Shown here piece after piece: positions 1-64,000 of a stretch of 64,000 nucleotides of DNA. A program made the position numbers and the translations under genes. The stretch's first letter is position 1. Every line of letters starts with the position of its first letter. The notes under the pieces are model-generated. The model saw only the letters and a program-made list of their open reading frames with translations. It did not search any database and was not told the DNA's origin. Origin of the DNA: Paenarthrobacter aurescens TC1 (GTDB lineage Bacteria; Actinomycetota; Actinomycetes; Actinomycetales; Micrococcaceae); contig CP000474.1 in NCBI GenBank assembly GCA_000014925.1, positions 868,001 to 932,000 of the forward strand. Reading direction: 5' to 3'.

Positions 1-78
1 CTCAATATTAACACCGCACTTGTTTCCAACGCTGGCTTTAGCCGGTGGCGGGGGAAGTGCATCGGCAAGGAGAAAGCC

Positions 79-807
79 ATGACAACTTCCGGTGTAGTTC
101 CGCAGGCGCGGTTCAGTGCACAGGCCCGGCTGCGTGCATTGCAGTCGGACATTATGGAATTGATCCTTGAGCGTGAGCTGGAGGCCGGCGATCCATTACC
201 CACGGAGAGTGAGCTCTCTGTCGCCTTGGGCGTGGGGCGCAATACGCTCCGTGAATCCCTCAAGGTGCTTCAGGCGCTGGGCGTCATAGAGATCCGGCAC
301 GGGTTCGGCATGTTCGTGGCACCGAGCAACTTCGACGCCCTCGCGGACGGACTTACGTTCCGTGGCAGGCTCTCCCTGCGTCACCAAGGACTTGAAGCCT
401 TGCAATTGGTGGATGTCCGCCAGGCGTTGGAGTCCGGACTGATTGGCTCCTCCATTGACGTCATGACCAAGGAGCAACTCACCTCCATCGAAGAAGCCGT
501 GAAGCAGATGGAAGAGCTGGCCGCCGAGGGCGAGAACTTCGTTGCCGCCGATGCCGAGTTCCACCGCCGACTCTTCGAACCCCTGAACAACGAACTCCTG
601 ATCAACCTCATGGGGGTCTTCTGGAAGGTCTACCGGAAGATTCATGTGGAGATCGGCCCAGGCAACGAGGATCTGGCAAAAACCGCCGCCATGCACCGCA
701 ACATCTATGCTGCCGTTGCCGCCGGCGACAAAGTTTCTGCCTCAGAGTTGCTCAACCGACACTTCGACGGCATCCGGCGCCGCATCGGCGAGGCCGTGGG
801 GGACTGA
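79..807 (+). CDS. GntR-family (FadR subfamily) transcriptional regulator
   Basis: A 242-residue cytoplasmic repressor or activator. The N-terminal winged helix-turn-helix (about residues 15-80) shows the GntR pattern: PLPTESELS, then GVGRNTLRESLKVLQALGVIE and the wing RHGFGMFV. The rest (about 95-235) is a helical FCD effector domain with the usual metal/ligand residues, for example DAEFHRRL and the histidine in AAMHRNIY. The ATG has AAGGAGAAAG just upstream. The family senses small organic acids or sugar acids, but the ligand cannot be read from sequence. The genes it might control lie before the window. A long perfect hairpin follows it. Confidence 0.9.
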   Translation: MTTSGVVPQARFSAQARLRALQSDIMELILERELEAGDPLPTESELSVALGVGRNTLRESLKVLQALGVIEIRHGFGMFVAPSNFDALADGLTFRGRLSLRHQGLEALQLVDVRQALESGLIGSSIDVMTKEQLTSIEEAVKQMEELAAEGENFVAADAEFHRRLFEPLNNELLINLMGVFWKVYRKIHVEIGPGNEDLAKTAAMHRNIYAAVAAGDKVSASELLNRHFDGIRRRIGEAVGD

Positions 808-821
808 GCCTCCGCGCCTAA

Positions 822-872
822 CGCAAGGGCCGCCGTCGTACTTCTATGAAAAGTACGACGGCGGCCCTTGCG
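822..872. terminator. Perfect 22-bp inverted repeat after the GntR gene
   Basis: Two perfectly complementary 22-base arms (822-843 and 851-872) surround a 7-base loop. They begin 15 bases after the GntR stop codon. There is only a short T-rich tail (CGTTTGCG) on the plus strand, so it is an intrinsic-type terminator with a weak U tract, possibly working in both directions against the minus-strand tRNA gene. Confidence 0.75.
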
Positions 873-900
873 TTTGCGGGGTGGCTCACCTCATCCGGGC

Positions 901-939
901 AAAACAAAAGACCCGCACCGGCGAACCGGTGCGGGTCTT
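901..939 (-). terminator. Intrinsic terminator of tRNA-Arg
   Basis: A 14-bp GC-rich stem (908-921 with 926-939) has a 4-base loop. On the minus strand it is followed by TTGTTTT, a good U tract. It lies 6 bases past the 3' end of the tRNA-Arg gene. Confidence 0.88.
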
Positions 940-945
940 GATCTG

Positions 946-1019
<74 letters not shown>

Positions 1020-1138
1020 ATTTCGTGTGATTCTCGGCGGTCTGTTTCTCTGACCCCCTCGAACCTCAATAAACTTTACAGAAGTTCATGTGAAGTTCCA
1101 AATCCAAAAGCTGTAATCTGCGCAACTAGACCGGTCTA

Positions 1139-1160
1139 CGTGACCTTCGTCACTTAAAAT
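1139..1160 (+). promoter_or_regulatory. CRP/GlxR-type site upstream of pckG
   Basis: The core GTGA-CCTTCG-TCAC (1140-1153) has the symmetric half sites of the CRP/GlxR consensus TGTGA-N6-TCACA. A -10-like TAAAAT (1155-1160) follows directly. The site lies about 150 bases before the pckG start codon. Control of gluconeogenic pckG by a cAMP-responsive regulator would fit, but whether it activates or represses depends on the true transcription start, which cannot be fixed here. The rest of the 284-base gap between tRNA-Arg and pckG shows no gene. Confidence 0.5.
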
Positions 1161-1303
1161 GAGCTTTGTCGATCCCGAATCCTTGATTTCTAGCGGTTTT
1201 CCCTCCACGCCTCTTTGGATGTCCGATGTCTGACAGCGGATTGGTCTGGTCCGCGGCCCCTATCGTTTAGGACACACCACTGAACCCGAGGAAGGGAACC
1301 GCA

Positions 1304-3130
1304 ATGGGCGATCTGGCGCGACTGCCGCTGCTTGAGAAGGCACCTACTACGCATGCACGCCTGCTGGCCTGGGTTGAGGAAGTTGCCGAGCTGACTCAGC
1401 CGGACCGCATCCACTGGGTTGATGGCAGCGAAGCAGAAAACAAGAAGCTCACCGACGAACTCGTCGAAGCCGGCACGCTGAAGCGACTGAACCCGGAAAC
1501 GTTCCCGAATTCCTTCGCGGCGTTCTCCGACCCCGCAGACGTTGCCCGTGTGGAAGAGCAGACCTTCATCTGCTCCGAAAACGAGCGCGACGCAGGCTTC
1601 ACCAACAACTGGATGGCCCCGGCCGAGATGAAGCAGAAGCTGCGCGGACTATTCGCCGGCTCCATGCGCGGCCGCACCATGTACGTCATTCCGTTCGTCA
1701 TGGGCCACCTGGATGCCGAGGATCCCAAGTTTGGCGTCGAGATCACCGACTCCGCCTACGTTGTCGCCTCCATGCGCATCATGGCCCGCATCGGCACTGA
1801 CGTCCTGGATCGCATCACGCAGACTGACGCTTTCTTCGTACCGGCCCTCCACTCACTGGGCGCACCTCTGGAAGCCGGCCAGGCCGACGTCGCATGGCCG
1901 TGCAACACCGACAAGTGGATTGTGCACTTCCCCGAAGAGCGCTCCATCTGGTCCTTCGGCTCCGGCTACGGCGGAAACGCCCTCCTTGGAAAGAAGTGCT
2001 ACGCGCTGCGCATCGCTTCGGTGATGGCCCGTGACGAAGGCTGGCTGGCCGAGCACATGCTCATCCTCAAGCTGACCTCCCCCGAGCAGAAGACCTACTA
2101 CATCTCCGCCGCTTTCCCGTCCGCTTGCGGCAAGACCAACCTCGCGTTGCTCGACCCCACCATCAAGGGCTGGAAGGTTGAGACCCTGGGTGATGACATC
2201 ACCTGGATGCGCTTCGGCAAGGAAGGCGAGCTCCGCGCTGTCAACCCCGAGGCCGGCCTGTTCGGCGTCGCTCCCGGCACCGGCTGGGGCACCAACCCCA
2301 ACGCCATGCGTGCCATCGCGAAGGGCAACAGCATCTTCACCAACGTCGCCCTGACCGACGACGGTGGCGTCTGGTGGGAAGGCATGACCGAGGAAACCCC
2401 GGCACACCTGACCGACTGGCGTGGCGAGTCCTGGACTCCGGACTCTGACGCCCCGGCCGCGCACCCGAACTCCCGCTTCTGCACGCCGATCGACCAGATC
2501 GACATGCTGGCCGAAGAGTACTTCAGCCCGGAAGGCGTGGAACTGTCCGCGATCCTGTTCGGCGGCCGCCGCAAGACCACCATCCCGCTGGTCACTGAGG
2601 CCCGCAACTGGTCCAACGGCATCTTCATGGGCTCCACGCTGTCTTCCGAAACCACGGCTGCTGCCGCCGGTGCCGTTGGCGTCGTCCGTCGCGACCCCAT
2701 GGCCATGCTGCCGTTCATCGGCTACGACGCAGGTGACTACCTGAACCACTGGGTGAACCTGTCCGCCAAGGCCAACCCGGAGCGTCTGCCCAAGATCTTC
2801 CTGGTCAACTGGTTCCGTCGCACGGCTGAAGGCGGCTTCGCCTGGCCTGGCTTCGGCGACAACGCCCGTGTGCTCAAGTGGGCCATCGAGCGCCTCGAAG
2901 GCAAGGCCGACGCCGTGGAGACCCCGATCGGTTTTGTACCGACCGGCGAATCCATCGACCTCGAAGGCCTGGACATGACCCCGGCTGAGGTTGAGTCGGC
3001 TGTTCGCGTTGACCCGGCCGAGTGGGCAACCGAGCTGGCGTCCATCGAGGAATGGTTCGCCAACTTCGGCGAATCCCTCCCGGCGGCACTTCAGTCCGAG
3101 CTGGACGGTCTCAAGACCCGTCTGGGCTAG
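1304..3130 (+). CDS. pckG: Phosphoenolpyruvate carboxykinase (GTP)
   Basis: A 608-residue enzyme that interconverts oxaloacetate plus GTP with phosphoenolpyruvate, CO2 and GDP. It is the cytoplasmic entry step of gluconeogenesis. The length is normal for the GTP class. The family P-loop with the reactive cysteine ([13 protein letters not shown], near residues 268-280), the metal-binding GDDITWM motif about 30 residues later, and [15 protein letters not shown] are all present. The ATG follows GAGGAAGGGAACCGCA. The gene is monocistronic: a tRNA lies upstream and a strong hairpin downstream. A CRP/GlxR-like palindrome sits in its leader region. Confidence 0.97.
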
Positions 3131-3161
3131 ACCTCTTAGGAACAACGGCGTTCTTAAGTGA

Positions 3162-3211
3162 ACGACGACGGCCCGTCACCTTTCGATTGAAAGGTGGCGG
3201 GCCGCCGTCGT
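3162..3211. terminator. Bidirectional terminator between convergent pckG and hmp
   Basis: A stem of about 23 bp (3162-3184 with 3189-3211), with one G-U pair and one A-C mismatch, closes a GATT loop. It sits between the two convergent stop codons, and the inner A/T runs (CCTTTC/GAAAGG) are compatible with termination from either side. Confidence 0.75.
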
Positions 3212-3219
3212 GCTGCGCC

Positions 3220-4377
3220 TTAGTTGGCGAGCCACACGTCCGGACCAAAGACTTCGTAGTGGATGCGAGTAGCCGGAATGCCGGCATCGATGGCTTCGTC
3301 GCGGATCTTTTTCATGAAGGGGAGAGGGCCGCACAGATAGAGCGAGGCATCTGCGGGCATGTCGACTTCGCGCAGCGACATGAAGCCTTCCTTGGAACCT
3401 TGTTGGGGACTTTCAAGCCATAACTGCAGCTCGGCATCGATTTTGGCGGCGTCTGCAGTCATCTGGTCACTGAGTGCCCAGTTTTCCATGGTCTTTTCGG
3501 CATGAAGAACCATGACCTGCCGATCGGTGCCCGTCGCCGCGAGCGACCGCAGGATGGACGCCGTTGGAGTGCAACCGATACCCGCGGATGCCAGGATGAC
3601 GGGACCAGCGCCTTCCCTGAGGGTGATTTCGCCGTAGGGGTTTGAGATCTCGAGGATGTGGCCGGGTTCGACGCCGGCGTGCAGGGCGGTGGACACCTCG
3701 CCGCCGTCGTTGAGCTTGGTGGTGAACACGCGGCTGCTGCCTGCTGTGCCGGAAAGCGAATACTGGCGCACCTGGCGCAGTCCGTCGGGAAGTTGGACCT
3801 TGACGCTGACGAACTGACCGGGTTTTGCCGCCGTTACCGGGGTGTCGTCCGCCGGTTCCAAGGTGAATGTCATGGCATCCGTGCCTGCCGGCTCCTTGTT
3901 CACCACACGCCAGGGCATCCACATTCTGTGGTTTGCCTGGGATGCGTAGAGGTCCTTTTCAAGCTTGATCAGGGCATCTGCCATGAGCCAGTAGACCTCT
4001 GTCCATGCTTCGGCGATCTCCGGAGTGATGACCTCGGCCAAGTCCGCCGCGATGGCTGCGAAGAGATGCTCGTAGACCACTCCGTACTGATCCTCCGTGA
4101 TCCCGAGGGACGCGTGCTTGTGGGCAATGCGGGAGAGTACTTTTTCGGGGAGGGTGTCCGGGTTGTTGATCAGGTGGGTCGCGAAGGCCGCGATACTCCC
4201 GGCGAGTGCCCGCTGCTGATCTCCTGAGCGTTGGTTGGAACGGCTGAAGAGTCCATCGAGCAATTCAGGATGCGCGGCGAAGAGCCGATTGTAGAAGTCG
4301 ACGGTGATCGCGCTGATCCGTGACCCAACCAAAGGCAGGGTGGCTTCGACGATGGGGCGGGACTTTTCCGAGAGCAT
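3220..4377 (-). CDS. hmp: Flavohemoprotein, nitric oxide dioxygenase
   Basis: A 385-residue cytoplasmic enzyme that uses NAD(P)H and O2 to convert nitric oxide to nitrate. Domains in order are: heme globin (about 1-140) with distal Tyr29, a Gln at 54 or 55 and proximal His88 in KHASLG; FAD-binding reductase domain with RQYSLSG (about 200); and NAD-binding domain with AGIGCTPTASIL (about 265). The ATG follows CCAGGAGAACC. The Rrf2/NsrR gene lies 186 bases upstream on the same strand, and a well-formed NsrR-type palindrome sits 42 bases before this start codon. NO-inducible expression is therefore likely. Confidence 0.95.
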   Translation of the reverse strand: MLSEKSRPIVEATLPLVGSRISAITVDFYNRLFAAHPELLDGLFSRSNQRSGDQQRALAGSIAAFATHLINNPDTLPEKVLSRIAHKHASLGITEDQYGVVYEHLFAAIAADLAEVITPEIAEAWTEVYWLMADALIKLEKDLYASQANHRMWMPWRVVNKEPAGTDAMTFTLEPADDTPVTAAKPGQFVSVKVQLPDGLRQVRQYSLSGTAGSSRVFTTKLNDGGEVSTALHAGVEPGHILEISNPYGEITLREGAGPVILASAGIGCTPTASILRSLAATGTDRQVMVLHAEKTMENWALSDQMTADAAKIDAELQLWLESPQQGSKEGFMSLREVDMPADASLYLCGPLPFMKKIRDEAIDAGIPATRIHYEVFGPDVWLAN

Positions 4378-4418
4378 GGTTCTCCTGGGTGTAGGGGCCG
4401 GTTTGCCCGGCCGCTATA

Positions 4419-4441
4419 TATAAGCATTGACAATGCCTATA
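4419..4441 (-). promoter_or_regulatory. NsrR-type operator in the hmp promoter
   Basis: Half sites TATAAGCATTG (4419-4429) and CAATGCCTATA (4431-4441) form an 11-1-11 inverted repeat around a central A, with a single mismatch. The outer flanks add a few more symmetric bases. This is the architecture known for NsrR-class Rrf2 regulators. It lies in the AT-rich stretch just before hmp, and the encoded NsrR is next door, so NO-relieved repression is the natural reading. Confidence 0.8.
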
Positions 4442-4563
4442 TTTATATTCCAATTTCTACACCGCGTAGAAGAGTTCTGCAAACCGGGGAGGTGCAAACC
4501 GGAAAGGTGCGTAAACCGGAAAGGGCTGGCGCTCGTTCGGCGCATTGCTGGTGCCCGTGATGG

Positions 4564-5034
4564 CTACGACAGCGTGGCGGGGGTCCTGAACTCCGGCTTG
4601 AGCCCGATGGATTGGAACACCGGGATCATCTGGCGGGCATGGGGGAGGGAAGAGATCACCACGGTATCGAGCTCGCGGTAGAAAGCTTCCCTGGCCTTAT
4701 TCATCGCGTGACGCAGTCCGCACTCATTGATGAGGGGGCAGGCCTTCGTGGGCGATTGGCACTCCGCTGGATCCTGCCGGCTGTCGAGATGCCGCAGGAG
4801 CTCGCCAACGGTAGCCTTTCTTCCGGCTTCATTGAGCCGGGAACCGCCAAGCCGTCCGCGTTCGACGTCGATGAATCCGAGGGCTCGCAGGCGGACCATC
4901 GCCTTGCTGACATGGTTGTACGGCGTCCCCACAGCATCGGCCACCGCTTGTGTTGTCAGCAGTGTGCCTTCGGGAGCCGCGGCCAGCACCATGATGGCGC
5001 GGAGACTGACATCTGCGAAGGCGTTGATTTTCAT
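4564..5034 (-). CDS. nsrR: Rrf2-family NO-sensing repressor
   Basis: A 156-residue winged-helix DNA-binding protein. The N-terminal helix-turn-helix (about 25-60) reads TTQAVADAVGTPYNHVSKAMVRL. Three cysteines, Cys92, Cys99 and Cys105 (C-x6-C-x5-C), match the Fe-S ligand positions of actinobacterial NsrR (known: 4Fe-4S cluster destroyed by NO). The ATG begins MKINAFADVSLRAIM as in the family. It lies directly upstream of hmp, which carries a fitting operator. Confidence 0.92.
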   Translation of the reverse strand: MKINAFADVSLRAIMVLAAAPEGTLLTTQAVADAVGTPYNHVSKAMVRLRALGFIDVERGRLGGSRLNEAGRKATVGELLRHLDSRQDPAECQSPTKACPLINECGLRHAMNKAREAFYRELDTVVISSLPHARQMIPVFQSIGLKPEFRTPATLS

Positions 5035-5056
5035 GGGATCAGCTTACGGATTAGGT

Positions 5057-5506
5057 CTAGTCCACCCAGATGGATGGTTCGTGGGTATCAGGTTCCATGG
5101 CGCTAAAGGCGAATCCGTCCACTGTGGGCGTGTACGGAATAATGGCCGCACGGACTTCGCCATCCCTGTGCTCGGCTGCACCATGAATGCCGTCAGAACC
5201 ATGGTCCGGCAGATTGACGTCGCTCACAACTGCTACAGCCTTAAAATCATCGCGGCCTTGGCGCAGCAGGTCATGGATGTCGGTCAACATCTGTCCTGCA
5301 TCCACTTCGCCATTCTCGTCCGGCTCGCCCGGGGCAATCATCACTATCCGTAGTTCACCATCGTTGGACAGTGTGACTCCGAACGGGAAGAAGCCGCCGT
5401 TCTGCTGGATGTGCTCCTGCGCGGTCCCGAGTGCAGTGCCCAGTGTCTCGCGGAGTTCGCGGTCCTGGACTGATTCGGGGGGATCGGTGGAGGCGGTTTC
5501 GCTCAT
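5057..5506 (-). CDS. Conserved hypothetical protein (actinobacterial)
   Basis: A 149-residue acidic soluble protein with no signal peptide or membrane segment. No family is recognised with confidence. The mix of short beta-strand-like stretches (LRIVMIAPG, AVAVVSDVNL, VRAAIIPYTP) and one helix (GQMLTDIHDLLRQ) suggests a compact alpha/beta fold. It begins 12 bases after the phosphomannomutase stop codon on the same strand, so the two are probably cotranscribed. It ends with SIWVD. Function unknown. Confidence 0.7.
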   Translation of the reverse strand: MSETASTDPPESVQDRELRETLGTALGTAQEHIQQNGGFFPFGVTLSNDGELRIVMIAPGEPDENGEVDAGQMLTDIHDLLRQGRDDFKAVAVVSDVNLPDHGSDGIHGAAEHRDGEVRAAIIPYTPTVDGFAFSAMEPDTHEPSIWVD

Positions 5507-5518
5507 GCCAGCCAGTCC

Positions 5519-6937
5519 CTACGCCCGGACCAGCGCCAGGACGCGGTCGCGGATCTTTTCCATGGTGGCTTGGTCCTTGGCTTCTGCATTCAGGCGAAGG
5601 AAGGGCTCAGTGTTGGACGGGCGAAGGTTGAACCACCAGCTACCGTCCTTTGCTGTGAACGTGCTGCCGTCCATGTGGTCGATGTCGATGTCTTCGGTTT
5701 CGAAGTCGACGCGAACGCGCTCGACGGCGCCGGCCTTGTCTTCGATTTCGGAGTTGATCTCGCCGGAGGAGACGTAGGGCTCGTACTGGCGGCCCAGCTC
5801 CGAGAGAGGTCCGTCCTGCTCACCCAAGGCGGCAAGGACGTGCATTGCGGCAAGCATGCCCGTATCCGCGTTCCAGAAATCCCGGAAATAGAAGTGCGCG
5901 GAGTGCTCCCCGCCGAACACGGCGCCTTCCTCCGCCATGACAGCCTTGATGAAGGAGTGTCCTACGCGGGTACGTACGGCACGGCCGCCGTCCTTGGCTA
6001 CGAGCTCTGGCACGGCCTTGGAGGTAAGGAGGTTGTGGATGATGACGGGGGTCTCTTCCCCTGCGGCCTGGGCCCGGGCGATCTCACGCCGGGCCACCAT
6101 GCCCGTGATCGCTGACGGGGAAACGGGCTCGCCCTTTTCGTCGATGACAAAGCAGCGGTCCGCGTCGCCGTCGAACGCGAGGCCAATGTCGGCGCCGTGC
6201 TTGATGACAGCGGCCTGCAGGTCGCGCAGGTTTTCCGGCTCCAGAGGGTTGGCCGGGTGGTTGGGAAATGAACCGTCCAGTTCAAAGTAGAGCGGGATGA
6301 TTTCAAAGGGCAGAGCCGGGAGCAATTTGTCGCCCAAGACAGCCGGGGTGGTCAAACCAGCCATGCCGTTCCCTGCATCCACCACGATCTTCAGCGGGCG
6401 GGACCCGGACAGGTCCACCAGTTTGCGCAAGTATTCGGAGTAGTCCTTCAGGACGTCGTGCACGCCAATCTCGCCGCGAGTGACCGCCGCAGGGATGGTG
6501 CCGGTGTTCAGGTACTGCTCAGCGAGGGCCTGGATTTCCTTGAGCCCACTCTCGGAAGAGATGGGCTGGGCGCCGGCCTTTGCCATCTTGATGCCGTTGT
6601 AGGCGGCCGGATTATGGCTTGCCGTGAACGTGGCACCGGCAGCGTTGAGGGCGCCACATGCGTAGTAGAGCTCGTCGGTAGAGATCAGGTCGAGCAGTTG
6701 GACGTTCGCTCCGCGCGTTGCTGCACCGTTGGCAAAGGCGCGGCTGAACTCCGGCGATGAGGGACGCATGTCGCCGCCAACAAGGACCGTTTCGCCCTCG
6801 AGTCCCAAGACATCGATGAAGGCAGCGCCTACGGCCTCGACGATTTCAGCCGTGATGGATTCACCCACGATGCCCCGGACGTCGTATGCCTTGAAGGAAG
6901 CCGAGAGGTCGAATGTCTTGTTCTGCTCGATAGTCAC
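5519..6937 (-). CDS. manB: Phosphomannomutase/phosphoglucomutase
   Basis: A 472-residue alpha-D-phosphohexomutase that interconverts 1- and 6-phosphates of mannose or glucose for GDP-mannose and cell-envelope glycan synthesis. The phosphoserine loop TASHNPAAYNGIK has Ser107 as the phosphorylated residue. The metal loop FDGDADRCF (about 250), the sugar-binding GGEHSAHFYF and the C-terminal phosphate-binding RPSNTEPFLR are present. I choose the GTG at 6935-6937 (VTIEQNKTFD): it has AGGATTGAG upstream, and the open frame above it encodes non-homologous sequence. Substrate preference between mannose and glucose is not decided. Confidence 0.93.
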   Translation of the reverse strand: MTIEQNKTFDLSASFKAYDVRGIVGESITAEIVEAVGAAFIDVLGLEGETVLVGGDMRPSSPEFSRAFANGAATRGANVQLLDLISTDELYYACGALNAAGATFTASHNPAAYNGIKMAKAGAQPISSESGLKEIQALAEQYLNTGTIPAAVTRGEIGVHDVLKDYSEYLRKLVDLSGSRPLKIVVDAGNGMAGLTTPAVLGDKLLPALPFEIIPLYFELDGSFPNHPANPLEPENLRDLQAAVIKHGADIGLAFDGDADRCFVIDEKGEPVSPSAITGMVARREIARAQAAGEETPVIIHNLLTSKAVPELVAKDGGRAVRTRVGHSFIKAVMAEEGAVFGGEHSAHFYFRDFWNADTGMLAAMHVLAALGEQDGPLSELGRQYEPYVSSGEINSEIEDKAGAVERVRVDFETEDIDIDHMDGSTFTAKDGSWWFNLRPSNTEPFLRLNAEAKDQATMEKIRDRVLALVRA

Positions 6938-7062
6938 GGGCTCAATCCTACTGTGGCAACGCAGTTGGGGTTGAACCTGAAGAGATGACCTGTGGATAGT
7001 GGTTGTCCACATAGCAGGACGGCCCGGTTCTGGCTGTCAGGGTCGGCTGGAATACTGGGTTG

Positions 7063-9228
7063 ATGGCCAACAACTCCCCAAACGCTGCCGTTTCCGTGCA
7101 ATCACCTACCCATCAGCAGGCGCTGGCGTGCCTTCGCGAGTTGGTGGGCCACCCCGAGGCGCAGTTCCATGACGGGCAGTATGAAGCCATCGAGGCGTTG
7201 GTGGATGCGGGCCGCCGAGCGTTGGTAGTACAGCGGACAGGATGGGGAAAGTCAGCGGTTTACTTCGTGGCGTCATTGCTGTTGCGTCGGCGTGGCTCCG
7301 GTCCAACGCTGATTGTGTCGCCGTTGCTTGCGCTCATGCGTGACCAGGTAGCCGCAGCTGCCCGGGCGGGCGTGCGGGCCGTCGCCATAAACTCCGCCAA
7401 TGCCTTGGAGTGGGACACGGTCCTTGCCCAGCTGGCCGCGGACGAGGTTGATGTCCTTCTGGTCTCCCCGGAGCGGCTCACCAACCCCTCGTTCAGGGAG
7501 AATCAGCTTCCGGAGCTCATTCGCCGAACCGGGCTACTGGTGATTGACGAAGCCCACTGTATTTCGGACTGGGGCCACGACTTCCGCCCTGACTATCGCC
7601 GCATCGCGGACCTCATTGCACAGTTGCCTGAGTCTGTTCCGGTTTTGGCAACCACAGCCACCGCCAATTCCAGGGTGGTTCACGACATCGAAGAACAACT
7701 TGGCGCCGGAGTGTTGACCATACGAGGCGCACTGGGTCGCGAATCCCTTCGGCTCGGTGTCCTGACGCTGCCCGATTCCAGGGATCGGCTGGGGTGGCTG
7801 CTGACGCACCTTGCGGACATGCCCGGCAGTGGCATTATTTACACGCTCACGGTCTCGGCGGCCGAGGACACCGCACGGCTTCTTGCGGAGGCCGGGCACA
7901 ACGTTTTGTCCTACACGGGAAGGACGGACCCGGCGGACCGGGAGCGTGCCGAACAACTCCTGAAGGACAACCAAGTGAAGGCCCTCGTGGCCACTTCCGC
8001 CCTGGGAATGGGATTCGACAAGCCGGACCTGGGCTTCGTGATCCACCTCGGCGCTCCGTCGTCACCGGTTGCCTACTACCAGCAGGTGGGCCGTGCGGGC
8101 CGTGGAGCAGCCAACGCCGACGTCCTGCTCCTGCCGGGCTCCGAAGACCGGGAAATCTGGCAGTACTTCGCCACAGCATCCATGCCATCGGCAGAGAAAG
8201 CCGCGGCTGTGCTGGGCGTGCTGGGGGAGGCAGGCTCAGCCTTGTCCACCGTCGCGCTGGAAGCCAGGGTGGATCTTCGCCGTACGCCTTTGGAACTCCT
8301 CCTCAAAGTCCTGGCAGTCGACGGAGCGGTAGAACGCGTTGGGGGCGGTTGGCGATCAACCGGCCAGCCGTGGAACTATGACGCCGAACGTTACGCACGC
8401 ATCGCCGAGGCCCGCGTGGATGAGCAGGATTCCATGGTGATTTACCAGGACACGGCCGGCTGCCGCATGGAATACATCACCTCGGTCCTGGATGACGAAA
8501 CTGCAGCTTCCTGCGGACGCTGCGACAATTGCGCCGGCCGCTGGTTCCCGGTGGACGTGGCAGCGTCGGCAGCCGACGCCGCGGGACAAACCCTCCGGCG
8601 TGCCGGCATAGCCGTGGAACCCCGGCTACAGTGGCCCAGCGGCATGGACCGCCTCGGTGTTGCAGCCAAGGGAAAGATCAAGCCCGACGAGAGCGTTTCA
8701 GAAGGACGCATCCTGGCCAGGCTTACTGACCTGGGCTGGGGCGGAGCTTTGCGGGAGCTGTTCGCTGCCGGGGCTCCGGACCACGCCGTGGATCCTGCCA
8801 TGCTGCAGGCCTGCGTCCAAGTACTGCGCGAGTGGTCTGGGGCCGAAGGCGGAACCCCGTGGAGCGGCGTCGGACGACCTGCGGCGGTTGTCAGCATCCC
8901 GTCGCGCAGCAAGCCACAGTTAGTGGAATCCCTGGCGCAGGGGATTGCCGGGATAGGGCGGATGCCGTACCTCGGGCAGCTGCAGCCCCAGTACGGAGGA
9001 CCAACAGGAGCCCGCGGCGGCAACAGCGCATACAGGCTGGCCGGTGTCTGGGACAGGCTCGTTGTGGGCCCCGAGCTTGCCCAGGCCTTGGCGGGCACGG
9101 GCGGACAGCCCGTGTTGCTGGTGGACGACCTCATAGACAGCCGCTGGACCATGACCGTATCCGCCCGTGCCTTGCGACAAGCCGGCGTGAGCGCCGTTCT
9201 GCCACTGGCGCTGGCCCAAGCCGGATAA
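7063..9228 (+). CDS. RecQ-family ATP-dependent DNA helicase with C-terminal phosphoribosyltransferase-like domain
   Basis: A 721-residue protein. The SF2 helicase core carries Walker A QRTGWGKSAVYF (about 56-67), DEAH in VIDEAHCISDWGHDFRPDYRR (about 158), TATAT and motif VI QQVGRAGRG (about 338). A zinc-finger remnant follows: a cysteine in AGCRMEYI, then CGRCDNC (about 487). No HRDC domain is visible. Instead the last 170 residues hold VLLVDDLIDSRWTM (about 685), a PRPP-binding-type loop as in ComF-like phosphoribosyltransferases. An ATG at 7063 is preferred over the TTG at 7060; the ribosome site is weak. This architecture differs from E. coli RecQ, so the role (repair or recombination) is inferred only. 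Confidence 0.9.
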   Translation: MANNSPNAAVSVQSPTHQQALACLRELVGHPEAQFHDGQYEAIEALVDAGRRALVVQRTGWGKSAVYFVASLLLRRRGSGPTLIVSPLLALMRDQVAAAARAGVRAVAINSANALEWDTVLAQLAADEVDVLLVSPERLTNPSFRENQLPELIRRTGLLVIDEAHCISDWGHDFRPDYRRIADLIAQLPESVPVLATTATANSRVVHDIEEQLGAGVLTIRGALGRESLRLGVLTLPDSRDRLGWLLTHLADMPGSGIIYTLTVSAAEDTARLLAEAGHNVLSYTGRTDPADRERAEQLLKDNQVKALVATSALGMGFDKPDLGFVIHLGAPSSPVAYYQQVGRAGRGAANADVLLLPGSEDREIWQYFATASMPSAEKAAAVLGVLGEAGSALSTVALEARVDLRRTPLELLLKVLAVDGAVERVGGGWRSTGQPWNYDAERYARIAEARVDEQDSMVIYQDTAGCRMEYITSVLDDETAASCGRCDNCAGRWFPVDVAASAADAAGQTLRRAGIAVEPRLQWPSGMDRLGVAAKGKIKPDESVSEGRILARLTDLGWGGALRELFAAGAPDHAVDPAMLQACVQVLREWSGAEGGTPWSGVGRPAAVVSIPSRSKPQLVESLAQGIAGIGRMPYLGQLQPQYGGPTGARGGNSAYRLAGVWDRLVVGPELAQALAGTGGQPVLLVDDLIDSRWTMTVSARALRQAGVSAVLPLALAQAG

Positions 9229-9263
9229 GGCAGGGTAGTTGGGCGTGGTCGAACTACGTCATG

Positions 9264-9293
9264 TTGTGATCGCTCCCACTGCACGTCTATAGG
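9264..9293 (+). promoter_or_regulatory. Candidate sigma-70 promoter for the MFS gene
   Basis: TTGTGA (9264-9269) and TATAGG (9288-9293) are spaced by 18 bases, or CTATAG by 17. They lie about 70 bases before the MFS start codon, in the short gap after the RecQ-like gene. Confidence 0.4.
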
Positions 9294-9359
9294 ATCGAGC
9301 AAACACGCCTGCTTGCCTGCCCGGATCACGGGCCACCAGCCAGAACTTGGACCGGAGCC

Positions 9360-10790
9360 ATGAGCACAAAACCCAACACCGACGTCGAAGCGGCCAACGA
9401 AACCAGTTGGCGGCCGCGGCTGGCCCTGTTGGTGGCGGCAACGTTCTTCATGGAGTTCCTCGACGGGACCATCCTCACCACGGCCATCCCCAGCATCGCC
9501 TCCGACTTCAGGGTGGCGCCGGCAGACATCAACATCACCATGACCGCATATCTGGTGACGGTGGCCATGGGCATCCCGCTGAGCAGTTGGCTTGCTGAGC
9601 GGTTCGGCGCTCGCCGGATCTTCTGCCTTGCGATATCGATATTCACCATTGCCTCCCTGCTCTGTGCGATCAGCACGGACCTGACCATGCTCACGCTCAG
9701 CCGTGTGGCCCAAGGCATGGGCGGGGCCATGATGGTTCCCGTCGGCACTCTGGTGGTGTTACGGGGTACTCCCAAGTCCGAGCTTCTTCGCGCCACTGCG
9801 TACCTTGTGTGGCCAGGCCTGCTGGCTCCGGTCCTGGCTCCCATGGTGGGCGGTGCCCTGACCACCTTCCTGTCATGGCACTGGATCTTCATCATCAACG
9901 TCCCTCTCGGCCTGGCCGCATTCATTGCAGCTCTCAGGCTGGTGCCGCGAACACAGTTTGATGCCAAGCGCCGGCTCGACTGGTTCGGGCTACTGCTCAC
10001 TACGCTGGGCGTGGGTGCCCTCGTAGTTGGGCTGGAGACCTTGGGAGGGCACGCGTCCAATGTGCTTGCCGTGGTGGTGGTCGCTGCCGGAGTGCTGTCC
10101 TTGGCGGGGGCAGTCTGGTGGATGAGGAAAGCCAGCGTTCCCCTGTTCAACCTCAGCGTCTTCGGCACCAGGACTTTCAGGGCGACTTCCACCGGCGGCT
10201 TCATTTACCGGCTGACCATCAGTTCCGTTCCGTTCTTGTTGCCCTTGATGTTCCAGGACGGATTTGGCTGGGATCCGCTGAAGGCCGGCGTGATGGTGGC
10301 GGCAGTCTTCGTGGGCAACATAGGGATCAAGCCGGCCACCACGCCGCTCATCAGGCGTTTTGGGTTCAAGCCCGTGCTTGTCTTTGCGTCGTTCGCGTCA
10401 GCCGTGACGTTTGCGTTGTGCGCTTTCCTGGACGCCCAAACACCTGAGCCACTGATCTTTGCTTTGCTGCTGCTCAGCGGGGCGTTCCGCTCCATCGGCT
10501 TCTCTGCCTACGCTTCGGTGCAGTACGCGGACATCGTCCCGGGTCAGCTGCCCTCAGCCAATGCCATCTCCGCGACGCTCGTTCAATTGGCGGCGGCTGC
10601 GGGCATCGCGGTGGGCGCCCTTTTCCTGCGCCTGTTCGAAACCACGCAGGTGTTCGGGGGGGAGCACGTGGCGGCCTACAAGGGGGCATTTGTTGCCATG
10701 GCCATCCTGATGCTGATCAGCACGGTGGACAGCCTGACCCTTCACCGTCACGCCGGGGCCGAAGTCAGCGGCGGAGCAAAGCGCGGCTGA
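9360..10790 (+). CDS. MFS transporter, DHA2 (14-TM drug:H+ antiporter) type
   Basis: A 476-residue integral membrane protein with about 14 hydrophobic segments, typical for DHA2 efflux pumps. It begins with MEFLDGTILTTAIPSIASDF, the family motif containing the acidic residue in TM1. The conserved loop 2-3 motif is GIPLSSWLAERFGARR, followed by SRVAQGMGGAMMVPVG. The ATG follows GGACCGGAGCC. It is monocistronic, between the RecQ-like gene and tRNA-Ser. The exported compound cannot be deduced; no regulator is adjacent. Confidence 0.9.
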   Translation: MSTKPNTDVEAANETSWRPRLALLVAATFFMEFLDGTILTTAIPSIASDFRVAPADINITMTAYLVTVAMGIPLSSWLAERFGARRIFCLAISIFTIASLLCAISTDLTMLTLSRVAQGMGGAMMVPVGTLVVLRGTPKSELLRATAYLVWPGLLAPVLAPMVGGALTTFLSWHWIFIINVPLGLAAFIAALRLVPRTQFDAKRRLDWFGLLLTTLGVGALVVGLETLGGHASNVLAVVVVAAGVLSLAGAVWWMRKASVPLFNLSVFGTRTFRATSTGGFIYRLTISSVPFLLPLMFQDGFGWDPLKAGVMVAAVFVGNIGIKPATTPLIRRFGFKPVLVFASFASAVTFALCAFLDAQTPEPLIFALLLLSGAFRSIGFSAYASVQYADIVPGQLPSANAISATLVQLAAAAGIAVGALFLRLFETTQVFGGEHVAAYKGAFVAMAILMLISTVDSLTLHRHAGAEVSGGAKRG

Positions 10791-10821
10791 GCAGCGGCTT
10801 CATGGAGAAGAGCCTTAAACG

Positions 10822-10850
10822 CAAAAGGTCCCGGTTCGAAAACCGGGACC
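10822..10850 (-). terminator. Intrinsic terminator of tRNA-Ser(GCU)
   Basis: A 10-bp stem (10827-10836 with 10841-10850) has a 4-base loop. On the minus strand it is followed by TTTTGCGTTT. It lies 6 bases past the tRNA 3' end. Confidence 0.85.
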
Positions 10851-10856
10851 AATTCG

Positions 10857-10944
10857 CGGAGACGGGGGGATTTGAACCCCCGGTGGAGTTGTGCCCCACA
10901 CTTCATTAGCAGTGAAGCCCATTCGGCCGCTCTGGCACGTCTCC
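10857..10944 (-). tRNA. tRNA-Ser (anticodon GCU)
   Basis: An 88-base class II tRNA on the minus strand. It has acceptor GGAGACG/CGTCTCC, discriminator G, an anticodon stem around loop CTGCTAA (anticodon GCU for AGC/AGU), a long variable arm and a T arm with GGTTCAAATCC. CCA is not encoded. Confidence 0.95.
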
Positions 10945-11097
10945 CTTTGCTATTGCTAGCCCACCAAGGATACGCAGAAGGTGCCTTCCAGCGCAAAACG
11001 CCCCGGCCAAGCCGCCCGTTTCGTTGGTTCCCTGCCAGCCATGCCGTTCGCACGGCACAGTTCGCAGGGAACCGTCGAATCGGGCCTCAGCGAACTG

Positions 11098-13353
11098 TTA
11101 GTTGCTCCCAGCCAGCGAACGCCACAGGAAGTGGTTGCTCCGGGCCTGAAGCGCTGCGGCCTGCCTGTTGTCGGAGGCCCCCGCGTGGCCGCCTTCCAGG
11201 GCTTCATAAAACCATACGTTCGGGATGCCCATGGCTTGCATTCGCGCCGCCATTTTGCGGGCCTGGACGGGTCCCACACGATCATCGGACGTGGCGGTCC
11301 AAATGAAGGTCTCCGGGTATTCCACGCCGTCGTGAAGCAAATGGTATGGCGAGAAGGTGCGGATGAAATCCCATTGCGCGGGGACATCCGGGTCACCATA
11401 TTCGGCGATCCACGAGTATCCGGCGGAGAGCTTGGTGTAGCGGCGCATGTCCAGGAGCGGCACTCCGCAGGACACAGCGCCGAACAGTTCCGGATATTGG
11501 GTCAGCATGTTGCCTACCAGGAGGCCGCCGTTGGAACCACCTACGCAACCGAGTCGACGGCGGCTGGTGACGCCTCGCGAGATGAGGTCCTTCGCCACGG
11601 CCGCGAAGTCCTCGTACGCGCGGTGCCGGTTTTCCTGGAGGGCTGCACGGTGCCAGGAGGGACCGTATTCGCCGCCGCCGCGGATGTTGGCAACAACGTA
11701 GACGCCGCCGCGTGAGTGCGCGGCAGCACCGTCGTCGGAGGATGCGCCCAAGGTGCGGCGCTCCAGCCAGGCCCGACCCATGGTTCCGCTGTATGCCGGA
11801 GTCCGCGAAACCTCGAACCCGCCATATCCGGAGAGCTGAGTGGGGTTTTGCCCGTCCAGCACCAGGTCCTTGGAAGCGACCTGGAAGTAGGGGACCTTGG
11901 TCCCGTCGTCAGACACCGCGAAGTGCTGCTGGACTTCGTAGTCGGCTTCGTTGAAGAACGACGGCGACCGCTTGACTTCGGCGTGCTGGCTCGCCACGCC
12001 ACTGGCCTCCGAACCACCACCCGCCGAAGCACCACCCGACGACGACGCACCGAGCGTCCCCCGGGTCAATGTGGTGGGTGTCGTGAAGCCGGTGGCCACC
12101 AGCCAAAAGTCGTTGCCTTCAGGGCCAGCGTCTTCGTCATCCACGGCGTAGGCGTTGACGTCGTGCAGGGGCGGGCACGCGTCCAGGACGGTGGACGTCC
12201 AGCCGCCTTCGGAGTCGGGACGGGATGGGTCCAGCACCCGGATCTCGGAGGACACATCGCGCAGGAGGTTCAGCAGGAGGTAGTCCTTGGTCCAGCTCCA
12301 CGACTGCAGCGACGTGTGGGCATCCGGCGTGAACAGGACCAGCAGTGAACGGGTCCCTGCCAGATAGGACTCGAAGTCCGCGGCCAGCAAGGACCCGGCA
12401 GGGTAGAGAACACCGGCAACATCCCAGTCCTTCTGCGGACGGAACAGCAGCCAATCCCGGTGGGCGCTGATGTTCACATCCGTGGGAACGTCGATGACCA
12501 CCCAGGAGTCGTCGCGCAGCAGCGATGTACTGCGGTTGTAGAAGTCGATGTAGTCCACGGCGAAAGTCCGCTCGTAGCCAGGCGTGGAGTCGTGGGCCAC
12601 CATGGCCAGCATGTGGTCCTCGGGGATTTCGAAGAGGCGCTCGGCGTCGGCAAGGGACTGGCCACGGCGGAGCTTCACGCCAGTCCGCGCATAGGACGAG
12701 GTAGTTGCTGGCAGGCCTTCGGCTGTGCTGGATACGAGCAAAGTGTCGGCGTCCAGCCAGCTGACGTTGCCCTTGGCGGTGGGCAGATCAAAGCCACCCT
12801 CCACGAAGGTGCGGGATTCGACGTCGAACTCGCGGTGGCGGTCAGCGTCGCCGCCGTCGGGAGATAGCGAAACCATGGCCAGGCGGTACTCGGAGCCGTC
12901 GGCTGGACGGAGGAAGCCAACGCCGTGGAAGACCCACTCGACGCCTTCAGCGGCGGCGAGGGCGTCGATGTCCAGCAGAACGTCCCACTCGGGTTCTTCG
13001 GTGAGGTAGCTTTCCCAGGTGGTGCGGCGCCAGAGGCCCTTGGGGTGTTCCTGGTCTTTCCAGAAGTTGTAGTAGAAATCGCCTCGTTTGGAGACCATGG
13101 CGATGCGATCGGTGGAGTCGAGGACCTCCAGGATGCCGGCCTCAACGGCCTCATATTCGGCGTCCTCCAAGAGTTCCTCGGTGCGGGCGTTCTGCTCGCG
13201 GACCCACGCCAGCTGCTCTTCGCCGTGGATGTCCTCGAGCCAGACGTTTTCGTCCGTGGGTTCGGGCGCGACGTCCGCTGCGTGGCGGGGGCCGGAGGCC
13301 GGCGCAGCGTCATTCTCGGGGAGTGGCGTCGGATCAGCTTCTGTGGTGGTCAT
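11098..13353 (-). CDS. Prolyl oligopeptidase family (S9) serine peptidase
   Basis: A 751-residue cytoplasmic peptidase with an N-terminal beta-propeller (about 60-450) and a C-terminal alpha/beta hydrolase. The nucleophile is in CVGGSNGGLLVGN (Ser near 606), the acid in TSDDRVGP (near 690) and the histidine in GGHAGAS (near 722). It hydrolyses short peptides, usually after proline. ATG 13353 (MTTTEADPTP) is preferred over an in-frame start 12 codons upstream, because family homology starts at ENVWLEDIHGEEQLAWV. It carries a Gly/Ser/Ala-rich insert near residues 430-450. It is divergent from the YdhS-like gene, with only 60 bases between the starts. Confidence 0.92.
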   Translation of the reverse strand: MTTTEADPTPLPENDAAPASGPRHAADVAPEPTDENVWLEDIHGEEQLAWVREQNARTEELLEDAEYEAVEAGILEVLDSTDRIAMVSKRGDFYYNFWKDQEHPKGLWRRTTWESYLTEEPEWDVLLDIDALAAAEGVEWVFHGVGFLRPADGSEYRLAMVSLSPDGGDADRHREFDVESRTFVEGGFDLPTAKGNVSWLDADTLLVSSTAEGLPATTSSYARTGVKLRRGQSLADAERLFEIPEDHMLAMVAHDSTPGYERTFAVDYIDFYNRSTSLLRDDSWVVIDVPTDVNISAHRDWLLFRPQKDWDVAGVLYPAGSLLAADFESYLAGTRSLLVLFTPDAHTSLQSWSWTKDYLLLNLLRDVSSEIRVLDPSRPDSEGGWTSTVLDACPPLHDVNAYAVDDEDAGPEGNDFWLVATGFTTPTTLTRGTLGASSSGGASAGGGSEASGVASQHAEVKRSPSFFNEADYEVQQHFAVSDDGTKVPYFQVASKDLVLDGQNPTQLSGYGGFEVSRTPAYSGTMGRAWLERRTLGASSDDGAAAHSRGGVYVVANIRGGGEYGPSWHRAALQENRHRAYEDFAAVAKDLISRGVTSRRRLGCVGGSNGGLLVGNMLTQYPELFGAVSCGVPLLDMRRYTKLSAGYSWIAEYGDPDVPAQWDFIRTFSPYHLLHDGVEYPETFIWTATSDDRVGPVQARKMAARMQAMGIPNVWFYEALEGGHAGASDNRQAAALQARSNHFLWRSLAGSN

Positions 13354-13413
13354 CGCCCCATCCAAGCAACACTGTTCAACGGTAAGCAAGTCACGCAGAA
13401 GTTAGGCTTGAGC

Positions 13414-15351
13414 GTGGCTAAATCCCAAACCAACCGTGTTGCCCTGATTGGGGCCGGCCCTCGGGGCACCAGTGTCCTTGAGCGGTTGCTCGCGAATTGG
13501 GCTGCGGACAGCCCGCACGGCACCACGTTGCACATCGACGTTGTGGATCCTTATCCGGCCGGTTCGGGTCATGTGTGGCAGCCGGAGCAGTCACGACTGT
13601 TCCTCATGAACACCCAGTCGTTCTATCCCACGCTTATTCCGGAGGACCCCCAGCTCGCACCGCCGCTCGCGGGTGGTTCGTTCGATCAATGGCGTGAGGC
13701 CCGTCGTCGTGATGGCATGGGACTGAACGACGCCGAAAAGGCGGAGCTTTCCACCCTCGAATCGCACAACTTTCCCAGCCGCGCGATCTACGGGCGCTAC
13801 CTTCGCCAGACTCTGGACGGATTGCTGGAACGGCTGCCCGACGGCGTCAAGGTCACCTTCCATGAGACGCTCGCCGTTGCTGCGCGCCCCGTAGCGGACG
13901 GGTTCGACGTCGAACTCGCCAGCGGTGCGACGCTCACCGTCGGTTCCGTGGTCCTCGCCCTGGGTCACATCGAGTCCCGGCTGAACCCTGAGCAGCGGTC
14001 CTTCAAGAGTGCCGCGGACGAACAGGGCCTGCTGTACTTCCCGCCTGCTCCGCCGGCTGACGTTGATTGGCAGGCTGTGCCGGACAATGAGCCCGTGCTG
14101 GTCCGCGGCATGGGCTTGAACTTCTTCGATGTCATGGGCCAGTTGACGGAGGCCCGCGGCGGCAAGTTCGTTGAGGCTGGTTCGCCCGGCGCGGGCATCC
14201 TCGAGTACCGGGCATCGGGCAGGGAGCCCCGGATCATTGCTGCGTCCCGCAGGGGCACCCCGTATCGTGCCAAGGCGGGGCTGGCGGGCTACTACCCCAG
14301 CAGCATCACCATGCGCTACCTGACGGAAGATGCCGTGGACCGGTTCCGTGCAGCGGGTATCCAGCCGGGCTTCGATCATGACCTTTGGCCTCTGCTTCAC
14401 CGTGATGCACTCTGGGCCTACTATTCAACGCTTGCACGGTCCCAGCCCGCCGCGATCAAGGACCCCGCACAGTTCCTGGCTGACCTGGAGGACGCGCTCC
14501 AACCACATGCGCACACCACGGCGAACTGGGAAATAAAGGTGGGAGACGTGGTGGAAAAGCACGTTGTTACCTCCCGCCGGCTGAACCTGAGAGGGCTCGC
14601 GGCGCCGCTCGCAGGCCGTACCTTTGCTTCCCGGAGCGAGTTGGATGCCGCAATCACGGCCTACCTTGACGATGATGCCCGACGATCTGCACTCGGCGAG
14701 GCGGACCCCGTCAAGATGGCCATCGGCGCCCTCCACACCGGCCGGGCCATCCTCAAATCCGTCGTGGCGGATGGCGGAATCACCGATGAGTCCTGGCTGG
14801 CGGGTTTGCGCGGCTGGTTCGAGTCGTTCGTGGAAGGCCTCGCCAGCGGAGCGCCAGCCCTGCGATCGGAGCAGTTGGCCGCTTTGGCGCGTGCCGGCGT
14901 CGTAAGTTTCGTGGGACCGGATCCGAAGTTCAGTGTGGACCGGGGTGCCAAGCTGTTCCGGGCGGTTTCGCCGTGGGTTCACGACGGTCCGGTTGAAGCG
15001 CGGACGCTTATCGAGGCGATGTCGCCGGCAAACAGGGTGGGCATCAACCTCTCGCCGCTGCTGGAACAGCTCATGTCCGACGGGCTGGTCCGCACCAAGA
15101 TCATGATGAGTGTTGAGGGCACGCCCATGCAGACCACCGGCCTGGACGTGGAACCCCATCCTTACAGGCCTCTGGCTGCCAACGGATCCATCACCAGGAA
15201 CTTGTATGTCCTGGGCCTGCAATTGTCCGCTTCGCAGTGGGGGACGGCCATCGCTGCCGAGGCCAGGCCGCGCACCGGACCCGCCTACGCGAGCGGCCAG
15301 CGGACGCTCCGCGATGCTGATGAGATTGCGCGTAGCATTCTGGGCCGCTAG
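13414..15351 (+). CDS. FAD/NAD(P)-binding protein, YdhS-like (COG4529 type)
   Basis: A 645-residue flavoprotein. The N-terminal dinucleotide fold is VALIGAGPRGTSVLERLL (about 9-26), followed by DPYPAGSGHVWQ, the family's FAD-binding stretch. A second nucleotide-binding region with VLVRGMGLNFFDVM lies near 225. The C-terminus TSSQWGTAIAAEA-like segment closes the domain. No enzyme activity has been firmly assigned to this family, so only a redox role can be inferred. The start is the GTG at 13414 (VAKSQTNRVALIG), because the open frame upstream is the complement of the S9 peptidase gene. It is monocistronic. Confidence 0.85.
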   Translation: MAKSQTNRVALIGAGPRGTSVLERLLANWAADSPHGTTLHIDVVDPYPAGSGHVWQPEQSRLFLMNTQSFYPTLIPEDPQLAPPLAGGSFDQWREARRRDGMGLNDAEKAELSTLESHNFPSRAIYGRYLRQTLDGLLERLPDGVKVTFHETLAVAARPVADGFDVELASGATLTVGSVVLALGHIESRLNPEQRSFKSAADEQGLLYFPPAPPADVDWQAVPDNEPVLVRGMGLNFFDVMGQLTEARGGKFVEAGSPGAGILEYRASGREPRIIAASRRGTPYRAKAGLAGYYPSSITMRYLTEDAVDRFRAAGIQPGFDHDLWPLLHRDALWAYYSTLARSQPAAIKDPAQFLADLEDALQPHAHTTANWEIKVGDVVEKHVVTSRRLNLRGLAAPLAGRTFASRSELDAAITAYLDDDARRSALGEADPVKMAIGALHTGRAILKSVVADGGITDESWLAGLRGWFESFVEGLASGAPALRSEQLAALARAGVVSFVGPDPKFSVDRGAKLFRAVSPWVHDGPVEARTLIEAMSPANRVGINLSPLLEQLMSDGLVRTKIMMSVEGTPMQTTGLDVEPHPYRPLAANGSITRNLYVLGLQLSASQWGTAIAAEARPRTGPAYASGQRTLRDADEIARSILGR

Positions 15352-15388
15352 GGACGTGGGGTTGCACCTCTACCCGACCTTGGCTACT

Positions 15389-15406
15389 GTGTGAGCTGCA
15401 TCACCC
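15389..15406 (+). promoter_or_regulatory. CRP/GlxR-type site upstream of the glycine riboswitch
   Basis: TGTGA-GCTGCA-TCACC (15390-15405) matches the CRP/GlxR consensus TGTGA-N6-TCACA at nine of ten fixed bases. It lies between the YdhS-like gene and the riboswitch aptamer, so it could govern transcription of the permease mRNA. Confidence 0.5.
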
Positions 15407-15431
15407 ACTTGGGTGTGCGCGCTTTTGATCT

Positions 15432-15630
15432 GCGGCGGGAGAGTCCTGCCGGTACATCCCGTCAGGCGCCGTAGGAGCAAACCCTCCCCAGGAATCTCTC
15501 AGGCCCATGTACCGCCGCGGCGAGGCAACTCTGGAAAGCAGTCCGGTCACCGGGCTCACCGAAGGTGCAAGCCTTCCTGCCCTGCAGGAAGGCGGAAACT
15601 CTCAGGTCCACGTACAGAGCGGGGAGGAAC
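15432..15630 (+). ncRNA. Tandem glycine riboswitch (gcvT class)
   Basis: Two consecutive aptamers carry the conserved cores. The first has GCGGGAGAG, GGCGCCGTAGGAGCAA, CCTCCCC, AATCTCTCAGGC and CTCTGGAAAGC. The second has CACCGAAGGTGCAAGCC, GGCGGAAACTCTCAGGT and ACAGAGCGGGGAG. The order and linker are those of known tandem glycine riboswitches. A short hairpin (GGCAC-CCC-GTGCC, 15642-15654) between the second aptamer and the permease ribosome site is a candidate expression platform. The downstream gene is an APC-type permease, consistent with control of glycine/alanine transport. Confidence 0.94.
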
Positions 15631-15675
15631 CCGAATCAATGTGGCACCCCGTGCCGCCTGAACGATGGAGTTCCT

Positions 15676-17142
15676 TTGACGATTCAGCGCCCGCCTTCCA
15701 CCGGCACAGATTCACCCCACCTCGAGCGACAACTCAGCAACCGCCACATCCAGCTCATCGCCATCGGCGGAGCCATTGGCACCGGCCTCTTCATGGGATC
15801 CGGCAAGACCATTTCCGCTGCCGGCCCATCCGTCATCTTCGTGTACATGATCATCGGCTTCATGCTGTTCTTCGTTATGCGCGCCATGGGCGAACTGCTG
15901 CTCAGCAACCTCAATTACAAATCCTTCAGCGACTTCGCCGCCGACCTCCTGGGACCGTGGGCCGGCTTCTTCAACGGCTGGACGTACTGGTTCTGCTGGG
16001 TGATCACCGGGATCGCGGACGTGATCGCAATCGCGGGGTATTCCCAGGAACTTTGGCCCTCCCTGCCCCTCTGGGTGCCGGGCCTGATCACCATCGGCAT
16101 CCTCCTGCTCCTGAACCTCGCCACCGTGAAAGCCTTCGGTGAGACGGAGTTCTGGTTCGCCCTCATCAAGATCGTGGCCATTGCGGCGCTCATCATCGTT
16201 GGCCTATTCATGATTTTCAGCGGCTTCCAGTCCGACGCCGGACCGGCCAGCTTCACCAACCTGTGGAGCCACGGCGGCTTCTTCCCGAATGAATTCATGG
16301 GCTTCGTGGCCGGCTTCCAGATCGCCGTCTTCGCGTTCGTGGGCATCGAACTCGTGGGCACAACAGCTGCCGAGGCCAAGGACCCCGAGAAGAACCTCCC
16401 CAAAGCCATCAACTCCATCCCCATCCGCGTGCTGCTCTTTTATGTGGGCGCGCTGATCATCCTCATGTCCGTCACCCCGTGGACCCAGTTTGCTGCCGGA
16501 CATAGCCCCTTCATCGCCATGTTCTCGCTCGCTGGTCTCGGCGCAGCGGCCACCATCGTCAACCTGGTGGTGCTGACCTCGGCCATGTCTTCGGCAAACT
16601 CTGGCATCTACTCCACGTCCCGCATGGTGTTCGGACTCGCGCAGGAAGGCGACGCACCCAAGGTTTTCGGCGCGCTGTCCGGACGCAAAGTGCCCCGCAA
16701 CGCCCTGTTCCTGTCCTGCATCCTGCTGCTGTCCGGCGTCGTCCTCATGTATGCCGGCTCGGACATCGGCAAGGCGTTCGACATGGTCACTACGGTGTCC
16801 GCTGTGTGTTTCGTCTTCGTCTGGTCCATCATCCTGGCGAGCTACCTTGCCTTCCGGAAGCGCCGCCCGCACTTGCACGAGTCCTCGGCGTTCAAAATGC
16901 CCGGTGGAGTGGTGATGGTGTGGGTGGTGTTCGCGTTCTTCGCCTTCGTCCTCTGGGCTCTGACCACGCAACCGGACACGCTCGCGGCCCTGTTGGCCAC
17001 GCCCGTGTGGTTCATCATTCTGGGTGTCGCCTGGTTGATTCTCCGGCGCCGTCCCGCGCACTTGGCCCGTTACGAGGAGTTCAAGGCTGAGCTCCAGCGG
17101 GATGCAGAAAGGGACCGGGAACCGGAACCCGTGAACAAGTAA
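15676..17142 (+). CDS. cycA: APC-family amino acid permease, probable glycine/D-serine/D-alanine transporter
   Basis: A 488-residue, 12-TM amino acid:proton symporter. The TM1 signature is GGAIGTGLFMGSGKTI. Later family motifs include ELLLSNLNYKSFSDFAADLLGP and GVELV-like GIELVGTTAAEAKDP. The start is a TTG at 15676 with GATGGAG seven bases upstream (first residues MTIQRPPSTG); no in-frame ATG lies between riboswitch and membrane domain. The glycine riboswitch directly upstream supports glycine or a related small amino acid as substrate. A 19-bp bidirectional hairpin terminates it. Confidence 0.88.
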   Translation: MTIQRPPSTGTDSPHLERQLSNRHIQLIAIGGAIGTGLFMGSGKTISAAGPSVIFVYMIIGFMLFFVMRAMGELLLSNLNYKSFSDFAADLLGPWAGFFNGWTYWFCWVITGIADVIAIAGYSQELWPSLPLWVPGLITIGILLLLNLATVKAFGETEFWFALIKIVAIAALIIVGLFMIFSGFQSDAGPASFTNLWSHGGFFPNEFMGFVAGFQIAVFAFVGIELVGTTAAEAKDPEKNLPKAINSIPIRVLLFYVGALIILMSVTPWTQFAAGHSPFIAMFSLAGLGAAATIVNLVVLTSAMSSANSGIYSTSRMVFGLAQEGDAPKVFGALSGRKVPRNALFLSCILLLSGVVLMYAGSDIGKAFDMVTTVSAVCFVFVWSIILASYLAFRKRRPHLHESSAFKMPGGVVMVWVVFAFFAFVLWALTTQPDTLAALLATPVWFIILGVAWLILRRRPAHLARYEEFKAELQRDAERDREPEPVNK

Positions 17143-17170
17143 CCGCGCAGGCCCAAAAGGCTGCAAACCA

Positions 17171-17214
17171 AAGGCAGGACCCCTCACGAAGAAGATCGTG
17201 AGGGGTCCTGCCTT
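17171..17214. terminator. Bidirectional terminator between cycA and the nuclease gene
   Basis: A perfect 19-bp stem (17171-17189 with 17196-17214) has a 6-base loop. AA and TT ends allow a U run in both orientations. It lies between convergent stop codons. Confidence 0.85.
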
Positions 17215-17263
17215 GTACCGGCCTCGCGGGTACTGGCCTCTCGGCCCTGTGGCTCAGGGGCGG

Positions 17264-20200
17264 CTAGCCCCTCAGGCACCTCTGGTACTCCAACCAGGCA
17301 AAGCCGTACCGGATCCATCCCACGATGTCGTACCACTTGGACGGCTTGACGGGTGCGGTGCACTGCGGCGGGTTGGTGCCGCTTTCCGCCACGTTCACCA
17401 GCGTTTTCACCACGGTTCCGCTCTCGACGGCGGTCAGCACCAACGTGCCGGTGCCTGCAGCTGCCGCGGCGGGAACCTTGAGGTCCACCGTGGCGGTGCC
17501 CGCGGTCACCGGGACCGAACCGAGTGCCGATTCCGAGCCCTTGCCATCGACGAACACTGCATTCAGCGTTGCGTTGGCCGGGCTGCCGATGGAGGTGAGG
17601 TTCAGCTTGGAGATGGCCAGCGTAATGGACTCTCCGGCCTTGACCTCAGCCGCCGTGGAGTTGGCCACGGCAACGGAACGGCGTGCGAAGTCGGGCGAAA
17701 CAGGGTTGTGCTCGCGCAGGTACTTGATCCACGCATCGCGGTCCACCAAGCCCGTGTCTTTGGTGTTGGTCCCTTCCTTGAAGACCCGGAAGTTGTCACC
17801 GCCGGTAGCCAGGAAGCTGAACGTCCCGATCCTGTACTGCTTGGCAGGATCGAGCACAGCACCGTTCACCCAGATGCCGGTGATGCGGTCACCTGCGGCG
17901 CGGGCGGCGTCGTAGGTGTAGTTGACGTTCTTGGACACGCCCAGCTGCTGGTAGGGGCGGCTGGGAATGGTGCCGTCGGAGTTGGTCTGCCACTGCTGCT
18001 CCAGGAGCGTCTTGAACTGAGCGCCGGTCAGCGACGTGGTCCAGAGATTGTTCACGAACGGCAGGACCGCGTTGGCCTCGGCGTAGGTGATGGTCCCGTC
18101 CGGTGCGTAGTACAGCTCATTACGCAGGCCTCCGGGGTTCACGACGCCGATCTCCGCCGCACCCAGTTCGGGAGCCTTGAGTGTATCCACCAGGGAGTCC
18201 GCCACCAGGTTGCCGAGCGTGGATTCGTTCGCGCGATCGTCCCGCTTGGGGGCGCCGCCGGCGGGATCCGGGGTGAAGGCCGTGGTGATATCAGCTGTCA
18301 CCGCGCCTACCGGCTGGTTGCCGATCTCGGCAGCCTGGGCGAGGGCCTTGTCCACGATGGTTTTCACTGCCGCCACACGCGGGTAGGTGGCAACGAGGCT
18401 TTCAGCGGTCTCGGTAGTCCGGTCCACGATGGCGGCCTTGTAAGAGGTCACGGACTTGCTTGCGGTGTCCACTGTGAGGGTCACGCTGCCCACGTTCTCG
18501 CCGTAGTTGCCAGTCTGCACAATGGGGCGGGTCTTGCCGGTGGGCTGGCCGTTGGCGTCCAGGATCGGAGCGTCCCAGGCGTATTCCTTGTGCGTGTGTC
18601 CTGTGAAGATCGCGGCGACGTCGGGAGTGGTTTCGTTGACCAGCTTGGCGAACGGCCCGCCGGCTGCAACTTCCTGCTCCAACGTGGCGCCCTCGGGTGT
18701 TCCGGAAGCAGCGCCGTCGTGGTTTTCCACGATGATGAGGTCTGCCAGGTTGTCGGCCTTGATCTTCGCGGCAACCCGGTTGATGGCTTCCACAGGATCG
18801 CCGAACTCCAGATCCGCGATTCCGGCCGGGGTCACCAGGGACGGAACTTCCTGCGTGACAGTACCGATCACTGCTACCCGCATGCCGTTCATGTCCATCA
18901 CCTTGTACTCCGGCAGGACCGGGGTGCTGGTGCCCTTCTGGTAGACGTTCGCGCCCAGGTAGGCGAACTTCGCGTTGGTACCTCCAGCTGTGACGCGGTC
19001 GCGCAGGTCCGCCCAACCGCCGTCGAACTCGTGGTTGCCTACAGCGGAAGCCTGCAATTCGAGCGCGTTCAAGACGTCGATGGTGGGTTGGTCCTTCGCC
19101 ACCGAAGAAGCGAAGAGGGAAGCACCGATGTTGTCACCGGCCGAAATGAAGGCCGTAGCGCCGGGAGCAGCTGCAGCGCGGAGCTTTTCCACCGTTCCGG
19201 CGAACAGGACGGTGTTTGAGTCGATCCGCCCGTGGAAGTCGTTGATACCCAGGAACTGCAGGTCGACGGTTGCCGGTTGGTCCGCAGTCAGGTTCAGGCC
19301 CACCACCACAGGATCGTGGTCACTGGCCCGGAACTCGTCCTGGGCATAGTAGTTGGTCACATTGTTGTTATACCTGCTGTACTCCAGCGCGACGGACTCC
19401 ACGGAGTTGATGTTCCAGATGTCTGTTCCGGTCACCACCTTGTGGGCGGCAGGAGAAGCGAGGATGTGGTCCAGCGAGCCAACCATGCCTCCGAAGAGGT
19501 ACGAGTGCTTGCCTGTACCCACCTCAAGGTCGGTGTAACCGGCGCCGGTGAGGACGTTGATGGGATCTTCCTTGGCGTAGGCGTTGAAGTCGCCGATCAG
19601 GAAGACCTTGTCCGTGCCCTTGGACGCCTGGAGGTCCTTGGAGAAGGCGAGCAGGGATTCAGCCTGCTTTGTGCGTGCGATGTTCGACGCGCCCTGGCCC
19701 TTGTCCGTGTCATCCGGGGTCGCGGCGGAGCCCTTGGACTTGAAGTGGTTCACGATCGCGATGAACTTTTTGTCATCGTCCCCGCCAACCGGCTTGAAGA
19801 GCTGCGCGAGGGGCTTGCGGGCACTTGCGAAGGCCACGGTGTCGTTGTGGATGATGGACTCGCCCACGGGCTCGGCCGCTGCCTTCTTGTAGATGAATGC
19901 TGTGCGGATCATGTCCTCGTCGCTCAGCGGGGGAGCGTTGGCGGGTGTGCGCACGTAGTCCCAAACACCGGGTGTCTTGACGTTGAGGGCATCCACCAGC
20001 TTGGACAAGGCGTCGTCGCGGTTCTTGCCGAACTGCGCCGAGTTCTCGATCTCTTCAAGGGATACGACGTCGGCGCCGGACTTGGTGATGGCGGCAACGA
20101 TCTTGCTCTGCTGGCGCTCGAAGTTCTCCGCGTTGGCAGCACCGCGGGCGTTGCAGCCTTCCTTGACCGTGATCGGGTTGCCCTCGCGGTCGGTGTAGAA

Positions 20201-21793
20201 GACGCAGCCGGCCAGCTGGTCACCGGTGGTGGGGAAGTAGTTCAGCACGTTGAAGGAAGCCAGCTTGAGGTTGCCCCCCACGTCGGCGGCACCTTCTGGC
20301 CGGGAGGCGGTGAAGCTCGCCGGCTGGACAGAGTCAGCGTTGGCCGGGCTCAGCGCAGTCAGGGGCTGGAACTTCCAGGAGTTGTTGCCGTAGCCCAGGA
20401 TGACGTCAGTCCGGAACTGCGCCGGGGAACCGACGCGGACAGGATCGGACGTGGTCAGGTAGGGCAATTGCTGGGCCTTGGTGGTGGCGTCCTTCAAGAA
20501 GTTGGTGGACGCACCGTCGTCGAGCTTGATCCCGCGCAGCGCGTTGTCCGCTACCACAGCGGCATACTCCGGCGAACCGTAGGTGGCTACCGCCGTCGGC
20601 TGTACCAAAGGCGATGTGCCGGCCGCGAGGCCGATCTCGCCGTACTGGTTCAGGGAGTAGTTGTCCGTGACCGTAAAGTCACCTTGCGGGGCCAGGAGCA
20701 TGCCTTCCAGGCTTTCCCGGGCGGCCTCATTGGCTGGCAGCGTGAACGGCGTGGACTTAACCTCCGGCGCGGCTTCGGGCAGCTTCTTCAACCCCGCCGC
20801 CTCAACGGTCAGCTGGGTTTGGCTGGCGAATTCGCTGACCACACCGGTGAGCTGCACGTAGTCGCCCGGTTGGACCGTTGGCGCCGTCGACGGCGAATAG
20901 ACGAACAAAGCGTCCGACGCCGTCCTGGCCGCCCCCGCGTTGTCCCCGCCACTTCCGGCGGTTTGGACGTAGTAGCCGTTGAAACCGCCGGTCGCATAGA
21001 CAGCGGTGACCTTGCCGCTGGTTGTCACGGTGCTGCCAACAAACGGGCTGGCTGTACCGGTTCCTTGAATCTCGGCGATGGTCTTGACCCCGGGCTCGGG
21101 CTGGGGGTCGACGGGCGGGGTTCCGCTGCCGTTGGAGGCGGTGGGGGTGATGGTGGCGCTGAGGCTGAAATCCGCCGCGTTGGAGTCGGTGTCCGCACCA
21201 TTGGTGCGGTTGAGGCTCTTAACGTCCGAGTTGACGGTGGGTGCGGTGGCAACGGCGGTCTCAAAGGTGTTGGAGGTGCCGTAGCCCAGGAGGTCAGCGA
21301 TGGCTGCGTTGCCCGTCACCGACCCCGTCGGAAGGGGAGCGACGGCAGTGGCCTGCTTGGCCAGGATCAGCGTCCCGGTAGTTCCGCTGGGGTTCAGCGT
21401 GCCGGCTGCCTGGACATCGGCTTTGGGTAGTTCCGGCGCCGTGGACGTTCCGCTGTTGGTGGCGCCTTGGATCAGGAAATATCCCTTCGCGGGGATGCTG
21501 CCGGTCAGGGGCGTGATCCCCGTGGGCGCTGTGCTGGTAGTGGCAGACCGGTACTGCAGCGACCAGCCCGCCAGGCTGACCGGTGCGTCCGAGGAATTGT
21601 AAAGCTCCACGAACTTGTTCTTGAAGGCCGCACCGTTGCTGCCACCGCTGAGGTAGGCCTCGTTGATCACCACGGGCGATGCGCCGGCTGCGAGCTCATC
21701 AGCTGCAAAGGCCGGTACTGCCGTCAGCGGGGCGGTAATCAGCCCAGCCGACAGGACAGTGCCCGCCAAGGATTTCCAATGCATAAATTTCAT
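17264..21793 (-). CDS. Large secreted bifunctional nuclease / 5'-nucleotidase (ExeM/NucH-like plus UshA-like)
   Basis: A 1,509-residue exported protein. Signal peptide 1-31 (MKFMHWKSLAG...AVPAFAA). Then come: lamin-tail domain (about 38-150, INEAYLSGGSNGA); OB-fold region (about 235-350); endonuclease/exonuclease/phosphatase domain (about 505-835) with SFNVLNYF, LEEIEN, VNHFKSKG, GDFNAYAKEDP and SDHDPVV; calcineurin-type metallophosphatase (about 848-1110) with GINDFHGR, SAGDNIGAS, GNHEFDGG and GHTHKEY; and a 5'-nucleotidase C-terminal domain (about 1150-1340). An Ig-like stretch and a tail ending YQRCLRG follow; no LPXTG motif. It probably degrades extracellular DNA and releases phosphate and nucleosides. 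The ribosome site before ATG 21793 is weak; an ATG three codons later is possible. Confidence 0.92.
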   Translation of the reverse strand: MKFMHWKSLAGTVLSAGLITAPLTAVPAFAADELAAGASPVVINEAYLSGGSNGAAFKNKFVELYNSSDAPVSLAGWSLQYRSATTSTAPTGITPLTGSIPAKGYFLIQGATNSGTSTAPELPKADVQAAGTLNPSGTTGTLILAKQATAVAPLPTGSVTGNAAIADLLGYGTSNTFETAVATAPTVNSDVKSLNRTNGADTDSNAADFSLSATITPTASNGSGTPPVDPQPEPGVKTIAEIQGTGTASPFVGSTVTTSGKVTAVYATGGFNGYYVQTAGSGGDNAGAARTASDALFVYSPSTAPTVQPGDYVQLTGVVSEFASQTQLTVEAAGLKKLPEAAPEVKSTPFTLPANEAARESLEGMLLAPQGDFTVTDNYSLNQYGEIGLAAGTSPLVQPTAVATYGSPEYAAVVADNALRGIKLDDGASTNFLKDATTKAQQLPYLTTSDPVRVGSPAQFRTDVILGYGNNSWKFQPLTALSPANADSVQPASFTASRPEGAADVGGNLKLASFNVLNYFPTTGDQLAGCVFYTDREGNPITVKEGCNARGAANAENFERQQSKIVAAITKSGADVVSLEEIENSAQFGKNRDDALSKLVDALNVKTPGVWDYVRTPANAPPLSDEDMIRTAFIYKKAAAEPVGESIIHNDTVAFASARKPLAQLFKPVGGDDDKKFIAIVNHFKSKGSAATPDDTDKGQGASNIARTKQAESLLAFSKDLQASKGTDKVFLIGDFNAYAKEDPINVLTGAGYTDLEVGTGKHSYLFGGMVGSLDHILASPAAHKVVTGTDIWNINSVESVALEYSRYNNNVTNYYAQDEFRASDHDPVVVGLNLTADQPATVDLQFLGINDFHGRIDSNTVLFAGTVEKLRAAAAPGATAFISAGDNIGASLFASSVAKDQPTIDVLNALELQASAVGNHEFDGGWADLRDRVTAGGTNAKFAYLGANVYQKGTSTPVLPEYKVMDMNGMRVAVIGTVTQEVPSLVTPAGIADLEFGDPVEAINRVAAKIKADNLADLIIVENHDGAASGTPEGATLEQEVAAGGPFAKLVNETTPDVAAIFTGHTHKEYAWDAPILDANGQPTGKTRPIVQTGNYGENVGSVTLTVDTASKSVTSYKAAIVDRTTETAESLVATYPRVAAVKTIVDKALAQAAEIGNQPVGAVTADITTAFTPDPAGGAPKRDDRANESTLGNLVADSLVDTLKAPELGAAEIGVVNPGGLRNELYYAPDGTITYAEANAVLPFVNNLWTTSLTGAQFKTLLEQQWQTNSDGTIPSRPYQQLGVSKNVNYTYDAARAAGDRITGIWVNGAVLDPAKQYRIGTFSFLATGGDNFRVFKEGTNTKDTGLVDRDAWIKYLREHNPVSPDFARRSVAVANSTAAEVKAGESITLAISKLNLTSIGSPANATLNAVFVDGKGSESALGSVPVTAGTATVDLKVPAAAAAGTGTLVLTAVESGTVVKTLVNVAESGTNPPQCTAPVKPSKWYDIVGWIRYGFAWLEYQRCLRG

Positions 21794-21983
21794 CCGCTTG
21801 AACTTTCATCAGTGAGCCCTGTGGAGCTCCATGAATGGCGCCCACTGTCTTGTGAAGTGGGCGAGTGCCGGAAGTTACTCCCGGGTAAAGCTGCCTCGGA
21901 CCTAGCTGAACACGAACGGATGAATGGAGGGTTGACCTGGGGTCAACGATGAGGGACCGTGCAACGGCCCAATAGCCCGACGA

Positions 21984-22769
21984 CTAGGCGGTCTGGCCCA
22001 AGTCCTGGATCACCTTGAAAACGGCGCCGGTGGGGTCCGATAACGTGGCCAAGCGCCCGAAGGGTGTGTCCTCGGCGGGCTGCATAATGGTGGCACCGAG
22101 GGACGCGGCTCGCTCAGCAGTGGCGTCCGTGTCTTCCACCGCGAAATACACACTCCACATGGAGGGGACCTGCTCGGGCAGGAAACCGGAGGCATCCATG
22201 ATGCCCGCCTTGGCGTCGTCACCGGCACCCAGGGTTGTGTATCGGAATTCCGGAGTGTCGCTCATGACCTCCGTGTCCCAGCCGAAGACCTTCTGGTAGA
22301 AAGTGACCGCGGACTCGTAGTCCTTGGAAAGCAGTTCATGCCAGGCGGGAGCTCCGGCCTCAGCCGCCACCTCATAGCCCTTCATTTCACCGAACTGCCA
22401 GGCGCCGATTGCGGCGCCTGAGGCATCCCCGTACATGGCCATGCTGCCTTGCTCGGGGACCTCCATGGGTTCCATGAGCACCCGGCCGCCGTTGGCGGCA
22501 GCGGCCTCGGTGGTTGCTTTGATGTCGTCGGTGCGAAGGTAGGTGGACCAAACGTCCGGCATGGCCCCCATGTCCGCCTGCTTCTCCATGATGCCCGCAA
22601 CCATCCGGCCATTCTTGGAAGCCGTGATGTAGCCGCCGTACTTTTCCTGGTCTCCGGTTTCATAGGTCCAGCCGAAAAGTGCCGTGTAAAAGGCCTTGGC
22701 CTTCTCCGTATCGGACGTCACAAGGTCGATCCAGCAGGGGGAACCGGGAGTGATGTCAGGCTTGGGCAT
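21984..22769 (-). CDS. VOC family protein with two glyoxalase-like domains
   Basis: A 261-residue soluble protein made of two tandem vicinal-oxygen-chelate modules, about 8-125 (SPCWIDLVTSDTEKAKAFYTALFGW) and 138-258 (APAWHELLSKDYESAVTFYQKVFGW). The repeat suggests an internal duplication that forms one metal or ligand cavity. Related actinobacterial proteins are annotated as glyoxalase/bleomycin-resistance-like or hydroxylase-like, but no substrate is assignable. ATG 22769 (MPKPDITPG) has ACAGGAGCC upstream, so the 25 codons above it are excluded. Confidence 0.88.
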   Translation of the reverse strand: MPKPDITPGSPCWIDLVTSDTEKAKAFYTALFGWTYETGDQEKYGGYITASKNGRMVAGIMEKQADMGAMPDVWSTYLRTDDIKATTEAAAANGGRVLMEPMEVPEQGSMAMYGDASGAAIGAWQFGEMKGYEVAAEAGAPAWHELLSKDYESAVTFYQKVFGWDTEVMSDTPEFRYTTLGAGDDAKAGIMDASGFLPEQVPSMWSVYFAVEDTDATAERAASLGATIMQPAEDTPFGRLATLSDPTGAVFKVIQDLGQTA

Positions 22770-22921
22770 GGGTAAGGCTCCTGTGGTTGTGCCGCGGCCA
22801 AAACTGCGGCTGATGTCTGTGTGGTGTGGAGACAGACAGAACACTATGCGGGGCCTCTGACAGTTTCAATGATCTTCCGGTTGTGAGTTATCAGTTCCGC
22901 ACGGGAACCCTGGCTCAGACG

Positions 22922-22953
22922 CAAGAATGCCCCGGGTCCTGGGACCCGGGGCA
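22922..22953 (-). terminator. Intrinsic terminator of tRNA-Ser(UGA)
   Basis: A GC-rich stem of about 11 bp (22928-22939 with 22942-22953) is followed on the minus strand by TTCTTGC. It lies just past the tRNA 3' end. Confidence 0.75.
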
Positions 22954-22962
22954 CCTCATTCG

Positions 22963-23050
22963 CGGAAGGTAAGGGATTTGAACCCTTGGTACGGGGTTAC
23001 CGCACACTGGTTTTCAAGACCAGCTCCTTAGGCCGCTCGGACAACCTTCC
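22963..23050 (-). tRNA. tRNA-Ser (anticodon UGA)
   Basis: An 88-base class II tRNA on the minus strand. It has acceptor GGAAGGT/ACCTTCC, discriminator G, anticodon stem CTGGT/ACCAG-type around loop CTTGAAA (anticodon UGA), a long variable arm and a T arm with GGTTCAAATCC. Confidence 0.95.
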
Positions 23051-23151
23051 TCGCCTAGTAGTGTTTCATAGGGAGTTGGCTGTTCCAAAACATCACGTCT
23101 TCCGGCCCCTGCCCCGGGGTCTGGAGACAAGCAAGAAACCGGGAGTTCGTC

Positions 23152-24135
23152 ATGAAAGCCGTCTACATCTCAGAGCCAGGCGGGCCCGAAGTCCTCGAAA
23201 TCCGCGAGGTCCCCTCTCCGGTGCCCGGCGAGGGCGAGGTGCTGATCGACGTCGTGGCTGCGGGCCTGAACCGTGCGGACGTCCAGCAGCGGCGTGGCTT
23301 CTATCCGCCGCCCCCGGGCGCCTCGGAAGTTCCTGGCTTGGAGGTCTCCGGCCGCATCGCCGCTTTCGGCCCCGGCGTCACCAAGGCATTCTCTGTGGGG
23401 GACAAAGTAGTGGCACTGTTGTCCGGCGGTGGCTACGCCCAGCAGGTCGCAGTCCCGGCGGAGCAGGTTCTCCGGATTCCCGACGGCGTGGACCTGATAA
23501 CAGCGGCCTCGCTGCCCGAAGTTGCGGCCACGGTGTACTCGAACCTGATCATGACCGCTCAGCTGCAACCCGGCGAGACCGTGCTCATCCACGGTGCAAC
23601 CGGCGGCATCGGCACCATGGCCATCCAACTGGCCAAGGCCTATGGCGCAAAGGTGGCAACCACGGCGGGCACTGACGAGAAAGTGGGTACCGCCAAGGCC
23701 TTCCTGGGTGCCGATATCGCCATCAACTACACCGAAGAGGATTTTGCTGAAAGCCTCAAGGCGCATAACGGAGGCAAAGGCGCGGACGTGATCCTCGACG
23801 TCGTGGGTGCCAAATACCTGCAACAGAACATCGAGGCGCTCGCCGACTACGGACGACTCATCGTCATCGGCCTGCAAGGTGGTACCAAAGCTGAGATTAA
23901 CCTCGGCCAGCTCCTCAGCAAACGGGCTGCCGTCATCGGAACAGCCCTCCGGCCGCGACCGGTTACTGAAAAGGGAATCATCATGTCCGCCGTGCGTGAG
24001 TCGGTGTGGCCCATGCTCACCGATGGCCGGATCAAGCCCCTTGTGGCCAAGTCCTTCCCCTTGGATCAAGTCCGGGAAGCGCATGAATACTTTGACTCCG
24101 GCGAGCACGTGGGCAAAGTCCTCCTGCTCCTCTGA
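23152..24135 (+). CDS. NAD(P)H:quinone oxidoreductase, zinc-independent MDR family
   Basis: A 327-residue medium-chain dehydrogenase/reductase of the QOR/PIG3 type. It has an N-terminal GroES-like domain (AGLNRADVQQRRGFYPPPPGAS, about 38-60) without zinc ligands, and a Rossmann fold with HGATGGIGTMAIQLAKA (about 144-162). These enzymes reduce quinones with NADPH. ATG 23152 follows CCGGGAGTTCGTC. A PadR regulator starts 30 bases downstream and is probably cotranscribed, suggesting stress- or ligand-responsive expression. Confidence 0.9.
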   Translation: MKAVYISEPGGPEVLEIREVPSPVPGEGEVLIDVVAAGLNRADVQQRRGFYPPPPGASEVPGLEVSGRIAAFGPGVTKAFSVGDKVVALLSGGGYAQQVAVPAEQVLRIPDGVDLITAASLPEVAATVYSNLIMTAQLQPGETVLIHGATGGIGTMAIQLAKAYGAKVATTAGTDEKVGTAKAFLGADIAINYTEEDFAESLKAHNGGKGADVILDVVGAKYLQQNIEALADYGRLIVIGLQGGTKAEINLGQLLSKRAAVIGTALRPRPVTEKGIIMSAVRESVWPMLTDGRIKPLVAKSFPLDQVREAHEYFDSGEHVGKVLLLL

Positions 24136-24165
24136 ATCGTCCAACCAACCGCAGCGAGGAGCCTC

Positions 24166-24705
24166 ATGTCCATCCGGCACAGCTTGCTGGCCCTGCTTCA
24201 GGACCAGCCCCGGTACGGCTATGAGCTGCGCGTCGAATTCGAGGACAGGACCGGGGCAGCCTGGCCGTTGAACATCGGCCAGGTGTACACAACGCTGGAC
24301 CGGCTGGAGCGCGACGGCCTGGTCAGCAAAGACGGCGACGACGGCGGCGGGCACGTCGTGTACAGCATCACCGACGCCGGGGCTGAGGAAGTCGAAGCGT
24401 GGTTCGCCGGCGCAGTGGACCGAGGCAATCCTCCACGAAACGAAATTGCCATCAAGTTGGCGCTCGCGGTGTCGCTTCCGGACGTGGATACCTCTGCGGT
24501 GATCCAGTCCCAACGGGAAGTCTCGGTCAAGGCTCTGCAGGAACATACGCAGGCGAGAAAGGCGGTCTCCGCCAACCAACGATCGTCGGATACCGCCTGG
24601 CTCCTGGTGCTCGATTCACTGATTTTCCAGGCCGAAGCGGAAGTTCGATGGTTGGATCTCTGCGAGGCGCGCATGGTGCAAGTTCAGCGCCGGCCGGGAG
24701 AGTGA
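24166..24705 (+). CDS. PadR-family transcriptional regulator
   Basis: A 179-residue regulator. The N-terminal winged helix (about 1-80) shows the PadR pattern YGYELRVEF, then NIGQVYTTLDRLERDGLV. A C-terminal helical dimerisation domain of the PadR-s2 type follows (about 95-175). The ATG follows GCGAGGAGCCTC. In actinobacteria such genes commonly sit before an ABC efflux pair; here only a permease-like remnant follows, so it may have lost its original target. Confidence 0.9.
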   Translation: MSIRHSLLALLQDQPRYGYELRVEFEDRTGAAWPLNIGQVYTTLDRLERDGLVSKDGDDGGGHVVYSITDAGAEEVEAWFAGAVDRGNPPRNEIAIKLALAVSLPDVDTSAVIQSQREVSVKALQEHTQARKAVSANQRSSDTAWLLVLDSLIFQAEAEVRWLDLCEARMVQVQRRPGE

Positions 24706-24706
24706 A

Positions 24707-25072
24707 CTGACTCCGCTTGATGCGGGCGGGTGCCAGACCCGTTCGGCCAATACCGGTGGTTTTGGTCTTCTTGGAGGAGCCCGTAGGCGTCTTGAATACG
24801 CGTCGTCGCTCCATGCCGGAGTCTCCAGGCGCGACCTCACCCTCATCACACTGGTTGAGGCAGGCATATGGTCCAGCGCCGGTGGACTGGCCGCCTCAGC
24901 AGGCGTCCTCCTGGCAGCACGTTTTGGTGCGCCGATGATCGCCACCGCACTCTACGGCCAAATCCTCACCATAGGACTTGCAGGCACCCTCGGGGTCACC
25001 ACAGGAAGCCTCCTCGCTGCCACTCTCAGCCGCGAATCCCGGCTCTTCAAATATTTCAAGGAACGGAACTAG
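24707..25072 (+). pseudogene. Remnant of an FtsX-like ABC transporter permease (C-terminal part)
   Basis: An open frame of about 120 codons without a usable start runs to the TAG at 25070-25072. From about 24780 it encodes RRRLEYASSLHAGVSRRDL, a hydrophobic stretch (LAASAGVLLAARF), a second one (ILTIGLAGTLGVTTGSLLAATL) and ends SRLFKYFKERN. This looks like the final two membrane segments of an FtsX-type permease. The ATPase and most of the permease are missing. The position just after a PadR gene fits a decayed PadR-ABC operon. The assignment rests on pattern only. Confidence 0.5.
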
Positions 25073-25255
25073 GCACATGGTCGCATCGGCGAGCAGGGTT
25101 GGCCGTTCGTCGCACCCTCGCCGCCGTTCGGCGCCGGATGTATGATGCTCCGGTGCGTTCCACATTGCACCAGTAACCTCCTTGGTAGCATGCCGGTGAC
25201 GCGTGACTGCCAGGGCGGGCGTCCACGGCGGCAGAGCAGTTCTCAAGGAGGAGAT

Positions 25256-27526
25256 ATGGGCAAGGTTCCTGACCAGACCGGACTCGCGGAAGGACTGGAT
25301 CCCACACTGCCTGCACCGGCCGTGGATGATTCTGTTCGCGAAGCCGAAGAACGAAAGTGGACTCCGGCCAAGATCGGGCTTTGGGTGGCGATTTCGCTGC
25401 TGGGAGCCGTGGCATGGTTCATGCTTGCGCTGGTTCGCGGCGAGACCGTCAACGCGATCTGGTTTGTCTTCGCGGCAGTTTGTACCTATTTGATCGGCTA
25501 CCGTTTCTACTCCAAGGTTATTGAGCGCTATCTGCTCAAGCCCGATGATCGCCGTGCCACCCCTGCCGAGTACAAGGCCGACGGCAAGGACTACGTCCGC
25601 ACGGACCGCAATGTCCTTTTCGGGCACCACTTCGCGGCCATTGCGGGCGCCGGCCCGTTGGTGGGACCCGTCATCGCGGCCCAGATGGGTTACCTTCCCG
25701 GCACAATCTGGATCATCATCGGCGTCGTCCTCGCCGGCGCAGTGCAGGACTACCTGGTCATGTTCTTCTCCATGCGCCGCGGTGGACGTTCCCTGGGCCA
25801 GATGGCACGTGAAGAATTGGGCGTCATCGGCGGCACTGCTGCCCTCATCGCAACCCTGCTCATCATGATCATCATTGTGGCCATCCTCGCGCTGGTGGTG
25901 GTCAACGCCCTCGGCGAGAGCCCGTGGGGCGTGTTCTCCGTGGGCATGACCATCCCCATCGCGTTGTTCATGGGTGTCTACCTGCGCTTCATCCGGCCGG
26001 GCAAGGTGATGGAGGTGTCCATCATCGGCTTCGTGCTCCTGATGGCAGCCATCATCGGCGGCGGCGCCGTTGCCGGTACCGAGTGGGGTGCGGCCTTCTT
26101 CCACTTGGACAAGGTCACCATTGCCTGGGGCATCATCATTTACGGTTTCATCGCCGCAATCCTGCCCGTCTGGCTGCTCCTGGCTCCGCGCGATTACCTC
26201 TCCACGTTCATGAAGATCGGCGTGATCGTGATGCTCGCGCTCGCCATCATCGTGGTGCGGCCGGAGATCACCGTCCCGGCGTTCAGCGAGTTCGCCAGCC
26301 GGGAGAACGGCCCTGTGTTCTCCGGCGCACTGTTCCCGTTCCTGTTCGTCACCATCGCTTGTGGCGCCCTGTCCGGTTTCCATGCGCTCATTTCTTCGGG
26401 AACCACACCCAAGCTGATCGAGAAGGAACGGCAGACCCGCTTCATCGGTTACGGCGGCATGCTGATGGAGTCCTTCGTGGCCATCATGGCCTTGGTGGCC
26501 GCGATCTCGATCGACCGTGGCATCTACTTCGCCATGAACGCACCTCTGGCCCTTACCGGCGGCACTGTGGAATCCGCGGCGCAGTGGGTGAACAGCCTTG
26601 GCCTGGCCAATGTGAACATCACTCCGGACGTGCTGGCCCAGACCGCAAAGGACGTCGGCGAGGAAAGCATCATTTCCCGTTCCGGTGGCGCTCCCACGCT
26701 GGCAGTCGGTTTGGCGCACATCATGCAGCAGTTCATCGGCGGACCGGGGATGATGGCTTTCTGGTACCACTTCGCCATCATGTTCGAAGCCCTCTTCATC
26801 CTTACCGCCGTTGACGCAGGCACCCGTGTTGCCCGCTTCATGCTGCAGGACTCCATCGGCAACTTTGTTCCCAAGTTCAAGGAGGCCTCGTGGCGCCCCG
26901 GAGCCTGGCTGTGCACCGCCATCATGGTGGGTGCGTGGGGTGCCGTGCTCCTGATGGGCGTCACTGATCCGCTGGGTGGCATTAACACGCTCTTCCCGCT
27001 GTTCGGCATCGCCAACCAGCTTCTCGCTGCCATTGCGCTGGCGGTGTGCATGGCCATCACTGCCAAGCGTGGCGTGTTCAAATGGCTGTGGATCGTGGCA
27101 GCTCCGCTGGCGTTCGCGGCGGTTGTGACCATCACTGCCAGCTTCCACAAGATCTTCTCGCCTGTCCCCGCAGTGGGCTACTTCGCGAACAACCAGGCCT
27201 TCTCCAAAGCACTCGCTGACGGCAAGACGGAGTTCGGCACGGCCAAGACCGTCGCTGCCATGGAGGCCGTGGTCCGCAACACCATGATCCAGGGCGTGCT
27301 TTCGGTCATCTTCGTGACGTTGAGCATCATCGTGATCGTTGCTGCGCTGATTGCCACCATCAGGGCCATTCGTGCCGGCGGCGGTCAGGACCACGAGGAC
27401 CCACCGGTTCCTTCCAAGGTGTACGCACCGGCGGGGCTGTTCCCGACGGTTGCTGAGAAGAAGTTGCTCGCGGAGTGGAACGCCTTGCCTGCGGAGAAAC
27501 GGACCCAGAAGGCCGGCCATCACTGA
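25256..27526 (+). CDS. cstA: Carbon starvation protein A, pyruvate/peptide transporter family
   Basis: A 756-residue membrane protein with about 16-18 hydrophobic segments. Family motifs include NAIWFVFAAVCTYLIGYRFYSK, GHHFAAIAGAGPLVGPVIAAQMGYLPG (about 123-150) and SGTTPKLIEKERQTRFIGYGGMLMESFVAIMAL. Relatives CstA and BtsT in E. coli import pyruvate and possibly peptides. ATG 25256 (MGKVPDQTGL) has AAGGAGGAGAT upstream; the frame extends 38 more codons but without homology. It is followed by ybdD 12 bases later, the usual pairing. Confidence 0.93.
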   Translation: MGKVPDQTGLAEGLDPTLPAPAVDDSVREAEERKWTPAKIGLWVAISLLGAVAWFMLALVRGETVNAIWFVFAAVCTYLIGYRFYSKVIERYLLKPDDRRATPAEYKADGKDYVRTDRNVLFGHHFAAIAGAGPLVGPVIAAQMGYLPGTIWIIIGVVLAGAVQDYLVMFFSMRRGGRSLGQMAREELGVIGGTAALIATLLIMIIIVAILALVVVNALGESPWGVFSVGMTIPIALFMGVYLRFIRPGKVMEVSIIGFVLLMAAIIGGGAVAGTEWGAAFFHLDKVTIAWGIIIYGFIAAILPVWLLLAPRDYLSTFMKIGVIVMLALAIIVVRPEITVPAFSEFASRENGPVFSGALFPFLFVTIACGALSGFHALISSGTTPKLIEKERQTRFIGYGGMLMESFVAIMALVAAISIDRGIYFAMNAPLALTGGTVESAAQWVNSLGLANVNITPDVLAQTAKDVGEESIISRSGGAPTLAVGLAHIMQQFIGGPGMMAFWYHFAIMFEALFILTAVDAGTRVARFMLQDSIGNFVPKFKEASWRPGAWLCTAIMVGAWGAVLLMGVTDPLGGINTLFPLFGIANQLLAAIALAVCMAITAKRGVFKWLWIVAAPLAFAAVVTITASFHKIFSPVPAVGYFANNQAFSKALADGKTEFGTAKTVAAMEAVVRNTMIQGVLSVIFVTLSIIVIVAALIATIRAIRAGGGQDHEDPPVPSKVYAPAGLFPTVAEKKLLAEWNALPAEKRTQKAGHH

Positions 27527-27538
27527 TGAAGGCTACCA

Positions 27539-27730
27539 ATGAACACCGTCGTTAAAGGCCTCCGGGGCTTCGCCACCTACATGGGCTCGCTCATGGGTGC
27601 TGACGCGTACCGGAAGTACCTTGAGCATTTCGAAGCAAGCGGCCATTCCGGGCCCGCCATGACTGAACGCGAGTTCTGGCGGGACCGGATGGACCGGCAG
27701 GACAGCAACCCGCAGGGCAGGTGCTGCTGA
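27539..27730 (+). CDS. ybdD: YbdD/YjiX family small protein
   Basis: A 63-residue protein that always pairs with CstA-type transporters; known work suggests it takes part in transporter function. Typical motifs are present: GLRGFATYMGSLMGADAYRKYLEH and MTEREFWRDRMDRQ. It ends RCC before the TGA. In this family some members carry selenocysteine at the second-to-last position (KCU-star form); here a cysteine codon occupies that place. A small hairpin (27720-27739) overlaps the stop codon. It begins 12 bases after cstA, so the two form an operon. Confidence 0.92.
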   Translation: MNTVVKGLRGFATYMGSLMGADAYRKYLEHFEASGHSGPAMTEREFWRDRMDRQDSNPQGRCC

Positions 27731-27821
27731 GGCAGCACCCGGAAGGGAGTTTCGCTACGAACGAAGTCCAAATTCAGGGCCTGGACAGTGGTTCGCGTAA
27801 AGCACATGAGAGTATGAACGA

Positions 27822-28478
27822 ATGAGCGATCTGAACAACATTCAGCCCACGGATGAGGCTTCGGACGACACCCCCGTGGAAGGAACCACGCTGGACGAGG
27901 GTACGGCAAGCCCGGAGGAGCAACCAGCCCCGCAGGGGGAGTCCGCGAAGGAGTCAGCCAAGCCCAAGGGCGGGAACCTTCACGAACTCGTGGATGAGCC
28001 GGCCAAGGTGATGCGTATCGGCACCATGGTCCGCCAGCTCCTGGAGGAAGTTAAGGCTGCGCCCTTGGACGATGCTGCCCGGGGTCGACTGGCCGAGATC
28101 CACGAGCGGTCCATCAAGGAACTTGAAGATGGGCTGGCTCCGGAACTCATTGAGGAGCTGGAACGGATCAGCTTGCCTTTCCCTGACGAGAAAGCGCCCT
28201 CCGATGCGGAGCTTCGGATCGCGCAGGCACAACTCGTCGGCTGGCTGGAGGGCTTGTTCCATGGCATTCAGGCCGCGATCGCCGCTCAGCAGGCTGCCAA
28301 GGAACACGCGGCCGCGCAGATGCAACTCCGTCAACTTCCGCCGGGGACTGTCATTGCGCCGGGTATCGTCATTGGCGAGAATGGCCAACCGCAGCGGGCG
28401 GCTGCACCCGGTGCACCCGGCGCTGCTGCCCAGGGCCGCAGGGAAGACCCCGACCACGGCCCGGGCCAGTACCTCTGA
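27822..28478 (+). CDS. bpa: Bacterial proteasome activator (Bpa/PafE)
   Basis: A 218-residue ATP-independent activator that opens the 20S proteasome gate for degradation of unfolded proteins. A disordered acidic N-terminus (1-45) precedes the four-helix core (about 50-165: LVDEPAKVMRIGTMVRQLLEEV, then HERSIKELEDGLAPELIEELERISLPF). After a flexible Ala/Pro/Gly tail it ends in GQYL (215-218), the proteasome-docking motif known for this family. ATG 27822 (MSDLNNIQPT). A hypothetical gene follows 8 bases downstream. Confidence 0.92.
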   Translation: MSDLNNIQPTDEASDDTPVEGTTLDEGTASPEEQPAPQGESAKESAKPKGGNLHELVDEPAKVMRIGTMVRQLLEEVKAAPLDDAARGRLAEIHERSIKELEDGLAPELIEELERISLPFPDEKAPSDAELRIAQAQLVGWLEGLFHGIQAAIAAQQAAKEHAAAQMQLRQLPPGTVIAPGIVIGENGQPQRAAAPGAPGAAAQGRREDPDHGPGQYL

Positions 28479-28486
28479 GTTCCCAG

Positions 28487-28927
28487 GTGGGTTTCTTTGG
28501 GGCCGTCCGGCAAGGGCGGAAGGACGATCTGGAGCTGGGCAAGGGACTGTGGCGCCGTGCCCATGACCGTTTTCACCGGGGGCTGGACCGATACCACCAA
28601 GTCCTCGAGGGCGTTGATGATGAGCAGCTCTATAACGAGCTCGTTCAGATAGCTAACGAACTTGCCGAGCTATCGCCACGCGTGAGGACTGTCTGCGTCG
28701 AGGCGCAGAAGAGGTCTCCAAGCGATGGACTGGATGTCCCGGGAACACTGGCCGGCGTGCACCGAGCCCTGTCCAAAGCAGGAAACTCCCTGGCGACCAC
28801 AGCCGAAGCCGCAGCCATGTTGAGGTTGGCCGTGGGACCCGTTCCAGTAGGCGCATTGTCCGTTCGGCGACGGGCCGAATCGGTCTTTGAGCAGGTTGCT
28901 GACGCGGAGCGCCAACTCAACGCCTAA
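28487..28927 (+). CDS. Hypothetical protein downstream of bpa
   Basis: A 146-residue soluble helical protein starting at GTG 28487, 8 bases after the bpa stop codon, so probably cotranscribed. It has heptad-like leucine-rich stretches (VLEGVDDEQLYNELVQIANELAEL; RRRAESVFEQVADAERQL) that suggest a helical bundle or coiled coil. No known domain is recognised. The ribosome site is weak, consistent with coupling to bpa. Its place next to a proteasome activator hints at a protein quality-control role, which is inference only. Confidence 0.65.
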   Translation: MGFFGAVRQGRKDDLELGKGLWRRAHDRFHRGLDRYHQVLEGVDDEQLYNELVQIANELAELSPRVRTVCVEAQKRSPSDGLDVPGTLAGVHRALSKAGNSLATTAEAAAMLRLAVGPVPVGALSVRRRAESVFEQVADAERQLNA

Positions 28928-29054
28928 GCAGCAGCACATTAAAGCCGCGCGTGCGCAACTACCCGCGCGCGCCCTTATTCCCTGTTTGCAAGAAGTTAAG
29001 CGCATAGCTGATCCGCGTAACATTCGGCCGTTTTGACAACCGCTTGCTGGCAGG

Positions 29055-29903
29055 ATGGCAGACATGACTTCGTCACCAACACTTACTTTCAACGACGGCA
29101 ACACCATCCCCCAGCTCGGCTACGGGGTGTGGCAAGTTGAAGACGATGTAGCCGAAAAGGTGGTGCGCCAGGCTTTCGAGGCCGGCTTCCGCCACATCGA
29201 TACCGCCAAAATCTACGGCAACGAGGCTGGCGTCGGCCGTGCCATTGCTTCCTCCGGCCTCTCCGCCGAGGAAATCTTCATCACCACCAAGCTGTGGAAC
29301 GCTGACCAGGGCTACGAATCCACACTCGCGGCTTTTGAAGAGTCCATGGACCGCCTGGGCCTCGAGACTCTGGATCTTTACCTGATTCACTGGCAGCAGC
29401 CCAAGCAGGAAAAGTACGTTGATACCTGGAAGGCCCTGATCGAGCTCAAGAAGCGCGGCCGGGTCAAGTCCATCGGCGTCTCCAACTTCACCAAGGAAGG
29501 CCTGCAGCACATCATCGATGAAACCGGCGTTGTTCCGGCCATCAACCAGGTAGAGCTCCACCCGTTCTTCAACCAGGCCGACCTTCGTGAGTTCAATGCT
29601 TCCAAGGGCATCCTGACGCAGGCTTGGTCCCCGCTGGGCCAGGGCGGCGAGCTCTTGGAGAGCGCCACCGTTGCTGAGATCGCGGCCAAGCACGGTGCAA
29701 CTCCGGCCCAGGTCATCATTGCCTGGCACCTGGCCATTGGAAACGTGGTGATCCCCAAGTCCGTCACCGAGTCCCGCATCCAGGAGAACTTCGCGGCGCT
29801 TAACGTCACACTGGACGCCACCGACGTCGAGGCCATCAACGGCCTGGACCGCGGCGCTGAAGGCCGCATCGGCCCGGACCCGGCAGTCTCCGACTTCGCC
29901 TAA
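29055..29903 (+). CDS. Aldo/keto reductase (AKR5-type, 2,5-diketo-gluconate reductase-like)
   Basis: A 282-residue NADPH-dependent carbonyl reductase with a TIM barrel. The catalytic tetrad is Asp and Tyr in FRHIDTAKIYGNE (about 48-60), Lys in TTKLWNADQ (about 79) and His in LYLIHWQ (about 113). The C-terminal NADPH-binding motif is VIPKSVTESRIQENF. The start may be ATG 29055 or ATG 29064 (MTSSPTLTF); AGGATGG serves either. It is monocistronic. The physiological aldehyde or ketone is unknown. Confidence 0.92.
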   Translation: MADMTSSPTLTFNDGNTIPQLGYGVWQVEDDVAEKVVRQAFEAGFRHIDTAKIYGNEAGVGRAIASSGLSAEEIFITTKLWNADQGYESTLAAFEESMDRLGLETLDLYLIHWQQPKQEKYVDTWKALIELKKRGRVKSIGVSNFTKEGLQHIIDETGVVPAINQVELHPFFNQADLREFNASKGILTQAWSPLGQGGELLESATVAEIAAKHGATPAQVIIAWHLAIGNVVIPKSVTESRIQENFAALNVTLDATDVEAINGLDRGAEGRIGPDPAVSDFA

Positions 29904-29919
29904 CCCGACGCCTGACCAC

Positions 29920-29953
29920 GGTGCCCCGGCCCCTTCCTTGGGGGCGGGGCACC
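29920..29953 (+). terminator. Hairpin after the aldo/keto reductase gene
   Basis: Arms GGTGCCCC plus GCCCC and their complement (29920-29933 with 29941-29953, one bulged base) form a strong GC stem 17 bases after the stop codon. The T run is weak. Confidence 0.6.
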
Positions 29954-30044
29954 TGCCGTTAACGCTCGACGGCGGCACTCGCCGTCGTGTCACAGCCCCC
30001 CGAGTCCGTGGTGAAATTGATCGACCCAGACGGACGGAGTTTGC

Positions 30045-31001
30045 ATGGTGGTGTTTGACGCATTGGAGCGGCAGATCGTGGCTGCCCTCCAACAGGATCC
30101 CCGCTGCCCTTGGCGGAAGATGGCGGCCGTCCTCGGCGAAGCCGAGCGAACTGTTGCCCGCCGGGGATCGCTGTTGTTGGAGTCCGGCTCCGTGGCTGTG
30201 GTGGGTATCCGGCCCAGGCCCGCCGTGGTGCTGGTGGAGATGCGCTGCATGCCCGGAACGGTTCGGGCGGCGTCCAACGCCCTCGCGCAGCGTGCCGACA
30301 CCACGTTTGTTTACACCACCACCGGCACCGGTGACTGCGTCGCGGAAATACTCACGGAACCGTCCCGGATGGGCGATGTTCTTTCCGATGAGTTGCCCTC
30401 CACCATCGGCTTGCGTGATTCCACCAGCTATCCCGTGCTCCGTTACTTCAGGACCATCCGAGGGTGGCGGCCGGAGGTTCTCGCCCCTGACAAAGCCGAA
30501 GCGCTCCGATCGGATCTCACCAAGGATTCCGGAATCCTGGTGCCGCTGCAGGACCTGAGCCGCCAGGATAATGAACTCATCGATGCCCTGTGCGCCGATG
30601 GCCGGGCGAGCTTCGAAGCGCTGGGGCGCCGTGTTGGCGTTTCGGAAGCAACTGCCCGGCGACGCAGCGAATGGTTGCTGGCCAACAATCACATCCAATT
30701 GCGGGCGATCGTTGAACCGGCTGCCTTTGGACTGGGCGTTGAGGCCCTTCTCTGGATCCGCGCATCGCCGCAGCATGTTGAGCGCGTGGGACGGAGCCTC
30801 GCTGAGCTTCCCACGGTTCGCTATGCCGCGGCGATTGCCGGGGACTACCAGATCGTGGCTGACGTCACTGTGGAGGACATGTCGTCCCTCTACCGCTTCA
30901 TCACCGACTCGGAGTGGGCGCAGGAGGCCACCGGAGTGGATGTGTCCATTCTTCTCGATGCGCGGAAGCGCGGCGGACGGATTATGCGCTCATCGTCGTA
31001 A
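30045..31001 (+). CDS. Lrp/AsnC family regulator, double-length
   Basis: A 318-residue protein with two tandem Lrp-like halves. Each has a helix-turn-helix (about 5-50: DALERQIVAALQQDPRCPWRKMAAVLG; about 172-220: DNELIDALCADGRASFEALGRRVGVSEATARRR) and a RAM-like ligand domain. Ordinary Lrp proteins are about 150 residues, so this is a fused duplication, a known actinobacterial arrangement. The ATG follows GGAGTTTGC. It is convergent with the amidase gene and overlaps its 3' end by 20 bases. It likely controls the amidase and the membrane/amidohydrolase operon beyond it. Confidence 0.88.
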   Translation: MVVFDALERQIVAALQQDPRCPWRKMAAVLGEAERTVARRGSLLLESGSVAVVGIRPRPAVVLVEMRCMPGTVRAASNALAQRADTTFVYTTTGTGDCVAEILTEPSRMGDVLSDELPSTIGLRDSTSYPVLRYFRTIRGWRPEVLAPDKAEALRSDLTKDSGILVPLQDLSRQDNELIDALCADGRASFEALGRRVGVSEATARRRSEWLLANNHIQLRAIVEPAAFGLGVEALLWIRASPQHVERVGRSLAELPTVRYAAAIAGDYQIVADVTVEDMSSLYRFITDSEWAQEATGVDVSILLDARKRGGRIMRSSS

Positions 31002-32430
31002 GGGGTGCAGGCCTCGCCGTCATGACAGGAGCGACGGCGGCGTACCCCGTCTGCTGCTCAAAGGCGCGTCCGTAACGGAGCAGCTGCATATCCGTGTAGT
31101 GGTTGCCCGCGAGCTGGAGGCCTATGGGCAATCCGATGGAGCTGAAGCCCGCCGGCACGCTGAGCACAGGCAGTCCGGTGGCAGACAGCAGGCAGGCTGA
31201 TCGCATCCAGTCCAGGTACGTCTCCGAAGGGACACCTGCTACGTCTGTGGGATACCGCAGCGTCGCGTCGAAGGGGAGCACTTGGGCGCAAGGGCTGGCG
31301 AAAAGGTCGTAGCGTCCAAAGAACTCCTGGACGCTGCGTTCAAGGCGGCTTCGGGCGGCCGCAGTTTCAATGAGGTCGCGGGCAGTCAAAGCGAACCCCT
31401 TATTGACGTTCCAGTGCACTTCCGGCTTGACCACATCCCCGGCCCGCTCAAGGATAGGCCCGAGTCCCGCGGCGAAGTCCATGGCTCGGGTATTGCCGAA
31501 CACCAGGTCTGCTTCGCTGAAATCCGGAGTGGCTTCCTCCACGATCGCCCCCAGGTCCTCAAAGATCGCCAGGTGCCGTTCCAGATGGTCCAGGATCTCC
31601 GCTTCTACGGGAACGCCGATGCCAAAGTCACGGGACCAGCCAATACGAACCCCACGCATGTCAGTCTCCAGGCTGGACCGAAAAACTTCCGGATCGAGCC
31701 CGGCCGGGTGCGGGATTCGGGGATCCTTGCCCGCGGTCACGGACATAAAAAGGGCAATGTCCTCAATGCTCCGTGCCATTGGTCCTGTCCGTCCCAGCCA
31801 CGAGTAGGCGTTGATGTCGGACGGCATGGGGATGACCGCCGTCGACGGCCTGAAGCCCACCACATTGCAGAAGGAAGCCGGGATGCGGAGCGATCCGCCC
31901 ATGTCGCTGCCGTCGCCGATGCTTTGGACGCGGGAGGCGACGACGGCGGCCGCCCCGCCGCTGCTGCCGCCTGCACTCAGGGTGGGTGCGTACGGGTTGG
32001 TGGTGGTTCCGAAGAGATCGTTGAACGTGTGCGATCCGGCTCCAAACTCGGGAACATTCGACTTTCCTGTGCTGATCACTCCGGCCGCTTTCAGCCGCGC
32101 AATGATGAGGTCGTCGGCGTCGGGAACAAAGTCGCGCAAGGCGAGGGAGCCTTGGGTGGTGCGCATTCCGGCAGTGTTGTTGGTGTCCTTATGCGTCATG
32201 GGAACGCCGTGGAGCGGAGGGAGCGGGGCGCCCGAGGCCGTCAGCTGGTCGGCGCGGTGCGCCAGAGCCTGGGCTCCATCGGCGTCGAGGGTCACCACGG
32301 CATTGATTACGGGGTTTACTTCGGAAATGCGATTGAGGTGTTCGGCCAAGACCTCGCGCGCGGAGACTTTCTTCTCACGGATCGCTGCGGAAAGTTCGAC
32401 GGCGGACAGCTCGCCAATGGTGTCAGGCAT
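30982..32430 (-). CDS. Amidase signature family hydrolase
   Basis: A 482-residue amidase that hydrolyses a C-N amide bond through the Ser-cisSer-Lys triad. Lys lies in GVPMTHKDT (about 80), cis-Ser in SAGGSSGGAAA (about 157) and the nucleophile in GSDMGGSLRIP (about 180). It resembles GatA-like and AtzF-type amidases but lacks a recognisable extra domain. The ATG follows AAAGGAGCACC. It is divergent from the DUF5058-membrane-M20 operon, with a palindrome and a 21-base-spaced direct repeat between them. Confidence 0.9.
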   Translation of the reverse strand: MPDTIGELSAVELSAAIREKKVSAREVLAEHLNRISEVNPVINAVVTLDADGAQALAHRADQLTASGAPLPPLHGVPMTHKDTNNTAGMRTTQGSLALRDFVPDADDLIIARLKAAGVISTGKSNVPEFGAGSHTFNDLFGTTTNPYAPTLSAGGSSGGAAAVVASRVQSIGDGSDMGGSLRIPASFCNVVGFRPSTAVIPMPSDINAYSWLGRTGPMARSIEDIALFMSVTAGKDPRIPHPAGLDPEVFRSSLETDMRGVRIGWSRDFGIGVPVEAEILDHLERHLAIFEDLGAIVEEATPDFSEADLVFGNTRAMDFAAGLGPILERAGDVVKPEVHWNVNKGFALTARDLIETAAARSRLERSVQEFFGRYDLFASPCAQVLPFDATLRYPTDVAGVPSETYLDWMRSACLLSATGLPVLSVPAGFSSIGLPIGLQLAGNHYTDMQLLRYGRAFEQQTGYAAVAPVMTARPAPLTTMSA

Positions 32431-32462
32431 GGTGCTCCTTTGCTGGATTGCTTCTCCCTGAA

Positions 32463-32480
32463 AGTGTGTCGGGTCACACT
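32463..32480. promoter_or_regulatory. Palindrome AGTGTG-N6-CACACT before the amidase gene
   Basis: The perfect arms AGTGTG (32463-32468) and CACACT (32475-32480) lie 33 bases upstream of the amidase start codon, where an operator would be expected. The spacing (N6 between TGTG and CACA) is two bases shorter than in CRP sites, so a different regulator is likely. Confidence 0.4.
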
Positions 32481-32520
32481 GTGCCGGGGTAGCTCTGTCG
32501 CCACCGCAGGCAGGCTTTGA

Positions 32521-32553
32521 CTGATTCAGCCAGCAACGTGGCTGATTCCGTCA
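32521..32553. promoter_or_regulatory. Direct repeat CTGATTC with 21-base period in the amidase/DUF5058 intergenic region
   Basis: CTGATTC occurs at 32521-32527 and again at 32542-32548, exactly two helical turns apart. The flanks (CAGCCAGC and CGTCAGC) add partial inverted symmetry. It lies mid-way in the 274-base divergent region. This phasing suits a regulator with two DNA-binding units, such as the nearby double Lrp protein. Confidence 0.35.
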
Positions 32554-32704
32554 GCTATTGTGTGTGATCCGGCTCATAGCAGAGGGTGATGGTAACCCAC
32601 TGGCCGATCTGGTCGATGGGAGAAGATTTGCCCCGCGGCGCCACATACCGCACAGCGTCGTCCGGATGCGGACTTGCCAAGGGGCCAACACCTGGGAGGT
32701 TCCC

Positions 32705-33466
32705 ATGCACCAACCCCTGGCACTTCAACCACTCGCCCCCACTGATTCCACTGACATCACGGCAATTGCCAACAATCCCGTCCTCTGGATCTGCGTGGCG
32801 GGCGTCTTTGGCGTCATCATCATCCAGTCCGTCATCTTCATGAAGGCCGCCCGACGTGCTGCTCCCTCCGTGGACATGAGCACCCAAGACATCAAGACCT
32901 CGTTCCGGTCCGGGGCAGTCTCGGCCATCGGCCCCTCCCTGGCGGTATCGCTGGTGGCCATTGCCCTCCTGGGTCTCTTTGGTGCTCCGGCCGTCCTTTC
33001 AAGGATCGGCCTGATTGGTTCGGCCGCCTACGACGTTTCAGCTGCAGGCATCGCCGCCGGTTCCATGGGTGCCAAGCTGGGCGACGCCAGCTACACGCAG
33101 AGCGTCTTCGCCGTGGCGTTCTTCGCCATGAGCATCGGCGGAGCGATGTGGATGCTCGCCACCCTGATCCTGACCCCTCTGCTGCGCAAGGGAGACGCCA
33201 AGATCCGCTCTGTGAACCCCGCTGCCATGGCCATTGTTCCGGCAGCCGCCCTGATCGGCGCCTTCTCCTGCCTGGGGCTCACCGAACTGCCCAAATCCGC
33301 GATTCACGTGCTGTCCTTCGTTGTCTCCGCGGCGGTCATGGGCACCTGCCTGCTGCTGGCCAAGAAACTCGGCAAGAGCTGGCTGCGTGAATGGGGACTC
33401 GGCATCTCCATTGTCATCGGCCTGACCGCCGCTTACCTCGCCGTCGGTCCGGCCGTCGGCTCCTGA
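32705..33466 (+). CDS. DUF5058 family membrane protein
   Basis: A 253-residue integral membrane protein with about seven hydrophobic segments (first: VLWICVAGVFGVIIIQSVIFMKAA, about 25-47). ATG 32705 follows CTGGGAGGTTCCC; the open frame extends 49 codons upstream without homology. Proteins of this type occur beside a second membrane protein and an amidohydrolase, as here. Together they might be a two-part transporter, but no function has been shown to my knowledge. First gene of a three-gene operon. Confidence 0.8.
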   Translation: MHQPLALQPLAPTDSTDITAIANNPVLWICVAGVFGVIIIQSVIFMKAARRAAPSVDMSTQDIKTSFRSGAVSAIGPSLAVSLVAIALLGLFGAPAVLSRIGLIGSAAYDVSAAGIAAGSMGAKLGDASYTQSVFAVAFFAMSIGGAMWMLATLILTPLLRKGDAKIRSVNPAAMAIVPAAALIGAFSCLGLTELPKSAIHVLSFVVSAAVMGTCLLLAKKLGKSWLREWGLGISIVIGLTAAYLAVGPAVGS

Positions 33467-33530
33467 CGACATCGCCCCTCACTCAATCGGCATCCGTCGT
33501 CATCCCCTGAGCTCGAAAGGAACACCCTTC

Positions 33531-34265
33531 ATGTCTTCCATCACTTCCGCTCCCGCCACCACTAGCACCGCCATGGCGGACTTCAACCGCACCACCTCCC
33601 GCTGGGGCCAGATCACCATGATCGGCGGCCTGCTCATCTCCGTGGCCGGTCCCTTGTACTTGGTCTTCGCCACCGGCCTGGACATAGGCCCGGCCCAACT
33701 CTGGATCGCGTTCGCAGCCGTTGCTGCCACGTTCGGCATCATCTGGATCGTCGAGCCACTCACGTACTACCCCATCCTTGGACCTGCCGCGATGTACCAG
33801 GCGTTCATGATCGGCAACATCTCCAACAAGCTCCTGCCGGCGGCGCTGATCGCCCAAACCAACATCGGCGCAAAGCCGGGCAGCAAGCGGGCGGAACTGG
33901 CCGCCGTCGTCGCCATTTGCGGAGCCGCCGTAGTCCACCTGATCTCGCTGGCGATCTTTGTTGGCCTGCTGGGTAGCTGGCTGATCAGTGTCATCCCACC
34001 GTCGGTATTGCTCGTCACCCGGCTTTACGTGCTGCCCACCGTTCTTGGCGCCGTACTGGTACAGGCGATCGTATCCATGAAGCAACCCCGCACCACCGTG
34101 TTCGCCTTGCTGGTCTCAGCCGTCGTCGTGTTCGTTGTGCTGCCGCTGGTGCCGTCGCTCGCGATGGTGTCAACCGCCATTGCCGTTCTGGGCACCATCC
34201 TGCTGGCGTGGTTCTTCCGAGGGAAAGCCGCCATCACTGAATCGAAGCCCATCCACATCGAGTAG
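33531..34265 (+). CDS. Membrane protein partner of DUF5058
   Basis: A 244-residue integral membrane protein with about six hydrophobic segments. A short polar Ser/Thr-rich N-terminus precedes ITMIGGLLISVAGPLYLVFATGL. The loop EPLTYYPILGPAAMYQAFMIGNISNKLLPAAL contains a conserved-looking Pro/Gly/Asn-rich re-entrant-like stretch. It starts 64 bases after the DUF5058 gene and ends 43 bases before the M20 gene, on the same strand. The pairing suggests that the two proteins form one transporter for the hydrolase substrate. I know no named family for it. Confidence 0.78.
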   Translation: MSSITSAPATTSTAMADFNRTTSRWGQITMIGGLLISVAGPLYLVFATGLDIGPAQLWIAFAAVAATFGIIWIVEPLTYYPILGPAAMYQAFMIGNISNKLLPAALIAQTNIGAKPGSKRAELAAVVAICGAAVVHLISLAIFVGLLGSWLISVIPPSVLLVTRLYVLPTVLGAVLVQAIVSMKQPRTTVFALLVSAVVVFVVLPLVPSLAMVSTAIAVLGTILLAWFFRGKAAITESKPIHIE

Positions 34266-34308
34266 CAGTACCCGGAACAAGCCCGCATCCACCAGGAAGA
34301 CAGGACCC

Positions 34309-35538
34309 ATGACGTCAACAGCTACCGCCCTCCAGCTCGATTCCGAACAGACCACCAAGCTCCACAACCTGTACCGGCACCTTCACGCACATCCGGAACT
34401 CTCCATGCAGGAGTTCGCCACAGCCAGCTTGATCGAGAAGCAACTGGACGGCTTGGGAATCGAGCACTTCCGCTGCGGCGGCACCGGAGTGGTGGGAATT
34501 CTGCGTAACGGCGACGGACCCGTGGTGGCCTTCCGCGCCGATTCCGATGGTCTGCCCATCGAGGAAGCTACCGGCTTGGACTACGCCAGCACGGATACAG
34601 GCACACTGCCGGACGGCACGGTAGTTCCGGTCATGCACGGCTGTGGCCATGACACCCATGTGGCCAGCCTGCTGGGTGCCGCCGAGGTGCTCGCCGGCAG
34701 CCTGGACGCTTGGTCGGGGACGCTGGTGTTGATCTTCCAACCCGGTGAAGAGACTGCGGCCGGCGCGCTCGCCATGCTCGACGACGGACTCTGGGATAGA
34801 GCACCGCGGCCGGAAGTGGTCTTCGGGCAGCACGTCATGCCCCGGCCGGTGGGAACGGTTGCGATTTCCAGCGGACCGGTAGCCGCCATGGCAGACTCGC
34901 TCAGGGTCACGGTGCACGGCCAACAGTCGCACGGCTCCCAGCCACAGGATTCCATCGACCCCATCGTGATGGCCGCGCACATGGTCACGCGGCTGCAGGG
35001 GATTGTGTCCCGCGAGCTGGACCCGCGGAAGTCCGCTGTCGTGACGGTGGGGACATTCCATGCCGGCCTCAAGGAAAACATCATCCCGGCCTCCGCCGAG
35101 TTCACCCTCAATATCCGCACGTTCGATCAGGACGTCCGCGGCCAGGTCCTCGCCGCCGTCCGCCGCATCATCGAGGCAGAGGCCGTCGCGTCCGGGGCGC
35201 CGAAGCCGACCATCGAGGAAATGTACCGCTTCCCGCAATGCTTCAACGATCCCGACGCCGTTCCGTCCGTTATCGGGGCACTGCGGCTTGCGTTGGGGGA
35301 TGAGGCAGTCGAAATCACCCCACCGATGATGGGCAGCGAGGACTTCGGGCACCTGGGTACCGCCATCGGAGCGCCGTCAGTGTTCTGGATGTTCGGCGGC
35401 ACGCCCGCGGCCGGACACGAAGGACCTGGTCCCACTCCGGTTAACCATTCGCCGTTCTTCGCTCCCGAGCTGGAAGGGTCGCTGGCCGGGGGAGTCTCTG
35501 CCGCCGTCGCCGTCCTCCTTTCCCGGCTGGGCAACTGA
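34309..35538 (+). CDS. M20-family amidohydrolase (aminoacylase/HipO-AbgB-like)
   Basis: A 409-residue metal-dependent hydrolase that releases amino acids from N-acyl or aryl conjugates. The metal and catalytic motifs are RADSDGLPIEE (about 76), HGCGHDTHVASLLG (about 107, the Cys/His metal site), PGEETAAGA (about 144, catalytic Glu) and HGQQSHGSQP in the lid. C-terminal GSEDFGHL carries the last ligand region. ATG 34309 lies after AGGAAGACAGGACCC. It is the last gene of the DUF5058 operon, so imported conjugates are probably split here. Confidence 0.9.
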   Translation: MTSTATALQLDSEQTTKLHNLYRHLHAHPELSMQEFATASLIEKQLDGLGIEHFRCGGTGVVGILRNGDGPVVAFRADSDGLPIEEATGLDYASTDTGTLPDGTVVPVMHGCGHDTHVASLLGAAEVLAGSLDAWSGTLVLIFQPGEETAAGALAMLDDGLWDRAPRPEVVFGQHVMPRPVGTVAISSGPVAAMADSLRVTVHGQQSHGSQPQDSIDPIVMAAHMVTRLQGIVSRELDPRKSAVVTVGTFHAGLKENIIPASAEFTLNIRTFDQDVRGQVLAAVRRIIEAEAVASGAPKPTIEEMYRFPQCFNDPDAVPSVIGALRLALGDEAVEITPPMMGSEDFGHLGTAIGAPSVFWMFGGTPAAGHEGPGPTPVNHSPFFAPELEGSLAGGVSAAVAVLLSRLGN

Positions 35539-35572
35539 CGCCCTTGATCCGGGTCCAAGTATCCAGGCCCGC

Positions 35573-35703
35573 ATGTGGATTGCCGTCACCGCTTTCCTAC
35601 AAGACGGCCACGATGTCCCGTTTCTCATCTGCGGCTGCGATGCGTGTGACCAGACCGCTGAGAGCGAAGCGTCCCGCTTGGAGATGTTGGTCCTTGGCTG
35701 CCA
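35573..35703 (+). pseudogene. C-terminal remnant resembling DUF6226
   Basis: A frame starting at 35573 encodes VTAFLQDGHDVPFLICGCDACDQT followed by a helix ESEASRLEMLVLG. The CGCDACD motif plus the ending helix match the C-terminus of DUF6226-type actinobacterial proteins as I remember them. No N-terminal two thirds are present, and the frame runs on into the next gene without a stop. I read it as a gene fragment left between the M20 operon and the DUF3592 gene. Confidence 0.45.
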
Positions 35704-35764
35704 AGTAAGATGCGGAGTACCCGCGGCTGATGTGATCGTGAGGACTTGGCGTGGGGGAACACTT

Positions 35765-36196
35765 GTGAAAATCGTGCTTTACGTAGTTTGGGCTCTCTTT
35801 GTCGTCGCCGTCGTATGGGCGCTTTGCCGCACCATCAAAGACATGAGGCGGCGAGAAACGTTGATGGCGGATTGGCCTAAAGTCCTCGCGACCGTGACAG
35901 GCAGCCGGCACGGCTGGACCACCGGCGTGGGCAACTCCAGCCGCAACCGCCGTTTCTGGCCGTACTACCAATTCAGCGACGCCCGCGGCGATGTTTTCCG
36001 CGGAGAGTCGGACATCTCCACGGCGGTCGAAACTGAACCAGGGTCGCCGCTGGCTGTGGCCTATAACCCGGCAGATCCCAGTGAGTCCTATCAAATGGTG
36101 ACGCAGTCCAAAGTGGTGGGTGGCTGTTTGATTCCCGCTTTCGCCTTCTTTGCTGCGGGTTCATTGTGGTTTATCGGGATCTTCCCCGTGGGCTGA
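35765..36196 (+). CDS. DUF3592-like membrane protein
   Basis: A 143-residue protein starting at GTG 35765 (VKIVLYVVWALFVVAVV), with GGGGGA about eight bases upstream. It has an N-terminal membrane segment (about 3-22), a beta-rich middle (WPKVLATVTGSRHGW, RFWPYYQFSDARGDVFRGE, GSPLAVAYNPADPSE) typical of DUF3592, and a C-terminal membrane segment (about 118-138). No known biochemical role. The open frame upstream of this start belongs to a different gene remnant. Confidence 0.75.
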   Translation: MKIVLYVVWALFVVAVVWALCRTIKDMRRRETLMADWPKVLATVTGSRHGWTTGVGNSSRNRRFWPYYQFSDARGDVFRGESDISTAVETEPGSPLAVAYNPADPSESYQMVTQSKVVGGCLIPAFAFFAAGSLWFIGIFPVG

Positions 36197-36225
36197 TAGC
36201 GTGCAAGACAAAACCCCGCATCACA

Positions 36226-36453
36226 TCACATGCCTACGGATTCGTCCAGCTCCCGTGTCACGCCGAAGGGCACCAACGGACTGACAGCCACAGTAAATGC
36301 CTGATGGCTCTCCCGTGTCACCAAGATCCCCATGCGGAGTTCTGTGGCCACGTCGCGCAATGATGCGACGGCTGCCTGAAGTCGGTCGTCACGTTCCTCA
36401 CGACTATCGGCGATTACACTCACTGAATTTCGCTTCCCATGTGCTTCTTGCAT
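36226..36453 (-). CDS. Small hypothetical protein
   Basis: A 75-residue soluble protein: an N-terminal helix rich in charged residues (SREERDDRLQAAVASLRDVATEL) and then strand-like MGILVTRESHQAFTVAVSP. The composition looks like a real protein, not a shadow, and no gene lies opposite. The ribosome site is not convincing. No family recognised. Confidence 0.45.
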   Translation of the reverse strand: MQEAHGKRNSVSVIADSREERDDRLQAAVASLRDVATELRMGILVTRESHQAFTVAVSPLVPFGVTRELDESVGM

Positions 36454-36529
36454 GCTGGGGTCTTTCTTGTCGGAAGGTTATGTGGCAGGCCCTGCTTCAA
36501 TGGTGAGCGCCGAACCGCGCTGGCGAATT

Positions 36530-36763
36530 TCAGGTCAGGTATCTAAAAACTCCCCACCCTGGGGTGCAGACGACGCAACCTGGTCGGTGGCGTGCCCCGA
36601 ACGTAGGTCTCCGCCTGGCCGAAGAGGACTGAAATGATGCCGGGGCGCCGCATCCGAGACAAATCAACGAGGGTCGCAGATTCTGTTGTAACTCCGGTTC
36701 CTGACGGTCAAACTCCTCAGCTTCCCACTCTCTGCCGTCCCGTTCGCTCTTTGCCCATCTCAT
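36530..36763 (-). pseudogene. Truncated Cys/His-rich protein remnant
   Basis: This frame encodes WEAEEFDRQEPELQQNLRPSLICLGCGAPASF and then FGARHRPGCVV. The pattern CxxC ... HxxGC looks like a zinc-binding module found near the N-terminus of larger hypothetical proteins. After the last cysteine the frame ends with unrelated-looking residues and a stop, so the rest is missing. An earlier in-frame ATG at 36811 is possible. The whole 36197-36844 stretch otherwise shows no intact gene. Confidence 0.4.
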
Positions 36764-36844
36764 CGCATCAGATCGGACGTGACTGCGGCCCATGGTCGCC
36801 CGGCAGCGCATCCACGGACCGCAGTCGTGCCACTATCGGACTTC

Positions 36845-38338
36845 CTAAGCCTCAGCCGGAACGGCGATGCCGACGTACTGGGTGGAAAGGTATTCTTCAA
36901 TGCCCTCGAGTCCACCTTCGCGGCCGAGCCCGGATTGTTTCACTCCGCCAAAGGGTGCTGCTGCGTTGGAGATGATGCCTGCATTCAAGCCCAGCATTCC
37001 GGTATCAAGCTTCTCGCTCACCCTCAGCCCACGGTTCAGGTCCCTGGTGAAAACGTAGGCAGCAAGCCCGTACTCCGTGTTGTTGGCCAGCCGGACCGCT
37101 TCTTCCTCCGTTGAGAAAATCACGATAGGCGCGATAGGGCCGAATATTTCCTCGGAAAGAATGGGCGATCCTTCGGTGACTCCCGTGAGAATAGTTGGCG
37201 GGTAGAAGTAACCTGGCCCATCAACGGGGGTCCCACCCGTTATTACAGTGGCGCCGGCGGTTACCGCGTCCGTCACCAGTGAGTGAATTTTGTCCCTGCT
37301 CTTGGCATCGATCATGGGTCCGATCTGCGAGTCGGGCTCCGTACCTCGTGCGGTATTCAGCGAGGCCATGCGTGCGGCAAACTTCTCCGTGAACTCGTCA
37401 GCAATTGAGTCCTGGACGATGAACCTGTTCGCTGCGGTGCAGGCTTCGCCCATGTTGCGCAGCTTCGCAAGCATGGCGCCGTCTACCGCGGCATCAATAT
37501 CCGCATCGCCGAAGACAACGAACGGCGCATTTCCACCCAATTCCATGGAGGTGCGCAGCACTGTCTCCGAGGCATCGGAAAGCAAACGCCTGCCGACTTC
37601 GGTTGAGCCGGTGAAGGAGAGTTTCCGCAACCTGGAGTCTTTGATCAGTGGCCCGGTGGTGGCGCCAGCCCTCGTGGATGGGACCACGTTGAGAACCCCG
37701 GCGGGAAGGCCGGCCTCCTGCAGGACCTGAGCGAATAGCTGGGACGTAAGGGGAGTCAATCTGGCGGGCTTGAGCACCATGGTGCACCCTGCGGCCACGG
37801 CGGGGGCGATCTTCCTCGTGGCCATCGCCAGCGGAAAATTCCACGGAGTAATCAGAAGGCAGGGACCCACCGGCTTCTTTTGAACCAGAAGCCGTGACTT
37901 CCCATCGGGAGACACCGAATAACGGCCCCATGTCCGGACTGCCTCTTCTGAAAACCAGCGCAAGAACTCGGCCCCATAGGCGACTTCGCCCTTGGCTTCG
38001 GCCAGCGGTTTGCCCATCTCGAGCGTCATCAGCAAGGCAAAGTCGTCGGCTCGCTCTGTGACCAGCTCGAACGCGCGGCGCAGGATTTCACCGCGTTCCC
38101 TCGGTGCCACGGCCCCCCATGTCTCCTGGGCGGCAGCGGCTGCATCGAGGGCGGCCAAGCTGTCTTCGGCGGCAGCGTCAGCGATGCTTACCAAGACCTT
38201 GCCAGTGGCGGGATCTTCAACGTCGAATGTCGCTCCGGAGGCGGCCTGACGCCATTCGCCGCCAATCAGAAGGCCGGTGGGTACTGAGGCGAGCAGCTCG
38301 CTCTCACGCAGCTCGCTCTCACTCAGGGCAAAAGTCAT
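36845..38338 (-). CDS. gabD: NAD(P)-dependent succinate-semialdehyde dehydrogenase family
   Basis: A 497-residue aldehyde dehydrogenase that oxidises a semialdehyde to its acid. Catalytic Cys300 lies in GEACTAANRF, Glu266 in SMELGGN and Asn167 in TPWNFP. Closest in pattern to succinate-semialdehyde dehydrogenase (LVQKKPVGPCLLITPWNFP), though related sugar-derived aldehydes are possible. ATG 38338 follows GCAAGGAGAACAAG; the upstream frame is intergenic. A TGGACA-N3-TGTCTG palindrome 46 bases upstream is shared with the transketolase operon, so the two are probably co-regulated. Confidence 0.88.
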   Translation of the reverse strand: MTFALSESELRESELLASVPTGLLIGGEWRQAASGATFDVEDPATGKVLVSIADAAAEDSLAALDAAAAAQETWGAVAPRERGEILRRAFELVTERADDFALLMTLEMGKPLAEAKGEVAYGAEFLRWFSEEAVRTWGRYSVSPDGKSRLLVQKKPVGPCLLITPWNFPLAMATRKIAPAVAAGCTMVLKPARLTPLTSQLFAQVLQEAGLPAGVLNVVPSTRAGATTGPLIKDSRLRKLSFTGSTEVGRRLLSDASETVLRTSMELGGNAPFVVFGDADIDAAVDGAMLAKLRNMGEACTAANRFIVQDSIADEFTEKFAARMASLNTARGTEPDSQIGPMIDAKSRDKIHSLVTDAVTAGATVITGGTPVDGPGYFYPPTILTGVTEGSPILSEEIFGPIAPIVIFSTEEEAVRLANNTEYGLAAYVFTRDLNRGLRVSEKLDTGMLGLNAGIISNAAAPFGGVKQSGLGREGGLEGIEEYLSTQYVGIAVPAEA

Positions 38339-38383
38339 CTTGTTCTCCTTGCTATGTGATGTGATCCCGATTCTATCGTTTGG

Positions 38384-38398
38384 TGGACAACATGTCTG
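38384..38398. promoter_or_regulatory. 6-3-6 palindrome before gabD (IclR-type operator, site 1)
   Basis: TGGACA-ACA-TGTCTG. On the minus strand it reads CAGACA-TGT-TGTCCA. The same motif recurs at 38714-38728 and 55122-55136. The spacing and length resemble IclR-family operators, and a broken IclR gene lies 29 bases away. Confidence 0.6.
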
Positions 38399-38426
38399 CA
38401 GTGTGGGAAAAATAGTTTCCTGCAAT

Positions 38427-38716
38427 ATGACTGAGAATGCGGAGGCTTCCGTCGGAGGGAAGGTCCGATGACCAAGTCGGCTGCTGTTCTTAGAGCACTC
38501 GCCGAGCACTCGCCGCTTCGGGTGAGCACTGTCGGGCAGCCGCCTGAGGCGACGGGGGAGCCTATGAGTTCGCTATACAGGTTGCTTTCTTCGCTGGACG
38601 AAATTGGCGGGGTGGAACAAGGCACCCCACGAGGCAAGTTCCGGTTAGGCCTGGCATCCACCAGCAGGGCTGTGCTCGTGCTCGCACCCCCTCCATTCAG
38701 AATTCTCATGCCATAG
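38427..38716 (+). pseudogene. Truncated and frameshifted IclR-family regulator
   Basis: The 38468 frame (82 codons) encodes an IclR winged helix: AAVLRALAEHSPLRVSTV, MSSLYRLLSSLDEIGGVEQGTPRGKFRLGLA. It then ends in unrelated ASTSRAVLVLAPPPF and stops. The whole effector domain of about 170 residues is gone. An ATG at 38427 in another frame gives MTENAEASVGGKVR and ends in TGA overlapping the 38468 ATG, which suggests that the original N-terminus was shifted out of frame. It lies divergent to gabD and just before the transketolase operon, where an IclR regulator would belong. Confidence 0.7.
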
Positions 38717-38735
38717 ACAAGATGTCCACTTGACG
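38714..38735 (+). promoter_or_regulatory. 6-3-6 palindrome plus -35 before the transketolase operon (site 2)
   Basis: TAGACA-AGA-TGTCCA (38714-38728) is followed one base later by a -35-like TTGACG (38730-38735). No canonical -10 stands out at 17 bases. The motif shares AGACA-N3-TGTCCA with site 1 before gabD, read on the minus strand. Contact with the -35 region suits an IclR-type regulator. Confidence 0.6.
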
Positions 38736-38773
38736 GTAAATTGAATTCATACTTCGTTGAAAGAGGTTTATCC

Positions 38774-39661
38774 ATGAACACGAAAACTGAGGTCCTCACG
38801 GACCTTGAATTGAGCGGCATCATCCAGGAAGCCCGGTGGCGGGTCATAGACACCGTTGCATCCAGCCGAGCCGGCCACATCGGTGGACCCTTGTCCGCCA
38901 TGGACGTGCTTGTCTCCCTCTACTTCAGGCATCTGCGAATAGATCCACACAACCCCCAAGACCCGGACCGGGACCGATTCATCCTGTCGAAAGGCCACTG
39001 CGCCATCGGCCTCTACACCGTGCTTGCCCTGCGCGGGTACTTTCCGGTGGACGAGCTGGCCAGCTTTGATCACGGAAACTCCAGGCTTCAAGGCCACCCG
39101 GACATGCTCTTGACCCCCGGAGTGGATGCGTCCACCGGATCATTGGGCCAAGGTCTCTCCAGCGGTGCGGGTATGGCTCTCGGAGCTAAAAAGCTGGGAA
39201 AGGACTTCCATACCTGGGTCATGCTGGGCGACGGCGAGATCGAAGAAGGCATGGTGTGGGAGACGGTCCTCTCCGCGCCAAGGTTCGGGCTGGACAATCT
39301 CACCGCGATCGTGGACGTCAACGGACTCCAGCAATATGGCTGGCCAGCTGGTCCGGGGGACCGGTTCGACCGCAGCGAACCCGTGGGGCACGTGGACCTG
39401 GAGGCCGTGTTCACCGGCTTTGGATGGAACACGATCAGCATCAATGGGCACGACCTGAAAGAGATTTCCGACGCCCTCACTTTTGCGCAGTCGTTCCGCG
39501 GAGTCTCTGGCAAACCGACAGCGATAATTTCGAACACCACCAAAGGGTTCGGCGTCTCATTTACCCAAGGAACCTACAAGTGGCACAACGGTATAGCCAC
39601 TGAAGAACAACTGCGGATCGCCCGCGAAGAACTCGGTCAGAACATGGAGGCAGCCAAGTGA
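38774..39661 (+). CDS. Transketolase-like protein, N-terminal (TPP-binding) subunit
   Basis: A 295-residue subunit of a split transketolase. It binds the thiamine pyrophosphate diphosphate and metal: GHIGGPLSAMDVLVSLYF (about 34-51), SKGHCAIGLY and the GDGEIEEGMVWE...DVNGLQQ motif (about 157-190). Single-chain transketolase is about 650-700 residues; here the C-terminal half is the next gene. ATG 38774 follows AAGAGGTTTATCC. Split forms often act on special ketose phosphates in catabolic operons. First gene of a three-gene operon with a PfkB kinase. Confidence 0.9.
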   Translation: MNTKTEVLTDLELSGIIQEARWRVIDTVASSRAGHIGGPLSAMDVLVSLYFRHLRIDPHNPQDPDRDRFILSKGHCAIGLYTVLALRGYFPVDELASFDHGNSRLQGHPDMLLTPGVDASTGSLGQGLSSGAGMALGAKKLGKDFHTWVMLGDGEIEEGMVWETVLSAPRFGLDNLTAIVDVNGLQQYGWPAGPGDRFDRSEPVGHVDLEAVFTGFGWNTISINGHDLKEISDALTFAQSFRGVSGKPTAIISNTTKGFGVSFTQGTYKWHNGIATEEQLRIAREELGQNMEAAK

Positions 39662-40599
39662 GCACCAAAGCGCAGCGTCAGGTTTGGGGTGAGACATTAT
39701 CTGAACTCTCGGATCTGGATGAGCGCATCCTCGTGTTGGATGGCGATCTTGCGACGTCAACCAGGGCAGATATCCTGGCTGAGTCCCACCCCGACAGGTT
39801 CATTCAAGTAGGTATTGCCGAGCAGAACATTGTTGGCATGGCTTTCGGCCTGAGCACCCTGGGATACCGACCTTGGTTGTCCTCGTTCGGCGTCTTTTTC
39901 ACCCACCGGGCCCTTGACCAAGTGAGAATGCTGGTTTCACAAACCAAGGCCCCGGTCCGTATTGCTGCGGCCTACTCCGGCTTGTTGAACGGTTCCAGCG
40001 GCAAAACACACCAAGACATCGAAGACTTTGCCATTATGCGAGCCATGCCCAACATGACCGTCATCGCTCCCGCAGACGCAGTGGAAGCTCGCGCAGCGAT
40101 CAAGTGGGTAGCGGAGCACGACGGACCCGTTTACATTCGCTTCGCGCGGGACGCCGTTCAGGCCGTCTTTGAAGAAGACTACGTCTTTACCCCGCAGAAG
40201 CCTGTGGTCCTGCGGGACGGCTCCGATCTCACTGTTGTTTCTACGGGGGTGCAAACCTCAAGGGTCGCGGAAGCCTTGGATTCCCTTGAGTTGGAAGGCA
40301 TTCGGGCGAAGCACGTCCACGTCCCGATGTTGAAGCCCCTGGATGAGCAAGAGTTGCTGCATGAACTCCGCGGAGCACAGCTGATTGTCACGGTGGAAGA
40401 GCACAGCGTGCTGGGTGGACTTGGCGGACTCGTTTGCGAGCTTACTGCCGGCTCACAAGAACCCGCGCACGTGTCCCGGATCGGACTCGCGGATAGGTGG
40501 TCCGAGTCTGCACCCAACGATTTCCTTTTGGATAAGTACGGGTTGTCTCCGGCCAAGGTGGCCCAGCAGATCAAGGCCAGCCTGAACACGCGGAAGTGA
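39658..40599 (+). CDS. Transketolase-like protein, C-terminal subunit
   Basis: A 313-residue partner with the pyrimidine-binding domain (DGDLATSTRADILAESHPDRFIQVGIAEQNIVGMAFGLS, Glu in AEQN for TPP activation) and the C-terminal transketolase domain (VVSTGVQTSRVAEAL; VTVEEHSVLGGLGGLVCEL). The GTG start overlaps the stop of the N-terminal subunit (GTGA), so the two chains are translationally coupled, as for an equimolar complex. Confidence 0.9.
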   Translation: MSTKAQRQVWGETLSELSDLDERILVLDGDLATSTRADILAESHPDRFIQVGIAEQNIVGMAFGLSTLGYRPWLSSFGVFFTHRALDQVRMLVSQTKAPVRIAAAYSGLLNGSSGKTHQDIEDFAIMRAMPNMTVIAPADAVEARAAIKWVAEHDGPVYIRFARDAVQAVFEEDYVFTPQKPVVLRDGSDLTVVSTGVQTSRVAEALDSLELEGIRAKHVHVPMLKPLDEQELLHELRGAQLIVTVEEHSVLGGLGGLVCELTAGSQEPAHVSRIGLADRWSESAPNDFLLDKYGLSPAKVAQQIKASLNTRK

Positions 40600-41664
40600 A
40601 TGAAGGCCACCATGTCCAAGCCACTCCAGACCCTGAGCCCCCGTGGCACAGTGAATCAGGCCACGCCGGCATCTGCGTCGCGTATCGTCACCCTCACTCC
40701 CGCCCCGGCCATAGACAGGGTTTACTTCCTTGACCGAATGGTCGAGGGCCACGTCAACAGAGCCACCAGGGTGGAAACGTACCTCGCAGGCAAGGGCATC
40801 AATGTTGCTCGCGCCCTCAGCCTCGCCGGGAATGTTGCCACTGCCGTGGTACCCATCAACGCCGAGGACCTCGAACTGGCCGAGGGGAGCGAAAGCGTTC
40901 GCAAGAAGGTCTTCAAAACCGTGGAGGTCACTGCACCCACACGGGTGAACGCCATTATTGTGGACACAGACGGTGCCACCACGAACTTCAATGAGAGTGC
41001 GGCACCGCTGTCCACCGCAAAGTGGCAGCAACTCTGCGCGGCAACGCTTCATGAAGTCGAACGGGTCAAGGCGGATTGGCTCGTCCTCGGAGGATCGCTC
41101 CCGGCGGACATCTCCACCGGCCGCGAAGTCGATCCCGGGAATCTGTTCAGGGCGGCACGACGGGCTGGTGCCTCAACCTGCCTGGACACCTCAGGCGACG
41201 CTCTCAAGGCCTGGGCATCCCCAGCAAATCCGGTGGACCTCGTGAAACCAAACAAAGAGGAACTCGCTGATATCACCGGTACCCAGTTGAGGACCATGCG
41301 GGATGTTGTCTACGCCGCAAACCTGCTCCGGAAAAGGGGAGTTCGGACAGTCTTGGCCAGCTTGGGCAGTGACGGACTCGTTGAGGTGAACGAGCACGAG
41401 GTTCTCTGGGCACGGGGACCCTCCGCCAAAGTCCTCAACACCACCGGGGCGGGTGACGCTGCCTTGGCTGGATATCTCAGCGCGCTGCCTCACGCCTCAG
41501 CTGCCCCCTACACACGTGAGGTGGTTCGTGAGGCACTTGCCCGAGCGGTTGCCTGGGGTGCGCTCGCCGTCCAGGAACCCACCACCATCCTCCCAAGAGT
41601 CGTTTTCTTTCCAGAGGGCATCTCCGTTTCCGCACCTGACCCCGACTACCTGCTCTCCCGGTAA
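40600..41664 (+). CDS. PfkB-family sugar kinase (1-phosphofructokinase/tagatose-6-phosphate kinase-like)
   Basis: A 354-residue ribokinase-fold kinase. Substrate-binding start VTLTPAPAIDRVYFLDRMVEGHVNRATRVETYLAGKGINVARAL; the C-terminal PfkB signature NTTGAGDAALAGYL holds the catalytic Asp (about 288). The N-terminal pattern is that of phosphosugar kinases (FruK/LacC) more than ribokinase, so the substrate may be a ketose phosphate. The ATG at 40600 abuts the transketolase stop codon; an ATG at 40612 (MSKPLQTL), after AAGG, is an alternative. It supplies or removes phosphate around the transketolase step. Confidence 0.85.
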   Translation: MKATMSKPLQTLSPRGTVNQATPASASRIVTLTPAPAIDRVYFLDRMVEGHVNRATRVETYLAGKGINVARALSLAGNVATAVVPINAEDLELAEGSESVRKKVFKTVEVTAPTRVNAIIVDTDGATTNFNESAAPLSTAKWQQLCAATLHEVERVKADWLVLGGSLPADISTGREVDPGNLFRAARRAGASTCLDTSGDALKAWASPANPVDLVKPNKEELADITGTQLRTMRDVVYAANLLRKRGVRTVLASLGSDGLVEVNEHEVLWARGPSAKVLNTTGAGDAALAGYLSALPHASAAPYTREVVREALARAVAWGALAVQEPTTILPRVVFFPEGISVSAPDPDYLLSR

Positions 41665-41692
41665 GCCCGCTGTGACTTGCCGGCCACAAACC

Positions 41693-41736
41693 GCCAGGGC
41701 CCGAGCCTCGCAACCACGGGCCCTGGCTTCCCTTTT
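41693..41736 (+). terminator. Terminator of the transketolase-pfkB operon
   Basis: GCCAGGGCCCG (41693-41703) pairs with CGGGCCCTGGC (41717-41727). A pyrimidine-rich TTCCCTTTTG tail follows. It lies between the kinase and the convergent PRISE-type gene. Confidence 0.8.
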
Positions 41737-41751
41737 GCCAATGAATAGCGG

Positions 41752-42828
41752 CTAGGGGATGTAGCGGTTGCTGCGCAGGAAGCCCAAGTGGTTCAGGAGG
41801 CTCTGGTGGGTGTCTATGCAGTCGTGGAAGCCGGCCTGCCGGATCTTGATGGTGCTTTGAACCATGTCAAAGTCGGATGCCAGCCAGCCCTCGACAAATG
41901 GCCACGAGGCAATGGTCTCCCAAGAGCTTGGAAGGAGTCCGTGCGAGCTGACCATGGTTTGCCAGAGGTCATCCTTATCGCCCATGTGCTCAACCAGCGG
42001 CAGCGGCTGGGGCTCCGCCGTCGGCATATCGAAGAAGCCCGCCAGGTCCGCCCAAAGCTGGCTCCAACGGAAATTATCGCCGTTTGTGACATTAAAGATC
42101 TCTGCATGTGCGCTGTCAGCGGTCAGCGCCCACGAAATGGCGCGTGCCAGCAGCGCCGAGTCTGTGGCTTGATGCAGGGCGTTCCACGTTCCCGGGAGGC
42201 CAGGGAATCGTAACGGCACGCCCTGTTCCTTGCTGACTGCGGCGAAAACGGCCAATCCGTTAACGATGTTCATGGGAGATCCCGCGCTGAAGCCGAACAC
42301 TCCATCGGGGCGCAGGACTGTCCAGGAGAAATGCCGGTCGATAGCGCGCTGTTTCAGGGCGTCTTCCTGGTTGTTGTAGAAAATGGGTCCGAGGAAGCGC
42401 GGATCCGATTCCTTCGCGGGTGTCTTGTAGTGGCCGAGGTGTTCGCCATAGGACTTTCCGCCTCCCACCATGACCACTCTCGTGAGGATGGCACCCAGGG
42501 ACTGTAGGGCATCCAGTGTGTTCACCAGCATGGCGGTGTTCGGTGCCACGGCTGTCCGCATCGGCATGTCCAGGTAGGCGGCGTAGACCACGTGCGTGAC
42601 TGCCGTCAGGGATGCGAAACGCTCCTTCACTGACTCCGGATCGAGGAGGTCTACGCTTACGTGCCGGACGTTGCTCCGTTCTTTCAATTCCGCCAAGGGT
42701 CCACGCCTGGCAACTGTCACCACATCCCACCCTGCGTCCGCGAGGTGCAAAGCCGCGGCCCGCCCTATGACTCCGTGCGCTCCAACCACCATGACCTGGC
42801 CTTGGCTCACGTTCCGAACTTCTTCCAT
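41752..42828 (-). CDS. SDR of the PRISE type (progesterone 5-beta-reductase/iridoid synthase-like)
   Basis: A 358-residue extended short-chain reductase. The N-terminal NAD(P) motif is VMVVGAHGVIGRAAALHLADAGWDV (about 12-36) and the next strand VVTVARRG. The region VVMVGGGKSYGEHLGHYKTPAKESDPRF with FYNNQEDAL matches the PRISE pattern (KxYG, and FYY-like motif here FYNNQED). Family members reduce enones or act on aldehydes. ATG 42828 (MEEVRNVSQG) is chosen because homology begins about ten residues later; the ribosome site is poor. Last gene of the minus-strand SDR set. Confidence 0.8.
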   Translation of the reverse strand: MEEVRNVSQGQVMVVGAHGVIGRAAALHLADAGWDVVTVARRGPLAELKERSNVRHVSVDLLDPESVKERFASLTAVTHVVYAAYLDMPMRTAVAPNTAMLVNTLDALQSLGAILTRVVMVGGGKSYGEHLGHYKTPAKESDPRFLGPIFYNNQEDALKQRAIDRHFSWTVLRPDGVFGFSAGSPMNIVNGLAVFAAVSKEQGVPLRFPGLPGTWNALHQATDSALLARAISWALTADSAHAEIFNVTNGDNFRWSQLWADLAGFFDMPTAEPQPLPLVEHMGDKDDLWQTMVSSHGLLPSSWETIASWPFVEGWLASDFDMVQSTIKIRQAGFHDCIDTHQSLLNHLGFLRSNRYIP

Positions 42829-42953
42829 CACATTCCATTCCACACTGCTGTTTTCATCTGAAATGGTTTGGGCCGGGCCATAGGCCCGGCCCAAACCGTT
42901 ATGCACGCGTCGTGCGCGCGTTGTTGCTGTAGCGTTCGACGGCGGCCCCGCCC

Positions 42954-43919
42954 TTAGTGCGAGTCGACGCCTTCCAGCGCATCGTCGATCGCCACGGCCT
43001 GGACGTGATCGTGCGGGTCTCCCTTGTAAGCCCAGATCCGCTTGTATGAGCCGGATCCGAGATCGTCCAGGAGGTCAGGTCCTACGGGATTCCAACCCAG
43101 CTCCGTGCGAGCCTTCGCCGAGTCAACGCGGCTGTTGCTGGAAATTGCCACGTCCACCCAGCGCTGGCCCAATGCCTGGTACGCGACCTCGGGCGTGCAC
43201 GATTCGGCGGCCTGGAGCCCAACCAGCCGGGCGATGGTTTCGGCTATGTCTCCCATGCGGGCTTCACCGGCCGCCAGGTTGTAGGCGCTGCCGGCCGGAG
43301 CCTTGTCCAAGGCCAGGAAGTAGGCTTCAGCCAGGTCAGCGATGTACACATTGGACCAACGGTTGTCACCCCGGCCTACGTAGAGGCTGCGTCCGGATGT
43401 GATGGCCTGGCGGATGAGCAATGGCAACTGTTCGCTGGCGCCATCGCCAAAGATCATGGAGGGACGCAGGACTACGGTGTGAATGCCTCTGCTGGCGGCG
43501 TCGATCACGGCAAGGTCCGTGGCATACCGCGTGGCAACAATCTCAGCAGGGGAATGCTGGACCTCTTCGGTGTAGATTGTCGGGTTCAGCTCGCCCTGTG
43601 CCAGGTCCGTGTAGATACCCGTTCCGCTGGTGCGGATGAATTTCTTGTTGGTTCCCTCCAACGCCGAGAGGAACACCTGGGTGGATTCAGCATGATCGGC
43701 CGTTGCCGTATCGACAACTGCATCTGCAGCCAAAGCTGCTTCCCGGAGGACCGCAGTATCGTCGAGCCCTCCGAGTACAGGAGCGATCCCGCGGGCACGC
43801 AGCGCCTTTGCGCCGCTTTCGCTCCGGACGAGGCCGCAGACCGTGTGGCCCGCTTGGAGCAGCCGTTGGGAAACGGCCTGTCCGATGTATCCAGTGGCTC
43901 CAGTGACGAAGATATGCAT
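42954..43919 (-). CDS. NAD-dependent epimerase/dehydratase family protein (copy 1)
   Basis: A 321-residue extended SDR. NAD-binding motif IFVTGATGYIGQAVSQRLL (about 3-21). It lacks the usual YxxxK; instead IVATRYATDLAVIDAASRG occupies that site, with Tyr but no Lys four residues on, so it is an atypical member. The second half (LYVGRGDNRWSNVYIADLAEAYFLAL) is typical. The ATG follows AAGGAACCC. It is paralogous to the gene at 45865-46752, sharing the same layout and similar C-terminus. Confidence 0.82.
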   Translation of the reverse strand: MHIFVTGATGYIGQAVSQRLLQAGHTVCGLVRSESGAKALRARGIAPVLGGLDDTAVLREAALAADAVVDTATADHAESTQVFLSALEGTNKKFIRTSGTGIYTDLAQGELNPTIYTEEVQHSPAEIVATRYATDLAVIDAASRGIHTVVLRPSMIFGDGASEQLPLLIRQAITSGRSLYVGRGDNRWSNVYIADLAEAYFLALDKAPAGSAYNLAAGEARMGDIAETIARLVGLQAAESCTPEVAYQALGQRWVDVAISSNSRVDSAKARTELGWNPVGPDLLDDLGSGSYKRIWAYKGDPHDHVQAVAIDDALEGVDSH

Positions 43920-43960
43920 GGGGTTCCTTAGTGTTTGCGTAGTTTCTCTGGTGGGACTTT

Positions 43961-44299
43961 TCAGGCCAGTTGGCTTAGCTGCTCATCCTGCTGGCCCGAG
44001 GCCAGGATGCTGGGACGGTCGTCGTCCAGGAGGAGGCGTCGAATGCGTGAGCAGACGCTTTCGGCCAGGACTCCGATCGGGGCGTGATCGGGGTGTTCGA
44101 GGTACCGTTGGTAGTCCTCTTCCGAAGCGAAGACAGACACGTAACCGGTGACGTTGACATCGTCGAATGCGCGGATGACCCGTACGTCTTCCAGTTCCGG
44201 GATCTTTCCTGGAAGGCTTCGCAGAGCGTCCTCAAAGGAGGTCCGTGCTTCACTCGTGATGTCCTCGGGAAAGGTGAAGCTGACGAGTTGGTAGAACAT
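43961..44299 (-). CDS. Dabb-type (stress-responsive alpha/beta barrel) small protein
   Basis: A 112-residue ferredoxin-like alpha/beta protein: MFYQLVSFTFPEDI, RVIRAFDDVNVTGYVSVFASEEDYQRYLEHPDH. The HP.H-containing helix is the Dabb signature. Members act as dimers, often in aromatic or polyketide catabolism as cyclases, decarboxylases or binding proteins. The ATG follows CAGGAAACACG. It sits in the operon between the cupin (15 bases away) and epimerase copy 1. Confidence 0.82.
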   Translation of the reverse strand: MFYQLVSFTFPEDITSEARTSFEDALRSLPGKIPELEDVRVIRAFDDVNVTGYVSVFASEEDYQRYLEHPDHAPIGVLAESVCSRIRRLLLDDDRPSILASGQQDEQLSQLA

Positions 44300-44314
44300 C
44301 GTGTTTCCTGCGCC

Positions 44315-44764
44315 CTATCTCTGTTGTTGTTTCAGTTGTTCGGTATTGGATTTGTGTTCAACGGTGACGAAGACCAGCTGGGACTGGCCGATGTTCTCCA
44401 GATCGTGAAGTAGGTATTCGCCGGGTCCGAACTGAAAATGACGGGTATCACCCACTGCGTAGTCCACTTCCCTGGTGGTTCCATCGTCTTCGTGCTGCCT
44501 GCTGTGTCCGGCGCTGACAGCGGTCCAAAAGTAGTCCAGGACGTGGCGGTGGGCGGGGAGCCGGTGACCGGGATCCAGCCTGATCTCCCACACCCTCACG
44601 TCCTTCGTTTCGGAGACTATGCGCTGTCCCACCGTGTAGTTGTAGGCGTTGTCATGAAAGTCCTTGAGGGTTTCGGCGGACCAGCCATTGAAATTCCGGG
44701 CGACGACGATCCCTGCCCGCCGGCTTCCCTGCGGAAGGGTGGCTTGGTTTTCCTGGGTTGTCAC
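44315..44764 (-). CDS. Cupin-domain protein
   Basis: A 149-residue single-domain cupin. Motif 1 is RLDPGHRLPAHRHVLDYFWTAVSAG (two His ligands in AHRH) and motif 2 GDTRHFQFGPGEYLLHDLENIG (His near the end). Metal-dependent dioxygenases and isomerases share this fold, so an enzymatic step in the catabolic set is possible. I choose the GTG at 44762-44764 (VTTQENQAT) after GAGAGGACACTTC. An upstream GTG overlaps the SDR stop codon (GTGA) and would give 161 residues. Confidence 0.75.
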   Translation of the reverse strand: MTTQENQATLPQGSRRAGIVVARNFNGWSAETLKDFHDNAYNYTVGQRIVSETKDVRVWEIRLDPGHRLPAHRHVLDYFWTAVSAGHSRQHEDDGTTREVDYAVGDTRHFQFGPGEYLLHDLENIGQSQLVFVTVEHKSNTEQLKQQQR

Positions 44765-44796
44765 GAAGTGTCCTCTCGATATGGGGCGAGGGAGGA

Positions 44797-45591
44797 TCAC
44801 ACGAACGTCGTGACGCCTCCGTTGACGGTGTATTCGGCCCCGGTGATAAAGCCTGCGGCCGGTGAGGCGAGGAAGAGGATCACCGGTGCGACGTCGTCGG
44901 CTGTCCCCAGTCTCCCTACCGGGAGTCCTGAATCTTCCACGAAGGCCTGGATTGCTTCTTCCCGTGGCACATCGAATTTGCGGGCTTGGGAGTCAAGGAA
45001 ACCTCCGGGCCGATCCCACATTGGTGTGTAGATATGCGCCGGAGCTACAACGTTGGACCGGATTCCTTTTGGCCCGAATTCCCGCGACAGGAGCTTGGAC
45101 AAGGACAAAATTGCTGCCTTTGAAACGCTGTAATCCGGAGCGTCCACCAACGGGGTTCGTCCTGCTTCCGATCCAACGTGGATGATGGATCCGGAACCGG
45201 CTTCAAGCATGTGGGGAAGAACCTCCCGGCTCATCCTCACGTAGCCCATGAAGTTGAGCTCCATAGTGGATTCCCACATTTCATCGGTGGCATCCAGGAA
45301 GCCCTTCCGGACGGCTACAGCCCCGGCGTTGTTGACCAGGACGTCGATCCCGCCAAAGCGTTGCAAGGCCTGCCGCACTGCGGTCCCAGGGGTGCCGGGA
45401 AGGGAAAGGTCCGCGGAGATATGGAGGAAATGGTCGGCATTCGTGCTGGTTGTGCTTGCCATGTCCGCAGGTTCGCGGCTGACTCCAACAACGTTCGCTC
45501 CTTCCTTGAGGAAATGTTCGGCGGCCGCGAGCCCGATTCCTTGGCTCGCACCTGTAATGAGGACAGTTTTGCCACTGAATGTTCTGTTCAT
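44797..45591 (-). CDS. SDR family oxidoreductase
   Basis: A 264-residue classical short-chain dehydrogenase. NAD(P) motif TGASQGIGLAAAEHF (about 11-25), structural NNAG, catalytic region IIHVGSEAG ... DYSVSKAAI (Ser, Tyr, Lys), C-terminal TGAEYTVNGGVTTFV. The ATG at 45591 (MNRTFSGKTVLITG) is used; AGGAAGG lies 12 bases upstream. It heads a minus-strand series SDR-cupin-Dabb-epimerase-PRISE with short gaps. Confidence 0.88.
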   Translation of the reverse strand: MNRTFSGKTVLITGASQGIGLAAAEHFLKEGANVVGVSREPADMASTTSTNADHFLHISADLSLPGTPGTAVRQALQRFGGIDVLVNNAGAVAVRKGFLDATDEMWESTMELNFMGYVRMSREVLPHMLEAGSGSIIHVGSEAGRTPLVDAPDYSVSKAAILSLSKLLSREFGPKGIRSNVVAPAHIYTPMWDRPGGFLDSQARKFDVPREEAIQAFVEDSGLPVGRLGTADDVAPVILFLASPAAGFITGAEYTVNGGVTTFV

Positions 45592-45864
45592 GGGTCCAAT
45601 TGCCTTCCTCTGTTCGTGCAAATCAGATGTTCGCAGAGGACACCGAGCCTAGCTGCCAAGTGGCGGCGGGTCTCGGGTTCGAGGGTCAGGGATCGGCTGT
45701 GAGTTCTTGCATTAGTGGGAGTTGGAGAATCCTGAAGCCCTCGAATGGGGCTTGTCTCAATGGTTCCACGAAGGCGGGCGGGGCGTCCAAGACCAGAATG
45801 CAATGCCGGACCAAAGCGCTGCTTATGGCTTTGGTTCGCCGCTTTTGGGCGGCTGGCCTGGATT

Positions 45865-46752
45865 TCAGGACCACATCAGGGCGTATGATCCCTCGCGGAG
45901 TTCGTCCTGCAGGCCGGGACCTTTGGGCTGCCATCCAAGCTCGATTCTGGCCTTGGTTGCATCAACACGGCAGTTGCCGGCCAGGACGCCGTCGACGAAT
46001 TTCACGCCGTACGCCTCGTAGGCAGCGTCCATGGTGCATGACTGTGCGTCCGGGTACCCCAGAATTGCGGCGATGTCCTGGGCAATGTCAGCGAGGGAAG
46101 ATTCGCCGGCAGCAATGTTGTACAAACTCCCTGAGGGCGCCTTCTCTATCGCCAAGGCAAATGACTCCGCGAGATCCGCAAGGTACACGTGTGATTGCCT
46201 GTTGGCGCCAAGACCAACGTAGAGGCTTCGCCCTGCGGTGATGGCGCGCTTGATCAGCCCACCGATCACCGGCCCGCTGGCCTCTCCGTAGGGAATGGAA
46301 GGACGTAAGACGGTGGTGTGAATGCCTCTTTCGGAAGCCTGCTGGACCTGGGCATCCGTTTCGAGAATTTCAGCCAGTCCGCGAATGGGAGATACGGCCT
46401 TTCCCTCTTTGTGGACAATCCTGCTTAGTGAACCGAGCGAGGCGTCCACGTACACCCTGGCGGTGCTGTTTCGGATGTATCGTTTGCCGGTCCCCTCCAA
46501 TGTGGCGAGGAATAGTTTGGCAGCTGGCAAGTGACCGGAGACGTCCACCACCGCATCAACCAGCTGGGTGACGTTCCGGATAGTTTCTCCGTCTTCAAGC
46601 GTGGCCAGGATCGGAGTTATGCCCCTGGACTCCAAGACTTTCGTCCCTGTCACGGTGTCGGTTAGCCCGAATGTTTCGTGGCCCGCCGCTTTGAGCCGCA
46701 ACGCAATGGCCAGTCCGACGTATCCGGTTGAGCCGGTGACGAGTACAGACAT
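45865..46752 (-). CDS. NAD-dependent epimerase/dehydratase family protein (copy 2)
   Basis: A 295-residue extended SDR paralogous to the 42954 gene: VLVTGSTGYVGLAIALRLKAAGHETFGL (about 3-30), LEGTGKRYIRNSTARVYVD, GRSLYVGLGANRQSHVYLADLAESF, C-terminal RVDATKARIELGWQPKGPGLQDEL. The catalytic Tyr-x3-Lys is not obvious here either. ATG 46752 follows AAAGGAACAAGA. It lies just downstream of the LysR gene on the same strand. A 273-base gap without a convincing gene separates it from the SDR. Confidence 0.82.
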   Translation of the reverse strand: MSVLVTGSTGYVGLAIALRLKAAGHETFGLTDTVTGTKVLESRGITPILATLEDGETIRNVTQLVDAVVDVSGHLPAAKLFLATLEGTGKRYIRNSTARVYVDASLGSLSRIVHKEGKAVSPIRGLAEILETDAQVQQASERGIHTTVLRPSIPYGEASGPVIGGLIKRAITAGRSLYVGLGANRQSHVYLADLAESFALAIEKAPSGSLYNIAAGESSLADIAQDIAAILGYPDAQSCTMDAAYEAYGVKFVDGVLAGNCRVDATKARIELGWQPKGPGLQDELREGSYALMWS

Positions 46753-46877
46753 TCTTGTTCCTTTCGGCTGAACGTCTACCAGACGCTTCGGATCCCGCAC
46801 TGTACGCCCGCCAACATCGTTTCATGGTAAATGCCGGGCCTCTAATAGAACTCCGTTTAGGCCGCCATGAGCTTTTG

Positions 46878-47843
46878 TTATGGCTGATGGTGGCTTTGCC
46901 TGCGGCGATGGCTTTCGGGAGGCTCAAGAACGGCGGGAAGTTTCTGTAGAAGTTCCACGTATCTTTTGGCCGTGGGTGAGAGCTTGGTGCGGCTGTACAC
47001 AGCCAGATCGCGGGTCAACGCCGGAAAAGGCTCCACAGCGACACCAGGACCGTCCATTGGCAGGGCATTTGCCGGGAGCAGGGCAACCCCGGCCCCTGCA
47101 CCGGCCAGTTTCACAGCGCTGTCTATTTGACCTGTGTGGAACACGAAGTCCGGAGTCACATTGGCGGATTGCATGTATTCACGGATGAACTCGCCCAGTC
47201 CATGGTTGCCCTCGAAAGTGATCCACGAATGCGCATGGAGTGCGCTCACTGGAAGGACTCCCCGCGACTGCGGCGCACCCTTGGGCACCTCGCCTTCGTA
47301 GGGCTGGACTTTCTTCAGGATAGGGTCATCCGGAGCCAGGTACAGCACGAAAATTTCATGTCCGAGATCGATGACGGGTCCACCCCACTGCTTGGGAGTG
47401 GGCCCTACGGCGAGATCGCCGGCACCGGATGCCACGGACTCTTCCAGCGTTCTCCTGTGGGCGTATTCCAACAGTGTGACCGGGATTTTGGGATTGTCCG
47501 TGTGCCAACGGAGCAGGGACGGGGGAAGGATTCCGGCGGCGATGGAAAGTACGGTGGCGATCACCAGTTCCCCCGCTTCTCCGCTGAGGACCTCGCGGGC
47601 GGCCTTCCGCGCATCTTCGGCTGCCTTCAACGCGATCCGGGCATGCTCGGCATAAGCCCGCCCGGCGGGGGTCAGGCGCACAGTTCCCGTAGTTCGCTCT
47701 ATGAGCTCCCCACCTGCTGCACGCTCAAGCGCACGGATCTGTTGACTGAGTCCCGGCTGGGAAACGCGAAGGATTTCAGCGGCGCGCGTGAAGGATCCCT
47801 CCTCGGCCACTACCAGTAGATACTCCATCTGCCTCAAAGTCAC
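46878..47843 (-). CDS. LysR-family transcriptional regulator
   Basis: A 321-residue regulator. The N-terminal helix-turn-helix (about 1-60) reads MTLRQMEYLLVVAEEGSFTRAAEILRVSQPGLSQQIRALERAAGG; the inducer-binding domain follows (about 90-300). The GTG at 47841-47843 is the natural start of the family pattern, and no clear Shine-Dalgarno precedes it. A T-N11-A box lies immediately upstream (47847-47861), overlapping its own promoter, and a near-identical box precedes the ABC importer. It is divergent from the amidohydrolase operon, the classical LysR arrangement. Confidence 0.88.
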   Translation of the reverse strand: MTLRQMEYLLVVAEEGSFTRAAEILRVSQPGLSQQIRALERAAGGELIERTTGTVRLTPAGRAYAEHARIALKAAEDARKAAREVLSGEAGELVIATVLSIAAGILPPSLLRWHTDNPKIPVTLLEYAHRRTLEESVASGAGDLAVGPTPKQWGGPVIDLGHEIFVLYLAPDDPILKKVQPYEGEVPKGAPQSRGVLPVSALHAHSWITFEGNHGLGEFIREYMQSANVTPDFVFHTGQIDSAVKLAGAGAGVALLPANALPMDGPGVAVEPFPALTRDLAVYSRTKLSPTAKRYVELLQKLPAVLEPPESHRRRQSHHQP

Positions 47844-47846
47844 GCT

Positions 47847-47861
47847 ATAAGCATAGGTTAT
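47847..47861. promoter_or_regulatory. LysR-type T-N11-A box, site 1
   Basis: ATAAGCATAGGTTAT, or ATAACCTATGCTTAT on the minus strand. It sits three bases upstream of the LysR GTG and about 160 bases before the amidohydrolase start codon. Twelve of fifteen bases match the palindrome at 50222-50236. Confidence 0.6.
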
Positions 47862-48019
47862 GTGAGCGGCTGGAAATAGCTCTTGGACTTTCCTGTGCGC
47901 CACGCCACAAGCTGGAGGCGTCAGATCATGCAAAGCGGCTTGGCGTCCGCAGTTCAACCGCCCGAGTGCCGAGTGCCGCCATTGCTGCAAGCTCTGCATC
48001 AATCCTTGGAGGAAAAACG

Positions 48020-49027
48020 ATGAAAAACGGTATGTTCGTCTTCGACTGCGTGGTTCACACGCAGGACTTCACCGATCGGCAGGTACGGCCCGGCGGGGAC
48101 GGCCGGCAGGTCCGGGCCCACCGCACCAACCAGGGACAGTTCAACAGGCTCATGGCAACCAAGGGCCCCGCCGACAAGCCGGACTTCTATGATCCAGTGG
48201 ACGTTGACTGGGCCAACAAGACGCTTTTTGAAGAGTCCGACACCGATATTGCAATGGTGTGCACCGTGCCGCTTTTTGGGCAGTGGCAGAACTCTTTGGG
48301 CCCGGCAGAATTGAACTATCAGCTGGCTGCTTCGAACCCTTCCCGGTTCTACTTCACCGGCGGGGTTGATCCGGTGTGGCAGGGCCTGGACTTCGCGTTG
48401 GAAGAGATGGAGCGGCAGGTCAAGGAATGGGGAGCGGTCAGCTTCAAGTTCTACCAATACCACGACGAGAACCACCATTGGCGGGCAGACGACAAGGAGA
48501 TCGCCTACCCGCTGTGGGAAAAAGCCATTGAGCTCGGAATCAAGATGGTTCAGTTTCACAAGGGATACCCCTTGGGCATGCAGCCAGTGGAAGCGTTCCG
48601 TCCCAACGATATCCAAATGGCAGCCTATGATTTCCCGGAATTGAACTTCGGCATCCACCACCTCGGCGATCCTTACGTTGATGAACTGGTTAGCATCGCG
48701 TCCCGCTTCCCCAACATCTACCTGATGCTTCCGCTGTGGCATAACCAGTACTACCTCCAGCCCTATCCCATGCTGCACCGCCTCGGCCAGACTCTGCTGT
48801 TCGTCGGAGCGGACAAGCTCTGCTACGGATCAGAGGGGTTCTTGTGGCCTCACATGCAGACGTACATCGACACGTGGGCCAACCTTGAGATGCCTGAGGA
48901 ACTCCAGGACAAATATGGCTACCCGGAGCTGACCCCTGAGATCAAAGAGCAGGTCTTTGGCCTGAACTTCGCCCGGGGACTTGGGATCGATCTTGAGGTC
49001 AAGAAGAAGGAACTGGGGTTGCTGTGA
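48020..49027 (+). CDS. Amidohydrolase-superfamily protein (COG2159/ACMSD-like)
   Basis: A 335-residue TIM-barrel protein. Likely metal ligands are His in VQFHKGYPL (about 183), the His pair in FGIHHLGDPY (about 208) and an acidic residue in CYGSEG (about 273, Glu where the family usually has Asp). The N-terminal HxH found in most members is not present; only one His in VVHTQD is seen. ATG 48020 has TTGGAGGAAAAACG upstream. Family members are decarboxylases or lactone hydrolases. First gene of an operon with a NifU-domain protein. Confidence 0.82.
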   Translation: MKNGMFVFDCVVHTQDFTDRQVRPGGDGRQVRAHRTNQGQFNRLMATKGPADKPDFYDPVDVDWANKTLFEESDTDIAMVCTVPLFGQWQNSLGPAELNYQLAASNPSRFYFTGGVDPVWQGLDFALEEMERQVKEWGAVSFKFYQYHDENHHWRADDKEIAYPLWEKAIELGIKMVQFHKGYPLGMQPVEAFRPNDIQMAAYDFPELNFGIHHLGDPYVDELVSIASRFPNIYLMLPLWHNQYYLQPYPMLHRLGQTLLFVGADKLCYGSEGFLWPHMQTYIDTWANLEMPEELQDKYGYPELTPEIKEQVFGLNFARGLGIDLEVKKKELGLL

Positions 49028-49428
49028 CGACCACCCAGAACGCGGGCCCTTTGGAAGAGGACCTTCAAGAGGCACTGTCCTATATTCGGCCCCTGCTTAA
49101 GGGCCACTCCGGCGACCTGACAATCGCAGCTGTTGACGACGGTGTGGTCACCGTTGACTTCCACAATGCCTGCCACTCATGCCCTGCTATTTCGGTGACG
49201 TTCGCCGGCCTCGTCCGGTCCCGCCTGATGCAGGTGGACGGCGTCAAAGATGTCAGGTCTTCGCAGGTCCATGCATCACGGCGGGCCTTGGACCGCATCG
49301 CAGCCACGCTGGGAGGCCCTGCGCACTACAGGCCTGCCCAGTCCACCTCCAGATCGTCGCTTCCGCTGCTACCCAAGCAGCCCTCTGCCTGCCAACCGTT
49401 GGCAATCGCCGACGCAGGAGGACGTTGA
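49024..49428 (+). CDS. NifU C-terminal domain protein (Fe-S scaffold-like)
   Basis: A 134-residue protein with a NifU/Nfu domain (about 12-90): RPLLKGHSGDLTIAAVDDGVVTVDF, then the cluster-binding CHSCPA (CxxC, about 50-53) and the helix ISVTFAGLVRSRLMQVDGVKDV. The last 40 residues are unstructured. Its GTG overlaps the amidohydrolase stop codon (GTGA), so translation is coupled. A Nfu domain coupled to an amidohydrolase is unusual; it may deliver or hold an Fe-S cluster for an enzyme of this pathway. Confidence 0.85.
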   Translation: MTTTQNAGPLEEDLQEALSYIRPLLKGHSGDLTIAAVDDGVVTVDFHNACHSCPAISVTFAGLVRSRLMQVDGVKDVRSSQVHASRRALDRIAATLGGPAHYRPAQSTSRSSLPLLPKQPSACQPLAIADAGGR

Positions 49429-49429
49429 G

Positions 49430-50200
49430 ATGAGCAAACTCTCGTTCAGGCTCGACGACGGCGTGGCGATGGTGACCGGTGGGGCGTCCGGCATAGGTAG
49501 TGCCATAGCCATAGCGTTAGCCGAAATGGGCAGTCATGTGGCATTGGTTGACCTGCCTTCCAGTGATGCTTCGGCAACTCTAAAAGCAATCGAAGCAGAG
49601 GGAAGAAGTGCTGAGTTTATTGCGGCCGACGTGACCAGCGCTGAGCAGATGGAGGCTGCCGTGCGACGGGCAGAGGGCTCATTGGGGCCCCTGACTACAG
49701 CAGTGAATTCCGCGGGAATAGCCCATGCGGTTCCAGCGGAGGATATGACTGCTGAGCAGTTCGAGCGCGTCTTTCGAGTGAATGTCACCGGGGTCTTCCT
49801 TAGCTGCCAGGCGCAAGCGCGGGCTATGCGGGAGAACGGAGGGGGTGCAATCGTCAATTTGGCTTCCATCTCCGGAATTGTTTCCCATCGAGAGATGCTG
49901 CAGTCGCACTACAACAGTTCCAAAGCCGCTGTTGCGCACCTGTCGAAATCGCTGGCTACCGAATGGGCGCAGTACGGCATACGCGTCAACTCCATCTCTC
50001 CCGGTTTTACGCGAACGCCTATGAACGATCGCGCCGAAGTGGCGAGCATTCTGGATGAGGCCGTAACCCGCAACACACCGCTGGGGCGCCCCGCGGATCC
50101 GTTCGAAATGGCAGGGCCAGCACTGTTTCTCCTGTCTCCTGCCGCCAGCTTTTGCACGGGCGCGGACCTCGTGGTGGATGGAGGGTTCACCGCTTGGTGA
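49430..50200 (+). CDS. SDR family oxidoreductase
   Basis: A 256-residue classical short-chain dehydrogenase. NAD-binding motif VTGGASGIGSAIAIALAEMG (about 15-34), Asp in ALVDLPSS favouring NAD, NSAGIAHA, catalytic NLASISGI ... HYNSSKAAVAHL (Ser, Tyr, Lys) and TGADLVVDGGFTAW at the end. ATG 49430 follows GCAGGAGGACGTTGAG, one base after the NifU-domain stop codon. Third gene of the LysR-controlled operon; probably oxidises an alcohol of the pathway substrate. Confidence 0.9.
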   Translation: MSKLSFRLDDGVAMVTGGASGIGSAIAIALAEMGSHVALVDLPSSDASATLKAIEAEGRSAEFIAADVTSAEQMEAAVRRAEGSLGPLTTAVNSAGIAHAVPAEDMTAEQFERVFRVNVTGVFLSCQAQARAMRENGGGAIVNLASISGIVSHREMLQSHYNSSKAAVAHLSKSLATEWAQYGIRVNSISPGFTRTPMNDRAEVASILDEAVTRNTPLGRPADPFEMAGPALFLLSPAASFCTGADLVVDGGFTAW

Positions 50201-50220
50201 GCCCCTCTAGCCCCGGGGTC

Positions 50221-50237
50221 GATAACCCAGGGTTATC
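50221..50237. promoter_or_regulatory. LysR-type palindrome, site 2, before the ABC importer
   Basis: Perfect arms GATAACCC and GGGTTATC flank a central A. The inner 15 bases ATAACCCAGGGTTAT fit T-N11-A and match site 1 at 12 of 15 positions. It lies 188 bases before the binding-protein gene. Confidence 0.6.
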
Positions 50238-50252
50238 AGGTCTGAAGAATCT

Positions 50253-50284
50253 TTGACTTGGACTTATCGTGACGGTCCTCACAG
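50253..50284 (+). promoter_or_regulatory. CRP/GlxR-type site and candidate -35 before the ABC importer
   Basis: CGTGA-CGGTCC-TCACA (50268-50283) matches TGTGA-N6-TCACA at nine of ten fixed bases. A -35-like TTGACT lies at 50253-50258 just before it, and a weak -10-like CATAGT at 50312-50317 after it. The exact promoter is uncertain. Carbon-state control of a sugar importer would be expected. No gene lies in 50201-50421. Confidence 0.6.
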
Positions 50285-50424
50285 ACTGGAAATAACTTCG
50301 CAGGTTCCCGGCATAGTGGCCGGCCCGCGGTAAACCCCGCTACCAACCCACACTGCGAAGAGCCACACTCCCCAACCCTCATCACCGTTCGAGATTTTCT
50401 TACAGAGAGGTAAGGCCCATCGTG

Positions 50425-51459
50425 ATGAACGAATCAAGCCGCGCAACCCAAACAGAACCAGTCCACCTTGGACAGCAGAGGAAGCCGCGTTCCCGCCGCC
50501 CCCTGGGCGTCGCCTTGGCAATGCTTGCCACAGCCGCTTTGGCTCTGACTGGTTGCAGCGCGGACAACGCCGCCAATGCAGGCGGGACGGGCAAGAAGAC
50601 AATCGGTGTTTCGATGCCTGAATTTCATTCCCTCTTTTATGTCGCAGCTGTTGACGGCATGAAGAAGGCCGCTGCTGACGAGGGCTACGAGCTCGTGGTC
50701 CTCAATGCGAATGGCAATTCTTCGCAGCAGGTCAACCAGGTGCAGAACCTGGTGACACAGCAAGTCGGGGCAGTCATCTTTGCCATGCAGGATGCAACAG
50801 CCGGCGCAGCGGGAGTGGCGGAGGCGAAGGGCGCCAATATCCCCGTCATTGCCATCGACCAGCGCCCTCAAGGCGATGTGACCACGTTCATTGGCAGCGA
50901 CAGCGTTAAGGCGTCCACCGAGTTGTGTGACTACCTGGCCAAGCAGATGGGCGGCAAGGGTAACCTCGCCATCATCAAGGGTGTTCTCGGGTCTTCTACG
51001 GAAATTGAGCGTTCCAAGGGATGCGGAAGCATTTTGGAGAAGAACCCGGACATCAAGGTGGTCTCCACTACCAACGCTGACTGGGACGAGAACAAGGCCT
51101 ATAACGTGGCGCAGGACGTGCTGACTGCCAACCCGGAGCTGCAGGCAATCTTCGCGCAAAACGATGGAATGGCCCTCGGTGCTGCCAAGGCCGCAGCCCA
51201 AGCCGGCCGCTCCAACCTCAAGATCGTCAGCGTGGACGGTTTCCCACAGGTTTACGACGCCATCGAGTCCGGACAGGTTTTGGCCACGATGTCGCAGGAA
51301 CCGTATCAAATGGGCGAGCTTGCCGTCCGCACTGCCATCAAAGCCATGAGCGGCGAGGCCGGGTCCATTCAGAAGGAACAGTTGCAGCCCACCGTCCTGG
51401 TCACTAAGGAAAACCTCGAAGAGGCCCGTTCCGCCGGATACTACGGCCCCGCGAAATAG
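50425..51459 (+). CDS. Ribose-type ABC transporter substrate-binding lipoprotein
   Basis: A 344-residue lipoprotein of the RbsB/periplasmic-binding-protein class. Signal peptide with lipobox LALTGC (lipidated Cys near 44), then the type I fold: KTIGVSMPEFHSLFYVAAVDGMKKAA, VNQVQNLVTQQVGAVIF, IFAQNDGMALGAAKAAAQAGRSNLKIVSVDGF. It captures a sugar or polyol outside the membrane. ATG 50425 or the GTG at 50422 may start it; TAAGG precedes both. It is followed by a hairpin and then ATPase and permease genes. LysR and CRP/GlxR boxes lie upstream. Confidence 0.9.
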   Translation: MNESSRATQTEPVHLGQQRKPRSRRPLGVALAMLATAALALTGCSADNAANAGGTGKKTIGVSMPEFHSLFYVAAVDGMKKAAADEGYELVVLNANGNSSQQVNQVQNLVTQQVGAVIFAMQDATAGAAGVAEAKGANIPVIAIDQRPQGDVTTFIGSDSVKASTELCDYLAKQMGGKGNLAIIKGVLGSSTEIERSKGCGSILEKNPDIKVVSTTNADWDENKAYNVAQDVLTANPELQAIFAQNDGMALGAAKAAAQAGRSNLKIVSVDGFPQVYDAIESGQVLATMSQEPYQMGELAVRTAIKAMSGEAGSIQKEQLQPTVLVTKENLEEARSAGYYGPAK

Positions 51460-51463
51460 CAGA

Positions 51464-51498
51464 AGTCCGGCCTGCCCGGAGCTCGGGCAGGCCGGACT
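51464..51498 (+). repeat. Intra-operon stem-loop between binding protein and ATPase genes
   Basis: A perfect 15-bp stem (51464-51478 with 51484-51498) has a 5-base loop and no U tract. It begins 5 bases after the binding-protein stop codon. Such hairpins protect the upstream mRNA end and raise binding protein over membrane components. Confidence 0.7.
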
Positions 51499-51520
51499 CC
51501 ACCAAACTAAGAAGGAAATC

Positions 51521-53050
51521 ATGTCAATCCTGAGCACGGGACCGGCCCCTCTCAACGGAGGATCGCTGACCGAGGAGCCCAACGCCCTCAAGGGCATTGG
51601 CCTCACCAAACAGTACGGCGGCAACACTGTGCTGCATGGAGTGGACATCACCCTGAGAGCAGGCACGGTTCTTGGATTCATCGGGGAAAATGGCGCAGGT
51701 AAATCCACCCTGAGCTCCATACTGGCAGGCATCAAGTCTCCAGATGCCGGAGAGATGTTCCTGAATGGGCTTCCCTACGCCCCTACAGGCCCGGCTTCTG
51801 CGCTAAACAGCGGGGTGGCCATTATTCACCAGGAAATCAAGATGGTCCCGCGGCTAAGCGTTGCCGAAAACATGTTTCTGGGGCGGTGGCCGAAAAAACG
51901 GGGCCGCGTGGACACGACTTCCATGGCTGAGCAAGCCGAGGCAGCCTTGGCCGTTTTGGGAGCCAAGATCAACCCGCGTCGGGCAGTTGCCGGACTCTCC
52001 ATGGCGGCGCAGCAGGAAATAGAGATCGCAAAAGCCATCCTGCGGGATCCGTCCTACGTGATCTTCGACGAACCATCAGCTTCTTTGGGACAGGAGGAAA
52101 CGGAGAAGGTCCTCGATCAAATCCGGGTACTTCGTGACCGGGGTGCGGGCGTCATTTACATCAGCCATCGCCTGGATGAAATTTCGGCTATTGCTGACGA
52201 AATTCTTTGCCTCCGTGATGGGCACAGAGCTATGGCATGGGAGACGGGCGAAGTCAGCAAGGACCAGATGATCCGCGCCATGGTGGGCCGCGAGTTCGTT
52301 TACGCGCACGAAGCTCCGAAGCCGGCTGAGCCGGATGTCGTGTTGGAGGTCAAGAACCTGGCTCGTCAGGGAGTCTTCAGCGATATCTCTTTCTCTGTGC
52401 GCAAGGGGGAGATCCTTGGGCTGTCCGGCCTTGTAGGAGCAGGCCGCACCGAAGTTGTCAGGACCCTTGCCGGTGCCGATCGTGCCGACGCGGGCACCAT
52501 CGCGGTGGACGGCAAGCCCGTGAAGATCAGCAACGTTGCCAGTGCCATTCGACAAGGCATTTTCATGGTTCCTGAGGACCGCAAAGGCCAAGGGCTGAAC
52601 TTGGGCAGGAGCGGAGGAGAGAACATGGTCCTGCCGTGGGAAAAAACGCTGACCCCCAGCGGATTCGTGTCCAACAGGACAGTGAAGCGCGTGGAGCGAG
52701 AGCAGGCCCAGGAGTTGGATATCCGAGGGAACCTGGACATTCCTGTCCTTTTTCTCTCTGGAGGAAACCAGCAGAAAGTCCTGTTGGCGAAGTGGCTGGT
52801 CCGGAAACCAAAGGTCCTCATCCTCGACGAGCCCACGCGTGGAGTGGATGTTGGTGCAAAGGCCGCCATCTATGAAATTGTCCGCAAGCTGGCCGCTTCC
52901 GGGGTGGCCATCATTGTTGTTTCTTCCGAACTCGAAGAGGTTCTCGGCCTCTCGCACCGTGTACTCGTCATGGCGGGAGGGCAGCAGCGCGGAATCCTCA
53001 ACCGCGAGGAAGCCCTCCCGGACCGGGTCATGGAACTCTCAGTGCCCTAG
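51521..53050 (+). CDS. Ribose-type ABC transporter ATP-binding protein (two ATPase domains)
   Basis: A 509-residue RbsA/MglA-type ATPase. The first domain has Walker A GENGAGKST (about 55), signature LSMAAQQEIEIAKAIL and Walker B YVIFDEPSAS. The second has the degenerate loop GLVGAGRTEVVR, signature LSGGNQQKVLLAKWL and LILDEPTRGVDVG. Such uneven pairs are usual in this class. The ATG follows AGAAGGAAATC. It energises uptake with the next gene's permease. Confidence 0.95.
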   Translation: MSILSTGPAPLNGGSLTEEPNALKGIGLTKQYGGNTVLHGVDITLRAGTVLGFIGENGAGKSTLSSILAGIKSPDAGEMFLNGLPYAPTGPASALNSGVAIIHQEIKMVPRLSVAENMFLGRWPKKRGRVDTTSMAEQAEAALAVLGAKINPRRAVAGLSMAAQQEIEIAKAILRDPSYVIFDEPSASLGQEETEKVLDQIRVLRDRGAGVIYISHRLDEISAIADEILCLRDGHRAMAWETGEVSKDQMIRAMVGREFVYAHEAPKPAEPDVVLEVKNLARQGVFSDISFSVRKGEILGLSGLVGAGRTEVVRTLAGADRADAGTIAVDGKPVKISNVASAIRQGIFMVPEDRKGQGLNLGRSGGENMVLPWEKTLTPSGFVSNRTVKRVEREQAQELDIRGNLDIPVLFLSGGNQQKVLLAKWLVRKPKVLILDEPTRGVDVGAKAAIYEIVRKLAASGVAIIVVSSELEEVLGLSHRVLVMAGGQQRGILNREEALPDRVMELSVP

Positions 53051-53085
53051 CGCACCCACAACCTTCACAAAAGAAAGATAAGACT

Positions 53086-54120
53086 GTGCCCTCTACAAAC
53101 ACCGTCGGCCCCAAAGTCGAGCCAGGAGCCCGGGCGAATCCCGCCTCAGGTATTGGCCAGGAGTCAGTGCAAACGAGAATCAAACAGCTCGCCAAGAATA
53201 TTCCGGGGCCAGTGGTAGGGCTTGTGGTCATCTGCATTGCAATGTCGCTGCTCTCGCCCTACTTCCTGACGCCTAACAACCTCATCAACGTCCTTAGCCA
53301 GGTTTCGTACATTGGGATGATGGCAGTAGGCGCTGCCTTGGTCATCATCCTCGGTGGTATTGACCTTTCCGTGGGCTCCACCATGGCATTGTCGTTCATG
53401 GCCACCGCGTTCCTTTACAAGGAAATTGGCTTGCCGTTTTGGCTCGCCATGGTTTGCGGGCTCCTTTTGGGGGCTTTCATTGGCCTGGTGAACGGACTCT
53501 TGGTGACGTTCGGGCACGTCCAGCCATTTATCGCCACGCTGGCAACCATGTTCGCCGGGGCTGGGCTTGCTTTGTACATCACCAACGGAAACCCTGTTAT
53601 CGGCTTCCCTGATTGGTTCCTCGGCCTGTCGCGGACTCGCATGCTCGGAATACCACTGCAGGTGTATCTGATGCTGCTGGTCTTTGTCCTCGCAGCGCTT
53701 TGGTTGCGGTATAGGCCCTCCGGAAGGCAGCTGTATGCCATTGGTGGCAATGAAGAGGTTGCCCGCCTTTCGGGCATCAGCGTGAGGCTTGCCCAAGCGC
53801 GCGTCTATGTCATTGCCGGCTTCCTGGCCGCCTTGGCGGGACTGGCGGTAGGAGCCCGGCTGGATTCAGCGCAGCCAACCGCGGGCAGTGCTTCAGATCT
53901 CCTGAGCGTGATCGCGGCGGTAGTCATCGGCGGGGCCAGCCTGTCGGGCGGTGTTGGTTCGATGTTCAGTACGTTCATAGGGCTGCTCATCATCGGAGTA
54001 CTCAATAACGGGCTCACGCTCCTGAACGTGTCCCCGAATCTCCAGCCTGTGGTGATTGGAGTGGTCATTGTGCTGGCGGTGATCAGCGACCGCGGCAATC
54101 TCCCTCTCAAACGGACCTGA
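53086..54120 (+). CDS. Ribose-type ABC transporter permease
   Basis: A 344-residue RbsC-class permease with about ten membrane segments, after a 35-residue cytoplasmic N-terminus. The family motif VGAALVIILGGIDLSVGSTMAL (about 83-104) and the coupling-loop region GGNEEVARLSGISVRLAQ (about 223-240) are clear. It starts with GTG at 53086, 35 bases after the ATPase stop codon. The operon ends at a hairpin. Confidence 0.94.
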   Translation: MPSTNTVGPKVEPGARANPASGIGQESVQTRIKQLAKNIPGPVVGLVVICIAMSLLSPYFLTPNNLINVLSQVSYIGMMAVGAALVIILGGIDLSVGSTMALSFMATAFLYKEIGLPFWLAMVCGLLLGAFIGLVNGLLVTFGHVQPFIATLATMFAGAGLALYITNGNPVIGFPDWFLGLSRTRMLGIPLQVYLMLLVFVLAALWLRYRPSGRQLYAIGGNEEVARLSGISVRLAQARVYVIAGFLAALAGLAVGARLDSAQPTAGSASDLLSVIAAVVIGGASLSGGVGSMFSTFIGLLIIGVLNNGLTLLNVSPNLQPVVIGVVIVLAVISDRGNLPLKRT

Positions 54121-54138
54121 TGCACCCACTTAACCGGC

Positions 54139-54176
54139 GAAGCTCCCTGCGCGAATTGTGCAGGGAGCTTTCGTTC
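54139..54176 (+). terminator. Terminator of the ABC importer operon
   Basis: AGCTCCCTGC (54141-54150) pairs with GCAGGGAGCT (54160-54169), followed by TTCGTTCG. It lies 20 bases past the permease stop codon. Confidence 0.78.
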
Positions 54177-54265
54177 GCTCACCCAACGGGCTGGGAGGCC
54201 TGCTTCCGGGGCCGCCCGGAAACCGTCCCGGAGAAACCAGGCGATTCCGGGGGCCGGCAACGCTT

Positions 54266-55051
54266 CTAAAGGTCGTTGGGATTGGGCTGGCCGTTCCAGG
54301 CCGTCACACCACCATCTGCCGCAAGGATGTGTCCGTTGATATACGAGGCATCGGACGAGGCCAGGAAGGTGAAGGCCGGTGCTATTTCCTCGGGTGCCGC
54401 TATGCGGCCCAAGGGGATGGAGCGTCCGAACGCCTCCTTCAACCCCGCGGTGGAGTCGAGGTTCTTCTGCAGCAGGGGCGTGAGGACCGGTCCTGGGGCC
54501 ACAGCATTGCAGCGCACACCCCGTTGGGCGTAGTCCACCGCAACGCTGCGCGTGAAGTTGATGACGGCACCCTTCGAGGCGTCGTAGGCGGCGTAGTTGT
54601 AATCCGCGCCGATGCCCGAGACGCTTGCCGTATTGACGATGTTGCCTTGGGACTGGATCAGGTGGGGAAGCGCCGCCCGTGTTGCGTAGAACAAACCGTC
54701 AACGTTGACCTTCATGACGGACCGCCACAGCTCGTTCGATGTAGTTGCTGCGGGGCCGGTCGGAGCGATTCCAGCGTTGTTAACCAAGACATCCAGCGCC
54801 CCTAGTTCTTCCACGCTTTCATTGATGATTGCCTCGATGGCATCGGGATCACCCACGTCGGCGACCTTGAGCGTTATCTGGCCGGACAACACGGAGTTCC
54901 GGTCACGGAACCGTGCCATCGAATCTTCGCTAAGGTCCACTCCGATGACGTTTGCTCCTTCGAGGAGGAACCTCTTGAAGACGGCGGCGCCCAACCCGGA
55001 CCCCGCCCCGGTCACCATGACTGTTTTTCCCAAGAATCGATTCTGATCCAT
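54266..55051 (-). CDS. SDR family oxidoreductase
   Basis: A 261-residue classical short-chain dehydrogenase. VMVTGAGSGLGAAVFKRFL (about 10-28), GVDLSED with the NAD-favouring Asp, NNAGIAPTG, catalytic NTASVSGIG ... NYAAYDASKGAVINF (Ser, Tyr, Lys) and ADGGVTAWNG. The ATG follows GGAGTAGGAC. It is divergent from another SDR; a 6-3-6 palindrome shared with gabD and transketolase lies between them. Confidence 0.9.
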   Translation of the reverse strand: MDQNRFLGKTVMVTGAGSGLGAAVFKRFLLEGANVIGVDLSEDSMARFRDRNSVLSGQITLKVADVGDPDAIEAIINESVEELGALDVLVNNAGIAPTGPAATTSNELWRSVMKVNVDGLFYATRAALPHLIQSQGNIVNTASVSGIGADYNYAAYDASKGAVINFTRSVAVDYAQRGVRCNAVAPGPVLTPLLQKNLDSTAGLKEAFGRSIPLGRIAAPEEIAPAFTFLASSDASYINGHILAADGGVTAWNGQPNPNDL

Positions 55052-55121
55052 GTCCTACTCCATCTTTCATCGAGCCAAGCGCCGTAAAGTCAAGAAACGG
55101 CCGGGCATAATTATCGCAATA

Positions 55122-55136
55122 CAGACAGTTTGTCCG
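55122..55136. promoter_or_regulatory. 6-3-6 palindrome between divergent SDR genes (IclR-type operator, site 3)
   Basis: CAGACA-GTT-TGTCCG. The ten core bases AGACA ... TGTCC are identical to sites 1 and 2. It lies 70 bases before the minus-strand SDR and 57 bases before the plus-strand SDR. Confidence 0.55.
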
Positions 55137-55193
55137 TAGCATAGAAATTAGCGTACTTTACTCGTCAGTCGTTTCGAAGGGATTTCGTTCACC

Positions 55194-55988
55194 ATGAAGA
55201 TTGATCTCAGCGGTAAGACAGCATTGGTTACTGGCTCTTCCCAAGGCATAGGCTTGGCTATTGCCAAGGAGCTGACAAAGTCGGGAGCAACAGTGGTGCT
55301 CAGTGGTCGCAGCCAGGATTCACTGGACAGTGCGGCTGCCGACATTTCCGCACTCGCTGATGTGCGCAAGCCCAGGACCGTCGCGGCGGACCTCGGCACC
55401 AAGCGGGGGGTTGCGGAACTCGTCAGCGAGGCAGGGCAGGTGGACATCCTGGTCAACAATCTCGGTATCTACGAGTCGAAGGATGCCTTGGACATTACGG
55501 ACGAGGACTGGCAGGAGTACCTCGACGTCAACCTGCTCTCCGCTGTTCGACTGACGCGGGCCCTCCTGCCAGCCATGCTTCAGCAAAATTGGGGAAGGGT
55601 TCTTTACCTTGCCAGTGATGCGGCCATTGCCGTCCCCCACGACATGCTGCACTATGGCGTTTCCAAGACCGCCTTGGTAGCTGCGGCCAGGGGCTACGCC
55701 AAGGTTGCCGCAGGCTCTGGCGTCACGGTCAACTCTGTAATTGCCGGGCCAACCAGGACCGATGGTGCAGTCCGCTTCATCCGGGAGAAGTTCGGCCCGG
55801 ATATGCCGTGGGAGGAGGCGGAGGGCAAATTCATGTCTACGGAGCGTTCTGCCTCCCTGATCAGGCGGCTTATCGACCCGCTGGAGATTGCCAACATGGT
55901 GGTCTACCTCAGTTCGCCCCAGGCCTCTGCCACCACGGGAGGCGCCTTGAGGGTCGACGGCGGATATGTCGACTCGATCTTCCCTTAG
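55194..55988 (+). CDS. SDR family oxidoreductase
   Basis: A 264-residue classical short-chain dehydrogenase. VTGSSQGIGLAIAKEL (about 12-27), LSGRSQ favouring NADP, NNLGIYE in place of NNAG, catalytic region YLASDAAIAVPHDMLHYGVSKTAL (Ser, Tyr, Lys) and ATTGGALRVDGGYV. The family with NNLGIYE and an extended loop near GPDMPWEEAEGKF is common among uncharacterised actinobacterial oxidoreductases. ATG 55194 after GAAGGGATTTCGTTCACC. Its stop codon overlaps that of the convergent LLM gene. Confidence 0.88.
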   Translation: MKIDLSGKTALVTGSSQGIGLAIAKELTKSGATVVLSGRSQDSLDSAAADISALADVRKPRTVAADLGTKRGVAELVSEAGQVDILVNNLGIYESKDALDITDEDWQEYLDVNLLSAVRLTRALLPAMLQQNWGRVLYLASDAAIAVPHDMLHYGVSKTALVAAARGYAKVAAGSGVTVNSVIAGPTRTDGAVRFIREKFGPDMPWEEAEGKFMSTERSASLIRRLIDPLEIANMVVYLSSPQASATTGGALRVDGGYVDSIFP

Positions 55989-56944
55989 GAGAAGGCTGGA
56001 AGGACATGTTTCGCCACTTCTTCCAGGGCGTCTTCAATGGGGCGCGTGCTGGGCCGGAAGTTCAATGCCACATGGCCAACGCCGGACTCTTCCAGCTCTC
56101 CGAGGTAGCGGACAAGGGAATTGCGCCCTAAGCGGGCGCCGAAGCGGATCGGCTCGGGCGGCGCCCCGGGATCCTCGGCCAGGTCGACGAGCATGGTTGT
56201 CAGCAAGGGCTTGCCCTGCCCGTCCGGGACTGCATGGTTCCATCGGTTCACAACTGGTTTCATGAGCCCCCCGGGCCGGTGGTAGGTCATGTAGCCATCC
56301 ATGGTGGAGGCGATCCAGTCAGTGGTTTGTTGGGCGCGTCCCACTGCCACCAGCGGGATTGGGTTCTGGGCCGGCGGCGGCAGAACCTTCACGGTATCTT
56401 CGGGATCCGAACTGTCCCGCCATGCCGTCCGGATGGTGTCCACTGACGAACGGAACCGCTCCCCGCGGGACTCGAAATCGGCGTCGAACGCTGGATATTC
56501 GATGGGCCGGTCGCCCGAAGCAACCCCGAGTATAAGGCGGCCTCCAGACAACTGATCGATGGAGGCAGCCATCTTGGCCACGTGCAGTGGATGCCGCAGC
56601 GGCAGGACCACTGCGGCCGTTCCCAACAGAATCGAATCTGTTACCCCGGCCAGATACCCGAGATAGGGGAACGGATCAAACACCTGGCCGGCGTCACCAA
56701 AAGCCGGAACCCAAAGGGGGACGTCGCGAAGCCAGAGGGCCCTGAAGCCCAACTGATCCGCCAGTTCGGCCCGGCGTCGATGGTGGGTCAGGTCCGGAAT
56801 GCCGAACTGAGTGGAGGACTTTGCCCGGCCTTGCCGGGCAAAGTCGTTGTCCAAGGGAAACTCGACGCCGATACTCAAGCCGCTCCGACTGAGGGTCGCC
56901 AGGGCGGGTGATGGAGAGGTTAACGGGGCTGTTGCCAAGGTCAT
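55985..56944 (-). CDS. LLM-class (luciferase-like) flavin-dependent oxidoreductase
   Basis: A 319-residue TIM-barrel flavoprotein that may act as a monooxygenase with FMNH2 or as an F420-dependent dehydrogenase. LADQLGFRALWLRDVPLW, GVTDSILLGTAAVVLPLRHPLHVAKMAASIDQLSGGRLILGVASGD is the family core. ATG 56944 (MTLATAPLTS) preceded by GAAAGACGGTC. The MFS gene ends 19 bases upstream on the same strand, so both may be cotranscribed. The cofactor is not certain. Confidence 0.85.
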   Translation of the reverse strand: MTLATAPLTSPSPALATLSRSGLSIGVEFPLDNDFARQGRAKSSTQFGIPDLTHHRRRAELADQLGFRALWLRDVPLWVPAFGDAGQVFDPFPYLGYLAGVTDSILLGTAAVVLPLRHPLHVAKMAASIDQLSGGRLILGVASGDRPIEYPAFDADFESRGERFRSSVDTIRTAWRDSSDPEDTVKVLPPPAQNPIPLVAVGRAQQTTDWIASTMDGYMTYHRPGGLMKPVVNRWNHAVPDGQGKPLLTTMLVDLAEDPGAPPEPIRFGARLGRNSLVRYLGELEESGVGHVALNFRPSTRPIEDALEEVAKHVLPAFS

Positions 56945-56963
56945 GACCGTCTTTCGTTCGGGG

Positions 56964-58202
56964 CTAGAGCGGAGATCCTGCGAGGGACTGCTTCTCGGAT
57001 GTTGGCTGCACCATGGACTGCTCATCGCCGGACTGCGTCATTCGCTGAGCGGCGCGACGGGCGGCCGTTGCAGCGAACACCATGACGATGAGGCCAAGAA
57101 GTGTGATGGCAGCACCTGCCCAAATGGGGGATGTGTAGCCCAGGCCTGCCGTAATGGTGACGCCGCCTAGCCAGGCTCCCAGGGCGTTGCCCACGTTGAA
57201 TGCGCCGATGTTGGCCCCGGACGCTAGGGTGGGGGCGCTCTTTGCGTACGTCATGACGCGCATCTGCAGCCCGGGGACGGTGGCAAAGCCGAAGCCGCCC
57301 ATGAGTACCAATGACATGATGGCGAGGGGCTGGTTGTCCGCGGTCAAAGCGAACACCACCAGAACTACCAGCAGCACGGACAGGACAACCAGCAAGGCCC
57401 GGTCGACGTTGCGGTCAGCGGCCTTTCCTCCAAGGGCGTTACCCACGAAGAGTCCAACGCCGAAGAGGATCAGCAGCCAAGGTACGGTTGCGGCTGGGAA
57501 GTGCGAGATCTCGGTCAGCGTGAAGGCAATGTAAGTAAAGGCTCCGAACATTCCGCCGTATCCCAGGATGGTGACGGCGATGGACAGCCAAACCTGGCCC
57601 GACTTGAACGCGCTGAGTTCGCCGCGAAGACCTGAGGATGGAGTGGAATCGATGTTTGTGGTGCGCGGCACCAGGGTCAGGATTCCAATCAGGGCAAGAA
57701 TGCCGATGACGCTGATGGCCCAGAAAGTGGAGCGCCAGCCCGCTGCTTGTCCCAGCATGGTGCCGAATGGCACTCCCAGGACGTTGGCAGCGGTCAGGCC
57801 GGTGAACATGATGGCAATGGCAGCGGCCTTCTTGGCGCGGTCCACCATGCCCGCCGCTACCACCGATCCGATACCAAAGAAGGCTCCGTGCGCGAGGGCT
57901 GCAATGATCCGTCCAGCCATCATGGTCCAGTAGTCCGGGGCCAGTGCCGACAGGACGTTTCCTATGACGAAGACTCCGAGGAGTAAGGCAAGGGCCGCCT
58001 TCCGGTCCATGCGTGACATTGCCAGGGTTAGCAGCAATGCCCCAACCACCACGGCCAGGGCGTATCCAGATATCAACCAGCCCGCGGTCGCCTCGCTCAC
58101 GGCGAAATCTGATGCGACCTCGGGTAGAAGTCCCATGATGACGAACTCTGTAAGCCCGATGCCAAAGCCTCCCAAGGCCAAGGCTATTAGCCCAATGGGC
58201 AT
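56964..58202 (-). CDS. MFS transporter, DHA1 type (AraJ/PbuE-like efflux)
   Basis: A 412-residue, 12-TM major facilitator. Start GFGIGLTEFVIMGLLPEVASDF (TM1), motif A-like LTLAMSRMDRKAALALLLG and the TM4-5 stretch GRIIAALAHGAFFGIGSVVAAG are those of sugar/drug efflux DHA1 pumps. The ATG follows TAGGAGATTCTT and a good -10 TATAGT on the minus strand. It is divergent from a MarR regulator; repeats in between look like operators. Confidence 0.9.
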   Translation of the reverse strand: MPIGLIALALGGFGIGLTEFVIMGLLPEVASDFAVSEATAGWLISGYALAVVVGALLLTLAMSRMDRKAALALLLGVFVIGNVLSALAPDYWTMMAGRIIAALAHGAFFGIGSVVAAGMVDRAKKAAAIAIMFTGLTAANVLGVPFGTMLGQAAGWRSTFWAISVIGILALIGILTLVPRTTNIDSTPSSGLRGELSAFKSGQVWLSIAVTILGYGGMFGAFTYIAFTLTEISHFPAATVPWLLILFGVGLFVGNALGGKAADRNVDRALLVVLSVLLVVLVVFALTADNQPLAIMSLVLMGGFGFATVPGLQMRVMTYAKSAPTLASGANIGAFNVGNALGAWLGGVTITAGLGYTSPIWAGAAITLLGLIVMVFAATAARRAAQRMTQSGDEQSMVQPTSEKQSLAGSPL

Positions 58203-58221
58203 AAGAATCTCCTAAAAATAC

Positions 58222-58309
58222 TATACGGAAGAGGATAGTGCGCGTAAGCTGTTAGTTGCAGGCGCTGGCTAATATCCTTGCACAAGAAGATACAGCGCGC
58301 AAGCAACTA
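58222..58309. promoter_or_regulatory. MFS/MarR divergent control region
   Basis: The direct repeat GCGCGYAAGC occurs at 58240-58249 and 58295-58304, and the inverted pair TAGTTGC (58253-58259) and GCAACTA (58303-58309) flanks the span. The minus-strand -10 TATAGT (near 58220-58225) has a weak TTACGC -35 16 bases upstream that overlaps the first repeat. This is where a MarR dimer would block the MFS promoter. Confidence 0.45.
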
Positions 58310-58350
58310 CTTTTGCCGTCGCATGGACGGCGCGAACGAAAGGTTGTCCC

Positions 58351-58809
58351 GTGAGCATCGAAGATGACGCCCTGGAAGTACGGGCCCGAGGTTGGCGAAC
58401 CCTGGCCGCTTTGCACGGCCTCATTGAGGGTGAACTCGAGCAGGCACTCCAGGCAGAGGCAGGCTTGTCCGTGGTCGAATATACGGTTCTCGACGCACTT
58501 GCCAGGCAGGATGGCTGGCATATGAGAATGCAGCAATTGGCGCGGGCAACTGCGCTCTCGCCCAGCGCAACGACGCGCCTCGTGAATCGGCTGGAGGGCC
58601 GAGGGCTACTTCAGCGGATTCTGTGCTCAGACGACAGACGCGGTATCTACACCGAGCTCACAAGCGAGGGGAGCGAGCTGCTCATTTCAGCCCGCCCCGC
58701 TCACGACATCGCGCTTGAACAGGCGTTGGCAACGGCCGAGGAAACCGCAGAACTCGCTTCGCTCGTGCGGGCACTGCCTCAGCTGTCCACGGCTGTCCAA
58801 ATCCGGTAA
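58351..58809 (+). CDS. MarR-family transcriptional regulator
   Basis: A 152-residue winged-helix repressor. AGLSVVEYTVLDALARQDGWHMRMQQLARATALSPSATTRLVNRLEGRGLLQRILCSDDRRGIYTELTSEG (about 38-108) is the complete MarR core. It starts with GTG 58351 after AAAGG. Divergent from the MFS efflux gene, which it probably represses until an efflux substrate binds. Convergent with the PucR gene, 28 bases apart. Confidence 0.92.
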   Translation: MSIEDDALEVRARGWRTLAALHGLIEGELEQALQAEAGLSVVEYTVLDALARQDGWHMRMQQLARATALSPSATTRLVNRLEGRGLLQRILCSDDRRGIYTELTSEGSELLISARPAHDIALEQALATAEETAELASLVRALPQLSTAVQIR

Positions 58810-58837
58810 GGCAAAACCACAGTTGGGTGCCGGAAGC

Positions 58838-60691
58838 CTACCCGTGTCCGGGGGAGGGGATTACCGCAATGATTTCCTCAAGCTGGAGCGCCGCAGAAAC
58901 CTGTGTCAACGCGGTCACGTTCGACAAGTCCAATCCCACCAGTTGCTCTATGAGATTTCGTCGTTGAGTGATCGTGGTCGTGTTTACGGTCAGGTGTTCG
59001 GCAGTCATTTGAGCGTCGAGGTTATTGTTCATCAGAACGGTCAGGGTCTGCAGGAGTGCTGCCCCATTGGTTGCGTCATAACGATGCAACGGTCCCAGGA
59101 TTCGGTCGCAGAACGAACGGAGGCCCGCCGAGTCCTGCGTCTGCAGAAAGAGCCCCGCTATCCCGAGATCGGTCAGAAGCAGGGTCTGGCTCGGCGTTCC
59201 CTTGAGTCTGGCGAGTTCGACTGCGCCGCGGGCTATGGAAAACGCTTCTTCGTACGCGTTCGGATCAGTCACCGGGCCCGTCAGCGCGACAAGCTGGCTG
59301 GTCTCGGCTTCCGTCAGACTCTGACGGATCTGTTCGGCGATGTCGCGAACGGATTCCAAGGGCCGCCTCCCCAAAGGCCACAGGGCGACGACGTAGTCCT
59401 TATGTAAACCAACCAGGGGCTTTGGCACGTTGTCATGATTCCAACGGTTTACCTTGCCAGCGAGTCGTCGTAGAACCTCGTCCTCTGGAACCTGATCGTG
59501 TGGGGCAGCAATCAAGGCATGAGGTTGCAACAGGTCATACCCCAGTCGCTGGGTCTCCGCGAGGAGAACGGACGTGGAAGGGCGCGGGCCCCTGATTATG
59601 TGTGAGAGAAGTTCCCCTGTTCGGTACCACACCGATGCGGCCCCACTGCGAGTGTAAAGGAATTCCAATGCCATGACGGTTGCGGCGTGCTCGATCGCGC
59701 GCCGGTGTAATGGCGCCATTTTGGTCAATGGGCCAGTTGTCCAGATCCAGGCCACAACCTCTTCTTTGATGACAACTGGCGCTCGAACGGCAGAAACCGT
59801 GGACCCATTGTGGAGCGGCAACCGGATATCCGACGGCCCGCTGATGGCGTCGCTGTTTGGTGATTCGCCTTGGACTTGCTCAGCTTCTCCAGCCACTCCG
59901 TCCAAGAAGTCGTCGGCTCCATACTCAGAACCGCAAACCGCATTGCCCTGATCACTCTGAATGACCACAGGCCGCTCGAGCAGCTCGGCAAGTGCATTGC
60001 CCACTTCGGCAATGCCACCTCCCTCTAGCGTCAGCGACGTGAGGCGATTGTGAACCTCAGCCACTTTGCGTTGCAGCTCATATTGCTTCTCCAGCGACTC
60101 ATTGAGGGACTTCTGCTCGGCAATTGTGCGTGCTTGATCCGCCCTGAGCTGAGCCGTGTTCATTGCGACAGCAGCTTGATCGGCTAAAACAGTCAGTAAC
60201 GAAACTTCGTCATTCTCGAACGCGTGTGGAAGGCGAGTGAAGCAGTTCAGAGTCCCGAGGGTTCCGCCCGGGGCGTTCAAAGGTACGGCAATCATGGAAG
60301 TGAAACCCTGGTGACGTGCCGCCGCGGCCCAAGGAACAAACGACGGGTTCGTCGCCGTGTCTTCGACGCTTACGGGGATGCCCAATGTGAAGGCTTGAGT
60401 GGATGGTGAAGGCAACGACATACCCCGCAAGCGGATCGGGTGGAGGGCGTTGACGTCCTGGATATATTCGTCGGTTAGTCCATGTGAACCCTTGATCAGC
60501 AGCACGGAGTTGGATTGGTCTGGGACTGTAACCGAGCAAAAGTCGTAGCCCATCAGTTCACTGGATGTTCTGGCCACCATGTTCAGCAACTCGTCGAGGG
60601 AGACGCCTCGGTTTACGGCCGCGCCTACAGCTGCCAACGCCTTTAGCCAATTCTGGAGACGCTCGACCGTTCGATCTGACCGCTCTTTCAC
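58838..60691 (-). CDS. GAF-domain regulator with PucR-type C-terminal helix-turn-helix
   Basis: A 617-residue transcriptional regulator. A GAF sensor domain (about 25-190: GVSLDELLNMVARTSSELMGYDF ... LLTVLADQAAVAMNTAQLRADQ) is followed by a short coiled coil (TIAEQKSLNESLEKQYELQRKVAEV), a middle domain like those of CdaR/PucR proteins, and the PucR HTH_30 region (about 545-605: LTVLMNNNLDAQMTAEHLTVNTTTITQRRNLIEQLVGLDL). The GTG at 60691 is used, because the 80 codons upstream are low-complexity and overlap the DJ-1 gene. Target genes unknown. Confidence 0.85.
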   Translation of the reverse strand: MKERSDRTVERLQNWLKALAAVGAAVNRGVSLDELLNMVARTSSELMGYDFCSVTVPDQSNSVLLIKGSHGLTDEYIQDVNALHPIRLRGMSLPSPSTQAFTLGIPVSVEDTATNPSFVPWAAAARHQGFTSMIAVPLNAPGGTLGTLNCFTRLPHAFENDEVSLLTVLADQAAVAMNTAQLRADQARTIAEQKSLNESLEKQYELQRKVAEVHNRLTSLTLEGGGIAEVGNALAELLERPVVIQSDQGNAVCGSEYGADDFLDGVAGEAEQVQGESPNSDAISGPSDIRLPLHNGSTVSAVRAPVVIKEEVVAWIWTTGPLTKMAPLHRRAIEHAATVMALEFLYTRSGAASVWYRTGELLSHIIRGPRPSTSVLLAETQRLGYDLLQPHALIAAPHDQVPEDEVLRRLAGKVNRWNHDNVPKPLVGLHKDYVVALWPLGRRPLESVRDIAEQIRQSLTEAETSQLVALTGPVTDPNAYEEAFSIARGAVELARLKGTPSQTLLLTDLGIAGLFLQTQDSAGLRSFCDRILGPLHRYDATNGAALLQTLTVLMNNNLDAQMTAEHLTVNTTTITQRRNLIEQLVGLDLSNVTALTQVSAALQLEEIIAVIPSPGHG

Positions 60692-60842
60692 AGTCTCAGT
60701 ATTCCGATTGTTTGGTTGTGGGGATAGGCCTGAACTGCTGCTCTCTGCTCTGGCATCTACGGCGCGGCATTCTCCGATGCGTGACGACGGCGACGCCCCT
60801 GACCGGTTGCGTCGCCGTCGTTTTGCTTCTCCTGTCGAAGGT

Positions 60843-61544
60843 CTACTCGGCGAGCGCCGCGACCACGGCTGCGGCGACGGCCTCGCTGGATTGCGGGTTC
60901 TGGCCGCTGATGAGGTTACGGTCGCGGACAACGTAGCTGCTCCAGGCCGGGGCCGCTTTCACGATGGCACCGCGCTCCGCGAGGGTGGTGGCAACCAGCC
61001 ACGGGGTGTTCTCGCCGGTCCCGCCCGTGAGCTCTTCTTCATCCGTGAACACCGTCAGCTGGCGGCCGGCAAAGGCGAAGTTCCCGTCCGCGGTGGTGGC
61101 GCTGAGCAGGCCAGCGGGTCCGTGGCAGAAGGGAGCGATGATTGTTCCGTCTTGGTCAGCCGCGATAAGCAAGGCACCCAGGTTCGCGTCCGTGGCCAGA
61201 TCCACCATAGGGCCGTGCCCACCCGGCAGGACGACAGCGTCGAATTGGGCCACATTGACGGAGGCCAAGGGCTCTGGCGTCTCAAGTTCGCCTGCGATGT
61301 CCTCAAGGTACTGCTTGAAGTCCTGGACCTTTTCCTCGTCGCCCACGATTTCCGGGTTCAACGAGCCAGGGTCCACGGTGGGCTTCTCTCCGCCGGGGCT
61401 GGCGATAGTAATTTCTGCGCCGGTGGCTTTGAGGGCGCGGTGGGCCACCACGAGTTCCTCGGCCCAGACGCCCGTGGGGTGTTGGGTGCCGTCGGCGAGT
61501 TCAAGGGAGTCTGCTGCTGATACGACCATGAGGATGCGGGCCAT
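60843..61544 (-). CDS. DJ-1/PfpI superfamily protein (class I glutamine amidotransferase-like)
   Basis: A 233-residue protein of the HchA/YhbO-like DJ-1 clan. Nucleophile elbow APFCHGPAGLL with Cys140, and the Glu/Asp region LPGGHGPM. Members act as glyoxalases/deglycases or general stress chaperones; the 230-residue length and PEIVGDEEKVQDFKQ insert suit the type 1 GATase-domain group. ATG 61544 follows GAAAGGAAATCCC. It is divergent from a LysR regulator and lies upstream of the PucR gene on the same strand. Confidence 0.9.
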   Translation of the reverse strand: MARILMVVSAADSLELADGTQHPTGVWAEELVVAHRALKATGAEITIASPGGEKPTVDPGSLNPEIVGDEEKVQDFKQYLEDIAGELETPEPLASVNVAQFDAVVLPGGHGPMVDLATDANLGALLIAADQDGTIIAPFCHGPAGLLSATTADGNFAFAGRQLTVFTDEEELTGGTGENTPWLVATTLAERGAIVKAAPAWSSYVVRDRNLISGQNPQSSEAVAAAVVAALAE

Positions 61545-61664
61545 GGGATTTCCTTTCGTGAAATAGTTATTCGATGGTGCCCCGCCGGCGCACTTGGCCT
61601 GCATAGGAAAAGCTGTGGCCCCCCATCGGGAAACCTTGGACCGCCCCATGCGAGGATTGCACCG

Positions 61665-62561
61665 ATGGCCACTCACAACCTTGAGCATTTGCGGACCTTC
61701 CTCACCGTCTACCGCGTGGGGTCCCTGACCGAGGCAGCAAGGTTGCTCGGCATTTCGCAGCCCACAGCCTCCACCCATGTTCATTCCCTCGAACAGAACC
61801 TGGGACTGCGCCTCTTTGAGCGAAGTCCTACGGGCGTCGCGCCGACCCCCAAGGCCGAGGGTTTGGCCCGGGACGTTGGCCCGCACATTGACGCTTTGGA
61901 CGACCTCGCCTTCATGTCCTCTTCGTCCGGTGCCAACGGGTCAATCCACTTGGGTGGTCCTGCGGAGTTCATAACCACCTTGCTCCTGCCCCACACCCCG
62001 GAGCTCACAGAGGCCATAGGGGCCAAGCTGCTAATCAGGTTCGGTTTGGTGGACGGCTTGCTCGATGAATTGCGGTCCGGCGACCTCGATATCGTGGTGA
62101 GTGCTGTCCGCCCACGAGTCCAAGGGGTCACGGGGATTCCACTCTTCGATGAGGAATTTGTCCTGGTGGCTGCTCCGCTCTGGAAAGCGAGCATCACGGG
62201 CGTTGACCCCGCCGATGTGGAGTTGTCCGCTATCCCGGTTGTGGCTTACGCGGAGAACCTGCCCATCGTTCGGCGCTACTGGCGGACCGTGTTCGATCGT
62301 CGCCCCGATGACCTCCGAACAAGCTGCATCGTGCCCGATCTTCGAGGCGTGCGTGCAGCCATCCTGGCTGGCGCGGGGATGTCTGTATTGCCCAGTTACC
62401 TTGTTGAAGACGATCTCTCCACCGGCGCCCTCACCACTCTGCATACTCCCGAGTTCGCACCCCTGAACACCGTGTATTTGGCAACCCGCACCGGCGACCT
62501 CGACCGCAACCGTCAGCTGCGGTCCCTCGCTTCCGCCATCCAGAGGCGGGCACGCTTCTGA
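61665..62561 (+). CDS. LysR-family transcriptional regulator
   Basis: A 298-residue regulator: NLEHLRTFLTVYRVGSLTEAARLLGISQPTASTHVHSLEQNLGLRLFER (about 5-53) is the DNA-binding domain; the rest is the inducer-binding fold. ATG 61665. Divergent from the DJ-1 gene with 120 bases between the starts, so it most likely controls it. No clear T-N11-A palindrome stands out in that gap. Confidence 0.9.
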   Translation: MATHNLEHLRTFLTVYRVGSLTEAARLLGISQPTASTHVHSLEQNLGLRLFERSPTGVAPTPKAEGLARDVGPHIDALDDLAFMSSSSGANGSIHLGGPAEFITTLLLPHTPELTEAIGAKLLIRFGLVDGLLDELRSGDLDIVVSAVRPRVQGVTGIPLFDEEFVLVAAPLWKASITGVDPADVELSAIPVVAYAENLPIVRRYWRTVFDRRPDDLRTSCIVPDLRGVRAAILAGAGMSVLPSYLVEDDLSTGALTTLHTPEFAPLNTVYLATRTGDLDRNRQLRSLASAIQRRARF

Positions 62562-62620
62562 AGGCCGTCATGCGACCATCTGTGCGCTGGAGAGTTCCCT
62601 GATGGTCCACGGCCAGGTCA

Positions 62621-62665
62621 GGGAAAACAAGAACCCCCGGAAATCCAAGATTTCCGGGGGTTCTT
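62621..62665 (-). terminator. Intrinsic terminator of tRNA-Thr
   Basis: A perfect 17-bp stem (62629-62645 with 62649-62665) with a 3-base loop. On the minus strand it is followed by GTTTTCCC. It may also end transcription from the LysR gene on the plus strand. Confidence 0.88.
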
Positions 62666-62670
62666 TACCG

Positions 62671-62743
62671 AGCTTCCTATCAGAATCGAACTGATGACCT
62701 TTTCATTACGAGTGAAACGCTCTACCGACTGAGCTAAGGAAGC
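62671..62743 (-). tRNA. tRNA-Thr (anticodon CGU)
   Basis: A 73-base cloverleaf on the minus strand. Acceptor GCTTCCT/AGGAAGC, discriminator U, D arm AGCTCAGTCGGTAGAGC, anticodon stem TTTCA/TGAAA around loop CTCGTAA (anticodon CGU for ACG), T arm with CAGTTCGATTCTG. CCA not encoded. The surrounding 62562-62959 stretch has no other gene. Confidence 0.94.
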
Positions 62744-62959
62744 ACCGCGTCCATCACCGGTTTCCCGGGCGATCACGCAAGACATAACTGTAATAGAGGC
62801 AGCGCGCTCGGGTCAAAACGAGGGGGCGGGAGGCCGTTGCGGGGATGTTCACCCGCCCGTCGGGCCGGGTTCAGACGGTGGTTTCCCGGCAGCCGGAAGC
62901 TGGGGAACTAGCTGTGGTGAGATCCAGCCGCCATGCACACAAGCCGAAGGAGCCGCTCC

Positions 62960-63691
62960 ATGACCGGGGACGCATTGACCAGGGACGCCAGCCACACACC
63001 GAACCGGCTGAGGCTCGCCGTCGTGGATATGGTGGGGACCACCATCACCGACGATGGCCGCACGGAGCGGGCCATGTCCCGGGCGCTTGCGGAACACGGC
63101 ATCGAACCGGGCAGCAGCCGGTTCGAGAGCATGCTCGGCTACGCCCGGGACACCATGGGCTTCTCTAAAATGACCGTTTTCAGCCACCTTTTCGAGGACT
63201 CCGCTGTGGCCGAAAGCGCCAATAAGGTTTTCGAGAACAGCTATGACGAGCTCATTGAAGACAGGGGTGTCCGCGCGATTGCCGGAGCGGAGGACGCCAT
63301 TTTGTGGATGCGCGAGTCCGGCATGCAGATCTGCCTGGCCACGGGATTCGGCCGTCACACGCAAAACATGGTGCTGGAATCCCTGGGATGGATGGGCCTG
63401 GCGGACCTCAGTCTGTGCCCGGCCGACGCCGGACGTGGACGGCCTTACCCGGACATGATCCTGACGGCCGTGCTCGCATTGGATCTGGACGATGTGCGCG
63501 AGGTGGCGGTGGTGGGCGACACCAGCTCGGACATGCTCTCTGGCGTCCGTTCCGGCGCGTCCCTCGTGGCGGGCGTCCTGACCGGTTCGCATTCTGAGGC
63601 AACGCTACGCGCGGCCGGAGCCACCGTCGTCGTCGATTCCATCAAGCAGCTCCCGCTGTTGGTGGAGAAGCGGGAAGCCAGGCACCTCTAG
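62960..63691 (+). CDS. Phosphonatase-like HAD hydrolase
   Basis: A 243-residue haloacid-dehalogenase hydrolase of the phosphonoacetaldehyde hydrolase-like group. Nucleophile motif RLAVVDMVGTTITDDG (Asp, DMVGTT where PhnX-like proteins have DMAGTT), motif II LATGFGR, and motif IV VAVVGDTSSDMLSG. The Schiff-base Lys of true PhnX is not evident, so it may be a plain phosphatase. ATG 62960 (MTGDALTRDA) follows CGAAGGAGCCGCTCC; an ATG nine codons upstream is less likely. Its TAG overlaps that of the convergent hydrolase. Confidence 0.88.
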   Translation: MTGDALTRDASHTPNRLRLAVVDMVGTTITDDGRTERAMSRALAEHGIEPGSSRFESMLGYARDTMGFSKMTVFSHLFEDSAVAESANKVFENSYDELIEDRGVRAIAGAEDAILWMRESGMQICLATGFGRHTQNMVLESLGWMGLADLSLCPADAGRGRPYPDMILTAVLALDLDDVREVAVVGDTSSDMLSGVRSGASLVAGVLTGSHSEATLRAAGATVVVDSIKQLPLLVEKREARHL

Positions 63692-64000
63692 CATTTGAGC
63701 CCGTCCTGCGGCAGCTTGCCGTCAACAAAGTAGTCGTCGACGGCGGTGCTGACGCACGTGTTCGCGCGGCCGTATGCTGTGTGCCCCTCACCTTCCCAGG
63801 TGACGAGTGACGCATTTTCCAGTTGCTTGCGCAGGGACTGGGACCATTCGAGCGGGGTGGCGGGATCGCCGGTGGTACCGACCACCACAATGGGTGCAGA
63901 TCCGTTGTAGACCACTGGTGCCGGGGTGCGGGTGTTGGCGTACGGCCAGTCCTTGCAGGTGACGCCGCCGTACGCGAAGAATGCACCGAACGTGGGGGAG
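63688..64000 (-). CDS. TAP-like alpha/beta hydrolase, C-terminal part (runs off the window)
   Basis: The last about 103 residues of a secreted peptidase-like alpha/beta hydrolase; its start lies beyond the window edge. Visible are YGGVTCKDWP, the acid-containing VVVGTTGDPATPLEWSQSLRKQLENASLVTWEGEGHTAYGR with the catalytic Asp and His, and the final Cys pair (ANTCVSTAVDDYF...GLKC) likely disulfide-bonded. This is the C-terminal domain of tripeptidyl-aminopeptidase-like enzymes (SlpD/E, TAP). The frame is fixed by that homology. Confidence 0.88.
   Translation of the reverse strand, partial: SPTFGAFFAYGGVTCKDWPYANTRTPAPVVYNGSAPIVVVGTTGDPATPLEWSQSLRKQLENASLVTWEGEGHTAYGRANTCVSTAVDDYFVDGKLPQDGLKC

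Follow-up and report, generated by a model that had tools for sequence, protein, structure and literature searches.

A 31-bp element that recurs at three promoters in a stretch of the Paenarthrobacter aurescens TC1 genome (64,000 nucleotides, hereafter the window) is probably the operator of a tandem IclR-IclR2 regulator pair, and its most likely role is that of a repressor operator for this uncharacterised pair. The sequence evidence comprises the conservation and geometry of the element, its overlap with predicted promoters, its association with a recurring set of genes, a deletion of the local regulators, and the survival of a paralogous pair elsewhere in the genome. An apparently uncharacterised IclR pair thus gains a predicted operator, a promoter geometry, and a regulon, and the genome amounts to a natural experiment: it has lost the local regulators but retains their operators, with a single paralogous pair left elsewhere. 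The features are listed in Table 1.

Table 1. Coordinates of the predicted operators, promoter elements, and genes in the window.
Feature	Position	Strand	Remarks
31-bp predicted operator before gabD	38376..38406	-	core 38384-38398; same-place site in G150 (L087) and G111 (L172)
Predicted -10 of gabD, TAGAAT	38370..38375	-	17 nt from CAGACA (-35, 38393-38398); from sequence and spacing rule
31-bp predicted operator before split-transketolase operon	38706..38736	+	core 38714-38728
Predicted -10 of tktN, TAAATT	38737..38742	+	17 nt from TAGACA (-35, 38714-38719)
Predicted operator between divergent SDR genes	55114..55144	.	core 55122-55136
Predicted -10 of sdrA, TAATTA	55108..55113	-	17 nt from CGGACA (-35, 55131-55136)
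First IclR gene remnant, 82 codons, helix-turn-helix only	38468..38716	+	
Deletion junction, 47 bp	38655..38701	.	compared with ~1.39 kb in L087
gabD-like aldehyde dehydrogenase	36845..38338	-	SSADH is the best model (553 bits; cut-off 646)
tktN, transketolase N-terminal half	38774..39661	+	
tktC, transketolase C-terminal half	39658..40599	+	
PfkB-family sugar kinase (1-PFK/hexose kinase subfamily)	40600..41664	+	
sdrA, SDR oxidoreductase	54266..55051	-	
sdrB, SDR oxidoreductase	55194..55988	+	

The original prediction placed three copies of a palindromic core, AGACA-N3-TGTCC, at promoters in the window, and the exact core was found at 38385-38397 (minus strand), 38715-38727 (plus strand), and 55123-55135 (plus strand), a count reached by none of 100 dinucleotide shuffles. 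The shuffle mean was 0.17. The expectation given there, about 0.1 copies over both strands of 64 kb, was about right. As had also been stated, all three 15-mers are intergenic by our own gene calls and suitably placed, at distances from the gene starts of 45 nt (gabD), 45 nt (tktN), and 70 and 57 nt (the divergent SDR genes). When two mismatches were allowed, the 15-mer occurred 22 times in the window against a shuffle mean of 13.6, and 6 of 100 shuffles reached 22; because this excess is small, the case rests on the exact cores and their context. Genes were called with a crude caller, which missed the SDR gene at 49250 in the window, IclR2 of L088, an IclR of L098, tktN of L101, and the IclR pair of L105, among others; missed genes were recovered through tblastn or frame reading.

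Across the 5.23-Mb genome the exact core is present 13 times (reversed control, 1). By our own classing, the two split-transketolase clusters account for four copies; another four fall within predicted genes, two span start codons, and three are intergenic elsewhere. The upstream flanking box accompanies only the four copies in the split-transketolase clusters, and neither outer box is found at nine of the 13. Genic copies, which in large number would by the original prediction count against a regulon, do occur, but none of those four has an outer box. The looser motif RGACA-N3-TGTCY matched 40 genomic places (reversed control, 4), including 25 of the form GGACA...TGTCC, 23 of which are inside predicted genes. 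Given the 13 core copies and the mostly genic GGACA...TGTCC places, the core alone is unspecific and it is the flanking boxes that separate the regulon set; both the core as a genome-wide signature and RGACA-N3-TGTCY as the regulon were rejected on these counts. Neither the copy at C1:2428177 nor the palindrome at C3:28151 fits the extended operator, the latter judged by its absence from the genome-wide matches. Thirteen cores in 5.2 Mb is the order expected for ten fixed bases, and the frequent lack of outer boxes would also suit chance matches, but the enrichment in the window and the conservation at orthologous promoters and in other genera leave that explanation a negligible probability.

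The 6-3-6 IclR-like operator of the original prediction was borne out as IclR-type by sequence, but the 15-mer proved to form only the interior of an operator 31 bp long, YCR-N5-YRGACA-N3-TGTCYR-N5-YGR. Its general form, YCR-N5-YRGAC-N5-GTYYR-N5-YGR, has four alternating boxes and resembles a pair of overlapping IclR sites whose centres are 20 bp apart. The strict 31-bp pattern was found at four places in the genome, two per split-transketolase cluster (reversed control, 1); it misses the sdr operator, where TAG replaces YGR as the outer box toward sdrB. At 25 tktN sites the outer boxes are equally frequent on either side, with YCR at 23 and YGR at 23, whereas the rule is weaker in the 19 non-tktN contexts (YCR at 16, YGR at 16, and TANNNT at +8 at only 8). 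The position weight matrix and the degenerate patterns used here were derived from many of the same sites.

The operator, as judged from its geometry, overlaps the predicted promoter, an addition to what had been noted before. Its upstream half doubles as the predicted -35, and the predicted -10 comes right behind the operator; TANNNT stands 8 nt downstream of the operator core, 17 nt from the -35, at 20 of the 25 tktN promoters and in the mirror direction at only one; the tktN site of L047 is without TANNNT at +8. The predicted -10 of sdrA is weaker than the others, having TA at the expected place and not TANNNT. This arrangement is what would be seen if the block were only a strong core promoter (TAGACA-N17-TANNNT) with the palindrome as a by-product. 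We regard that reading as very improbable: the GT-N-C half in the spacer is invariant and the YCR box in the upstream flank is conserved, neither of which a promoter needs, the outer boxes are mirror-symmetric while TANNNT is not, and divergent promoters keep both halves while the centre changes. The notion that the AGACA half is consistently upstream, an asymmetry that would mark a heteromer, was rejected, for sdrA and sdrC have the GGACA half upstream, with the better -10.

If the element is instead a repressor operator, as we favor, its position on the promoter means that a bound regulator should block RNA polymerase, and a metabolite that releases the regulator would end the block. Four alternating boxes, taken as two overlapping IclR-type sites, would suit a tetramer. 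The predicted regulon would unite gabD, the tktN-tktC-pfkB operon, and the SDR pair in the window with a further split-transketolase cluster, a paralogue of the first, which lies at 3.93 Mb and has two more operators. By sequence the proposal of one regulon holds for the three window sites; its extent had been drawn too narrowly.

Conservation of the element was followed in relatives and in further genomes. The gabD, tktN, and sdr sites are present in G111 and G150, the two other genomes of the window type. On a matrix derived in part from these very sites, they score 19.0, 20.4, and 20.3 here, 18.7, 22.6, and 17.8 in the genome of L087, and 19.8, 20.8, and 19.6 in that of L088. At orthologous sites, divergent promoters included, the boxes and both halves are kept and the centre varies; the core of the sdr operator, for example, is kept in G111 and G150 with an altered centre. 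Outside the genus, the degenerate core YRGAC-N5-GTYCR is complete before tktN at all 17 loci, as compared with a mean of 0.084 and a maximum of 2 in 1000 dinucleotide shuffles of those stretches, which are 150 bp long around chosen sites, the core having been set after the sites were seen. The exact AGACA-N3-TGTCC was found at only one of these 17 sites (L095). The motif counts leave out 15 of 34 loci (L106-L120), whose TktN proteins are 44-51% identical. An extra locus outside the model, on plasmid NZ_CP126261.1, came from a plasmid search that gave one record; just two positions in its 18.8 kb score at least 12, they precede tktN and iolB, and they adjoin an IclR pair. In 396 genomes of the order, both the strict operator (reversed control, 2) and a close tktN relative were found in this genome only, so that the strict search added no new positives, and the viral contigs searched held no relative.

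Tandem IclR-IclR2 genes accompany the element at 19 of 19 actinobacterial loci examined, the IclR family being the only one tallied systematically. This association, and box sequences and spacing that follow published IclR classes, make it improbable that a regulator of another family uses the palindrome and that the IclR linkage is incidental, even though binding by the IclR pair is itself a prediction, the window block contains a LysR gene (46878-48002), and a LacI gene is near the plasmid cluster. Both N-terminal HTH_IclR and C-terminal IclR_C scored above their cut-offs in all eight proteins tested, which come from the surviving pair and from pairs of relatives (L047, L087, L089, and L105). 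Among NCBIfam models, IclR and IclR2 score best with BhcR, KdgR, and PcaR/PcaU, of the same family and domain order. All these scores fall far below the curated cut-offs (119 bits for IclR and 101 for IclR2, against 350 for BhcR), so they do not place the pair in a named subfamily.

PcaU, PobR, and HmgR act on aromatic catabolism. Their operators are cited by Suvorova and Gelfand (2021; PMC8222616) as three-box sites, each combining a palindrome with an external repeat of its half-site; the element described here differs in having four boxes, in overlapping a predicted -35 and -10, and in lying beside two IclR genes. The same article describes group-1 operators as TGTYCRYW3RYGRACA and variants, group-2 operators as TGRAACAN1-2TGTTYCA, and three-box and tandem sites, the latter spaced 18-22 nt apart. 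Like group 1, the element has alternating GTYCR/YRGAC boxes with N5 within each outer pair, and the 20 bp between the centres of its two outer pairs falls within the tandem range. Unlike group 1, it lacks complete half-boxes on the outside (TGT...ACA or variants); conservation there extends only to YCR/YGR and some of the adjoining bases, about half a group-1 box. Its inner length of 15 bp is that of group 2, but its inner pair, YRGACA-N3-TGTYCR, is not TGRAACA-N1-2-TGTTYCA. The main text of PMC8222616 does not contain the terms Arthrobacter, Micrococc-, or transketolase, and this orthologous group may already stand among the 181 groups tabulated in its supplement. Among the titles and abstract openings listed in a literature search that covered few subscription papers or preprints, none dealt with the operator, with an IclR pair and a split transketolase, or with transketolase in inositol breakdown.

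The original prediction of a damaged local regulator was correct as to the 82-codon remnant but named one gene where two adjacent genes were lost. In the close relatives L087 and L088 the tandem pair is intact between gabD and tktN. Here, positions 8544-9929 of L087 (~1.39 kb, which carry the remaining part of IclR and the whole of IclR2) are replaced by 47 bp; a deletion of ~1.4 kb removed both regulator genes and left all three window operators in place. The deletion ends 12 bp before the tktN core and 4 bp before the 31-bp operator, and the stop codon of the remnant is the TAG of the operator's TAGACA. The remnant protein is 73-74% identical to the intact L087 IclR over 62 aa, and of HTH_IclR and IclR_C it retains the former only (25.9 bits, cut-off 22). 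A comparison of the remnant with 30 of 47 HTH_IclR loci was superseded by one with the whole genome, which gave 18 matches. The intact paralogue that had been anticipated was located: one close paralogous IclR-IclR2 pair survives at 3.93 Mb, beside two 31-bp operators, with IclR 66% and IclR2 54% identical to the L087 pair. Both pairs have in common the segments EPxSSLYRLL and MPRPSVYRL, which we take to be the recognition helices. By eye, helix residues and operator base 13 showed no simple covariation.

The 3.93-Mb pair is most likely the surviving regulator. On the indirect evidence of a shared operator and shared helix segments we lean, by a narrow preference, toward its still controlling the window sites. 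A less likely but serious alternative is that the operators are genuine IclR operators to which nothing has bound since the deletion, the window operons being constitutive and the operators relics; it agrees with our explanation on the identity of the sites and differs on their present state. In its favor, little of the first regulator gene and nothing of the second is left, and the remnant has diverged further from L087 (75% DNA identity) than gabD (~84%) or the tkt stretch (~93%), which is expected of a gene in decay. Against it, the site scores have not fallen relative to the L087 and L088 genomes, and the genome retains a closely paralogous pair whose helix segments are nearly identical. 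A derepressed, decaying regulon would fit the deletion too.

The same operator unites a split transketolase with a GabD-like dehydrogenase and, in Microbacteriaceae, with inositol genes, which points to an uncharacterised pathway. A more speculative, rather doubtful model is that IclR and IclR2 form an obligate hetero-oligomer on the four-box operator and across Micrococcales control a catabolic module in which a keto-sugar acid is cleaved by the split transketolase rather than by an aldolase (perhaps 5-keto-2-deoxygluconate where the module is linked to inositol, with a semialdehyde as the product passed to the GabD-like enzyme), the module here being rewired to the paralogous pair 3 Mb away. 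The Curtobacterium plasmid stretch 45000-81538 holds iolG, iolB, iolD, a succinate-semialdehyde-dehydrogenase gene, the IclR pair, tktN/C, PfkB, and PEP carboxykinase; iolC is absent from its gene table, which is incomplete by design. Replacement of IolC by the transketolase in inositol breakdown is unsupported in general, as IolC (TIGR04382) scored above its cut-off in 14 of 17 non-genus genomes but not in those of L092, L104, and L105. The TC1 genome has its own inositol stretch (L180, with iolD and iolC), which contains one degenerate-core match, inside a predicted gene.

The palindrome YAGACA-N3-TGTCCR of the original prediction was found to be real and exact at its three places in the window, before gabD, before tktN (encoding the N-terminal half of the split transketolase), and between sdrA and sdrB, and all three copies are intergenic by the gene calls, with the 15-mers 45-70 nt from the flanking gene starts. 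The 5.23-Mb source genome (three contigs) was scanned for the core, AGACA-N3-TGTCC, which occurs at 13 places (reversed control, 1); when sorted with a simple codon-usage gene caller, these are the three window copies, one copy in a second split-transketolase cluster at 3.93 Mb, four copies inside genes, two across start codons, and three other intergenic copies. Reading the bases further out separated the copies into sets with and without flanking boxes. YCR stands eight bases upstream of the core only in the three window copies and the second-cluster copy, YGR lies downstream in three of these four (the copy between the SDR genes lacks it), and the remaining nine have neither box. The four genic copies count in part against the predicted regulon, but none of these four carries an outer box. 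The extended pattern YCR-N5-YRGAC-N5-GTYYR-N5-YGR matched four genome positions, all inside the window's cluster or the second cluster (reversed control, one match); because the pattern was derived from an alignment containing those four sites, its informative part is the absence of other genome matches.

A copy of AGACATAATGTCC on contig C1, without outer boxes, lies upstream of a gene that looks by eye like a cytochrome oxidase subunit gene; with the same center, it occurs once each in genus genomes G008, G072, G111, and G150 and not in G042 or G123. On contig C3, a symmetric AGACAGTATGTCT palindrome separates a small gene from a divergent one that by eye is TetR-like, and may be the site of this neighboring regulator itself.

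Coordinates of clusters, sites, and genes in the source genome and its relatives
Feature	Location
Window	C1:868001-932000
Second split-transketolase cluster (L047)	C1:3927600-3943400
Core copy in second cluster	C1:3938343
Extended-pattern matches	C1:906376, 906706, 3932635, 3938334
AGACATAATGTCC copy	C1:2428177 (L038:4978)
AGACAGTATGTCT palindrome	C3:28151 (L053)
Short pfkB piece, source genome and G150	L047:6954-7343; L179:4354-4743
Window block pieces compared with L087 and L174	window 36225-58769
Two IclR-IclR2 pairs, Gulosibacter chungangensis	L098:4417-5888; L098:8355-9853
Curtobacterium plasmid region (L197, L198)	NZ_CP126261.1 45000-81538
GTP-dependent PEP carboxykinase and glyceraldehyde-3-phosphate dehydrogenase, Curtobacterium	L097:11814-15124
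Glyceraldehyde-3-phosphate dehydrogenase, Curtobacterium	L096:14760-16220

A search with the window TktN gave 34 loci, of which 19 actinobacterial loci (L087-L105) were studied and 15 others left out; the closest TktN among named records came from Arthrobacter sp. M2012083 (L087, 97%) and Paenarthrobacter nitroguajacolicus (L088, 93%). A degenerate core, picked after inspection of the same sequences, was complete in 17/17 tktN promoters outside the genus (1000 dinucleotide shuffles: mean 0.08 loci, maximum 2), where the exact core is rarer, preceding tktN in 1/17 (L095). Of 25 tktN sites, 23 have YCR upstream, 23 have YGR downstream, and 20 have TANNNT at exactly 8 nt past the 15-mer (next best offset, 2); viewed away from the gene, the same sites gave 23 for YGR and 1 for TANNNT. 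The corresponding counts in 19 other contexts (gabD and divergent promoters from both sides) were 16 for YCR, 16 for YGR, and 8 for TANNNT. Since the boxes are equal from both sides and TANNNT is one-sided, the outer boxes form part of a symmetric operator, and TANNNT is a directional -10 element; the upstream hexamer (such as TAGACA) is the predicted -35 element, 17 nt away. The original likeness to IclR-family operators was borne out: each half of the 31-bp element resembles an IclR group-1 site minus its outermost bases, and the half-site centers are 20 bp apart, within the 18-22 nt published for tandem IclR sites (PMC8222616). The palindrome first noticed is the meeting point of the two group-1-like sites. 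The operator was not found in the literature searched, which included this main IclR survey without its supplement.

The second cluster comprises an IclR2-IclR pair and genes for a zinc-type alcohol dehydrogenase, TktN and TktC (71% and 67% identical to those of the window), a second dehydrogenase, an MFS transporter, and two SDRs, together with a short piece of pfkB. One operator stands before tktN and the other in the intergenic space that separates the MFS gene from a divergent SDR gene. At this MFS-SDR promoter, five genomes share invariant CGGAC and TGTCTG and differ only in the bases that separate them. The sdrA-sdrB promoter retains the core in 3/3 genomes compared, with a center that varies, and the gabD site is present in 3/3, although G150 differs at one core base.

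An IclR and an IclR2 gene are adjacent to each other, at most 10 kb from tktN, in 19/19 examined loci, and both IclR domains were detected in 8/8 regulator proteins tested. The pair sits between gabD and tktN in both close relatives (L087, L088). Alignment of the window with L087 ends at 38654 (L087 8543) and restarts at 38702 (L087 9930), so that 47 bp take the place of ∼1.39 kb. The 82-codon remnant (73-74% identical to L087 IclR over 62 aa) confirms the predicted damage to a local IclR regulator, but not its restriction to a single gene, as both are lost. A close TktN relative occurs in 7/206 genus genomes, with window-type matches (93-100%) in the source genome, G111 (that of L088), and G188 (apparently that of L087, its contig positions matching those of G150). 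Of the three, only the source genome shows the deletion. The element appears to be an evolutionarily conserved operator for regulators of an established family, IclR, whose two local members are lost in P. aurescens TC1. An intact paralogue, as foreseen, does exist: the lost IclR has one close intact relative in the genome, at 3.93 Mb (66%; other intact matches ≤34%), with near-identical helix segments. Because the clusters share the operator, the helix segments match, and the operators show no decay, the 3.93-Mb pair is the natural candidate for a regulator that would act in trans on the window sites after loss of the local pair. That same loss underlies a serious rival, in which the window sites are orphaned operators left without a regulator. 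Steric repression would be the simplest mode of action because the operator overlaps the predicted promoter. In Gulosibacter chungangensis, two IclR-IclR2 pairs lie near one tktN.

A large share of the window-type genes (sugar ABC-transporter genes, amidohydrolase, SDRs, epimerase or PRISE-like gene, and split transketolase) recurs with the IclR pair in Nakamurella leprariae (L104) and Microbacterium sp. BR1 (L105), and therefore probably represents one pathway. In Microbacteriaceae, similar sites precede iolB (by NCBIfam) in L089, L090, L092, L094, and L096. A matrix scan of a Curtobacterium plasmid, which is outside the matrix building set yet close to Curtobacterium loci inside it, showed just two positions that reached a score of at least 12, one before tktN and the other before iolB. 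IolC is present in 14/17 of the non-genus tktN-site genomes, which makes a transketolase bypass of IolC no more than speculative. The plasmid groups iolG, iolB, iolD, a succinate-semialdehyde-dehydrogenase gene, the IclR pair, split transketolase, PfkB, and PEP carboxykinase. Genes of TraM and relaxase type lie close by, and the plasmid is typed non-mobilizable. GTP-dependent PEP carboxykinase (named in L097) and glyceraldehyde-3-phosphate dehydrogenase (named in L096 and L097) follow the Curtobacterium split-transketolase operon and tie it to gluconeogenic steps.

In both the source genome and G150, the second-cluster pfkB is a C-terminal piece of just 130 residues, versus 320-366 residues in L175-L178. 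The second cluster DNA is 99.0% identical between these two genomes (L047 versus L179), whereas the window block pieces are 75% to 93% identical to L087 and L174, a contrast that suggests that the window block has recombined or was acquired separately.
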